From positions 1 to 38,819 of the forward strand of contig JAJZBS010000015.1 of NCBI GenBank assembly GCA_021851885.1: a DNA stretch of 38,819 bases. Reading direction: 5' to 3'. Below, piece by piece: positions 1 through 38,819 of this stretch (the first letter of the stretch is position 1; every line of letters begins with the position of its first letter). Below the pieces are notes generated by a model. The model did not search any database, had not been told where the DNA came from, and worked only from the letters and a program-made list of their open reading frames with translations. A program made the translations under genes and the position numbers. The DNA comes from Actinomycetes bacterium (lineage in GTDB: Bacteria > Actinomycetota > Acidimicrobiia > Acidimicrobiales > JAMCQF01).

Positions 1-876
1 GAGGACCGAGACCACTGAGGCCAGAGCGAACCTCCGGTCCCGGTAGAGCGAGAGTGAGAGCATCGGGTGATCGGAGCGTCTCTCGACGAAGACGAAGGCC
101 ACGAGCGCTACCACAGCGCCCGCCAGGCTGGCCAGGGTCGCGACAGAGGACCAGCCGAGGCTGGGAGCCTCGATGATCCCCCACAGACCCAATGCGAGCC
201 CACCCGACGAGAGCACGACGCCAGCGAGGTCGAGCTTCGGCGCGCCAGGGTCCGCGGACTCCGGGACGACCGCGAGGCCGCCGACGACCGCGAGGAGCAC
301 GACGGGGACGTTGGCGAGGAGCACCGACCCCCACCAGAACCGCTCGAGGAGCAGCCCACCGACGAGTGGCCCGATCGCCACGCCGAGCCCGAGCGCGCCC
401 GACCAGATCGCGACCGCTCGGGCGCGCTCGGCTTTCTCGGGGAACACGTCGTAGAGGATCGCCAAAGTCGTAGGCGTGAGCGTCGCGCCGCCTATGCCCA
501 TCAGGGCCCGCATTGCGATCAGCATCGAAGGTGAGGACGCTGTCGCGGCGAGGATCGAGGTCACCCCGAAGACCACGAGCCCGGCGATCATCACCTTGCG
601 CCTGCCGACCCGGTCAGCGACCCGCCCCGCGGTGAGCAGCAGGCTCCCGTAGACGAGCACGTAGGCGTCCACGATCCACTGAAGCTCCCCCGTCGAGGCA
701 TGCAGGTCGCGGCCGATGCTCGGGAGCGCGACGTTGAGCGCCGTGGTGTCCATCGCCGCGAGTGCCAGGCTCACCGAGAGGACAGCGAGGACCCAGCCCC
801 GGCGTGCCCGGCAACGCCCCGGCAGGCCCCGACAGGAGGCAGGCCCCGAAGAGCCCTGTTCGGTCGCGAGGCTCAC
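1..876 (-). CDS. DHA2-type MFS drug/metalloid exporter, 3' end cut by window edge
   Basis: The frame is open from a GTG at 876 to the first base of the window, giving 292 codons of an integral membrane transporter. After a 27-residue basic N-terminus come hydrophobic helices. The DHA2 family signature MDTTALNVALP is at residues 42-52, the loop 2-3 motif A (GRVADRVGRRK) at 84-94 and the antiporter motif C (GALGLGVAIGPLVGG) at 160-174. The family (EmrB/QacA) uses the proton gradient to export drugs. The start codon overlaps the arsI stop as GTGA, so the two are probably translated together. That suggests export of an arsenical or of the ArsI product, which is inferred from context only. Homology to a specific substrate class cannot be read from the sequence. 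Confidence 0.88.
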   Translation of the reverse strand, partial: MSLATEQGSSGPASCRGLPGRCRARRGWVLAVLSVSLALAAMDTTALNVALPSIGRDLHASTGELQWIVDAYVLVYGSLLLTAGRVADRVGRRKVMIAGLVVFGVTSILAATASSPSMLIAMRALMGIGGATLTPTTLAILYDVFPEKAERARAVAIWSGALGLGVAIGPLVGGLLLERFWWGSVLLANVPVVLLAVVGGLAVVPESADPGAPKLDLAGVVLSSGGLALGLWGIIEAPSLGWSSVATLASLAGAVVALVAFVFVERRSDHPMLSLSLYRDRRFALASVVSVL

Positions 877-1304
877 GGCGTCTTGGTATCCGGGGCGCAG
901 CACGCCGGGTCGCCGGCATCAACCGGCCCGCCGAAGTCCTCGGCGTCGGCGAGCACGACGTAGTGCTCGAAGCGCTCGCCGTCGGGGCCGGTCACCCAGA
1001 ACTTGTCCTGGCGGGCGTAGCAGCAGGTGGTGTCCTTCTCCTCGTCGACGGCCAGGCCCCCTGCAGCGAGGCGAGCCTGGTGCGCTTCGACCTCCTCGCT
1101 CGAGTCGAGCTCGACGCCCAGGTGGTTGAGGGTGCCTCCGGCCCCGGGGCTCTCGAAGAGCACCAGCTTCAAGGGCGGCTCCGCGATGGCGAAGTTGGCA
1201 TACCCGGGGCGGCGCTTGGCCGGTTCGGTGCCGAAGAGCGTGGTGTAGAAGCCGACGGCCTCCTCGAGGTCCTCGACGTTCAAGGCAAGCTGGATACGGG
1301 ACAT
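873..1304 (-). CDS. arsI: ArsI/CadI-type C-As lyase (vicinal-oxygen-chelate fold)
   Basis: This is a 143-residue protein of the glyoxalase/dioxygenase fold. ArsI proteins are Fe(II)-dependent enzymes that cleave the carbon-arsenic bond of trivalent organoarsenicals such as MAs(III). Seen here are the N-terminal IQLALNVEDLEEAVGFY strand-helix, the vicinal cysteine pair C94-C95 that binds the substrate in this family, and candidate metal ligands Q5, H61 and E113. A second CC pair is at 135-136 near the C-terminus. The related mycobacterial protein is called CadI, a cadmium-induced protein. The ATG at 1304 has AGGAGG a few bases upstream. Its 3' end overlaps the MFS gene by 4 bp (GTGA). It is divergent from arsR and shares the operator region with it. 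Confidence 0.9.
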   Translation of the reverse strand: MSRIQLALNVEDLEEAVGFYTTLFGTEPAKRRPGYANFAIAEPPLKLVLFESPGAGGTLNHLGVELDSSEEVEAHQARLAAGGLAVDEEKDTTCCYARQDKFWVTGPDGERFEHYVVLADAEDFGGPVDAGDPACCAPDTKTP

Positions 1305-1321
1305 GGTGGCCTCCTAGGTAT

Positions 1322-1370
1322 TAGATGTATGTCTCGGTAATAGGGTACGGGACTACTCGACATACGTCAA
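1322..1370. promoter_or_regulatory. ArsR-type operator pair between arsI and arsR
   Basis: TAGATGTATGTC (1322-1333) and GACATACGTCAA (1359-1370) are inverted relative to one another and closely similar (GACATACGTCAA reversed is TTGACGTATGTC). Related sequences recur in front of arsM. The spacing and placement between divergent arsenic genes fit binding sites for the adjacent ArsR repressor. Confidence 0.7.
1342..1370 (-). promoter_or_regulatory. Promoter of arsI-MFS operon
   Basis: On the minus strand, a -35 TTGACG (1370-1365) and a -10 TACCCT (1347-1342) are separated by 17 bp. The -35 box lies inside an operator-like sequence, so a bound repressor would block it. Confidence 0.6.
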
Positions 1371-1391
1371 GTGCTGTGCCAGACTGGACCC

Positions 1392-1748
1392 GTGCCGAAG
1401 TCCCTGCCGCTGATCGACCTCTCTGGGGAGATCTGCTGTGCCCCGGTGGCTGCCGGCGCGATCGGCGACGCCGACGCGCTCGAGGTCGCCCTTCGCCTGA
1501 AGGCCCTCGCTGATCCGGTGCGGGTCAAGCTGCTCTCACTGGTGCTCGCGGCCGGCGCCCCCGGCCTGCGCAACGTCGACCTCATGGAGATCCTCGGGCT
1601 CTCGGATGCCACCGTGAGCCACCATCTCGGCCAGCTGCACCGGGCCGGGTTCCTCACCAGGGAGCGCAGCGGGAGGAGCGTCTTCTACGCGGCCGATCGC
1701 GCTGGGCTGGCTGCGCTGGTGCGGGTGATCGACCCGAACTGCTGCTGA
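1392..1748 (+). CDS. arsR: ArsR-family arsenite-responsive repressor
   Basis: This is a 118-residue winged-helix repressor that releases its operator when As(III) binds. The start is taken as GTG 1392. From there the N-terminal cysteine pair falls at C15-C16 (EICCAP), matching the C15/C16 arrangement known from the Corynebacterium glutamicum type ArsR. A GTG at 1371 would add seven residues. A second pair, C117-C118, ends the protein (PNCC). The HTH recognition region (SDATVSHHLGQLHRAG) is at residues 71-86. It is divergent from arsI and followed by arsM after 103 bp that holds a second operator set. It probably controls both transcription units. The two cysteine pairs make the exact metalloid-binding geometry uncertain. 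Confidence 0.92.
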   Translation: MPKSLPLIDLSGEICCAPVAAGAIGDADALEVALRLKALADPVRVKLLSLVLAAGAPGLRNVDLMEILGLSDATVSHHLGQLHRAGFLTRERSGRSVFYAADRAGLAALVRVIDPNCC

Positions 1749-1781
1749 GCCGCTTGGTTGCCCCACGACTTGCCCCACCCC

Positions 1782-1831
1782 TTGACGTACATCTAGGTGA
1801 ATGTTACGGTAACAGCTAGGCATACGTCTAG
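1782..1831 (+). promoter_or_regulatory. arsM promoter with ArsR-type operators
   Basis: A -35 TTGACG (1782-1787) and a -10 TACGGT (1805-1810) are spaced by 17 bp. The -35 is part of TTGACGTACATCTAG (1782-1796), and a second operator-like sequence, CTAGGCATACGTCTAG (1816-1831), lies just past the expected start of transcription. Both resemble the sites at 1322-1370, so arsM and arsI are likely under the same repressor. Confidence 0.68.
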
Positions 1832-1851
1832 TAGCTGTTTGGGAGGGAGCC

Positions 1852-2664
1852 ATGTCCGCCGACATCCCCGAGACTGCCGACATCCGCGAGACCGTCAGGC
1901 GCCACTACGCCGCCGCGGCAAACCACTTCAGGACTGGTGAGCACCACGAAACCCGAGGGGCGGCACCACCGTGTTGTGACGTTGGTGCTGACCCATCCGC
2001 TGCTGGGCATGCGACCGAGGTCGCCTTCGGTGCCGCACTCTACGGCCCCGACGCCTCCGGCCAGCTGCCCGAGGCCGCCATAGCTGCGTCACTTGGCTGT
2101 GGCGTGCCGACTGCGATGGCCGACCTGCGCCCCGGCGAGACCGTCCTCGACCTCGGCTCCGGTGCCGGAGCAGACGTGCTCATCTCAGCTCGGCGCGTCG
2201 CCCCAGGGGGCCGGGCGATCGGGCTCGACATGACCACCGAGATGCTCGAGTTCGCACGGCGCAATGCCGAGGAGTCGGGTGTCACCAACGTCGAGTTCCT
2301 CCAGGGCTACCTCGAGGACATCCCCTTGCCCGACGGGAGCGTCGATGTCGTCATCTCCAACTGCGTCATCAACCTCGCCGGTGACAAGCGCCTCGTGCTC
2401 GCCGAAGCCGCCCGAGTCCTTCGCCCCGGTGGGCGCGTAGCCGTCTCCGACGTCATCGCCGAGGAGGACATGGACGATGCCACACGCGAAGACATGGCAC
2501 GCTGGACCGGCTGCATCGCCGGAGCCCTCACCCACGAGGAGTACCGCGCCGCTCTCGCCGCCGCCGGCCTCGTGGACGTCGAGATCACCGAGACCCACCG
2601 AGTACACGACAAGGCTGCATCTGGCATCATCCGCGCCCGCAAGCCCGAGGTGGGCGAGGCGTAG
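1852..2664 (+). CDS. arsM: ArsM arsenite S-adenosylmethionine methyltransferase
   Basis: This 270-residue cytosolic enzyme transfers methyl groups from SAM to As(III), giving methylated and partly volatile arsenicals. The Rossmann SAM-binding motif [11 protein letters not shown] is at 98-108 and the acidic GLDM at 124-127. The family cysteines are present: C41-C42 in an N-terminal CCD, C83 (LGCGVP), C171 (SNCVINL) and C221 (GCIAGAL). C83, C171 and C221 correspond to the three arsenic ligands of characterised ArsM enzymes. The ATG at 1852 is preceded by GGGAGG. The promoter in front of it carries ArsR-like operators. The next gene follows after 9 bp and is probably co-transcribed. Confidence 0.94.
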
Positions 2665-2673
2665 GGCGGCGGC

Positions 2674-3396
2674 ATGTCACGCGACCGCCCAGACGGGACC
2701 GGCCGTCCTCGGCCGCCAGACAGTCCCGGGGCCACCTGGCGTTCCCAGATACTGGAAGTGCACACCCCGCCAGAATCCGTTCCCGCCATCTACTCGCGCA
2801 TCGCGCCCGTCTACGAGTTCTGGGCGCGACTGGCCGAGTCGAAGGCACGCCGAGCGGTCCTCGCCCGGTCCAGGGTTCGCGACGGCGAGGCCGTACTCGA
2901 GGTCGCTACGGGCACCGGGGTCCAGCTCGTCGCGTTGGCCCGAGCCAATCCTTCGGGCCAGGTGGTCGGCGTGGAGCTGGCAGACGGCATGCTCGCCCAA
3001 ACCCGCCGACGTCTGCGCTCTGGCGGCCTATCGGGCCGGGTTGCCCTCGAGCGTGCTGATGCCCGCATCCTGCCATTCGCCGACACGAGCTTCGACCTGG
3101 TCGTCTGCTGCTACCTGCTCGATCTGTTACCCCGGGACGACATCCCGGTGGTGTTGTCGGAACTGAAGCGAGTGCTGCGCCCGGGTGGGCGCCTGGTGCT
3201 TGCTGACATGACCATCGGAGAGCGGGCCACGCATCGCCTGTGGGACGCCCTCTATCAGCGCGGGATCGTCCTCACTGCCAACTGCCGCGGCGTGCTCGCT
3301 GCCCCGGTGCTCGAGGATCTCGGTTATCACTCTGTGGAGCGCGAGTACCTCTCACAGATGCTCTTCCCCACCGAAGTCGTAGTAGCGCGCAGGTGA
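2674..3396 (+). CDS. Class I SAM-dependent methyltransferase (UbiE/MenG-like)
   Basis: The protein has 240 residues. The sequence shows a UbiE-like N-terminal IYSRIAPVYEFWARLAESKARR (from residue 39), motif I VLEVATGTGVQL at 74-85, the acidic GVELADGML around 99-107, DLVVCCYLLDLLP in the middle and LRPGGRLVLADMT near 174. It lacks the ArsM cysteine set, so it is not a second arsenite methyltransferase. The substrate cannot be told. It lies 9 bp behind arsM and is most likely in the same operon, which makes an arsenic-linked role possible but unproven. Its stop codon is followed at once by the fragment of another gene, indicating a recombination joint at 3397. Confidence 0.8.
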   Translation: MSRDRPDGTGRPRPPDSPGATWRSQILEVHTPPESVPAIYSRIAPVYEFWARLAESKARRAVLARSRVRDGEAVLEVATGTGVQLVALARANPSGQVVGVELADGMLAQTRRRLRSGGLSGRVALERADARILPFADTSFDLVVCCYLLDLLPRDDIPVVLSELKRVLRPGGRLVLADMTIGERATHRLWDALYQRGIVLTANCRGVLAAPVLEDLGYHSVEREYLSQMLFPTEVVVARR

Positions 3397-3543
3397 CCGA
3401 AGTGGGCGTGGGCGGTCATCTGCCTGATCTCGATCCCGTTCGGCGGGATCGTCTACCTGAGCATCGGCAAGACCCGTGACCATGCCGCCCCGCACGAACC
3501 TCCCCTGCCGCAAGTCACGTCCGACCACAGCCACTCGTCTCCC
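3397..3543 (+). pseudogene. 3' remnant of a PLDc_N-type small membrane protein gene
   Basis: Directly after the methyltransferase stop, 49 in-frame codons without a start codon encode KWAWAVICLISIPFGGIVYL, then SIGKTRDHAAPHEPPLPQ and a His/Ser-rich end. This is the second half of the phospholipase-D-nuclease N-terminal (PLDc_N) membrane domain, whose family pattern is W..i..iP..G.i.YL..GK/R. The first helix and start codon are missing, and there is no stop before the ATG of the ABC ATPase, with which it is in frame. PLDc_N genes are often found before such ABC genes in actinobacteria, so this is probably the truncated left edge of an acquired ABC cassette. Confidence 0.65.
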
Positions 3544-4515
3544 ATGACAATCCGTAAGGGTCCGCCAGGGGTGATCGAGGTCGAAGGGCTGACCAAGCGT
3601 TTCGGCTCGCTCACCGCCCTAGACGACCTGGGTTTCACGGTGCAGCCCGACCGGGTCACGGGCTTCCTCGGGCCGAACGGCGCGGGGAAGTCAACCACGA
3701 TGCGCGTGATCCTCGGGCTCGACGCCCCCACCGGCGGGCGTGCTCTGATCGCTGGCCGCGGCTACGGCCAGATCATCCGACCCTGGCGTCAAGTCGGCTC
3801 GCTGCTCGACGCCAACGCTATGCATCCGGGACGCAGCGGCTGGCAGCACCTGTGGTCCGTTGCACAGAGCAACGGGATCGGCAAACGTCGAGTGCGTGAA
3901 GTTCTCGACCTGACCGGCGTGGAGAGCGTTGCGCAGCGGCCGGTCGGGACCTTCTCACTCGGGATGAAACAGCGCCTCGGGATCGCGCTCGCGCTGCTCG
4001 GCGACCCGGCGATCCTTATCTGCGACGAGCCGGTCAACGGCCTGGACCCAGAGGGCGTCCACTGGATTCGCGAGCTGTTCAAGACGCTCGCCGCCGAGGG
4101 CCGGACGGTGTTCGTCTCCAGCTACCTGATGAGCGAGATGGCGCTCACCGCCGACCATCTCATCATCATCGGCCGCGGCCGACTCCTCGCCGACACATCC
4201 GTCGAGGACTTCATCAAGGCCAACGCTCGCTCCGATGTCCTGGTCCGCTCCCCGCAAGCCGACGCGCTCACCACCCTGCTCGCCAGCCACGGCGCCGCGA
4301 TCACCGCAGACGGCGACCACGGGCTCGCGGTGACCGGCCTCGACGCCCCGACGATCGCCGACCTCGCCGCTGCACAGGCGATCCCCGTCCACGAGCTGAC
4401 CCCGAGGCACGCGACGCTTGAGCAGGCGTACCTCGACCTCACCCAAGCAAGCGTGGACTACCCCGCGGGCGTTCCCAGCGGCAATGAGATCGACAAGGAA
4501 ACGGTGGCTTCCTGA
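3544..4515 (+). CDS. ABC transporter ATP-binding protein (BcrA-type)
   Basis: The protein has 323 residues. Walker A (GPNGAGKST) is at 43-51, the signature FSLGMKQR at 137-144 and Walker B AILICDEP at 156-163, followed by VNGLDPEG. Subfamily features such as the C-terminal extension of about 100 residues match bacitracin/lantibiotic-type exporters. The switch (H-loop) histidine expected in VSSHLMSE is a tyrosine here (VSSYLMSE, Y194), which could lower ATPase turnover. The ATG at 3544 has no clear Shine-Dalgarno because the sequence before it is the tail of a broken gene. The permease begins inside the stop (TGATG). Together they likely export a hydrophobic drug or peptide; the substrate is unknown. 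Confidence 0.9.
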   Translation: MTIRKGPPGVIEVEGLTKRFGSLTALDDLGFTVQPDRVTGFLGPNGAGKSTTMRVILGLDAPTGGRALIAGRGYGQIIRPWRQVGSLLDANAMHPGRSGWQHLWSVAQSNGIGKRRVREVLDLTGVESVAQRPVGTFSLGMKQRLGIALALLGDPAILICDEPVNGLDPEGVHWIRELFKTLAAEGRTVFVSSYLMSEMALTADHLIIIGRGRLLADTSVEDFIKANARSDVLVRSPQADALTTLLASHGAAITADGDHGLAVTGLDAPTIADLAAAQAIPVHELTPRHATLEQAYLDLTQASVDYPAGVPSGNEIDKETVAS

Positions 4516-5318
4516 TGGCCGTCCTCGACTCCGCGCCGACCGAGCGGACTCCGCCGATCACCACGCGCGTCGCCGACGTGATCGCCTCGGAGTGGACCAA
4601 GATCAGGTCGGTCCGATCGACGTACTGGCTGCTGGTCGTCGCGGCCGTCACCGCGATCGGTGGCAGCGCTCTCGTCGCCGTCTCTGAGCGGTCGAGCAGC
4701 CAGCCTCCGATCGGGGACCCGGTGGCCTGGGTCTTTATCGCCTGGCTGGAGTATCCGGTGCTCGCGGTCGGCATCCTCGGCGTGCTCAGCCTCACCAGCG
4801 AGTACGCGAGCGGGCAGATTCGCACCACCTTCGCCGCCGTCCCGCAGCGCCTCACGGTGCTGGCCGCCAAGGCCAGCGTCATCGGCATCATCGCGCTCGT
4901 CTTCGGCGAGGTGCTCGCCCTCGCCTCCTTCCCGCTCAGCCAGGCGATCCTCTCCGGCCGTCACGGCGCGACCTCACTGTCCCATCCGGGTGTGCCCGGC
5001 GAGCTGTTCGCCGCCGGCCTCTCGCTCTCTGCAATCGCGATGCTCGGCCTCGCGCTGGGCGCCATCATCCGCCACACCGCAGGGGCAGTCGCTGCGCTCC
5101 CTGCGCTGATCTACCTGCCGCTGGTCGTCTTGACCCTTCCGTATCCCTGGAACGACACCATCGGCAAGTTCACTCTGCTGATGGCCGCCTACCAGCTCGT
5201 CTCCGAGCACTCCCACACCGGCCTGCTCTCCCCGCTCCTATCGCTGGCCGTGGTCGTCGCCTGGCCCGCGGCCGGTCTGCTGACCGCCGGAGTCCTGATC
5301 CAAAGACGGGACGCCTAA
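4515..5318 (+). CDS. ABC-2 type transporter permease
   Basis: This 267-residue integral membrane protein is predicted from hydrophobic blocks to have about six helices. The first is around residues 36-56, and others lie at about 75-95, 115-140, 160-185, 190-210 and 235-260. The N-terminus is cytosolic, and VADVIASEWTKIRSVRSTYW is the typical entry of the ABC-2 permeases that pair with BcrA-type ATPases. Its ATG overlaps the ATPase stop by one base, so the two subunits are made together. It forms the membrane half of the exporter. A short AraC-type gene follows after 17 bp. Confidence 0.85.
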   Translation: MAVLDSAPTERTPPITTRVADVIASEWTKIRSVRSTYWLLVVAAVTAIGGSALVAVSERSSSQPPIGDPVAWVFIAWLEYPVLAVGILGVLSLTSEYASGQIRTTFAAVPQRLTVLAAKASVIGIIALVFGEVLALASFPLSQAILSGRHGATSLSHPGVPGELFAAGLSLSAIAMLGLALGAIIRHTAGAVAALPALIYLPLVVLTLPYPWNDTIGKFTLLMAAYQLVSEHSHTGLLSPLLSLAVVVAWPAAGLLTAGVLIQRRDA

Positions 5319-5335
5319 CTCACGGATTACCGCCC

Positions 5336-5782
5336 ATGACAACGCACTGCCCACGGTTCGACAACGCTGGCGAGGACGCAAGGAACACGAGCGGCTACCC
5401 ACGAAAAGATCAAGAATCGTCCGCTCCACGCGCGATGCGCGGAGTGCTCCGAGGTCACGTCGTCTCCGCAGTCAAAGTTCTGCGGGAGCGGATCGCCGAG
5501 CCCTGGACGCTGCAAGCGCTGGCCGAGGAAATCCATCTGTCCCGCTCTCAGCTCGTCAGAGCGTTCGATGCGACCGTCGGGGTGAGCCCGATGGCTTACC
5601 TGCGCCGGATGCGGGTCGAGCGGATGGCGCGGCTGTTGGTTTCCACGGACCTGTCGGTCGCCGAGGCTGCCCGGTCGGTGGGCTGGAGGAACCAGTTTCA
5701 CGCCAGCCAGTGTTTCCATGCCCACTACGAGGTTTCGCCTACCGAGTTCCGCCGCCAACAGACGGCCCCGCCGCTCGGGTAG
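5336..5782 (+). CDS. Short AraC-type transcriptional regulator, copy 1
   Basis: The protein has 148 residues. Almost all of it is the AraC/XylS DNA-binding domain with two helix-turn-helix units (LQALAEEIHLSRSQLVRAF, then SVAEAARSVGWRNQFHASQC). There is no N-terminal ligand-binding domain. A start at ATG 5435 would remove a poorly conserved 33-residue leader. The second copy at 12,000-12,416 shares most of the domain, with identical DNA runs of 28 bp (5608-5635 and 12,239-12,266) and 32 bp (5681-5712 and 12,312-12,343). It is last in the ABC gene group and is a candidate activator of it or of the element. What it senses is unknown. Confidence 0.85.
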   Translation: MTTHCPRFDNAGEDARNTSGYPRKDQESSAPRAMRGVLRGHVVSAVKVLRERIAEPWTLQALAEEIHLSRSQLVRAFDATVGVSPMAYLRRMRVERMARLLVSTDLSVAEAARSVGWRNQFHASQCFHAHYEVSPTEFRRQQTAPPLG

Positions 5783-5834
5783 CGGCGGTCCCTCTACGTC
5801 AACCCCCGGACAGTCATCCTTGGGTGCGGTCAGG

Positions 5835-6209
5835 TCAGTTTGCTGCGGGGCCGATGTGGTCGGCGGCGACCACGATCGCGACCATTGCGTCGTCCAGGGC
5901 TTGGTCGATGTCGGCCATGTGCTCGGGGTCCTCAGAGATCCGGTCACGGGTCGCGACGACGCAGAACCCGACCCTATGAACGGCCACGTGGTCCAGTAGG
6001 CGGCGCAGGCCGGGGCGGTCAATGCTCATCCCCGAGTAGCCGACATCAATGAACTCGTCGGCCATCCGCAACCTGAGACGGTCGGCGGCGAGCACGATCT
6101 GCGCCTGCTGGCGTTCTACCTGACGTTCCGCCTCGTCGGTGGTGGTGGGGGCGACGCGGATATAGGAGACGGCGGGCAGGTCGCTCGGGGACCAGTCCTC
6201 GGCGCTCAT
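5835..6209 (-). CDS. Resolvase-like protein lacking the catalytic serine
   Basis: This 124-residue protein has the fold pattern of the serine recombinase catalytic domain: AVSYIRV at 13-19, DVGYSGMSIDRPGLRRLLD at 55-73 and ATRDRISED at 86-94. It has no DNA-binding domain or zinc ribbon. In active resolvases the sequence after YxRV is S(T); here it is A20-P21, so the nucleophile is absent. Its ATG overlaps the upstream membrane-protein stop as ATGA, and it ends the leftward relaxase operon. It may be a regulatory or structural relic, for example forming inactive dimers with the element's recombinase. That is a guess. Confidence 0.72.
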   Translation of the reverse strand: MSAEDWSPSDLPAVSYIRVAPTTTDEAERQVERQQAQIVLAADRLRLRMADEFIDVGYSGMSIDRPGLRRLLDHVAVHRVGFCVVATRDRISEDPEHMADIDQALDDAMVAIVVAADHIGPAAN

Positions 6210-6601
6210 GACGCCTGAGCGGCCGGTGCCCGAACGTCCATGCGCCCGGCCTCGCGGTCGGTGGCATGGGTGCGCTGCCAGTCACGCAGCAGCATCTTCT
6301 CGTGGTGGCGGACCCGCAGCAACCGGACCACCGAGACCGGAATCAGCACGGCCAAGCGCAGGGTGTTCCAGAACCCGACGATGAAGAACAGGTTGACCCA
6401 GCCCGGCCCGCCGTCGCGGACGATCGTGCCGGTGGCGACCATCAGCAGCCCGTAGAAGGCGACTCCGGCGAGGCCGACGAGCGGCCCCCACTTGATCCCG
6501 GTGCGCGTGTGGACCCGGCGGATGACGATGTTGCTCGGGCAGAACCGCTGCAACAGACCGTAGATGCGGGCGCTCAGTGCCCAACTGGCTACGAAGATCA
6601 T
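6206..6601 (-). CDS. Small membrane protein of the relaxase operon, unknown function
   Basis: The protein has 131 residues. Two hydrophobic segments are seen, about residues 38-60 (WGPLVGLAGVAFYGLLMVAT) and 69-95 (VNLFFIVGFWNTLRLAVLIPVSVV). A basic region RLLRVRHHEKMLLRDWQR and a polar tail follow. Similar short actinobacterial proteins are sometimes labelled sulfate permease, but nothing here supports transport of sulfate. The start ATG 6601 has GAAAGAGG upstream. The gene sits between the relaxase and the resolvase-like gene and overlaps the latter by 4 bp. The place in the operon suggests a role linked to transfer at the membrane; this is inference. Confidence 0.6.
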   Translation of the reverse strand: MIFVASWALSARIYGLLQRFCPSNIVIRRVHTRTGIKWGPLVGLAGVAFYGLLMVATGTIVRDGGPGWVNLFFIVGFWNTLRLAVLIPVSVVRLLRVRHHEKMLLRDWQRTHATDREAGRMDVRAPAAQAS

Positions 6602-6724
6602 GACGGCCTCTTTCTGGCGGACGCGCGCAGCGCGTCAGTTGCGGGAGGCAGTCCAGAAAGAAAAGGCAACCCAGCCGAAGCGGGTGCGGCGCCGAAGCGT
6701 CGATGACATAATCTGCCGCCACCC

Positions 6725-6753
6725 AGGATAGCGCGGCGGGTGGGCAGATGGAA
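6725..6753 (-). promoter_or_regulatory. Candidate promoter upstream of the small membrane protein gene
   Basis: On the minus strand, TTCCAT (6753-6748) and TATCCT (6730-6725) are 17 bp apart. The -10 with its flanks (TATCCTGG) is the same as one found upstream of the serine recombinase at 35,433. A 227-bp gap separates the relaxase stop from the next start at 6601, enough for a separate transcript with a ~115-nt leader. Confidence 0.4.
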
Positions 6754-6827
6754 CCCGTGGATGGCCCGGCGTGGATCACGGCCGAGCGGCTTGCTTCTCG
6801 GCTGTTACACGGGGGCCCGCGTGGGTG

Positions 6828-9800
6828 TCATCGGCTGAGGTCGCGGCCGGTGTCGATCTGTTGCTGTGGACCGCGACGCCGCCATGCTTCGTCGCTGGCC
6901 GTGGCCTGCGCCCTGCGGGTCGCGAGGTCAGCGCGTTGGTAGTCAAGCCGCTGTCCCTGGCCGCCGGGCACTTGTCCGAGCGGATCGTTGCCGATGACGC
7001 CGTAGCGGTCGCGATAGGCGACGATCGTGCGGACCTGCTGCTCCCAGACCGCGAGCCGGGCGGGGTCGGTGGGTGGCGGGCCTAGCCGCCGCACCCACGG
7101 CTGGCCTGCTTGGATCGCCTGCATGGTGAGTGCGGTGGCTCGTTGCTCGATCAGGTCGCGTAGCTCGGTGAGGGTGCGGCTCATGTCGGCGGGCATCGCT
7201 CCGCTGGCCTCGGGCATAAGCCCGGCGACGTAGCGGGGTCGGCGGCGGCGTTGGGTGCCGCCGGAGCGGGCGGCGGTCAGTTTGGCGAGCCGCGCGGCGA
7301 GCACCGCGGCCGGGTCCTGGGCGTCATCGAGCCCACCGGCGCGGACTGCTCGTGATAGGAGTTGTTCTGGCTGGTGGCCGTCGGCCTCGGTACGGCGGAG
7401 CTGTGCGATCAGCGACCCGAACGACTCCCCACCGATCACCTGCCTGGCCTGATCGGCGGTCAAACCGCTGCGAGTGGTTGCGTTGGCGAAGCGGTCGCGT
7501 TGGGCGGTTTGGGCGATGGTCTCGTACTCGGCAGCGAGCTGGGCAATGCTGGACCACTTCTCCTGCTCGGCTTCGATCGTCTCGTGCGCGGACTTCTCCG
7601 CGCCCTCGTGCTGGAGCACGCCGTAGAGGATCGTCCGGGCCGTGTCCTCCCCGGTGTCATGGCCGGGGGTGTGCTGGTGGTGCTCAACGTGGGCCTCGTC
7701 GGTAGCGACGTAGGCGATGTTCGCCTGGCGTCCGCGGGTCATCGCGACGTAGAACGCCTCCCTGGTCATGGAGGATGAGTGGACGACCAGATGCGCGGTC
7801 TCCACGGTCGCGCCCTGCGCTCGATGCGCGGTGATGGCGTAGCCCAGCTCGACGTGCTCGGCCACATAGTCCGCGGGCAGGATGACCCGGCCGCGTCGCC
7901 CACGCGAGCCGGGGCGCTGGACGGTCAGGCTCCCGTCCTCGTGGCTCTCGATGACGGTCCAGGTATCGCCGTTCTTCACCCATCTCTTCCTGGTGGACAG
8001 GCGGCGGTTGTTCTCACGGGTGACGATGGCGTCGCCCTGCCCGGCGATCGTGCCGTCACGCAGGCTCACGCCTTCGACGGCGACTTGACCGGCGAGCATC
8101 CGGTCAGCGCGGGCGCGCTGGTTCAGGGCGGTCACGGTGTCGCTGGTCTCGGCGATCAGGACGCTCGACCGCCCAGCGGCGGTGTCGTGCTGCCAGGCGC
8201 GGTAGGCGGCGTCGAGCATGTCGTCGTGATCGCCGCCGACGATCCGGCCATGCTCGTCGTAGACGTCGATCACTTCGGTATCGCCCCGGCGGAGGCGGAG
8301 CGAGGCCGCCTTCTCCCACTCGTTCTTGAAGCGGCGAATGTCGGCCAGCTCCGGCGCCCCATCCTCATCGGTCGCGTTGCGATCCCGGACGAGCAGCCCG
8401 AACGCACCGCCAGCGTCCACCGCGGCGAGCTGCGCGGGATCACCGGCCAGCAACACCTTCGCTCCCACCGCAGCGGCGTGGCTGGCGAGCTGGTCGAGAA
8501 GCATCGTCCCGGCCAGGGATGCCTCGTCCACGATCACCAACTGCTCAGCGGTTAGGTTCCAGCGGCCGTGATCGTGCTCGTAGAGCCACTTGGCGGTGTT
8601 CTCCGTCCCGATCCCAAGATCACTCGCCAGCACGTCGGCCGCCGCCGCGGACGGGGCGAGCCCGATCACGCTACCCGAACCGTGCTCGGCCTCCCAAACG
8701 CGACGCAGTGCGCCCAAGGCGAGGGTCTTACCCGCCCCGGCCGGGCCGACCAGCACGTCCACCGTCCGGCCCGAGACCGCCACCCGCTCGACCATGCGCT
8801 GCTGATCGGGCGACAGCACCCTGCCTTGCTCATCCGGGGAACTGGCAACCTGCGCGGCATGGGCTGGGTTGAGCGCCGGACCATCCGCGCTGCGGGAGAG
8901 GTTGAGCATCCGGTCCTCGGCCGCCAACAGGGCAATGGACGTGTAGATGGTGGACTGGCGTGGCCGGAACACACTCGACCCATCCGACCGGGTGAACGCG
9001 GCGGGGGCAATGGTCAGCTCGGGCGGGGTGAGCCGCAGCGACGCGGCCTCGGCGGCGTCGGTGGTGAGCCCCATCACCGCCTCCCGATCGGCGGTGCTGG
9101 CGAACCGGAGGCCCATCGTTTGCCGGGACGCCTCCGCTGAGAGGTTCCACCGGCCCCAGGTCGAGCGCTTCTCCTGCACCTGCTCGACCACGGCCTGGCC
9201 GAGCACCACGAGCTCGTCACGGCTCACGTCCTCGGCGCGCAGGACTCGATCGCTGTCGGTGGCGAGGACGTGTGGCGCCCAGCTCGCAGCATCCTGACCG
9301 AGTGCGCGGTCAGCGCGGCGACGCCACTGGTCGGTCAGCTCCGCCAGCGAGTAATGCGTCTTGTCCGGCCGAGTCGAGAGCGTGGCCTGCTGACGCAACC
9401 GCAACACCGTCCGCTTGTCCGGCCGGTGGCCGTGGTCGGTCACGTAGATGTCGATGAGCCGGTCGGTCTCCGCGTCGATCGCCGCACTGCGAGACGAGAA
9501 CTCCGCGATCAACTCGTCGGGCACGCCGATGATCTCCCATGCCGGGTTGCGACCCCGACCCCGCTCCCGTCGCTCCCACCCGAGCCCGAGTGCTCGGGTC
9601 AGGTGGTCGGCAAGTACGGCGTTGTAGTGCTCGGAGAGGGCGACGACGGCCTGGTGCATCGGTCGCCCGTCCAGCGAGCGCCATTTGCCGTCCTCGCCTT
9701 GCACCTTGTTGCTGATTACCGCGTGCGTGTGCAACTGCGGATCAGCAGCGCGTGAGTCGTAGTGGTCATACGCCGTTGCGATCAGGCCGCGCGTGGCGAC

Positions 9801-10397
9801 CTGTGCAACCCCGGCGTGCCCGACCCTGGTCGCTGCAACATCGCGCTCCATCAGCGCAACCACGTCCGCAACCGCCCGGTGATGCGCCTCCACGATTGCG
9901 GCTTGCACGGCGGGGTCCGCGACCGCCCACAATGCGCTGACGCTCTTGGGGACCGAGAAGGTGTAGTCATACCCCGCCACCGTCCGCCTGCTCCCGCGCT
10001 CACGTTCCTCAACCCCGATCCGCTCGACCGCCGCGGCGCGCTCGTCGGCGCTCAGCTCCGGGTCCAAGTGCTCGACCCGTGTAGCGATGCGTTCCTCGAC
10101 CGTCTTGTGCCGGAAGTACGGCAGGCCGAGCGGATCGCCGGTGACCGGATCACGACCCTGGCCCAGCAGCCGGCGCAGATGATCCTCGCTCACCGCGCCG
10201 CCCGGCTCGACCCGCCGGTCGATGGTGCCGAGGGCGTGGACGCCGGTACCGAGCCAGCAGCCGGGCGGCGTGCCCTTCTCCGTGTAGTAGGCGATCAACG
10301 GCGTGGTCAGCGGCCGGTTCCCATCGCCAGCGGCGACCGACTGAAGCAGGTACCTGTAGCCGTCCCCGGCCGACATCACACGCATCGAGACCGTCAC
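6828..10397 (-). CDS. MobF-family conjugative relaxase-helicase (TrwC/TraI type)
   Basis: This 1189-residue protein nicks the origin of transfer, stays bound to the 5' end and unwinds DNA. The start is taken as GTG 10,397, giving the normal MobF N-terminus (VTVSMRVMSAGDGYRYL). The frame is open further upstream to 10,532, but those 45 residues are basic and non-homologous. The tyrosine pair Y37-Y38 (IAYYTEKGTPPG) and the three-histidine metal site (H212, H223, H225 in DHYDSRAADPQLHTH) are intact. The C-terminal RecD-like helicase has Walker A GPAGAGKT at 551-558, VIVDEAS at 621-627 and a late AITAHRAQG motif. The repeated GCGCACCTG element abuts the start codon. It is transcribed opposite to the channel genes. 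No oriT could be assigned. Confidence 0.93.
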   Translation of the reverse strand: MTVSMRVMSAGDGYRYLLQSVAAGDGNRPLTTPLIAYYTEKGTPPGCWLGTGVHALGTIDRRVEPGGAVSEDHLRRLLGQGRDPVTGDPLGLPYFRHKTVEERIATRVEHLDPELSADERAAAVERIGVEERERGSRRTVAGYDYTFSVPKSVSALWAVADPAVQAAIVEAHHRAVADVVALMERDVAATRVGHAGVAQVATRGLIATAYDHYDSRAADPQLHTHAVISNKVQGEDGKWRSLDGRPMHQAVVALSEHYNAVLADHLTRALGLGWERRERGRGRNPAWEIIGVPDELIAEFSSRSAAIDAETDRLIDIYVTDHGHRPDKRTVLRLRQQATLSTRPDKTHYSLAELTDQWRRRADRALGQDAASWAPHVLATDSDRVLRAEDVSRDELVVLGQAVVEQVQEKRSTWGRWNLSAEASRQTMGLRFASTADREAVMGLTTDAAEAASLRLTPPELTIAPAAFTRSDGSSVFRPRQSTIYTSIALLAAEDRMLNLSRSADGPALNPAHAAQVASSPDEQGRVLSPDQQRMVERVAVSGRTVDVLVGPAGAGKTLALGALRRVWEAEHGSGSVIGLAPSAAAADVLASDLGIGTENTAKWLYEHDHGRWNLTAEQLVIVDEASLAGTMLLDQLASHAAAVGAKVLLAGDPAQLAAVDAGGAFGLLVRDRNATDEDGAPELADIRRFKNEWEKAASLRLRRGDTEVIDVYDEHGRIVGGDHDDMLDAAYRAWQHDTAAGRSSVLIAETSDTVTALNQRARADRMLAGQVAVEGVSLRDGTIAGQGDAIVTRENNRRLSTRKRWVKNGDTWTVIESHEDGSLTVQRPGSRGRRGRVILPADYVAEHVELGYAITAHRAQGATVETAHLVVHSSSMTREAFYVAMTRGRQANIAYVATDEAHVEHHQHTPGHDTGEDTARTILYGVLQHEGAEKSAHETIEAEQEKWSSIAQLAAEYETIAQTAQRDRFANATTRSGLTADQARQVIGGESFGSLIAQLRRTEADGHQPEQLLSRAVRAGGLDDAQDPAAVLAARLAKLTAARSGGTQRRRRPRYVAGLMPEASGAMPADMSRTLTELRDLIEQRATALTMQAIQAGQPWVRRLGPPPTDPARLAVWEQQVRTIVAYRDRYGVIGNDPLGQVPGGQGQRLDYQRADLATRRAQATASDEAWRRRGPQQQIDTGRDLSR

Positions 10398-10413
10398 GCC
10401 GGTCAGGTGCGCC
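10398..10413 (-). promoter_or_regulatory. GGCGCACCTGACCGGC leader element, relaxase copy
   Basis: A perfect 16-bp consensus copy on the minus strand ends at the base before the relaxase GTG. Just upstream, ACCTC and GAGGT flank a 9-base loop and could form a hairpin. No usual Shine-Dalgarno lies at normal distance. Confidence 0.7.
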
Positions 10414-10559
10414 GGGGTTACCTCGTGGTGCAAGAGGTGTGGACCGGCCCGGTGCGGCTGAGGCTCAGGGCGGAGCGAGCGTGTGTTCGGCGAGCGGCAG
10501 AGGGGCAGTAGCTCGGACCGTCGTAGCGGCACGGGGTTGACGGAGGATCGAAGCAGTCG

Positions 10560-11123
10560 CTACGCGCTGCCGATGACCGTCGTGACGATCTTGTGGACTT
10601 CCGTGCCGTCGGGCGGCGCGGTCTCCTGGTCGGTGCAGAGCAGGTGGACGGCACCGGTGAGAGTGGGAGCGAGAGTGCGGACGTCGGTGTCGTGGGCGAG
10701 GCGCCCCAGGTTCCGCTCGGCCGCGAGGTAGGCGCGGATCATGGCGGTTCCTTCGCCGAGAAGGGGGATGCGGGCGGTTCCGGCCTCGCGTAGCCGGGTC
10801 CGAAGGTTGTCACGAGCGATGATGAGCCCGACGATCGCGACCGCGACGGGAGAGAACATCTCGACAAGAGCGTCGGTGAGGTTGTCGGCCACGGTGCCCG
10901 TTCCAGCCGAGTCGAGCAGGGCCTGCGTTTGTGCCTCCAGACGGGTGATCCGGTCGAGCACGAGTTCGGACAAGAAGGCGTCGAAGTCAGCGAAGTGCCG
11001 ATGTACCAGTCCCTTGGCGACTCCCGCCTCGGCAGTGACCGCACGGCTGGTCAACGAGTTTGGCCCGCCGCGCAGCAGGACGCGCTCGGCAGCGTCAAAG
11101 AGCTGTTGTTGCGCATCGTGCAT
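10560..11123 (-). CDS. TetR-family transcriptional regulator
   Basis: The protein has 187 residues from ATG 11,123, which has GGAG at the right spacing; the frame continues 14 residues further up to a TTG. The N-terminal TetR domain reads AQQQLFDAAERVLLRGGPNSL, then SRAVTAEAGVAKGLVHRHF with the HTH at about residues 25-45. The helical C-terminal part would bind a ligand. It is divergent from a methyltransferase gene and the 70-bp gap holds that gene's promoter, so it most likely represses it and itself. The signal molecule is unknown. It lies between the relaxase and channel modules. Confidence 0.88.
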   Translation of the reverse strand: MHDAQQQLFDAAERVLLRGGPNSLTSRAVTAEAGVAKGLVHRHFADFDAFLSELVLDRITRLEAQTQALLDSAGTGTVADNLTDALVEMFSPVAVAIVGLIIARDNLRTRLREAGTARIPLLGEGTAMIRAYLAAERNLGRLAHDTDVRTLAPTLTGAVHLLCTDQETAPPDGTEVHKIVTTVIGSA

Positions 11124-11159
11124 CGGCACTCCGGTCGGCAAGCTACGTCCCTTCTCGGG

Positions 11160-11188
11160 TTGCAAGTGGGCACGCGCTCATTTATAGT
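11160..11188 (+). promoter_or_regulatory. Strong promoter of the methyltransferase gene, probably leaderless
   Basis: TTGCAA (11,160-11,165) and TATAGT (11,183-11,188) are separated by 17 bp. The ATG at 11,195 lies 7 bp behind the -10, at the expected first transcribed base, so the mRNA would have no leader. The heptamer AGTGGGC occurs at 11,165-11,171 and 11,187-11,193, 22 bp apart, over the promoter, and may be the operator of the divergent TetR protein. Confidence 0.75.
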
Positions 11189-11194
11189 GGGCGC

Positions 11195-12010
11195 ATGACC
11201 ACTCTACCGCCCCGCTTCACCGGCGCCGACTCGCACCGCGCCCGAGGCATCGCGGAGTCGTTCGGCGCCGACGCTGCCGCCTACCACCAGGCCAGGCCGA
11301 GCTACCCCCAAGCTCTGGCGGACCGGATCATCGCGGCGAACCCCGGCCGTGACGTGCTCGACGTGGGCATCGGTACGGGCATCTCGGCCCAGGGCTTTCA
11401 GGCGGCCGGGTGTCGGGTGCTCGGTGTCGAGGTTGACGCGCGGATGGCCGAGTTCGCTCGCGGCCAAGGGTTCAATGTCGAGGTCGCGAAGTTCGAGGAC
11501 TGGGACCCCGCTGGTCGCTCGTTCGACATGGTGATCGCCGGGCAGACCTGGCACTGGATCGACCCTGTGGCGGGCGCAATCAAGGCCGCTCAGGTGCTCC
11601 GGCCGGCCGGCCGGCTTGCTGCGTTCTGGAACACCTTTCAGTTCCCGCCCGACCTCGCCGAATCGCTCTCGGCCGTCTACGCCAGCGTGTTGCCTGACTC
11701 GCCCTTCTCCCGAGGCATGTTCGCCGGCCCCGACGCATATGGCCCGATCTTTGACAAGACCGCCGACGGGATACGCCAGGCAGGCGGGTTCGGTGGACCA
11801 GAGCAGTGGCGCGCCGACTGGCAGCAGACCTACTCACGGGACGAATGGCTCTCCGTCCTACCAACCGCCGGCGGTCTCAACCAACTGCCCCAAGACAAGC
11901 TCAACGATCTGCTTGCCGGCATCGGCGCAGCCATCGACGCCGCAGGAGGCAGCTTCACGATGACCTACGCAGCCGTCACCGTCACCGCCGCACGAGCAGA
12001 TGCCACCTGA
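11195..12010 (+). CDS. SAM-dependent methyltransferase under TetR control
   Basis: The protein has 271 residues. It shows ADSHRARGIAESFGADAAAYHQARPSYP-type entry sequence, motif I DVLDVGIGTGISAQGF at about 53-68, GVEVDARM and the QTWHWID motif near 120, all typical of the group of small-molecule methyltransferases that resembles trans-aconitate and YcgJ-like enzymes. The ATG at 11,195 coincides with the expected transcription start. The frame is open further upstream into the TetR gene, but that part is not coding for this protein. The AraC copy 2 gene begins 11 bp before its end. The substrate is unknown, but control by TetR suggests detoxification of a small molecule. Confidence 0.82.
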   Translation: MTTLPPRFTGADSHRARGIAESFGADAAAYHQARPSYPQALADRIIAANPGRDVLDVGIGTGISAQGFQAAGCRVLGVEVDARMAEFARGQGFNVEVAKFEDWDPAGRSFDMVIAGQTWHWIDPVAGAIKAAQVLRPAGRLAAFWNTFQFPPDLAESLSAVYASVLPDSPFSRGMFAGPDAYGPIFDKTADGIRQAGGFGGPEQWRADWQQTYSRDEWLSVLPTAGGLNQLPQDKLNDLLAGIGAAIDAAGGSFTMTYAAVTVTAARADAT

Positions 12011-12416
12011 TCCAGCCTCGACAGACGCCGAGCGCCCACGCTCATCTCATCAGCCAAGGACCGCTCGCCGGGGCGTCGTCCGCGGCCATGTCGTCACAGC
12101 TATCGGCGTGTTGCGCGATCACTTGCCCGAGCCCTGGACTCTCGACGCTCTGGCTGAGGAAGTTCACCTTTCGCGTTCCCAACTCGCGCGGTCTTTCGAT
12201 GCGACGGTCGGCATGAGCCCGATGGCCTATCTGCGTCAGATGCGGGTCGAGCGGATGGCGCGGCTGCTGGTCTCCACGGACCTTTCGGTTGCCGAGACCG
12301 CCCGCTCGGTCGGCTGGAGGAACCAGTTTCACGCCAGCCAGTGCTTTCATGCCGCCTACGGCGTCTCGCCCACCGAGTTTCGCCGCCAGCACACCACGCC
12401 GCCACCTATCGCCTGA
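12000..12416 (+). CDS. Short AraC-type transcriptional regulator, copy 2
   Basis: The protein has 138 residues, mostly an AraC/XylS double helix-turn-helix domain (LDALAEEVHLSRSQLARSF and SVAETARSVGWRNQFHASQC). It is a paralogue of the gene at 5336-5782, with which it shares nearly the whole domain and long identical DNA runs. N-terminal sequences differ. The gene overlaps the methyltransferase by 11 bp and so is coupled to it. Both copies end a cargo group, and between them lie the relaxase and TetR genes. Either both regulate their own neighbours or both read the same site in the element. Confidence 0.84.
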   Translation: MPPDPASTDAERPRSSHQPRTARRGVVRGHVVTAIGVLRDHLPEPWTLDALAEEVHLSRSQLARSFDATVGMSPMAYLRQMRVERMARLLVSTDLSVAETARSVGWRNQFHASQCFHAAYGVSPTEFRRQHTTPPPIA

Positions 12417-12736
12417 CCACGCCCTCTCACCTAACGCTGCGCGCGGATCGAGTGTCGAGAGGCACCTGCCAGAGCACTCGGCGAGAGACTTGCCATGTCG
12501 GCCGTGAGCAGGGGAACTGGCGGCGACAGCATGGGCATTTCTGGACGGCGCGAATCCATACGGGCCGGTCGCATCGTGCGCCTGGTGGCCCCGGCTGTGC
12601 CGGAGTCGGGTGCTATGGCTGGTGGTGAGCCTGCCGTGTTGTTTGGAGTGGATGGAGTGGTGACCGGGCTCGTCTTGCGTACCTGGCCTACGACACGCCG
12701 CCGGTCGGCGGCTGATGTGGGTCAGGAGGAGCGGCG
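12417..12736 (+). other. 320-bp gap before ardC with a degenerate leader element
   Basis: I see no convincing gene here. A GCGTACCTGGCC sequence (12,678-12,689) resembles the repeated leader element with one changed core base. It is followed by a perfect hairpin, GCCGCC-GGTC-GGCGGC (12,697-12,712), and then by the AGGAGGAG Shine-Dalgarno of the next gene. A partial GGCACCTGCC is at about 12,463. The start of the transfer operon probably lies in this gap, but no clear -35/-10 pair was found. Confidence 0.45.
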
Positions 12737-13849
12737 ATGGCGCCAGGTAGGACGACAGCCAAGACGGCGGATGAGGTTCGGGAGGCTCGTGAAGCGAAGC
12801 TGACTGAGCTGTCGGGCCGGCTGGAGGGCGCGGTCGGTCGGCTGGTGTCGGGTGAGGATTGGGTGGCGGCGGTGCGGTTCGCGGCGCGGTTTCGGTCGCG
12901 GTCGTTCGCGAACACGTTGCTGATCTTCGCCCAGCATCAGGACGCTTTCGAGCAGGGGCGGGTGAGCGAGCCGTTCCCGTCGTATGTGGCGGGATACGAG
13001 CAGTGGAAAGCCTTGGGCCGTCAGGTCGCCAAGGGCCAGACGGGCTACATGATCTACGCGCCCGTGACCGCACGGTTCGCGACGACGAGCCCGGCGGATG
13101 CGGAGTCGTGGCGTCGCCTAGATCGTGGCGAGAAGGCCCGGCCGGGTGAGGTTGTGCGGTCCAAGATGGTCGGCGTCAAGCCGGCCTACGTGTGGGACGT
13201 GAGCCAGACCGGCGACGAGCCGGTCCCCGAGCGCGTCCGCCCGCGGCTGCTGGCTGGTGAGGCACCCGCGGGGTTGTGGGAGGGCCTGGCCGCCCAGGTC
13301 CGCGACCACGGTTTCACACTGGCCGATGCGCCGGATGCGGTGGCGCTGGGCGGCGCGAACGGGGTGACGGACTTCCTGGCGCGCACGGTCCAGGTCCGGG
13401 CGGACATGGATGACGCGGCGAGGGTCAAGACGTTGGCGCACGAGCTGGCGCATATCGAGTTGGGGCATGAGGATCGCCGCCCGGACGGGTTGCATCGCGG
13501 GATCGGGGAGGTCGAGGCCGAGTCGGTCGCGCTGATGGTGTGCGCGAGCTTCGGGCTCGACTCGACCGACTACACGGTCCCGTATGTCGCGTCATGGTCC
13601 TCGCAGCTCAAAGACAGCTCCCCGCTGGAGGTCATCCGGGCGACGGGCGAGCGCGCACGGACAGCGGCGCTGGCGATCCTCGACGGGCTGCCGGAGGCGC
13701 CGGTCGGGGACGGCGACCCGCCCGGCCTCGACCGCAGCCTCGGAGAGCGAGCGCGGGAACGGCCAGGCGCAGAGCGTGCCACGCCGGTCACCGCCCGCCC
13801 AGCGGCTGCGCCGGTAGAAGTGCGGGAGCCAGCGGCGGTGGGGTGGTGA
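12737..13849 (+). CDS. ardC: ArdC-type antirestriction protein (ssDNA-binding metalloprotease fold)
   Basis: The protein has 370 residues. The N-terminal part (about 20-150) matches the ArdC ssDNA-binding domain, with the typical RSFANTLLIFAQ and YEQWKALGRQVAKGQTG. The C-terminal part has a zinc metallopeptidase site, HELAH at 235-239, with a third ligand in EVEAES (258-262). ArdC proteins are known from plasmids, where they travel with or protect incoming DNA against restriction. The ATG has AGGAGGAG in front of it. The next gene starts inside its stop codon (GTGA). It probably acts early after transfer. The last ~50 residues are low-complexity and Pro/Arg/Ala rich. Confidence 0.86.
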   Translation: MAPGRTTAKTADEVREAREAKLTELSGRLEGAVGRLVSGEDWVAAVRFAARFRSRSFANTLLIFAQHQDAFEQGRVSEPFPSYVAGYEQWKALGRQVAKGQTGYMIYAPVTARFATTSPADAESWRRLDRGEKARPGEVVRSKMVGVKPAYVWDVSQTGDEPVPERVRPRLLAGEAPAGLWEGLAAQVRDHGFTLADAPDAVALGGANGVTDFLARTVQVRADMDDAARVKTLAHELAHIELGHEDRRPDGLHRGIGEVEAESVALMVCASFGLDSTDYTVPYVASWSSQLKDSSPLEVIRATGERARTAALAILDGLPEAPVGDGDPPGLDRSLGERARERPGAERATPVTARPAAAPVEVREPAAVGW

Positions 13850-14727
13850 CCCCGCCGATCACGCCGGTCGAGGTTGTGGCCGAGGCAGGCGCGCTGTCGC
13901 TACCGGACGCCGCGGCAGCGTATGCCAGGGCGGGCCTGTCGGTGTTCCCCTGTGTGCCAGGCGAGAAGCGTCCGTTGACCGAGCACGGGTTCACCGACGC
14001 GAGCACCGATCTGAACCGGGTCGCCGCGTGGTGGCGGCGGTGGCCGCAAGCCAACATCGGACTTGCGACCGGGCGGCCCGGCGGATTCGACGTGCTCGAC
14101 ATCGACGTGCATCCGGGCGGATCGGGATTCCCCGCGTTGCGCCGGGCACGCCAGGCCGGACTTGTCGATGGGTGGACCGTGTTGGCTCGTAGCCCGGCGG
14201 GCGGGGTGCATCTCTACTTCCCGGTCGATCCCGAGCGCGAGCAGCGATCGTGGGCGTTGCCGCAAAGGCATGTGGACTTTCGCGGGGCCGGCGGCTATGT
14301 GATCGCCCCGCCCTCCCGGATCACCACTGAGCGTGGAGCGGTGCGAGGGTATCGGCTGATCGCTGCGGGCTGCGCCCCGCAGCCCGTCGAGGCCGGGGAG
14401 CTGCGCCGCCTGCTTGCCCCGCCACGGCCACGTCCGGCTGCGCGGCCGGGGGTCAGTTTGGCTGGTGGGTCTGGTCAGCGGCTGGGGGCATGGCTGGCGC
14501 TCCAGGCGGAGGGCAACCGCAACCGGGCGCTGTTCTGGGCCGCCTGCCGACAGGCCGAAGCCGGGGTCCCCCAAGACGAAGCACGGCATCTGCTCGGGTC
14601 GGCGGCGGAGCGGACGGGGCTGGGCGAGCGCGAGATCGACGCCACCCTGGCCTCCGCCTACCGCAGTACTACCCGCCGGCACAACGCGCCGGCCGCGAGC
14701 ATCGCGTCGGGAGGGCTGGGTCGATGA
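13846..14727 (+). CDS. Bifunctional DNA primase/polymerase (PrimPol N-terminal domain)
   Basis: The protein has 293 residues from GTG 13,846, which overlaps the ardC stop. The PrimPol fold is shown by AAAAYARAGLSVFPCVPGEKRPL at the start, WWRRWPQANIGLATG near 62-76, the catalytic acidic DID at 85-87 (DVLDIDVHPGG), ARSPAGGVHLYF around 114-125 with H122, and VDFRGAGGYVIAPPS. No helicase domain follows; the remaining ~90 residues end in a helical LASAYRS-like tail. Such proteins prime the complementary strand of the transferred DNA or support replication of the excised element. The next gene overlaps by 4 bp (ATGA). Confidence 0.85.
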   Translation: MTPPITPVEVVAEAGALSLPDAAAAYARAGLSVFPCVPGEKRPLTEHGFTDASTDLNRVAAWWRRWPQANIGLATGRPGGFDVLDIDVHPGGSGFPALRRARQAGLVDGWTVLARSPAGGVHLYFPVDPEREQRSWALPQRHVDFRGAGGYVIAPPSRITTERGAVRGYRLIAAGCAPQPVEAGELRRLLAPPRPRPAARPGVSLAGGSGQRLGAWLALQAEGNRNRALFWAACRQAEAGVPQDEARHLLGSAAERTGLGEREIDATLASAYRSTTRRHNAPAASIASGGLGR

Positions 14728-15464
14728 CTGCGCCGGCACCGAGCGCAACCGTGGTCCTTCCGCGTGGCTCGGGCCGGCTGGTGCTCGGGGTCGCGGTGGC
14801 GGGGACGGTGTTCATCGCGCTGGGCGCGTTCTGGCTGTCGTTCACGTCGCTGTCGGCGCTGGCCCGTGCCTGTGGGATTCCGGCCGGGCGGGCGTGGATG
14901 TGGCCGCTGATCGTGGACGGCGTGATCGTCGTCGCCACCGTCTCGGTCGTCGCGGTGAGCGGCAACGGCCAGGACCGCCACGCGGCCCGCTACCCGTGGC
15001 TGCTGCTGAGCGCCGGGGCCACGGTGTCGGTCCTGGCGAACGCCAGCCACGCGATCGTCGCCGCCGACGCCAGGGTGCCGTCGGTGCTCGCCGCGTTGGT
15101 GGCGGCGGTCCCGCCGGTGGTGCTGGTCGCGATCACGCATCTCACCGTCGAGCTGACCCGCCGCCCACACCCGCGCCCGGCGAGCACGGCAGACACGTCG
15201 GGCCGGACGGCTCAGCGGTCGGCGCGGCCGGTGAGGACGGCGAACCGAGTCGACGGGAGCGGGCCGGTGGGTGAGGCGCTGCGGCTGCGGGCGCACACGT
15301 CGTTGACGAACCGGGAGATCGCCGTCCGGCTCGGGGTGCATCCCTCCACGGTCGGCCGCTGGCTCAAGTCACGAGACGCCCCGACGCTTCCCCCGGCGCG
15401 AGCGCCGTTGGAGCTGCCCGGCGGCAGCGAGCACGAGTCATCTGAGGAAAGGAGACAGCAGTGA
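14724..15464 (+). CDS. DUF2637 membrane protein with C-terminal helix-turn-helix
   Basis: The protein has 246 residues. Four hydrophobic segments lie in the first ~140 residues (about 19-41, 55-75, 90-108 and 118-138), with the DUF2637 pattern GAFWLSFTSLSALARACGIPAGRAW and WPLIVDGVIVVAT. A linker rich in Arg/Thr follows, then a DNA-binding-like helix-turn-helix (LTNREIAVRLGVHPSTVGRWLKSR, about 191-214). DUF2637 proteins are common on actinobacterial plasmids and ICEs and relate to Spd-type spread proteins. A membrane-tethered DNA-binding protein could hold the element at the transfer site; that role is inferred. It is coupled to the genes on both sides by 4-bp overlaps. Confidence 0.8.
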   Translation: MTAPAPSATVVLPRGSGRLVLGVAVAGTVFIALGAFWLSFTSLSALARACGIPAGRAWMWPLIVDGVIVVATVSVVAVSGNGQDRHAARYPWLLLSAGATVSVLANASHAIVAADARVPSVLAALVAAVPPVVLVAITHLTVELTRRPHPRPASTADTSGRTAQRSARPVRTANRVDGSGPVGEALRLRAHTSLTNREIAVRLGVHPSTVGRWLKSRDAPTLPPARAPLELPGGSEHESSEERRQQ

Positions 15465-15820
15465 GCACCAACGACGACCGGCCAACGGCCGGTCACAGCA
15501 ACGACCAACAGCACGTGAGGCCGAGCGGCGGCGAGTCGCCGCAGCACCTTCTCGCGGTCCACGACCCATCCAAGCGGCGCGCTGGTCAAGGGCCGCAGCC
15601 GGTGGGTCGCGGGCATGGGGTGACGGTGCAGTGGGTGCGGCCGACCGAGCTGGCCGCCCGCATCGCGGCGAGGTCTGCCGCTGGGGCGGTGGCGGCGCAC
15701 GTGGCCGCCCACCGTCAGGTCCGCGAGAGCGTGCGGGCGCGGCTGGCGCCGCTGTCGGCGTTCGGCCGGCAGGCCGGCGCCGGGCCGGTGACGGTGGAGC
15801 GGTCGGTGGTCGGCGGTTGA
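15461..15820 (+). CDS. Hypothetical protein, 119 aa
   Basis: I do not recognise a family. The first ~55 residues are polar and probably disordered (STNDDRPTAGHSNDQQH). Then a helical, Ala/Arg-rich region from TVQWVRPTELAARIAARSAAGAVAAHVAAHRQVRESVRARLAPL follows. The GTG start overlaps the stop of the DUF2637 gene (GTGA), with AGGAAAGGAG upstream, so it is translated with it. The codon use agrees with its neighbours. It may be a partner of the DUF2637 protein. It is followed by a 146-bp gap with a copy of the repeated leader element. Confidence 0.6.
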   Translation: MSTNDDRPTAGHSNDQQHVRPSGGESPQHLLAVHDPSKRRAGQGPQPVGRGHGVTVQWVRPTELAARIAARSAAGAVAAHVAAHRQVRESVRARLAPLSAFGRQAGAGPVTVERSVVGG

Positions 15821-15948
15821 CCCTCCACCGTCTGCGTGCCTGCGCTGCCGTGCCGTGTGAGCGGCCCGTCTCGGGGATGTTGCTGATGGCCTGACGCCCG
15901 CGGGCGAACCTCAGTGGTGTTCCTTGGGCGGCTGCGGTGGCGCGAGGC

Positions 15949-15957
15949 GCGCACCTG
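15949..15957 (+). promoter_or_regulatory. GCGCACCTG leader element, copy before the 15,967 gene
   Basis: The core is intact and is followed by TTGGTTGCC and the ATG at 15,967. ACC and GGT could pair around TGTT. No normal Shine-Dalgarno lies between the element and the start. Confidence 0.6.
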
Positions 15958-15966
15958 TTGGTTGCC

Positions 15967-16821
15967 ATGCCCGCCCACCCGTTTCCCCGCCAGGTTCCCG
16001 CGCCGGCCACGATGCCGGGCGCCGGGTCCGAGCCGGCGTTCGCCAGCTCGGCGGGCTTGCGCGCGCTCCTTGACCGACTCCATCAGGCCGGGGACGGGGC
16101 ATGGCGGAGCGACCCCGAAGCGACCGCGCTGCTGGCGTACACGATCGACAGGTACGCCCCGCTGGCGCGCAGTTGGCACCGCGACCCCGGCGAGGCCGCC
16201 TCGGCGGCGTTCGTGGCGATGCGCCAAGACGGGGTACGCCGGGCGGACGATCCCTGGGCGGTCGTCACCCGCGCGGTGCAGGTCAGCCTCTCGGCGGAGA
16301 ATCACGCCGAGCGGCACCTGACCTCGACCGAGAAGGCGCGGCGCACCCAGCACGCCGAGCAGGACGCGCCGGTCCGGGCCGGTGAGCTGACCGACACGCT
16401 CCCCTTCGCGATCCTCGACCCGCAGCGCGAACCGGAAGTCGAGCCGGTGATCGCCGATGCGATCGTGCTGCTGGAGCTGCTGGGCTGGCCGGCGCTCCTG
16501 GCCGGCGCGGTCGTGGAGTACGTCGCCGGGCGGCTGGCCGACGCGGGCGGCATCCCTGCCGCCTATGAGGCGTTGCGGCGCGACGCCGCGTTCTGCGCGC
16601 AGCTCGACCTCGACCGCCAGGCGTGGGCCGGGCTGCTCGGCGTGCTGCTCGGCTCCCGGCCCCAGCCGGGACGCCCGACCCGCAAAGGCGTCCTGGCGCG
16701 GTTGCTCTTGGGCGAGACGGTGCGCGACCTGTTGGACGACACCGCCCTGGTGCGCTCGGTGCTCGCCTGCCGCCCACGGTCCCACACCGTCGCGCCGTTG
16801 GGGGACGACGCCGATGAGTAG
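15967..16821 (+). CDS. Hypothetical protein of the transfer module, weakly sigma-factor-like
   Basis: The protein has 284 residues from ATG 15,967; a GTG at 15,937 would place the leader element inside the gene. No family is recognised with confidence. The part TIDRYAPLARSWHRDPGEAASAAFVAMR followed by DDPWAVVTRAVQVSLSAENHAERH resembles in outline the region-2 helices of sigma-70 factors (a YxxLAR...DAxxAxxxAF pattern). The second half (LLELLGWPALLAGAVVEYVAGRLADAGG) is helical and may hold an HTH. The gene overlaps the ParB-like gene by 8 bp. A DNA-binding or regulatory role is possible. Confidence 0.6.
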   Translation: MPAHPFPRQVPAPATMPGAGSEPAFASSAGLRALLDRLHQAGDGAWRSDPEATALLAYTIDRYAPLARSWHRDPGEAASAAFVAMRQDGVRRADDPWAVVTRAVQVSLSAENHAERHLTSTEKARRTQHAEQDAPVRAGELTDTLPFAILDPQREPEVEPVIADAIVLLELLGWPALLAGAVVEYVAGRLADAGGIPAAYEALRRDAAFCAQLDLDRQAWAGLLGVLLGSRPQPGRPTRKGVLARLLLGETVRDLLDDTALVRSVLACRPRSHTVAPLGDDADE

Positions 16822-17887
16822 TGGTGGCGTGGAGCTGGACCGGCCGGTCGCCTCGATCCGGGTCGGCTACCGCTTCCGCCACGACCTCGGGGACCTGGAC
16901 GAGCTGTGCGACTCGATCCACAGGCTCGGGTTGTTGCAGCCGATCACGATCACCCCCGACGGCACGCTGGTCTGCGGCGCCCGCCGCCTCGCCGCGGTCA
17001 AGCGGCTCGGGTGGGAGCGGGTCAAGGTCTGGATCACCGCTACCGTCTCGACCCGGCTGGGCGAGGTGCTGGCTGAGCAGCATGAGAACACGATCCGCAA
17101 GCCGTTCACCCCGACCGAGGCCGCCGCGCTCTATGTCGAACTGAAGGCTCTGTATGCGGCTGACGCGGCTCGCCGCCAGCAAGCGACTCGTTTCGGCTCC
17201 GACAAGAGCGACGGTGGTGGAAAGTTTCCACCACCGCAGAGCCCGGCCCCGGCGGGGAAGGCGCGCGAGCAGGCGGCAAGGGCGATCACCGGCCAGGACT
17301 CCTCCAAGTCGCTGGACCGCGTGATCCAAGTTCAACACCTGGCCGACGACCCCGCCACCCCGGACCCAGTGCGGGAGATTGCGCGTCGGGAGCTGGCCGA
17401 GATGGACTCCGACGGACGGGTCCACGGCCACTACATGAGTGTCCAGGCCGCCGCCAGCACCGACACTCTCGCTCGCCTGGCCGGCGACCCCGCGCAGCCT
17501 GAGCCGGTCCGGGAGCGCGCCGCGGGCGAGCTGGATGCGTTGGACCGCAGCCAGCCTCCGGCGGAGCTGGTCAAGGCCGCGCAGGCGGCCATCGCCCGCG
17601 CCACGAACCTGAGCGCCGACGATGACGGCGCTGACGGGCTTCGGCTGGTGGCGGTCAAGCGGTACGGGCTACGCGCGTTCCTGGCGACCGTCAATGAGAT
17701 GGACGGCTGGTGGCGCCACTACGACCCCGCCGAGATCGCCGCCGGCCTGTCTGATGAGCAGTGGCAGCGGTTGTGCGCCTGCCTGGACGGCAGCGCCGAG
17801 CTCATCCGCGCGATCGGCGACGCCCGCCACGACCGCCCGCCGGGCGAGCCGGTAGCGGACCGGCCACCACGCGCCGCGTGCTTCTGA
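16814..17887 (+). CDS. ParB N-terminal domain protein
   Basis: The protein has 357 residues from ATG 16,814. The N-terminal ParB/Srx-like nucleotide-binding fold is clear: IRVGYRFRHDLGDLDELCDSI, LGLLQPITITPDGTLVCGARRLAAVKRLGW with the GARR box at about 56-60, and an EVLAEQHENTIRKPFTPTEAAAL segment equivalent to ParB box II. The rest is helical, with repeats of LAxDPAxPxPVRExA (about 178-190 and 220-232). Chromosomal ParB proteins are CTP-dependent DNA clamps. This one has no partner parA in the window and may act as a transfer or maintenance regulator. It starts inside the end of the preceding gene. Confidence 0.82.
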   Translation: MSSGGVELDRPVASIRVGYRFRHDLGDLDELCDSIHRLGLLQPITITPDGTLVCGARRLAAVKRLGWERVKVWITATVSTRLGEVLAEQHENTIRKPFTPTEAAALYVELKALYAADAARRQQATRFGSDKSDGGGKFPPPQSPAPAGKAREQAARAITGQDSSKSLDRVIQVQHLADDPATPDPVREIARRELAEMDSDGRVHGHYMSVQAAASTDTLARLAGDPAQPEPVRERAAGELDALDRSQPPAELVKAAQAAIARATNLSADDDGADGLRLVAVKRYGLRAFLATVNEMDGWWRHYDPAEIAAGLSDEQWQRLCACLDGSAELIRAIGDARHDRPPGEPVADRPPRAACF

Positions 17888-17916
17888 GCCGACACCACGA
17901 GCAAACAGGGGCGAGT

Positions 17917-17932
17917 GGCGCACCTGACCGGC
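17917..17932 (+). promoter_or_regulatory. GGCGCACCTGACCGGC leader element, copy before the VirB8-like gene
   Basis: A perfect 16-bp consensus copy 30 bp past the ParB-like stop. It precedes the Shine-Dalgarno GGGAG (17,953-17,957) and the GTG start at 17,963. Confidence 0.7.
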
Positions 17933-17962
17933 GACCCGTCCTCGATCTGCCTGGGAGTGACC

Positions 17963-18655
17963 GTGCCCGCTGCTCGTCTGCCTCGTCGCCTGGCTGTTGT
18001 CCTCGCCGTTGTCGCTGTGGTCGTGCTGGCGACCGTTGGTGTCGGTGTCTACGGGCTGGTCCGCGGCCCCGAGCACATCGCAACCTCGCGGCACGGTTCG
18101 CCAGGGGCCGGCACGTCCAGCTCGGCGGGCTCGGGCAGCTCCGGCGCGACGAGCAGCACGCCGAGCGGTCCAGCTCCGGCGGTGCTTCCCAAGACCGATA
18201 ACCCGGTGACCTACGCCAAGGCGGTCGCGGCGGCGCTGTTCGACTGGTCCACGACCACCGGCTATGCGCCATCGGATTACGCCGCGCCGGTGCTGGCCGG
18301 CGCCGACCCCTCGGGCAACGAGATCGCCGGGCTGGTCGGCGACGTCGCCAGCTACGAGCCGACCACCGAACAGTGGACGCAGCTCGCCGCCATGCAGGTG
18401 GTCCAGCACTTGACGATCACCGCCGCGGTGGTGCCGTCGCTGTGGCCGCAGGCATTGGCCGAGGCGCACGGCCAGCTCCGGCCGGGGACGACGGCGATCA
18501 CGATCACCGGCGTCCAGCACCGCAGCGGCGTCTGGTACGGCCACCCGGCCTCGACGAACGGGCCGGTGAGCTTCACGATCTTTGAGGCGTGCAGCCCGTC
18601 GTGGCCTGACTGCCACACCCTGCGGCTGTCCCAGCTCAACGATCCCCTCGGCTAG
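17963..18655 (+). CDS. Membrane-anchored conjugation protein, VirB8/TcpC-like candidate
   Basis: The protein has 230 residues from GTG 17,963 (GGGAG just upstream; a GTG at 17,915 would start within the leader element). The N-terminus RLPRR is followed by one transmembrane helix (about 9-33, AVVLAVVAVVVLATVGVGVYG). A Ser/Gly/Thr linker (45-72) and an extracytoplasmic domain of ~150 residues come after. The domain begins with PVTYAKAVAAALFDWSTTTGY, a pattern of small NTF2-like folds. Size, topology and position in front of the hydrolase gene match VirB8/TcpC proteins of Gram-positive transfer systems. Two Cys near the end (EACSPSWPDC) could form a disulfide. Confidence 0.6.
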   Translation: MPAARLPRRLAVVLAVVAVVVLATVGVGVYGLVRGPEHIATSRHGSPGAGTSSSAGSGSSGATSSTPSGPAPAVLPKTDNPVTYAKAVAAALFDWSTTTGYAPSDYAAPVLAGADPSGNEIAGLVGDVASYEPTTEQWTQLAAMQVVQHLTITAAVVPSLWPQALAEAHGQLRPGTTAITITGVQHRSGVWYGHPASTNGPVSFTIFEACSPSWPDCHTLRLSQLNDPLG

Positions 18656-18673
18656 CGGACCCGGTGGCCGGTG

Positions 18674-19831
18674 ATGGTCCGCAAGGTCCTGATCGGCGTG
18701 CTCGTGGCGCTGGTGTGCCTCGGCCCCGGCATCGCCCTAGTGGCCCTGGCAGCGCTGTTCGACCCGGCGATCACCACCACCGCCACCTGCACCCTCACGA
18801 GCAGCGGGGGCGGGTCGTCGGGGCCGTCGCTGGCCGTCAGCGGCGCTGTCCCGCAAAGCCTCACCGCCACGACCGCGGACGGGCAGACCGTCACGTTGGA
18901 CTACACCCAGTTGGAGCGCGCCGCGACGATCATCGCCGTCGGCAACGCCGAGGGCATCGACGGGAACGGCCAGTTGGTGGCGCTGATGGCGGCGCTCACC
19001 GAGTCCACCCTGCGGGTGCTCGCCAACACCACCGCCTACCCCCAGTCCGCGAGCTACCCCAACGACGGGAACGGCAGCGACCACGCCTCGCTCGGCCTGT
19101 TCCAGATGCAGCCACCCGACGGGTGGGGGACGGTGGCGGAGCTGATGGACCCGGTGTGGTCCACCCGCGCCTTCTACGGCGGGCCGGCCGGCCCCAACCA
19201 CGGCTCGCCCGCCGGGCTCTTGGACATCCCCGGCTGGCAGGCCATGTCGCTCGGTGCCGCCGCCCAAGCAGTCGAGGTCTCCCAGTATCCCAACCGCTAC
19301 GCCAACTACCAGCCGGTCGCGGAGAAGATCGCCAGCACCCTGACCGGCGTCACCCTCACCGGCACAGCCAGCGGCGGCTCATGCCCACGCGCGACCACCA
19401 CGACGGGGAGGCTGCCGGCGGGGCTCGCCGGGGCGTTCATCGCCGCCGCGGAGAAAGAGGTCGGCTTGCCGTACGTGTGGGGCGGCGGCACCTACACCGG
19501 CCCCTCGGGGGCAGCGACTGACGGGCAGGGGCCAGGCTTCGACTGCTCGGGCCTGGTGATGTACGCGGCCTACCAAGCCTCGGGCGGCAGAGTCCGGCTG
19601 CTGCACTACACCGGCGACCAGGTCGACGAGACCCAGCCCGTCTCCTGGGCCAACAAGCAGCCCGGCGACCTGATCTTCTACACCTATCCCGGCGCCACCG
19701 TGCCCCACCACGTCGTGATCTATTTGGGCGGCGGCACGATCCTCCAAGCCCCCGAGACCGGGCAGGACGTCGGCTACGGCACCCTGTCAGAGTTCACCGG
19801 CCAGACCGCCACCGTCCGCCGCCTCGGCTAA
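18674..19831 (+). CDS. Bifunctional cell-wall hydrolase (lytic transglycosylase-like plus NlpC/P60)
   Basis: The protein has 385 residues from ATG 18,674, preceded by GTG 18,671 in frame. An N-terminal helix (about 6-29) anchors or exports it. The middle region has a lysozyme-like domain, with E110 in ALMAALTESTLRVL and GLFQMQPPDGWG at 141-152. The C-terminal NlpC/P60 endopeptidase domain starts near LPYVWGGGTY (265-274), with catalytic C291 (DCSGLV) and H346 (HHVVIYLGGG). Like VirB1 and Tn916 Orf14 proteins, it opens peptidoglycan for the channel. It lies 15 bp behind the VirB8-like gene and lacks its own leader element. Confidence 0.87.
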   Translation: MVRKVLIGVLVALVCLGPGIALVALAALFDPAITTTATCTLTSSGGGSSGPSLAVSGAVPQSLTATTADGQTVTLDYTQLERAATIIAVGNAEGIDGNGQLVALMAALTESTLRVLANTTAYPQSASYPNDGNGSDHASLGLFQMQPPDGWGTVAELMDPVWSTRAFYGGPAGPNHGSPAGLLDIPGWQAMSLGAAAQAVEVSQYPNRYANYQPVAEKIASTLTGVTLTGTASGGSCPRATTTTGRLPAGLAGAFIAAAEKEVGLPYVWGGGTYTGPSGAATDGQGPGFDCSGLVMYAAYQASGGRVRLLHYTGDQVDETQPVSWANKQPGDLIFYTYPGATVPHHVVIYLGGGTILQAPETGQDVGYGTLSEFTGQTATVRRLG

Positions 19832-19856
19832 CCGGGACCGGCCGGGTTGGTGGGGC

Positions 19857-19873
19857 GGCGCACCTGTGGTGCG
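19857..19873 (+). promoter_or_regulatory. GGCGCACCTG leader element with hairpin at start codon
   Basis: CGCACC (19,859-19,864) pairs perfectly with GGTGCG (19,868-19,873) around TGT. The last G is the first base of the GTG start, so the hairpin would hide the start codon. Confidence 0.7.
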
Positions 19874-20190
19874 TGAACCTCCTGACCTCCATCCACGCCT
19901 CAGCGGCCATCGCGGTGGCTGCGGTGGGCGTCTACCCGAACCTCAACGGTGTTGGCGGCGCCAGCCAGCTCGACACCGTGATCGGCGCGCTGATGACGAT
20001 CGTGCTGATCGTCGCGGTGTTGATGATCGCGGTCTGCGCCGCCACCTGGGCGGTCGCCTCCGCGCACGGCAACTACCAGACGGCCACCAAAGCCCGCACC
20101 GGCCTGTTGGTCGCTGTCGGTGCCGCCGCGCTCGACGGCGCCGGGATCGCGTGGCTGAACTTCCTGCTGAGCATCGGCCCCACCCTGTAA
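19873..20190 (+). CDS. Pilin-like two-helix membrane protein, copy 1
   Basis: The protein has 105 residues from GTG 19,873. It shows PNLNGVGGASQLDTVIGALM, a hydrophobic helix at about 38-62 (TIVLIVAVLMIAVCAATWAVAS) and a second at about 78-97 (LLVAVGAAALDGAGIAWLNFLL). This is the build of a VirB2/TrbC-type pilin and of the DUF6112 family of actinobacterial ICEs. The next gene is a tandem paralogue. No signal peptide cleavage site can be assigned. The role as pilin or inner-membrane channel subunit is inferred from size, topology and place before the TrbL-like gene. A hairpin covers its start codon. Confidence 0.7.
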   Translation: MNLLTSIHASAAIAVAAVGVYPNLNGVGGASQLDTVIGALMTIVLIVAVLMIAVCAATWAVASAHGNYQTATKARTGLLVAVGAAALDGAGIAWLNFLLSIGPTL

Positions 20191-20235
20191 CCGCCCGGCC
20201 GGTTACGCGGTCGAGACGGAGCGGTGGCGCGGCGG

Positions 20236-20250
20236 GCGCACCTGCGAGGT
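20236..20250 (+). promoter_or_regulatory. GCGCACCTG leader element with AGGTG hairpin
   Basis: CACCT (20,239-20,243) and AGGTG (20,247-20,251) form a perfect 5-bp stem around GCG. A further CACCG/CGGTG pair lies downstream (about 20,265-20,285), before the AAGGGAG Shine-Dalgarno of the gene at 20,319. Confidence 0.65.
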
Positions 20251-20318
20251 GAACCCCGCCGTGAGCACCGGCCTGTTGTCGGTGGCGTGCGGGTCCGTGC
20301 TGCAAGGGAGCCCGTCCG

Positions 20319-20660
20319 ATGATCTCTGTCCTTTCCTCCGTCACGACCGGCCTGCGCGGCGTGCTCGACCGATCCAGTCTCGTGCTGGCCAACATCAACA
20401 TCTCGCCGAACTCCAACGGCCTGCCCGGCATCACCGCCTTGCAGAAGATCGTCGGGGCGGTCATGACCGTCGGCCTCATCCTGAGTGTGCTGGCACTGAT
20501 CGTCGCCGCGGTGGTGTGGGCGTTCGGGTCGCACTCCGCGAACCCGCACTTGGCGACGCGCGGGAAGGCCGGGGTGCTGATCGCGTGTGGCGCGGCGATC
20601 GTCACCGGCGGCGCGGTCGCGTTCATCAACTTCTTCTGGAACGTCGGCCAGGGCATCTGA
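20319..20660 (+). CDS. Pilin-like two-helix membrane protein, copy 2
   Basis: The protein has 113 residues from ATG 20,319, with AAGGGAG in front. It aligns with the preceding protein along its length: PNxNGxxG, IGAxMT versus VGAVMT, WA near the end of helix 1, and GxLxAxGAAxxxGxxxAxxNF in helix 2. Hydrophobic segments are at about 46-68 and 83-105. The first ~30 residues differ. It is a DUF6112-type protein with VirB2-like build. The two copies may be major and minor pilin subunits or form a mixed ring. The TrbL-like gene follows after 12 bp and is probably co-translated. Confidence 0.7.
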   Translation: MISVLSSVTTGLRGVLDRSSLVLANINISPNSNGLPGITALQKIVGAVMTVGLILSVLALIVAAVVWAFGSHSANPHLATRGKAGVLIACGAAIVTGGAVAFINFFWNVGQGI

Positions 20661-20672
20661 AGGCGCGCCGCG

Positions 20673-22208
20673 ATGGGTGTCTGCTCCGTCCCCGTTATCT
20701 CCACCGTCTGCCACGTCGCCGGCAAAGCCGCCGGCACGATCATCTCTGCCCCGTTCGACTGGATCGCAGAGGGGGTCGGCAACGCCGCGGAGTGGATGTT
20801 CAAAGGCGTCTGGCAGCTCTTTGACTCCACCACGCTGGTCGATGTCACCAACCCCAACTACCTGCGCGTCTACGACGTCATCTTCGGCGTCGCGATCTTC
20901 CTGATGCTGCTGTTCTTCTGCCTCCAGCTCATCACGGGCCTGGTGCGTCGTGATCCCGGCGCGTTGCACCGGGCGGGGATCGGGTTGGCGAAGTCCGTCC
21001 TCGGCTCCTTCCTCGTCGTCACCCTCACCGGCCTGGCGTTGACGGTCGTGGACGAGCTGTGCGTCGGGATCATCCAGGCGACCGGCAACACCCTGGCCGA
21101 GATGGGCGGCAAGATCGCCGCCCTGGCCGCCGGCATCGGCGCGATCAGCCTCTCCGCTCCTGGTGCGGGGGCGGTCATCATCATCTTCCTCGGCTGCCTG
21201 GCGATCACCGGCGCCGCGATCGTCTGGTTCAGCCTGCTGATCCGCAAGGCGCTCCTGCTCGTCGCAGTGGTCCTCGCGCCGGTGGCGTTGTCGGGCCAGT
21301 CCTGGGATCACGCCCGCGGCTGGTTCACCAAGTGGGCGTCGTTCGTTGTTGCGCTGATCGTGTCCAAGTTGGTCGTGGTCGTGATCTTCCTCGTCGCGAT
21401 CAACCAGATGAACGCCCCGCTCAACCTCGACCTGTCCTCGATATCCAACCCGGTCGCCGGGATCGTCTTGATGTTCGTGGCGGCGTTCGCGCCGTACATG
21501 GCCTACAAGTTCATCAGCTTCATCGGCTTCGACCTCTACCACGCCATGAGCGCCGAGAGCGAGGCCAAGGGCGCGATGAACCGGCCCATCCCCATCCCGT
21601 CCATGCCCGGCCTGTCCAACGCCCGCAAGGTGCTCGGCGGTGACTCCGGCGGCAGTGGCGATGCTGGCGGCCCACCCCCACCAGGCGGCGGAGGCGCACG
21701 CAAACCGACCAGACGCGGCGGTGCTGGCGGCACGTCCGGCGGTAGTGCAGCCAGCGGCGCGGAGGGTGCTGCGGCCGGGCCGGAGGGCATGGCTGTAGTC
21801 GCTGGCACCCAAGCGGTCACCGCCGCGGCGAAAGCCGGACCAGCCGCCGGGCGAGCGGTCGCCCGCTCCGCCGAAGGCCACGCCGACGCCGGCCAAGAGG
21901 CCGCCGGCCAGCCGTCCTCGCCCGGCGAGTCGAACGGTCCGGGCCGATCCACGACGGCTCCGGTCCCACCGGCGCAGGCAACCCCGGCTGGTTCGGAGCC
22001 AGGGGCACCGCCAGCACCGAGTCCGGCTGCGCCCCCCGCGAGCCAAGCCCCGTCGCCGACCGAACCGACGACGACTCCACCGGCGTCACCGCCGCCCAAC
22101 CCGCCGACGCCGGCCGACAGCGACTACCGGACCGCGGACCGCCCGCCCGCGCCGCCACGCCCACCGTCACCGCCCGCGCCGCCCGCGCCGTCTGAGGGCG
22201 GCTCGTGA
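20673..22208 (+). CDS. TrbL/VirB6-like conjugal transfer membrane protein
   Basis: The protein has 511 residues. After an N-terminal ~65 residues, strongly hydrophobic segments run to about residue 300 (for example VIFGVAIFLMLLFFCLQLIT, ALLLVAVVLAPVALSG and WASFVVALIVSKLVVVVIFLVAI), six to eight helices in total. The PxALSGxSWDHARGWFTKWASF pattern after LLLVAVVLAPV is typical of the TrbL/VirB6 family that forms the channel base. From about residue 315 on it is a disordered Gly/Ala/Pro-rich tail (PAPPRPPSPPAPPAP at the end). The VirB3/B4-like gene starts in its stop codon. A large frame on the opposite strand is a GC-bias artefact. Confidence 0.85.
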   Translation: MGVCSVPVISTVCHVAGKAAGTIISAPFDWIAEGVGNAAEWMFKGVWQLFDSTTLVDVTNPNYLRVYDVIFGVAIFLMLLFFCLQLITGLVRRDPGALHRAGIGLAKSVLGSFLVVTLTGLALTVVDELCVGIIQATGNTLAEMGGKIAALAAGIGAISLSAPGAGAVIIIFLGCLAITGAAIVWFSLLIRKALLLVAVVLAPVALSGQSWDHARGWFTKWASFVVALIVSKLVVVVIFLVAINQMNAPLNLDLSSISNPVAGIVLMFVAAFAPYMAYKFISFIGFDLYHAMSAESEAKGAMNRPIPIPSMPGLSNARKVLGGDSGGSGDAGGPPPPGGGGARKPTRRGGAGGTSGGSAASGAEGAAAGPEGMAVVAGTQAVTAAAKAGPAAGRAVARSAEGHADAGQEAAGQPSSPGESNGPGRSTTAPVPPAQATPAGSEPGAPPAPSPAAPPASQAPSPTEPTTTPPASPPPNPPTPADSDYRTADRPPAPPRPPSPPAPPAPSEGGS

Positions 22209-23665
22209 TGACCGAGCGTGAGAACTCGGGCCGGGAGCGTGCGCCGGTGAAGTTCTCCCGGCTGGCCCGCCGCGGGCTGCTGTTGGGTCTGTCGCTGCCG
22301 CAGGTGATCGTGCTCGGCGTCGGGGCGGCAACGATGATCGGCGCGCTCTACACCGCCGGAGGCAAAGGACTCCTACTGGTGGTGCCGGTGATCGGCGTGT
22401 GCGCGGCCCTGGTGTGGGTGCCGGTCGGCGGGCACAAGCTGATCGAATGGATACCGCTGGCCGGCCATTGGGCTGTGCGGGCGGCGTTGGGCCAGACGGT
22501 GTACCGCTGGCGGGTCACCAAGCCTCGTCCCACCGGGACGCTCGCGCTGCCCGGCGACGCCGCCGCGCTGCGCCAGTACCTCGACCCGGAGTCGGGGGCG
22601 GTGATGGTCCACGACCCGCACCGCGCCACCCTCACGGCGCTGGTGGAAGTCACGCACCCGAGCTTCATCCTGCTTGACCCCGGCGAGCAGTCCCGCCGCG
22701 TCACCGGCTGGGGACGCGCCCTGTCCACGGTGTGTCGCTCCGGGCGCATCGCCCGGCTGCAAGTGCTGGAGCGAACGGTGCCCGACTCGGGGACCGGCCT
22801 TGAGCAGTGGTGGGCCACGCACGGCAGCGATGACGGCTCCTGGGTCGCCCAGACCTACACCGAGCTGATCGAGCGGGCCGGGCCGACCGCCGAACGCCAC
22901 GTCACCACCGTCTCCCTCGCCCTGGACATGAAGGCCGCGGCCAGGGCGATCCGCTCGGCCGGGCATGGGATGCGCGGCGGCGCCGCGGTCCTGCGCGCCG
23001 AGATGCGCACCCTCACCACGGCGCTACGCGCCGCCGACCTCACCCCCGGCGACTGGTACACCCCCGGCCAGCTCGCCGTCCTGCTGCGCTCCGCGTACGA
23101 CCCGGCGGTCGCCGCCACCCTGGAGCGCAGCGAGCTGGGCCGCGATCTCGCCACCGCTGGCCCCGTCGCGGTCGAGGAAACCTGGGACCGGCTCCGCTCG
23201 GACTCCGCCTACCACGCGGTGTTATGGGTGAGCGAGTGGCCCCGCTCGCAGGTGTATCCCGGCTTCCTCGCCCCGATCCTGCTCTCGTCGGGGGTGCGGC
23301 GGGCGTTCACGCTGCTGTGCGACCCGGTAGGCGCCGACCAAGCCGCCCGCGACATCCGCAAGAAGAAGACCGGGTACCTCTCCGACGCGACGCAGCGGGC
23401 CAGGATCGGGCAGATCGAGGACGCCGAGCAGACCGCCGAGTACAGAGATGTGCTCCAGCAGGAGGCCGACCTGATCGCCGGCCACGGCGTGCTCCGCTAC
23501 ATCGGCCTGATCGCCATCAGTGCCCCCACCACCGACGAACTGGACGCCGCGGTCGCCGCGGTCGAGCAGGCCGCCATCCAAGCCTCGTGCGAGACCCGCC
23601 GCCTGGTCGGCCAGCAGGCCCAAGCCTTCACCGCCGCCGCCCTGCCGCTCTGCCGCGGCCTGTAG
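22208..23665 (+). CDS. SCO6880-type protein: VirB3-like membrane part plus VirB4 N-terminal-like domain
   Basis: The protein has 485 residues from ATG 22,208 (stop of the preceding gene and start overlap as TGATG; GTG 22,205 is also possible). Two helices at about 30-70 (LSLPQVIVLGVGAATMIGALY, LLLVVPVIGVCAALVWVPVGGHKLIEW) have PrgI/VirB3-like topology. The rest, ~400 residues, is soluble, with YRWRVTKPRPTGTLALPGDAAALRQY and a VirB4-N-like domain but no Walker A. The ATPase part is encoded separately at 24,249. The assignment follows the SCO6880 family in actinobacterial ICEs. The two proteins probably dock to make a functional VirB4. Confidence 0.75.
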   Translation: MTERENSGRERAPVKFSRLARRGLLLGLSLPQVIVLGVGAATMIGALYTAGGKGLLLVVPVIGVCAALVWVPVGGHKLIEWIPLAGHWAVRAALGQTVYRWRVTKPRPTGTLALPGDAAALRQYLDPESGAVMVHDPHRATLTALVEVTHPSFILLDPGEQSRRVTGWGRALSTVCRSGRIARLQVLERTVPDSGTGLEQWWATHGSDDGSWVAQTYTELIERAGPTAERHVTTVSLALDMKAAARAIRSAGHGMRGGAAVLRAEMRTLTTALRAADLTPGDWYTPGQLAVLLRSAYDPAVAATLERSELGRDLATAGPVAVEETWDRLRSDSAYHAVLWVSEWPRSQVYPGFLAPILLSSGVRRAFTLLCDPVGADQAARDIRKKKTGYLSDATQRARIGQIEDAEQTAEYRDVLQQEADLIAGHGVLRYIGLIAISAPTTDELDAAVAAVEQAAIQASCETRRLVGQQAQAFTAAALPLCRGL

Positions 23666-23678
23666 GCCGGGTGCGGCC

Positions 23679-23694
23679 GGCGCACCTGACCGGC
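23679..23694 (+). promoter_or_regulatory. GGCGCACCTGACCGGC leader element, copy before the 23,726 gene
   Basis: A perfect consensus copy 14 bp past the preceding stop. GCCGG (23,676-23,680) and CCGGC (23,690-23,694) enclose the CGCACCTGA core in a 5-bp stem. Confidence 0.7.
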
Positions 23695-23725
23695 ATGACC
23701 GGACTTCCAATGCGGAGTGTGGCTG

Positions 23726-24181
23726 ATGCCGACCTATGAGAACCCTGCGGCCGACGCCGGCGAGGCCGCCGAAGCACTCCGCGGCCTGGCGCACGCCAGC
23801 CGGAACATCACCAACCCGAGCGAGACCTACCGGGTGCTCGGGTCGCTCTCGACCGCCCTGGCCTCCCTTCAGCAGTCGCTCGATCAGCTCGCCGACTGGA
23901 ACGACCGCAACGCCGGGCGTGCCGCGACCGACGACGGCGGCCACCGTGCCGGTAGGCACGAAGCGGTATCGACCGGCGTATCCCTACGCGACGCCGCCGA
24001 CCGGGTGCGGCAAGCGCATCGGTCGCTGAACGAGGCGTTCAGTCACAACGGCCGGATCGCCTGGCAGCCCAGCAGCGACCTCACCCGCCGGCCACGCGGC
24101 GGGCCCGGGCGCCTGGCGCCGCCGTCAGCATTCGCCGCGGACACCGCCTCGCGGGAGGGGCCGAACCCGCTCGGCCGCTGA
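23726..24181 (+). CDS. Hypothetical helical protein between the two VirB4 halves
   Basis: The protein has 151 residues from ATG 23,726 (GGAG at 23,714-23,717). No family was recognised. Residues ~10-55 and 85-105 are helical, with heptad-like spacing (AEALRGLAHASRNITNPSETYRVLGSLSTALASLQQSLDQLADW), while the C-terminal third is Arg/Pro/Gly-rich and probably disordered. Similar small helical proteins stand at this place in other actinobacterial elements, from memory. Being placed between the SCO6880-like gene and the ATPase gene suggests a part in assembling the channel. A leader element stands before and after it. Confidence 0.6.
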   Translation: MPTYENPAADAGEAAEALRGLAHASRNITNPSETYRVLGSLSTALASLQQSLDQLADWNDRNAGRAATDDGGHRAGRHEAVSTGVSLRDAADRVRQAHRSLNEAFSHNGRIAWQPSSDLTRRPRGGPGRLAPPSAFAADTASREGPNPLGR

Positions 24182-24196
24182 GGCGGCGGTCAGCTC

Positions 24197-24228
24197 GGCG
24201 CACCTGACCGGCAGACACCTGTTCTGCC
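24197..24228 (+). promoter_or_regulatory. GGCGCACCTGACCGGC leader element with hairpin, copy before VirB4 ATPase
   Basis: The consensus lies at 24,197-24,212, directly continued by GGCAGA (24,210-24,215) pairing with TCTGCC (24,223-24,228) around CACCTGT. The Shine-Dalgarno AAGGGAG follows, before the ATG at 24,249. Confidence 0.7.
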
Positions 24229-24248
24229 GTGAAGGGAGCCGGCCGCTG

Positions 24249-25742
24249 ATGAGCCCTCAGCGTGACAAGAAGCTGTACTCGACCGTGCTGGTCGGCCGCG
24301 CCGGGCAGCGCCGCCGCGACCGCCGGGCCGCTCGCCGGGCCGCCGCCCACGCCTACGCGGCCGATGCCGCCGAGCGCAAAGCGGTTGCGCGGGCTCAGTT
24401 GGAGGCGGAGCGGGCGGAGCGGGCGGCGGCGACGTACCTGCCTCGCAGTGGGGAGCCGGGACCCGCGGCGTTGCGGGCGTGGCGACAGTTCCGGCTCCCC
24501 GCCCACCAAGACACCTCCGCCACCCTCGCCGGCGCCTACCCGTTCTTGGCCGAGGGCGGCCTGGGCGGCGAGGGCGTGTTCGTCGGCCAAGCCCTCTACA
24601 GCGGTGGGTCGTTCGTCTACGACCCCTGGGTTCTCTACCAGCGAGGCGTCATCACCGCCCCCAACGTCGTGCTCGCCGGGATCGTCGGCGCCGGCAAGTC
24701 CGCGCTCGCCAAGGCGCTCTACACCCGCTCCATCGCCTTCGGCCGCCGCGTGTACGTGCCGGGCGACCCCAAGGGCGAGCACACTTCTGTCGCGAAGACG
24801 GTTGGTGGGCAGGCGATCGTGCTCGGCCACGGCCTCCCGAACCGCCTCAACCCGCTCGACGCCGGCCGCCGCCCCTCGGGCGTCTCCGACGTGGAGTGGG
24901 CCGGGATGGTCACCGCCCGCCGCCGGGACCTGATCGGCGCGCTCACCGAAACGGTGCTCGGCCGGCCGTTGTCGCCGGTCGAGCACACCGCCGTTGACAT
25001 CGCCTTGAACGCCGCGGTCGCCAGTTCGCAGACGCCGATCCTGCCGATGGTCGTCGAGCGCATCCTCAACCCTGACGCGGGCAGCGACGCCCGACTCGCG
25101 GAGGACGGCCGGGTCGTCGGCCACGCGCTGCGCCGCCTGGTCGCCGGCGACCTGGCGGGCATCTTCGATGGCCCCTCGACGGTGGCGTTCGACCCGGACC
25201 TGCCGATGGTCTCCCTGGACTTGTCGCGGGTGGCGGAGAACAACGCCTTGATCTCGGTGCTGATGACGTGCGCGTCGGCGTGGATGGAGTCTGCGTTGTT
25301 GGACCCGCAGGGCGGGCAGCGGTGGGTGGTCTATGACGAGGCGTGGCAGCTCATGCAACACCCCGCGCTGCTGCGGCGGATGGACGCGCACTGGCGGCTG
25401 GCCCGCCACCTGGGGATCGCGAACATGCTGATCTTCCACAAGCTGTCCGACCTCGACAACGTGGGCGACCAGGGCACCGCCGCCCACGCCCTCGCGTCCT
25501 CGCTGCTGGCGAACGCGGAGACCAGGATCATCTACCGCCAGGAGTCCGACCAGCTCGGCACCACCGCCGCGATGCTCAACCTGACCGGCACCGAGCAGAA
25601 GATGCTCCCCCAGCTCGGCACCGGTCAAGGGCTCTGGCGGATCAAAGACCGCAGCTTCGTCGTGCAGCACCAGCTCCACCCGGCCGAGCTGACGATCTTC
25701 GACACCACGGCCAGGATGCGCGACTCGACCGGGCAACGGTGA
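24249..25742 (+). CDS. VirB4-like conjugation ATPase (C-terminal ATPase half as separate protein)
   Basis: The protein has 497 residues. The first ~65 residues are basic and helical (RRRDRRAARRAAAHAYA). Walker A GIVGAGKSA is at 144-152, VPGDPKGEHT near 170 is the usual strand after it, and Walker B RWVVYDEAWQL lies at 358-368, followed by an LGIANMLIFHKLSDL motif. It is shorter than fused VirB4 proteins (~800 residues) because the N-terminal domain is in the SCO6880-type gene. It powers substrate transfer and pilus assembly at the inner face of the membrane. ATG 24,249 has AAGGGAG upstream. Confidence 0.88.
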   Translation: MSPQRDKKLYSTVLVGRAGQRRRDRRAARRAAAHAYAADAAERKAVARAQLEAERAERAAATYLPRSGEPGPAALRAWRQFRLPAHQDTSATLAGAYPFLAEGGLGGEGVFVGQALYSGGSFVYDPWVLYQRGVITAPNVVLAGIVGAGKSALAKALYTRSIAFGRRVYVPGDPKGEHTSVAKTVGGQAIVLGHGLPNRLNPLDAGRRPSGVSDVEWAGMVTARRRDLIGALTETVLGRPLSPVEHTAVDIALNAAVASSQTPILPMVVERILNPDAGSDARLAEDGRVVGHALRRLVAGDLAGIFDGPSTVAFDPDLPMVSLDLSRVAENNALISVLMTCASAWMESALLDPQGGQRWVVYDEAWQLMQHPALLRRMDAHWRLARHLGIANMLIFHKLSDLDNVGDQGTAAHALASSLLANAETRIIYRQESDQLGTTAAMLNLTGTEQKMLPQLGTGQGLWRIKDRSFVVQHQLHPAELTIFDTTARMRDSTGQR

Positions 25743-25804
25743 GGATCGGCGGCCCGGTCGCGTGTCCTGCGGCCTGGCTGCGCACGTACTGGCAGATGGA
25801 CGGT

Positions 25805-25827
25805 CCCACGCACCTACCGGGCGTGGG
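25805..25827 (+). promoter_or_regulatory. Variant leader element (CGCACCTACCGGGC) inside a 7-bp hairpin
   Basis: CCCACGC (25,805-25,811) pairs with GCGTGGG (25,821-25,827); the loop is ACCTACCGG. The core differs from consensus by loss of the G after ACCT. Another partial copy, GTGCACCTGACAC, is at 25,881-25,893. Both lie before the proposed start at 25,916. Confidence 0.5.
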
Positions 25828-25915
25828 ACGAGCAGAACAACCGGGTGGCAGTGACGGCACGCTGACGCGCGCCCGCCACGGTGCACCTGACACTCATCTC
25901 GATCGGTCCGCGGCC

Positions 25916-26431
25916 GTGGCGGTTCCGGTGGTGCTGCCGCAGGCGGTCGTCACCGTCGATGACAGCGGCCACGCCCGGATCGCGGTCGAGAACATCGACT
26001 GCCAAGCGATCGACTGCCCAGACAGGCCGATCGGCCGCGGCGAGATGGGCGTGGTGCTGGCGGGCATCGCCGAGCAGATCGGCGGGCCGGTCCGGGTCGA
26101 GGTTCGCGAGCCCGACGGGTCGCGCTACGCCGACATCCTCCAGCCCCGCACCCCAGCTCCTGACCCCGACAGCGAGCACGAGAGGGATGAGCCGGATGAG
26201 GCGCCGCTGTTGTGGGGGGAGGGGTTCTTGCCGGATGAGACGGTGCTTGTCGCCGTCGTCGTGGCGACCGTGCAGGCCCAGCCGGACGGCTCGGCCTCGC
26301 TGGCCGCCCTGCCTGGCCCGGTGCGATCCGGCGGTGAGGTGATCTTGTTCGGCGGCGCATCCGGGCGCGTCGTCCAAAGACAGCTCCCCACAGTCCCGGT
26401 AGCTCGCAAGTGTCGGTGGTGGCGTCGATGA
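25916..26431 (+). CDS. Hypothetical protein upstream of the coupling protein
   Basis: The protein has 171 residues from GTG 25,916, the most likely start since the leader elements lie before it; the frame is open from GTG 25,739. It begins VAVPVVLPQAVVTVDDSGHARIAVE, then VVLAGIAEQIGGPVRVEVREPDGSRYADIL, which resembles a compact alpha-beta domain. An acidic stretch (DPDSEHERDEPDEAPLLWGEG) and a second beta-rich part (ETVLVAVVVATVQAQPDGSASLAALPGP) follow. Proteins of this kind lie next to coupling-protein genes in actinobacterial elements, from memory. Its stop overlaps the coupling protein start as ATGA, so it may be a partner of that protein. Confidence 0.6.
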   Translation: MAVPVVLPQAVVTVDDSGHARIAVENIDCQAIDCPDRPIGRGEMGVVLAGIAEQIGGPVRVEVREPDGSRYADILQPRTPAPDPDSEHERDEPDEAPLLWGEGFLPDETVLVAVVVATVQAQPDGSASLAALPGPVRSGGEVILFGGASGRVVQRQLPTVPVARKCRWWRR

Positions 26432-28191
26432 GCCGCCAGACGGCCCGGTCGGGCAACGACACCGCCATCAACCTCGGGCTCGGCCTGATCGCCGCGCTCG
26501 GCGTGCTCGCCGGGCTGCTGCGCGCCGCGGGCACGATCGCCGCCTGGATCACCGGCGTCAGGCGGCCGGCCGGGAGCATCGGCGCCGGGCTGGCGGTGCT
26601 CGCCCAGCCGACCCGGCCCGCGGTGGCGTTGCGGGCGCCGGGGCTGAGCCCGTTCGCCTACTGGGCCGTCGTCACCGTCTTGCTGATCGTGGCCGGGCTG
26701 GTCGCCTGGCTGGCGGCGCAACTGGTCCGCTCGCAGGACTCCGGCGACGACCCGCGCAGGCGGGCCGGGCTCGCGACCACCGCACAGGTGCGCAAGGTGG
26801 CCTCTGGGCGGGCGCTGCGGCGCCGGGGCGTCACGCTGCGCCCCTCGCTGCACAGGCCGTCCCCGGCCGAGGTCGGGTACCTGCTTGGTCGTGCGAAGGG
26901 CAAGCAGGTTTGGGCCAGCGTGGAGGACTCGATGCTGCTGATCGGCCCGCCCCGCTCCGGCAAGGGCCTCCATGTCGTCATCAACGCGATCCTCGACGCT
27001 CCCGGTGCGGTGGTGACGACCTCGACCCGCCCCGACAACCTCACCGTCACTCTCACTGCCCGGCAGAAGGTCGGGCCGGTCGCCGTGTTCGACCCCCAGC
27101 ACTTGGCGCCCGGCCTCCCCGCCGGGTTGCGGTGGTCGCCGGTCCGTGGCTGTGAGGACCCGTTGACGGCGATGATCCGCGCCGCCGGCCTCGCCGCCGG
27201 CACCGGATTGGGCGGTGGCGGTGTGGAGGGTGGCGGGTTCTGGGAGGGCAAGACCGCCGCCGCCATCCAAGCCCTGCTGCACGCCGCCGCGCTGGACGGC
27301 CGCGACGCCCGCACGTTGTACCAGTGGGCGCTCAACCCAACCGCGGCGGCGGATGCTGTTCACGTCCTTCAGTCCGACAGTCGGGCGGCGGAGGGGTGGG
27401 CGGACTCGCTCGGGTCGATGATCGACTCCGACCCCCGCACCCGCGACTCGATCTGGCAAGGCGTCGGCCTGGCCTTCAACGCGCTCGCTGACCCCCGCGT
27501 CCTCGACGCCGTAACACCGAGAGACGGCGATGGCTTCAACCCCGACACCTTCCTGACCGAGCACGGCACCCTCTACCTGCTCGCCACCGGCGCCGGGGCC
27601 GGCGCTTCTGCCGCGTTGGTGTCGGCGTTCATCGAGGACTTGACCGAGACCGCCCGCCGCCACGCGGCGCGCTCACCCGGCGCCCGCCTCGACCCGCCGC
27701 TGCTCATGGCGCTGGATGAGATCGCCGGCCTCGCGCCGCTGCCGTCCCTGCCGACGTTGATGTCGGACGGCGGCGGGACCGGGATCACGACGCTGACGGT
27801 GTTGCAGTCGATGGCGCAGGCCCGGCAGAAGTGGGGCGAGAACCAGGCCGCCGCGATCTCCGACACCGCGATCGTCAAGATCATCCTCGGCGGCGAGTCC
27901 AACAGCCGCGACCTCCAAGACCTCTCCACCCTCATCGGCGAGCGCGACGAGACCACCGACTCGACCACCACCGACGCCACCGGCGGCCGGTCACATCAGC
28001 GCTCGATCCGCCGCGTGCCGATCCTGCCCCCGGACGCGCTCCGAACCATGCCGTTCGGGCTCGGAACGATCCTCCTGCGCGCCGCCCCACCGATCATCAC
28101 CGACCTGCGTCCCTGGACGGGCCGCACAGACGCCGACCAGCTCACCGCCGACCGCCGCCTGATCGAGCAGGCGTTGCGCTCCGCCGCCTGA
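26428..28191 (+). CDS. VirD4/TraG-type coupling protein (T4CP)
   Basis: The protein has 587 residues from ATG 26,428 (a GTG at 26,410 is also in frame, but the ATGA overlap favours the former). Hydrophobic N-terminal segments lie at about 15-41 and 76-99. Walker A GPPRSGKG is at 173-180, Walker B LLMALDEIAGL at 425-435, and AQARQKWGENQAAAI with its IILGGESNS motif follows. It links the relaxase-DNA complex to the channel and pumps DNA. Its C-terminal tail is short. A 98-bp gap holding a structured leader precedes ssb. Confidence 0.9.
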   Translation: MSRQTARSGNDTAINLGLGLIAALGVLAGLLRAAGTIAAWITGVRRPAGSIGAGLAVLAQPTRPAVALRAPGLSPFAYWAVVTVLLIVAGLVAWLAAQLVRSQDSGDDPRRRAGLATTAQVRKVASGRALRRRGVTLRPSLHRPSPAEVGYLLGRAKGKQVWASVEDSMLLIGPPRSGKGLHVVINAILDAPGAVVTTSTRPDNLTVTLTARQKVGPVAVFDPQHLAPGLPAGLRWSPVRGCEDPLTAMIRAAGLAAGTGLGGGGVEGGGFWEGKTAAAIQALLHAAALDGRDARTLYQWALNPTAAADAVHVLQSDSRAAEGWADSLGSMIDSDPRTRDSIWQGVGLAFNALADPRVLDAVTPRDGDGFNPDTFLTEHGTLYLLATGAGAGASAALVSAFIEDLTETARRHAARSPGARLDPPLLMALDEIAGLAPLPSLPTLMSDGGGTGITTLTVLQSMAQARQKWGENQAAAISDTAIVKIILGGESNSRDLQDLSTLIGERDETTDSTTTDATGGRSHQRSIRRVPILPPDALRTMPFGLGTILLRAAPPIITDLRPWTGRTDADQLTADRRLIEQALRSAA

Positions 28192-28225
28192 GCTAGTGGG
28201 CACCGAGCGGGCGGTGGGGAGTGAC

Positions 28226-28260
28226 TGCGCACCTCTCAGGTGGAGCACCGCCCGGTGCTC
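28226..28260 (+). promoter_or_regulatory. Leader element and double hairpin before ssb
   Basis: TGCGCACCT begins at 28,226. CACCT/AGGTG (28,230-28,234 and 28,238-28,242) form one stem and GAGCACC/GGTGCTC (28,243-28,249 and 28,254-28,260) a second. The sequence CCGGTGCTCG also occurs at 34,546-34,555 with a matching stem. Confidence 0.68.
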
Positions 28261-28289
28261 GCTTATGACCCGAGCCTGGGAGGTACATC

Positions 28290-28760
28290 GTGGCGATCAG
28301 GACTTCACCGTCGATCAACGGGTTCATCGCCAGCGACCCGCGACTGACGTTCAACGACGGCGGCGAGGCACGCTTCTACGCCCGCATCGGCATCCAGCAC
28401 TACCGCCGCGAGGAAAGTGGCAGCTTCACCGAGCTGGAGCCGACGTTCCACGATCTCGTGCAGTTCGGCAAGGGCGCCGAACTGTCCGCCGAGCGGTTCC
28501 GCAAAGGCGACAACTTCCTCGCCCAAGGCTACGTCCGCGACTACACCCGCGTCGTCGACGGGCAGGAGCGCACCGACGAGCAGTTCGTCGCCAAGCGCCT
28601 GAGCCACGACCCGAACCTCACCACCTACACCGTCGATCGCCGCCCCCGCGCCGAACGCGAGGCTCCCGCGGCCGACCGCGGCCCTGCCAGCCGCAACAGC
28701 GCCCGTCCGGCCGCCGAGCAGTCGGCGGTCGGCGCTGAGTCGAATGGGCTGGGCTACTGA
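28290..28760 (+). CDS. ssb: Single-stranded DNA-binding protein
   Basis: The protein has 156 residues from GTG 28,290 with GGGAGG upstream. The OB-fold part (about 1-110) reads RTSPSINGFIASDPRLTF, EARFYARIGIQHYR and FRKGDNFLAQGYVRDY, as in divergent plasmid-type SSBs. The acidic DDxPF-like C-terminal tip of chromosomal SSB is missing; the tail ends SNGLGY after an Ala/Arg/Glu-rich linker. Such element-borne SSBs coat transferred single strands. A long structured leader precedes it and may allow control by SSB itself, which is speculation. The methylase-helicase gene begins 33 bp on. Confidence 0.83.
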   Translation: MAIRTSPSINGFIASDPRLTFNDGGEARFYARIGIQHYRREESGSFTELEPTFHDLVQFGKGAELSAERFRKGDNFLAQGYVRDYTRVVDGQERTDEQFVAKRLSHDPNLTTYTVDRRPRAEREAPAADRGPASRNSARPAAEQSAVGAESNGLGY

Positions 28761-28793
28761 CCACGGCGGTTACGCGAATCGGAGGCGTGGATC

Positions 28794-31700
28794 GTGGCCC
28801 GCGAGGCACCCGGCCAGTTGGAGCTGGACCTGTGGGGCATGAGCCCTGCCGAGGCGGACGAGCAGCTCACCGCCGACCGGGCCGCAGAACCAGCCGGCAG
28901 CGATCAACCAGTGAGCCAGGAGGACCGTGATGAACCGCTACGGGAGGACCGCCCGGCAGCATTGGGAGAGACACGCGCCGAGCCTGGTGGCGGGCCTGCC
29001 GGACCCGACCCGGTTCTTCAGCGACCTGGGAGCCGAGGTGGAGGCCCAGGTGAACGACCTGGCGGCGAGGATCGCGTCGCTGCGCCAACCCTGTTCGACA
29101 GAGCCATACTTGGAGAAGGTCGCCCGGTTTCAGACGGCCAGGAGAACAGCGGAGGAGGTCGTGATGGCAGAGCTGGTGTGGATCAAGGACCCGGAGCTGC
29201 CGCTGCCCGAGGCTCGCGAGGAGTGGGAGCAGACCCGCCCGGCCGACGAGAACCTGATCGCCTGGGCGGAGCGCATCCAGGACTACCCGGCCTCGATGCC
29301 CGCGACCGAGGAGCTGGAGGAGATGGCGCAGACCTGGGCGCTGTCGGTGGAGTTCCTGGAGGAGTTGGTGGCGACCGAGCCGCCGCGGGACTACATGCTC
29401 GCCAACCAGCCGGCCTTGGCGGAGGCGGCGAACATCCGCTTCTGGCGCGAGCTGCGCCGCGTGAACAACAGCTAGAGCCGGCGGGCCGGTTCGTCCCGGC
29501 CACCCCAGACGATCTCGCCCCTTCCGGGGCGAAGGCCCGGTTCCAGGCAAACGTGGCGGCGATCCGCCTCGCCCGCACCCTTAGCGAGCAGGCCCACCCA
29601 GCAAGCTCGGATGAGCAGCGGGTGCTGGCCCGCTGGTCGAGCTGGGGTGCGATCCCCGACGTGTTCGACCAGGCCAAGGACAACTGGGCCGACGAGCGGG
29701 CCGAGCTGCGCAGCCTGCTGTCGGACTCCGAGTGGGACGCGGCGGCGCGCACGACGATCAACGCCCACTACACCGATCCGCTAATCGCCCGCCAGATGTG
29801 GCGGGCGCTTCGCGATCTCGGCTTCACCGGCGGAACGGTGCTGGAGCCGGGCTCTGGGGTCGGGACGTTCATCGGCCTCGCCCCCGGAACCGCACAGATG
29901 ACGGGTGTTGAGCTTGACCCGATCACCGCCGCGATCTCCGCGGCCCTGTACCCGCACGCCACCATTCGGGCCGAGTCGTTTGCGGACACCCGGCTGGCGG
30001 AGGGGAGCTTCGACGCGGCGATCGGGAACGTGCCGTTCGGGAACGTGACCCTGCACGACCCGGTGCACAACCCGGCCCGGCAGTCGATGCACAACCACTT
30101 CATTCTCAAGTCGCTGGCGTTGACGCGGCCGGGTGGGATGGTGGCGGTGCTGACGTCGCATTTCACGATGGATGCCCAGAACCCTGGCGCCCGCCGGGAG
30201 ATGAGCGACCTCGCCGATCTCGTCGGCGCTGTCCGCTTGCCGACCGGGGCACACCGTCGAACCGCGGGCAGCGACGTCGTGACCGACCTGTTGCTCTTCC
30301 GCCGCCGCGAGCCCGAGCGGTCACCGGCGGACACCTCGTGGGAAACCGTCGTGCCGACCACGATCGACGGCACGCCGATGAAGATCAACAGCTACTTCGA
30401 CAACCGCCCCGACAACATGCTCGGCCAGGTCGGCACCAGCCGCGGGATGCACGGCGCCGACACGCTCACCATCACCGGCGACCTCGGCCGCCTCGAGGAC
30501 GACCTCGCCGACATCCTCGACCAGATCACCACCGCCGCTCGACAAGAGGGCCTGGTGATGAGCGACCGGTCACCCGAGCAGGAGGCACGCCGGGCTGCGG
30601 CGGTGCCCGCCGCAGCCGAGCTGTGGGACGGCACGATCGTCGCCGGCCACGGCGGCTTCTCGACAGTCGCCGGCGGCGAACTGCAACCGCTGAACGTGCC
30701 GAGATCGGTCGCCGTCGAGCTGCGTGCCCTGCTCGGCCTCCGGGACGGCGCCAGCCGCCTGTTGACGTTGGAGGCGGCCACGGTGGACGACAGCGAGGAG
30801 GTCACCGACGCTCGCAGCGCACTCAGGCACGACTACGAGCGCTACGTCAGCCGGTACGGGCCGATCAACCGCTACACGCTGCGGGCGACCGGCCGGATCA
30901 ACGAGACCGGTGACCCCACGTTCGCCCGGATCGTGCCGAGCGCGGTCCGGCTGCTGCGCTCCGACCCGTTCGGGCCGCTGGTGCTGGCATTGGAGCGCTT
31001 CGACGACCAAGACCAGACCGCCCTGCCCGCCGCGATCCTGCACCGCCGGGTCGTCGCCCCCCGCGCCGAGGTCCGGGGGGTGGAGACCCCGGTCGACGCG
31101 GTCGCGGTCAGCCTGGACCGCACCGGCGAAATCGACCTGGCATTGATCGCCGACTTGCTCGGAATGCCCGAGCCCGAAGCCCGCCAAGCCCTGGCGGGAA
31201 TGGTGTTCACCGACCCCGACACTGCCGAGCTGGTCCACGCCCCCGCCTACCTGTCCGGCGACGTCCGGGCCAAGCTCAACGCCGCCCGCGCCCGCGCCGC
31301 CGCCGACCCGAGCTTCCAAGCGAACGTCGACGCGTTGGCCGAGGTACTGCCACCCGACCTCGGGGTCGAGGACATCACCGCCCGCCTCGGGGCCGTGTGG
31401 ATCAGCGAGGGCACCCACCAGCAGTTCTTGCGGGAGCTGCTGCGCTCCGAGGACGTGGCGGTCGAGAACCCGCTGCCGGGCATGTGGGAGGTCCGCGGCG
31501 GCCGGCAAGGCATCCTCGCCACCAGCGAGTGGGGCACCGCCCGCCGCCCGGCCCCCGACATCGCCCAGGCGCTCATGGAGCAGCGCACGCTGCTGGTCTA
31601 CGACGAGCACGAGGACGCCGACGGCAAGGCCCGCCGCGTCCTCAACCCGATGGAGACGACCGCCGCGCAGGAGAAGGCCGACGCCCTCCAAGAACGCTTC

Positions 31701-34481
31701 AGCGAGTGGGTGTGGGAAGACCCCGCCCGCGCCAAGACCCTGGTCGACGAGTACAACCGCCGGTTCAACTCGATCGTGCTGCGGGACTACACGGGTGCCG
31801 GGGAGTACCTGTCGCTGCCCGGCATGGCCGCGTCGTTCACACCCGGCGCGCATCAGCGTGCCGCGACCGCGCGGATGATCGCCGAGCCCGCCGCCGGCCT
31901 GTTCCACGAGGTCGGGGCGGGCAAGACGGCCGAGATGATCATGGGCGCGATGGAGATGCGCCGCATGGGGCTCATCGCCAAGCCGGTCGTGGTTGTCCCG
32001 AATCACATGCTGGAGCAGTTCGGCCGGGAGTGGCTTCAGATCTACCCGCGCGCCCGCATCCTCGCCGCCTCCAGCGCCGATCTCACCGCTGACCGGCGAC
32101 GCTTGTTCGTCGCCCGCGTAGCGGCCAACGAGTGGGACGCGGTGATCCTCACCCAAGGCGCGTTCGCGAAGATCCCGCTACGGCCCGAGACGCAGACGGC
32201 GTACATCCAACGCCAAGTGGACGACGTTCGCGGCGTGCTGCAAGACGCCAAGACCGGAGAGCGGATGAGCATCAAGCGGATCGAGCGGCGCCTGCTCCTG
32301 CTGGAGAACAAGCTCAAGGCCCGCACCGACCTCAGCCGTGACCGCGGCGTGTGCTTCGAGGACACGGGCCTGGACTACGTGATCGTCGACGAGATGCATA
32401 TGTACAAGAACCTCGCCACCGACTCCAACATCCGTGACGCGGCGATCGAGGGGTCCGAGCGCGCCTCGGATTTGCACATGAAGCTGGAATACCTGCGCGC
32501 CCAAGGCCGCGACCGCGTGGCGACCGGGGCGACCGCGACGCCGATCGCCAACAGCGTCACCGAGGCGTACGTCATGCAGCGCTACCTGCGCCCGGACCTG
32601 TTGGACAAGGCCGGGATCGGCGCGTTCGACGCCTGGGCCGCCACGTTCGGGCAGACGGTCACGCAGATGGAGATGGCCCCGACCGGCAACGGGTTCCGGA
32701 TGAAGACCCGGTTCGCGAAGTTCTCCAACGTCCCCGAGATGCTGCGCGTCTGGTCGGTGTTCGCCGACGTCAAGACTGCCGCCGACCTCCGTCTCCCCAC
32801 CCCCGACCTGGCGGCACGCGACGACGGCCAACGCGCCCCGGTCACGGTCGCGGTGCAGCCCACCTTGGAGCTAGAGCAGTTCATCGAGCACCTCGGCGAG
32901 CGCGCCGAGCGGGTCGCGGCCAAAGCGGTCCGGCCGGATGAGGACAACATGCTCAAGATCTCCACCGACGGCCGCAAGGCCGCCCTGGACATCCGCATGG
33001 TCCTCCCGCACGACCCGTCGGGGCCGACCAAGGTCGATGCTGCCGCCGACGCCATCCACCGAGTCTGGGAACAAACCCGCGAGAACGAGTACCTGGACAC
33101 GATCACCGGCCAGCCATCACCCATCCGCGGGGCGCTCCAGTTGGTGTTCTCCGACATCGGCACCCCCAACCCGGACCGATGGAACGCCTACGACGAGCTG
33201 CACCGCGAGCTCGTCGCCCGCGGGATGCCCAGCGACGCGATCCGCTTCATGCACGAAGCCAAGACCGACGTGGACAAGGCCCGGCTGTTCGCCGCCGCCC
33301 GCGCTGGCCACATCGCCGTCCTCATCGGGTCCACGGAGAAGATGGGCGTCGGGACCAACGTGCAGGCGAGAGCGGTCGCCTTGTATCACCTTGACTGCCC
33401 CTGGCGGCCGTCTGACATCGCGCAACGCGAGGGCCGCATCTTACGCCAAGGCAACCAGAACCCGGAGGTCGCGATCGTCCGGTTCGTGACCGAGCGGTCC
33501 TTCGACTCCTATATGTGGCAGGGCGTCGAGCGCAAGGCCACGTTCATCGCCCAAGTCATGCGCGGCAAGCTCGACAGCCGCGAGATCGACGAGATCGACT
33601 CAAGCGCCCTGTCCGCCGCTGAGGCCAAGGCCATCTCATCCGGCAACCCCTTGTTGTTGGAGCACTCGACCGTGCAGAACGAGGTCGGCCGGCTGCGCCG
33701 CCTGGAGCGCGCCTACCAGCGCAACGAGAACATGCTCATCCACACCCGCCGCGACGGCGAACACGCCGCCGAACGAGCCACCGCCGACATCGCCGGGCTG
33801 GAAGCCGCCCTGCCCAGAGTGACCGACACCGCCGGCGACCGCTTCCGCATCCAACTCCACGACCGCACCTGTACCTCCCGCGTCGACGCCGGCACTGCGC
33901 TGGCCCGATGGGCGAACAACAGCGACCTGAAATGGGCGCCCAGCTACACCAGCCGCGACTACGGCATCGTCGGCACCATCAGCGGCTTCCCGATCCACCT
34001 CGCGCTCCGGCCCGGCTATGACGGCGCCAACATCGACATCACCCTCGACGGCGTACCGCGCAGCACCTTCACCGTCCCCCGAGACACGCTGCTCGAAGGC
34101 GGCGTCGGGCTCATCCAACGCATCGAGAACCGCGTCTCGGGCATCCCGTCCCTGCTTGACCACGCCCGCGACGACCTCACCACCGCCCGCCAGACCATCG
34201 CCGACGCTACCCAGCGGATCGGCCAACCCTTCCGACACGCCGCAGCCTTGCGCGACGCCGAACGGCACTTGACCGACCTCGAGGCCAAGCTCGCAGAACT
34301 CAACGAGGCCCCGCCTGAACCATCGGACCCGCCGCCCGACCAACGGATCACGGTCGAGACCCTCCACGCCCACCGCGACCCGCCCGCCAGACCGACGCCG
34401 CAGCGCCAAGAGCCGCCGACCTTCGTCCGAGCCGGACACGACACCAGCCAGCCACGGCCGGCTCCCGGCATGAGCTGGTAG
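28794..34481 (+). CDS. Giant DNA methylase-helicase (DarB/SNF2-like) with uncertain N-terminus
   Basis: The frame gives 1895 residues from GTG 28,794. The first ~45 residues look genuine (QLELDLWGMSPAEADEQL). About 46-225 are the out-of-frame image of the gene at 28,930-29,475, and the conserved part starts near 226 (GRFVPATPDDLAPSGAKARF). A methylase domain has VLEPGSGVGTF at 349-359 and NVPFG at 412-416, in place of NPPY/F. A superfamily-2 helicase has Walker A GAGKT at 1041-1045, DEMH at 1199-1202, TGATATP and QREGRILRQG at 1544-1553. Coiled regions follow. Phage P1 DarB has a similar layout and protects DNA from restriction, so that is the likely role. No in-frame ATG/GTG lies near 29,475; the first is GTG 29,553. 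Confidence 0.85.
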   Translation: MAREAPGQLELDLWGMSPAEADEQLTADRAAEPAGSDQPVSQEDRDEPLREDRPAALGETRAEPGGGPAGPDPVLQRPGSRGGGPGERPGGEDRVAAPTLFDRAILGEGRPVSDGQENSGGGRDGRAGVDQGPGAAAARGSRGVGADPPGRREPDRLGGAHPGLPGLDARDRGAGGDGADLGAVGGVPGGVGGDRAAAGLHARQPAGLGGGGEHPLLARAAPREQQLEPAGRFVPATPDDLAPSGAKARFQANVAAIRLARTLSEQAHPASSDEQRVLARWSSWGAIPDVFDQAKDNWADERAELRSLLSDSEWDAAARTTINAHYTDPLIARQMWRALRDLGFTGGTVLEPGSGVGTFIGLAPGTAQMTGVELDPITAAISAALYPHATIRAESFADTRLAEGSFDAAIGNVPFGNVTLHDPVHNPARQSMHNHFILKSLALTRPGGMVAVLTSHFTMDAQNPGARREMSDLADLVGAVRLPTGAHRRTAGSDVVTDLLLFRRREPERSPADTSWETVVPTTIDGTPMKINSYFDNRPDNMLGQVGTSRGMHGADTLTITGDLGRLEDDLADILDQITTAARQEGLVMSDRSPEQEARRAAAVPAAAELWDGTIVAGHGGFSTVAGGELQPLNVPRSVAVELRALLGLRDGASRLLTLEAATVDDSEEVTDARSALRHDYERYVSRYGPINRYTLRATGRINETGDPTFARIVPSAVRLLRSDPFGPLVLALERFDDQDQTALPAAILHRRVVAPRAEVRGVETPVDAVAVSLDRTGEIDLALIADLLGMPEPEARQALAGMVFTDPDTAELVHAPAYLSGDVRAKLNAARARAAADPSFQANVDALAEVLPPDLGVEDITARLGAVWISEGTHQQFLRELLRSEDVAVENPLPGMWEVRGGRQGILATSEWGTARRPAPDIAQALMEQRTLLVYDEHEDADGKARRVLNPMETTAAQEKADALQERFSEWVWEDPARAKTLVDEYNRRFNSIVLRDYTGAGEYLSLPGMAASFTPGAHQRAATARMIAEPAAGLFHEVGAGKTAEMIMGAMEMRRMGLIAKPVVVVPNHMLEQFGREWLQIYPRARILAASSADLTADRRRLFVARVAANEWDAVILTQGAFAKIPLRPETQTAYIQRQVDDVRGVLQDAKTGERMSIKRIERRLLLLENKLKARTDLSRDRGVCFEDTGLDYVIVDEMHMYKNLATDSNIRDAAIEGSERASDLHMKLEYLRAQGRDRVATGATATPIANSVTEAYVMQRYLRPDLLDKAGIGAFDAWAATFGQTVTQMEMAPTGNGFRMKTRFAKFSNVPEMLRVWSVFADVKTAADLRLPTPDLAARDDGQRAPVTVAVQPTLELEQFIEHLGERAERVAAKAVRPDEDNMLKISTDGRKAALDIRMVLPHDPSGPTKVDAAADAIHRVWEQTRENEYLDTITGQPSPIRGALQLVFSDIGTPNPDRWNAYDELHRELVARGMPSDAIRFMHEAKTDVDKARLFAAARAGHIAVLIGSTEKMGVGTNVQARAVALYHLDCPWRPSDIAQREGRILRQGNQNPEVAIVRFVTERSFDSYMWQGVERKATFIAQVMRGKLDSREIDEIDSSALSAAEAKAISSGNPLLLEHSTVQNEVGRLRRLERAYQRNENMLIHTRRDGEHAAERATADIAGLEAALPRVTDTAGDRFRIQLHDRTCTSRVDAGTALARWANNSDLKWAPSYTSRDYGIVGTISGFPIHLALRPGYDGANIDITLDGVPRSTFTVPRDTLLEGGVGLIQRIENRVSGIPSLLDHARDDLTTARQTIADATQRIGQPFRHAAALRDAERHLTDLEAKLAELNEAPPEPSDPPPDQRITVETLHAHRDPPARPTPQRQEPPTFVRAGHDTSQPRPAPGMSW
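28930..29475 (+). CDS. Hypothetical protein nested in the methylase-helicase gene
   Basis: The protein has 181 residues from ATG 28,930, with AGGAGG at 28,918-28,923 and a GTG three bases earlier. It lies in the +1 frame of the long methylase-helicase frame. It reads MNRYGRTARQHWERH, DPTRFFSDLGAEVEAQVNDLAARIASL, EPYLEKVARFQTARRTAEEVVMAELVWI, then an acidic helical C-terminal half. This is a natural, soluble helical protein, not a shadow; its third codon positions are G/C. From memory, MNRYG-type proteins with a YLEKVxRxxxAR motif occur next to helicase genes in actinobacterial elements; the function is unknown. Its stop is directly followed by the conserved start of the helicase. Confidence 0.82.
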   Translation: MNRYGRTARQHWERHAPSLVAGLPDPTRFFSDLGAEVEAQVNDLAARIASLRQPCSTEPYLEKVARFQTARRTAEEVVMAELVWIKDPELPLPEAREEWEQTRPADENLIAWAERIQDYPASMPATEELEEMAQTWALSVEFLEELVATEPPRDYMLANQPALAEAANIRFWRELRRVNNS

Positions 34482-34515
34482 CCGCCCCGACCTCGCTCGC
34501 CGCTGGGCAGCAACA

Positions 34516-34552
34516 GCGCACCTGCCCGGTAACGGCACCGGACCGCCGGTGC
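34516..34552 (+). promoter_or_regulatory. Leader element and hairpin before the DUF4913 gene
   Basis: GCGCACCTGCCCGG (34,516-34,529) is followed by a perfect stem, GCACCGG (34,535-34,541) and CCGGTGC (34,546-34,552), loop ACCG. The stem resembles the second hairpin before ssb. Confidence 0.68.
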
Positions 34553-34583
34553 TCGACCCCCCCAGGAAAGCGAGCGACCAGCG

Positions 34584-35201
34584 ATGAGCGACCAGCCTCC
34601 CGAACCACCCAGCAACCGCCCCTACGACTGGGCAAACGACCCCGACAACACCGACCTGGAGCCCGAGCCGGAGCCAGAGGAGATCACCGCCCAGGCCGCA
34701 GGCGGCGAAAGCGACGTGCCGCACCCGGTCAACTGGCGCACGTTGACCGCGGAGGACGCCGAGTACGAGTGGCTGGCTCTCAACGAGTGGGTGGACTGGC
34801 TGCGCCACGAGTTCGCCCTGCCCGCCCCGATCGTCCCGCCGTACTGGCACCGCCACCCCGAGCTGGTCTGGGAGCTGTCCGCGCTGCACCTGCACTGGCT
34901 CGGCGCCTACGACCCCGCCCAGCACGCCTCCGCCCCGATCGGCTGGCTGGCCGACTTCCACGCCACCCAGGCTCGCCTGCGCGAGTGGGTGGCGCTCTCG
35001 GGCACCCGCCTCGACCGCGACCGCCCGACCCGCCAGACCGTCTGGCCGGGAGAGCAGGCCACACCTCCTATGCCGGAGACGCCGATCGTCAACCGCGACG
35101 AGGAGTTCGTTGCGTTCGTGATCGCCGACGTGAACCGCCGCGCCCAGGCCGAAGCCGAGTTCCTTCGCCGCGACGAGCCAGAGGCAGACGACCGCACATG
35201 A
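34584..35201 (+). CDS. DUF4913 family protein
   Basis: The protein has 205 residues from ATG 34,584 (AGGAAAG-type ribosome site a few bases earlier). A polar, acidic N-terminus (LEPEPEPEE) of ~50 residues precedes the domain EYEWLALNEWVDWLRHEFALPAPIVPPYWHRHPELVWELSALHLHWLGAY, then PIGWLADFHATQARLREWV. This Trp/His-rich signature is typical of DUF4913, found on actinobacterial mobile elements. The function is not known. The ~65-residue acidic C-terminus is probably flexible. It is coupled by ATGA to the next small gene, and both are followed by the recombinase. Confidence 0.82.
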   Translation: MSDQPPEPPSNRPYDWANDPDNTDLEPEPEPEEITAQAAGGESDVPHPVNWRTLTAEDAEYEWLALNEWVDWLRHEFALPAPIVPPYWHRHPELVWELSALHLHWLGAYDPAQHASAPIGWLADFHATQARLREWVALSGTRLDRDRPTRQTVWPGEQATPPMPETPIVNRDEEFVAFVIADVNRRAQAEAEFLRRDEPEADDRT

Positions 35202-35386
35202 CAGCCGCGAGCCGCCGCCGATCGCCTGGACGGCCGGAGCCGAGCTGGCGGATTCGGGCGGTCCGCCGCGACCCGCTCGACCCACGGCTGCTCGCGCGGC
35301 TGTTCATCCAGATGGCCTTGGAGCGCGCCGACACCCAGCACCCCAAGGCCGACACCACCAGCGGGGCCAGCCGCCGCACATCCTGA
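35198..35386 (+). CDS. Small basic protein, 62 aa
   Basis: The protein has 62 residues from ATG 35,198, which overlaps the DUF4913 stop by 4 bp. It is strongly basic, with RRRSPGRPEPSWRIRAVRRDPLDPRLLARLFIQMALERA. The part from LDPRLLARLFIQMALE could form a helix, while the end is Thr/Ser/Arg-rich. No family is recognised. Coupling with DUF4913 and a good start make it a real gene; basic charge fits a nucleic-acid or membrane partner, which is inference only. It is the last gene of the transfer operon. Confidence 0.6.
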   Translation: MTAASRRRSPGRPEPSWRIRAVRRDPLDPRLLARLFIQMALERADTQHPKADTTSGASRRTS

Positions 35387-35423
35387 CCGCCCCTGGCGCC
35401 CGGTGCTCCGCTTGTCGGTCAGG
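35382..35423. terminator. Candidate stem-loop ending the transfer operon
   Basis: CCTGACCG (35,382-35,389) and CGGTCAGG (35,416-35,423) form a perfect 8-bp stem with a 26-base loop, beginning inside the last stop codon. No T-run follows. On the minus strand, the right arm and flank read CACCTGACCG, the leader-element core. Confidence 0.4.
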
Positions 35424-35432
35424 TGGGGGCGG

Positions 35433-35524
35433 TATCCTGGAAGGGTCACGCTGGCCTGGCCGGTGTGGTAGCAGAGCAACGTTTCGGCACATCTTCGGGA
35501 TGTGCCCGCCCCTCTCGTCGGGGC
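35433..35524 (+). promoter_or_regulatory. Recombinase upstream region: -10-like box and two hairpins
   Basis: TATCCT (35,433-35,438) with following GG equals the box at 6730-6725. TTGTCG (35,412) is 15 bp ahead and may serve as a weak -35. The leader has GGCACATC-TTCGG-GATGTGCC (35,486-35,506) and GCCCC-TCTCGTC-GGGGC (35,508-35,524). These may attenuate recombinase synthesis; the recombinase start is 84 bp further on. Confidence 0.45.
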
Positions 35525-35608
35525 CATATCTCTCAGGACTGACTACCCCGCCCATCGAATTCTCCGGCCCGGTCGGCTCACCTGAGCAACCGACGAGAGG
35601 AACACCCG

Positions 35609-37594
35609 ATGCCGAAACGATCCACCCCCGGCCCCCTAGGCGGCCCGGCAGCCGCCGAGGACGGCGCGCTGGCCGTCTCCTACCTGCGGGTCTCCACCAA
35701 GGAACAGGCCCAGCGTGGCGGCCGTGACGAGGGGTTCTCCCTGCCCGCTCAGCGCGAAGCCAACCAGCGCAAGGCTGGGAGCCTGAACGCCGCGATCGTG
35801 GAGGAGTTCGTCGAGCCTGGCGAGTCGGGCACCACCACCGACCGGCCCGCCCTCCAACGCCTCCTGACGTATGTGAAGGAGCACCCGGTCGCCTACTGCA
35901 TCGTCCACAAGGTCGACCGGCTCGCCCGCAACCGGCTCGACGACGCGATGATCCACTACGAGCTGCGCCAGGCCGGCGTCACGCTTGTCTCCGCCACTGA
36001 GAACATCGACGAGACCCCCTCGGGGATGCTGGTGCACGGGATCATGTCCTCGATCGCGGAGTTCTACTCCCTGAACCTGGCGACCGAGGTCACCAAGGGC
36101 CTGGTCCAGAAGGCCGCCGCCGGAGGCACCCCCAGCCGGGCGCCGATCGGGTACCTCAACGTCCGCAAGCGTGACGAGCTGGGCCGCGAGGTCCGCACCG
36201 TCGAGGTCGATCCCGAACGCTCCCCGCACGTGACCTGGGCCTTCCAGGCGTACGCCACCGGGAACTGGACCACCGCGCAAGTCTATGAGGAGCTGATCGC
36301 CCGCGGCCTGACCACGCTGCCCACGCCGCGGCACCCGGCCAAGCCGCTGGCGTTCTCGTCGGTGCATCGGATGCTCACCAACCCGTACTACAAGGGGGAC
36401 GTGACCTACAAGGGCGTCACCTACGCCGGAGCGCACGAGCCGATCGTGCCGATCGAGGTCTGGTACCGCGTCCAAGCCGTCCTCTCGGCGCACAACTCGG
36501 CCGGGGACCGGCGCCGCCGCCACGACCACTACCTCAAGGGCACCGTCTACTGCGGCGCCTGCGGATCGCGGCTGATGATCTCCAACGCCCGCAGCGCCAG
36601 CGGGAACATCTACCCCTACTTCGTGTGCGCCGGCCGGCACGCCAAGCGCACCCACTGCACCCGCCCCGCGGTCCTCGTGGACAAGGTCGAGCAGCTCGTC
36701 GCCGACTACTACAAGACCATCCAGATCCCGCCGGACATCAGGAAGGCGATGCTCGGGATGTTGGACGCCGAGTTCGCCGCCCTGCACGCCTCCAGCGAGA
36801 CCGAGCGCCACCAGCTCACCGTCGAGCAAGCTCGCATCCAAGACCAGCGCCGCACCAGCCTCCACGCCCACTACGCCGGAGCCCTACCGTTGGACCTGCT
36901 CAAAGAGGAGCAAGACCGCCTCGCCCGCCAGCTCGACCTCGTGACCGCCCGCCTCGACGCCCTCGACACCACCTACGAGGAAGCCCGCACCCACCTCCAC
37001 GAGTGCCTGGCGCTGGCCGGGGACTGCCAGACCGTCTACGCCTGCGGCTCGGACACCACCAGGCAGATGGCAAACCAGGCGTTCTTCACCCGCATCTACC
37101 TCGACGCCGACGACACGATCCGTACCGAGCCCACCCGATCCTTCGGGCTGCTGCTCGACCCCGACACCCAACAACAAGCCCTCACCTGGGCCGACCCGCA
37201 ACAGCACGCAGGCACGCATCCCACCCGAACCCTCACCCATCATGTCGAGGGTTCCAGTAAGACGCGTGGAGTGGAGAGGACGACACCGGATACGAACCAC
37301 AGTCCGAGCCTCGCCGGCCGCGCCATCCAGCTCGGCAGACGTAAGTTTAGCTCGCCGACCTGCAGAAATGAAGTCCTGACTGCGATGACCGCGCTCGTGG
37401 AGCGCGGCGGCGAGCGGGACATCTTCACAGTTCGGGAGGTCTACGCCGAGATGGTCGCCCAGGGCACCGCATACGCCGAGTCGACCGCCTACATCACGAT
37501 GCAGCGCATGAAGCAGCCAGCTGTTCGTCCGCCGTACGCACGCCTCGAGCAGGTCCCGCGGAAGGGCTTCCGCCTTGCGGCCGAGCCGACCTGA
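35609..37594 (+). CDS. Large serine recombinase (element integrase) with foreign C-terminal tail
   Basis: The frame has 661 residues. The catalytic domain begins SYLRVSTKEQ with S29, followed by DRPALQRLLTYV, HKVDRLARNRLDD and a resolvase end near 170. The recombinase domain (about 185-290, RAPIGYLN, HRMLTNPYYKG) and a zinc ribbon with C315, C318, C340 and C350 come next. A coiled coil lies at about 385-460. From about residue 547 (HHVEGSSKTRG) the tail no longer fits. The last ~75 residues read CRNEVLTAMTALVERGGERD, FTVREVYAEMV and AYAESTAYITMQRMK, as in DUF7669-type C-terminal domains of other proteins. The tail is lower in GC. It is most simply the 3' end of a host gene at the insertion site. 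The start ATG has GAGAGG upstream. Confidence 0.92.
   Translation: MPKRSTPGPLGGPAAAEDGALAVSYLRVSTKEQAQRGGRDEGFSLPAQREANQRKAGSLNAAIVEEFVEPGESGTTTDRPALQRLLTYVKEHPVAYCIVHKVDRLARNRLDDAMIHYELRQAGVTLVSATENIDETPSGMLVHGIMSSIAEFYSLNLATEVTKGLVQKAAAGGTPSRAPIGYLNVRKRDELGREVRTVEVDPERSPHVTWAFQAYATGNWTTAQVYEELIARGLTTLPTPRHPAKPLAFSSVHRMLTNPYYKGDVTYKGVTYAGAHEPIVPIEVWYRVQAVLSAHNSAGDRRRRHDHYLKGTVYCGACGSRLMISNARSASGNIYPYFVCAGRHAKRTHCTRPAVLVDKVEQLVADYYKTIQIPPDIRKAMLGMLDAEFAALHASSETERHQLTVEQARIQDQRRTSLHAHYAGALPLDLLKEEQDRLARQLDLVTARLDALDTTYEEARTHLHECLALAGDCQTVYACGSDTTRQMANQAFFTRIYLDADDTIRTEPTRSFGLLLDPDTQQQALTWADPQQHAGTHPTRTLTHHVEGSSKTRGVERTTPDTNHSPSLAGRAIQLGRRKFSSPTCRNEVLTAMTALVERGGERDIFTVREVYAEMVAQGTAYAESTAYITMQRMKQPAVRPPYARLEQVPRKGFRLAAEPT
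37225..37330 (+). other. Inferred right attachment junction (attR)
   Basis: The change from recombinase sequence to DUF7669-like tail and the fall in GC fall in this segment. The core cannot be told apart without the left junction or an empty site. A GGATACGAACC sequence here resembles a reversed tRNA T-loop, but no tRNA can be folded around it. Confidence 0.5.
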
Positions 37595-37639
37595 CGTGCG
37601 TTGGGGCTTCGATGTCCTGGCAGGAAGCGACGAACATGG

Positions 37640-37659
37640 GGAACAGTCGCTCCTGTTCC
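37640..37659 (+). terminator. Hairpin downstream of recombinase/host-gene tail
   Basis: GGAACAG (37,640-37,646) and CTGTTCC (37,653-37,659) form a perfect 7-bp stem with loop TCGCTC, 45 bp after the stop. There is no T-run, so termination is only likely from the position. Confidence 0.4.
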
Positions 37660-38407
37660 GAAAGTCCTCGTCATTGACAAAGCCTGTTCAGCTCCCGATT
37701 TGACTCTTGGCATGCGTCGCCGAATTAGCGATCCTTGATCGTGACCGACCGTTGCTCCTACTGCCTGACAGTCTTCACCAGAGAAAACCCCGCAACGGAT
37801 GACCGGCGCCTCGGCGTCACCCAGTCGGCAGGCCGCGTCGCCACCTGCCTTCGACAACTCAGCCGCGGAATCCCTGTGGTCGTCGCTGAAACGAGAGCTC
37901 GTTCACCGCTAGCTAGCAGTCGGATTGAGCCAATGGGTTCAGCGGGTCACAGTTACTGGGCCGTCGATATGAGATAGCGTCAATAATTGTGAGGCGCAGT
38001 GGTCAGGGCTGACGCAAACATGTGATGGCACATAGCCTTTCATTATGACGTCAACCTTGAGAATCTCTCAATTCGTCAGAGGGAAGATACCTGGAAGGAA
38101 CGGCGAATGAGGCAAATTGATCTCCGCAATCTGAGCGCTGGCTGGCAAGTGTGGTGCGAGTGTCATCTGGCCTACTACGCCGTGTCTTCACAACACTGAT
38201 TCGGTAGCGAGCGGAGCTTGTCACTATGTGTCGACGCATTCGGCACCTTCAATGCGTGACCATGTCGGCGGTGGATCGTCGGCACCGTTCGGCCTGTTCC
38301 AGGCCGGATGATCCTTGCAGGCACCGTTGTGCTGCCATGGTGTTTCATACAGATCTCCTGAGTGGCTGCCGACATTGCGGACCACCCTCGGAGGCCGCGG
38401 TCGTTGT
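37660..38407. other. Gene-poor host-side spacer
   Basis: About 750 bp with lower GC and no frame that looks coding. Small frames such as 37,735-37,977 (80 codons from a TTG) lack a ribosome site, compositional bias or recognisable pattern. No tRNA was found. The spacer lies between the recombinase/host-gene end and the 3' end of a leftward repeat protein gene. Confidence 0.5.
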
Positions 38408-38819
38408 TCAATTCTTCCACTGTGCAACGAGGGTTTCGGTTTGCCCGGAGGCAGTGGTGTTGTTCCCGGCCGCCAGGCAGAAGGTCGGGCTTGTGCACGA
38501 GATTGCGTTCAGGTCGTTCGAGCTACTCCCGGGGTTCGGGCTGGAGACCACCGACCAAGCGGTTCCGTCCCAGCTCTCCACGAGCGTGTCGTTGTGACCG
38601 GGCGCGTAGGAATCTGCCCCGGCCGCCATGCAGAACGTCGCGCTCGTGCACGAGACAGCATTCAGGTAGTTCCCGTAGCTCCCCGTGTTCTCCTTCGGGC
38701 TGGACACAACCGACCAAGCGGTTCCGTCCCACTGCTCAACGAGGGAGTCTGCGTAGCCCGATCCGTTCGCAGATGAGCCGACTGCCACACAAAGCGTCGC
38801 ACTGGTGCACGAAATGCCT
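38408..38819 (-). CDS. WDGTxW-repeat protein, 3' part (gene continues past the window)
   Basis: The reading frame is open from the right edge to the stop at 38,410-38,408, giving 136 codons plus one base before the stop. Two and a half repeats of ~45 residues are visible, each with SCTSxTFCxAAG, then TLVExWDGTAWSVVSSP and a short Ser/Asn/Gly-rich spacer. The repeats recall beta-propeller-like modules found in many actinobacterial extracellular proteins. The last repeat ends TLVAQWKN. The true start lies beyond 38,819; the GTG at 38,788 is internal to a repeat. GC is lower than in the element, consistent with host sequence. No enzymatic motif is seen. Confidence 0.8.
   Translation of the reverse strand, partial: GISCTSATLCVAVGSSANGSGYADSLVEQWDGTAWSVVSSPKENTGSYGNYLNAVSCTSATFCMAAGADSYAPGHNDTLVESWDGTAWSVVSSPNPGSSSNDLNAISCTSPTFCLAAGNNTTASGQTETLVAQWKN

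Follow-up and report, generated by a model that had tools for sequence, protein, structure and literature searches.

A conserved oriented motif upstream of transfer genes in actinobacterial conjugative elements, a candidate element-specific core promoter

Gene content of the element and distribution of the motif

The window, i.e., the whole stretch of 38,819 nucleotides that was analyzed, encodes a TrwC-type relaxase, an ArdC-like protein, a Prim-Pol, a DUF2637/helix-turn-helix (HTH) protein, a ParB-like protein, an NlpC/P60 protein, members of the SCO6881 and SCO6880 families, a VirB4-like ATPase, a coupling protein, an SSB-like protein, a large SNF2-like helicase and a serine recombinase. 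By this gene content, the element is an integrative conjugative element of actinobacteria whose channel is type IV-like. The original prediction had reported a short sequence upstream of independently started transfer genes of this element, and all the sites that it listed were found, within 1 bp. The copies and their neighboring genes are given below, where position 1 of the motif is the first G of GCGYACCTG and the coordinates of each copy span positions -9 to 17.

6828-10397, minus strand: TrwC-type relaxase gene (PF08751, E 2e-93), with GTG at motif position 16
10396-10422, minus strand: copy before the TrwC/MobF relaxase gene, exact 16-mer, profile scores 21.1 and 19.9
10397, minus strand: predicted +1 of the relaxase copy, the G of the GTG start (leaderless)
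12667-12693, plus strand: copy before the ArdC-like gene (start 12737), profile score 18.5
14490-15464, plus strand: DUF2637 and HTH protein, upstream of the sigma-like ORF
15939-15965, plus strand: copy before the sigma-like ORF, whose ATG at 15967 is 3 nt past the predicted +1, profile score 17.7
15967-16821, plus strand: unannotated 284-aa protein, candidate sigma-like factor
16823-17887, plus strand: ParB-N-domain protein (PF02195, E 1e-5), second candidate DNA-binding factor
17908-17934, plus strand: copy before the gene starting at ~17963, exact 16-mer, profile score 21.8
19848-19874, plus strand: copy at the gene 19873-20190, GTG precisely at position 16, profile score 15.9
20226-20252, plus strand: copy before the ORF starting at 20319, profile score 21.0, conserved in L001, L002, L003 and L014
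23670-23696, plus strand: copy before the gene starting at 23726, exact 16-mer, profile score 24.8
24188-24214, plus strand: copy before the VirB4-like ATPase gene (24249), exact 16-mer, profile score 22.1, kept before virB4 orthologues
25798-25824, plus strand: variant copy ACGCACCTA, GG at -9/-8, profile score 14.6
25823-26431, plus strand: gene with GTG precisely at motif position 16, its orthologues with RTG at 16
28217-28243, plus strand: copy before the SSB-like gene (GTG 28290), profile score 18.7
34506-34532, plus strand: copy before the gene starting at 34584, profile score 19.0

As had been claimed, four copies carry the whole 16-mer GGCGCACCTGACCGGC, which occurs nowhere else in the 3.29 Mb assembly. 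The copy at 12,678, formerly described as degenerate, proved to be a normal variant (GCGTACCTG), position 4 being C or T. The "variant" at 25,809 is a genuine site, conserved in L002 and with a GTG at position 16, although its position 1 is 25,808. The copy at 28,227 has GCGCACCTC, and orthologues of the gene at ~17963 in other elements start with ATG at position 16. For the sites examined, it also holds that the gaps of the transfer module contain a copy and the cargo genes do not.

Two cargo genes of the window without a motif copy are those of a TetR-type regulator (10560-11165, minus strand) and a methyltransferase (1852-3396). The serine recombinase gene (35609) is preceded, at a distance of 33 bp, by a degenerate copy with GG at -9/-8 (GCTCACCTG, 35566-35592) that deviates at G3 and R16 and has a score of only 4.2; the recombinase is probably outside the regulon.

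Significance and conservation of the motif

The motif is genuine and conserved. An independent profile was trained on 211 sites from other genera, leaving out the window together with the loci closest to it, L001, L002, L003 and L014; L002 and L003 belong to Microlunatus endophyticus CGMCC 4.7306 and Metallococcus carri DB0510, respectively. This profile gave 11 matches scoring at least 16 in the window, compared to a mean of 0.18 and a maximum of 2 in dinucleotide shuffles. Two of these matches sit within coding sequence (16492, plus strand, and 28571, minus strand) and are probably due to chance, and the genuine copies at 19858 (15.9) and 25808 (14.6) score slightly under the cut of 16. Allowing at most three mismatches, the 16-mer was found 10 times vs. 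3.2 expected (0 of 100 shuffles); the 9-mer core, when one mismatch is tolerated, shows no excess over shuffles (29 found vs. 31 expected). In the whole genome, GG-N8-GCGYACCTG-N5-YR matches at 10 places, eight of them within the element. An additional exact copy of the core on the minus strand (26,785-26,793), antisense within the coupling-protein gene, has a profile score of only 9.9 and probably arose by chance.

Using relatives of virB4, we collected 80 loci from many actinobacterial genera. The motif was found upstream of virB4 in many of those loci in which virB4 does not overlap the preceding gene. A scan with the seed GCGYACCTG gave 141 matches on the virB4 strand and 33 on the opposite one, with 19 and 46, respectively, for the reversed controls, and most of the co-directional copies were located directly upstream of a gene start. 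The profile was then iterated with a threshold tied to opposite-strand matches, as a fixed threshold drifted, resulting in 339 matches co-directional with virB4 vs. 26 opposite ones and in 238 non-redundant sites. The resulting logo reads G-9 G-8, N8, G1 C2 G3 Y4 A5 C6 C7 T8 G9, C11, G13 G14 Y15 R16 A17, with nearly zero information beyond the stretch from G-9 to A17. Thus, the extended signal obtained from ~240 non-redundant sites of the 80 related conjugative loci, GG-N8-GCGYACCTG-N3-GGYR, exceeds the unit described earlier by the GG at -9/-8 and the GGYR at 13-16. Its spacing is fixed, with Y15 in 229 and R16 in 237 of the 238 sites, and the YR bias is already present in seeds picked by GCGYACCTG alone (75/81 and 78/81). 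The logos differ among clades, e.g., the Leucobacter/Microbacterium clade has T4 and a shifted upstream box, while the largest clade has C2/T2 and a loose G9, as would be expected if a trans-acting factor diverged together with its site.

These data agree with the earlier proposal of an element-wide control signal: the motif is element-specific, strand-biased and located upstream of orthologous genes in many genera. We found no named family for it, either in Rfam or in the searched literature, where the motif is printed in no paper. The scan of the window with Rfam 15 yielded no match above the gathering score, and the matches in L006, L038 and L053 lie elsewhere or fall below the threshold. 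Among side observations, L053, a Nesterenkonia relative of the element, has a group II intron match (RF00029) above the gathering score at 8127-8227, and the motif profile assigns a score of 14.9 to an apparent tRNA-Ala gene in L137 (G299:C1 near 331612, minus strand; GAGCACCTGCTTTGCAAGCAGG), whose anticodon arm seems to resemble the motif by chance.

Start codons at position 16 and a putative core promoter

In four gene families, start codons were found exactly at motif position 16. The gene following virB4 has an RTG there in eight elements (the window, L002, L013, L042, L048, L053, L055 and L071), the family of the gene at 19873 has a GTG in five (the window, L001, L002, L003 and L014), and the g17954 family has its start codon there in seven of 19 sites; the fourth family is the relaxase, as found in this window. 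No start codons were observed at positions 13 or 22 in the orthologue families, and those families that start at 16 leave no room for a Shine-Dalgarno (SD) sequence between the motif and the start. Among the called starts, 14 are located at position 16, four at 17-28 and 144 at position 29 or beyond, at least 13 nt further on, where most have an SD. This spread fits an RNA starting at position 16, with a leader that is either zero or sufficient for an SD. Because the start caller is biased toward position 16, and a crude count of the first in-frame RTG is no better at this position (11 at position 16, 13 at position 14), the case is built on the orthologue families. Simple ORF-length counts for starts at 16 were weak, and orthologue N-termini were used instead. 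The YR step is near-invariant even where no start codon is present at this position (Y15 in 142 and R16 in all 144 sites).

The fixed YR step, the starts at position 16 and the upstream GG had been overlooked in the original prediction, and together they make a promoter the simplest common function. The conservation, the strand bias, the fixed YR, the position-16 starts in four families and the co-adaptation of the SD arm in one clade were computed directly; the start site, the promoter role and the identity of the factor are inferred. The motif most likely marks the start of RNA synthesis, and a single factor of the element could activate the complete set together. Specifically, we propose, with a probability of roughly 0.58, that it is an element-specific core promoter with +1 at the purine of the YR step, served by one element-encoded factor. 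Transcription would start at the purine of Y15-R16, placing YACCTG at -12 to -7, GCG at -15 to -13 and GG at -25/-24. This promoter would be repeated ahead of each block of the transfer module, and a single element-encoded factor would activate all of them. Genes with ATG or GTG at +1 would be translated from leaderless mRNAs, and the remaining ones would carry a leader with an SD. For the copies of the window, the predicted leader length is 0 nt at 10397, 19873 and 25823, 3 nt for the ORF at 15967 and 30-68 nt for the others. Of the M. tuberculosis genes whose start has been mapped, 26% are leaderless (PMC3898074).

Several features argue against a promoter. The YACCTG at -12 to -7 is unlike the usual TANNNT, there is no conservation at -35, and melting of this GC-rich region would be difficult. 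To our knowledge, the GG at -25/-24 matches no known sigma class. Finally, hairpins involving positions 6-15 require an RNA longer than the +1 transcript, which taken alone favors an RNA element.

Candidate trans-acting factors

The element encodes three candidate DNA-binding factors, the product of the ORF at 15967-16821, the ParB-like protein and the DUF2637/HTH protein. We consider the ORF at 15967-16821 the best candidate, at somewhat less than even odds. All 28 loci that reach sufficiently far contain a member of its family, and a motif copy precedes it here and in many other elements. It occupies the place of the annotated sigma factors in related conjugative plasmids, where these stand at the head of the transfer module, several of them directly after a DUF2637 gene; the same order, a DUF2637 gene followed by the factor, is thus found in both. 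The ParB-like gene always adjoins the sigma-like ORF, in 28 of 28 loci. Among 395 genomes of the class, the sigma-like protein was found only in its own genome and in G299, which has strong motif copies, one preceding the sigma-like gene and one with ATG at position 16. As G299 was found via the protein and not via the motif, it provides an independent link between the two.

An alignment-based model of the protein is helical (pLDDT 82.8; the single-sequence AlphaFold model was poor). In the PDB fold search the best match was sigma32 (E 0.45), and 27 of the 39 listed matches were sigma factors or sigma chains of holoenzymes, none of them significant; mixed matches, none significant, were obtained with the same model in a viral library. 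The ORF has no match in Pfam, NCBIfam or PHROG, the sigma profiles of Pfam and NCBIfam matched none of 27 family members, a PDB sequence search returned nothing at E up to 10, hhalign against host and plasmid sigma alignments stayed below 3% probability, and no homologues were found in phages or viral contigs. Because of the negative sigma profile tests we do not file the protein as a sigma factor, and suggest that it may work like one.

Predicted RNA pairing with the Shine-Dalgarno region

In many elements, pairing of the motif with the downstream SD would constitute a second layer that silences read-through RNA. In an RNA read through from upstream, positions 6-18 (CCUG...) would mask the downstream SD by pairing with it; an RNA started at position 16 would lack the pairing arm and be translatable. 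When the CCT of the motif was forced to fold with the AGG of the SD, 28 of 72 sites did better than shuffled interiors (p <= 0.05). Without any folding, 6-mers from positions 6-13 have exact downstream complements far above permutation, and the 6-mer at 11-16 has 20 vs. 4.2 by permutation (z 9.2). For positions 6-18 against the SD region z is 6.5, compared to ~1 for the control arms and 1.3 for the region past the start. By clade, the SD pairing reaches z 6.1 in the largest one and non-significant values of 1.5 and 0.7 in two smaller ones; all these z values are upper estimates, since homologous sites are not fully independent. An RNA role had been suggested earlier from the CACCT of the motif, which is identical to part of the anti-SD; it stands for a large subset of sites, in one clade, where positions 6-18 pair with the SD region, and does not for the small clade of the window taken alone.

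Examples of pairing are found at position 12677 of the window and at L053:6704, L010:2589 and L019:1350, and an altered end of the motif (CACCTTCC, CACCTCTC) is accompanied by an altered SD (GGGAGG, GAGAGG). According to predicted folding, the mean cost of opening the SD is 5.8 kcal/mol in a long RNA and 3.6 kcal/mol in one started at position 16, and the native upstream arm exceeds swapped arms (p = 7e-5). For the copy at 12667-12693, positions 6-16 are predicted to pair with positions 40-50, adjoining the SD, with an opening cost of 8.4 vs. 1.4 kcal/mol for the long RNA and the RNA from position 16, respectively; in the copy of the SSB-like gene, CCTCTCAGG is predicted to pair with the SD stretch CCTGGGAGG. 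A universal hairpin P1 around the motif (-9 to 0 with ~18-32; z only 0.4-1.4) was rejected as a common feature, and a complementarity to a 16S rRNA stretch was set aside, as a 7-base match is expected by chance.

Alternative explanations

The same pairing could reflect a translational operator, in which the motif is transcribed from upstream and a trans-acting protein of the element or small RNA either switches the SD hairpin between open and closed or, in genes starting at position 16, occludes the start codon. The complements of the 6-mers from positions 6-13, beyond permutation and concentrated on the SD region, would be expected from such an operator, and it fits the anti-SD observation that accompanied the original prediction. 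However, strong SD pairing is confined to one clade, whereas all clades share the sequence motif, and both the YR step and the SD-less RTG at position 16 would be left unexplained. Moreover, matches on the opposite strand are at background (26 vs. 339) and thus give no sign of a conserved small RNA that is complementary to the motif. On balance, we find this explanation doubtful. It is very improbable that the motif is an endonuclease processing site, where polycistronic RNA would be cut between Y15 and R16 into leaderless or SD-freed mRNAs: such cleavage would account for the fixed YR, the starts at 16 and the motif-containing hairpins, but the scanned gene families include no evident dedicated RNase.

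At the DNA level, the motif might be an operator of a non-sigma regulator of the element, either the ParB-like protein (16823-17887) or the DUF2637/HTH protein (14490-15464), acting on ordinary promoters. Both regulator genes are among the first of the transfer module, and the ParB-like one occurs in 28 of 28 loci; fixed contacts across 26 bp are typical of protein-DNA recognition. We nevertheless regard an operator as unlikely, because the site is asymmetric and always oriented toward the gene that follows, the stretch from -39 to -10 shows no conserved signal of an ordinary promoter, and the RTG precisely at position 16 would lack an explanation. As for a compositional accident of GC-rich DNA, with which the frequency of the one-mismatch 9-mer core, no higher than in shuffles, would agree, it is refuted by the independent profile test and by the retention of the motif before orthologues in many genera, and can be practically dismissed.

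Beyond the core promoter proposed above, we tentatively suggest a family of elements with its own transcription system, which would combine a sigma-like factor unrecognizable by sequence, the motif promoters ahead of transfer gene blocks as its sole sites of action, and an anti-Shine-Dalgarno arm silencing read-through. If true, this would perhaps represent a new kind of sigma-like factor, and outside promoters could not express the transfer genes. A promoter doubling as a read-through silencer would explain how an integrated element could stay quiet within foreign transcription units. The control of transfer-gene activation in actinobacterial integrative conjugative elements of the type IV secretion system type is poorly known; a term search of a review on the control of Gram-positive conjugation found Streptomyces and Actinobacteria in the reference list only. 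One signal shared by many genera would define a testable regulon and a means to find and delimit such elements.

Comparison with known systems

The nearest descriptive relatives of the motif are the SAS/ESAS of Cluster K mycobacteriophages and Cluster EF Microbacterium phages (PMC3203893, PMC7302621), which are likewise short, asymmetric, element-specific, intergenic before starts, oriented with the genes and virtually absent from the host genome. The SAS occupies the position of the SD and matches it (GGGATAGGAGCCC), whereas the motif is located ahead of the SD or immediately precedes the start, and its consensus includes no GGGATAGGAGCCC-like sequence at the SD position. It also differs from the SAS by a CCT complementary to the SD, by its other sequence and by the fixed YR at 15/16.

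In phage T4 late genes and homing endonuclease genes (I-TevI, segB), a late promoter is placed so that late transcripts lose one arm of a hairpin, and the ribosome-binding site (RBS) is also sequestered in soc and e (PMC2988022). In T4, transcripts from upstream sequester the RBS and those from the adjacent promoter do not; folding predicts a like behavior for the motif, mainly in one clade. The T4 arrangement occurs case by case, whereas in the element the arm belongs to a single conserved motif that recurs across the transfer module; the T4 mechanism has been experimentally shown, and the present one is predicted from sequence and folding.

The Cluster A stoperators, which PMC3203893 mentions, are 13-bp asymmetric repressor sites. 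They resemble the motif as asymmetric, oriented repeats scattered over a mobile genome, but have no fixed distance to start codons and a different sequence.

Plasmids of Arthrobacter, Citricoccus and Microbacterium share with the element the order of a DUF2637 gene, the factor, a peptidase, the SCO6880 family and the coupling protein; their sigma factors have no detectable sequence similarity to the protein of the window. The motif is absent from the related plasmids that have a different annotated sigma factor in the same place, and a comparable motif of their own was not evident by eye. A plasmid of Arthrobacter ERGS1:01 (L096) has two intergenic copies of CTCCGC(A/GC)ACCATGAACAT(G/C)GTGA before transfer genes (4722-4761 and 12900-13051), and this repeat is possibly the start signal for the plasmid's own annotated sigma factor.
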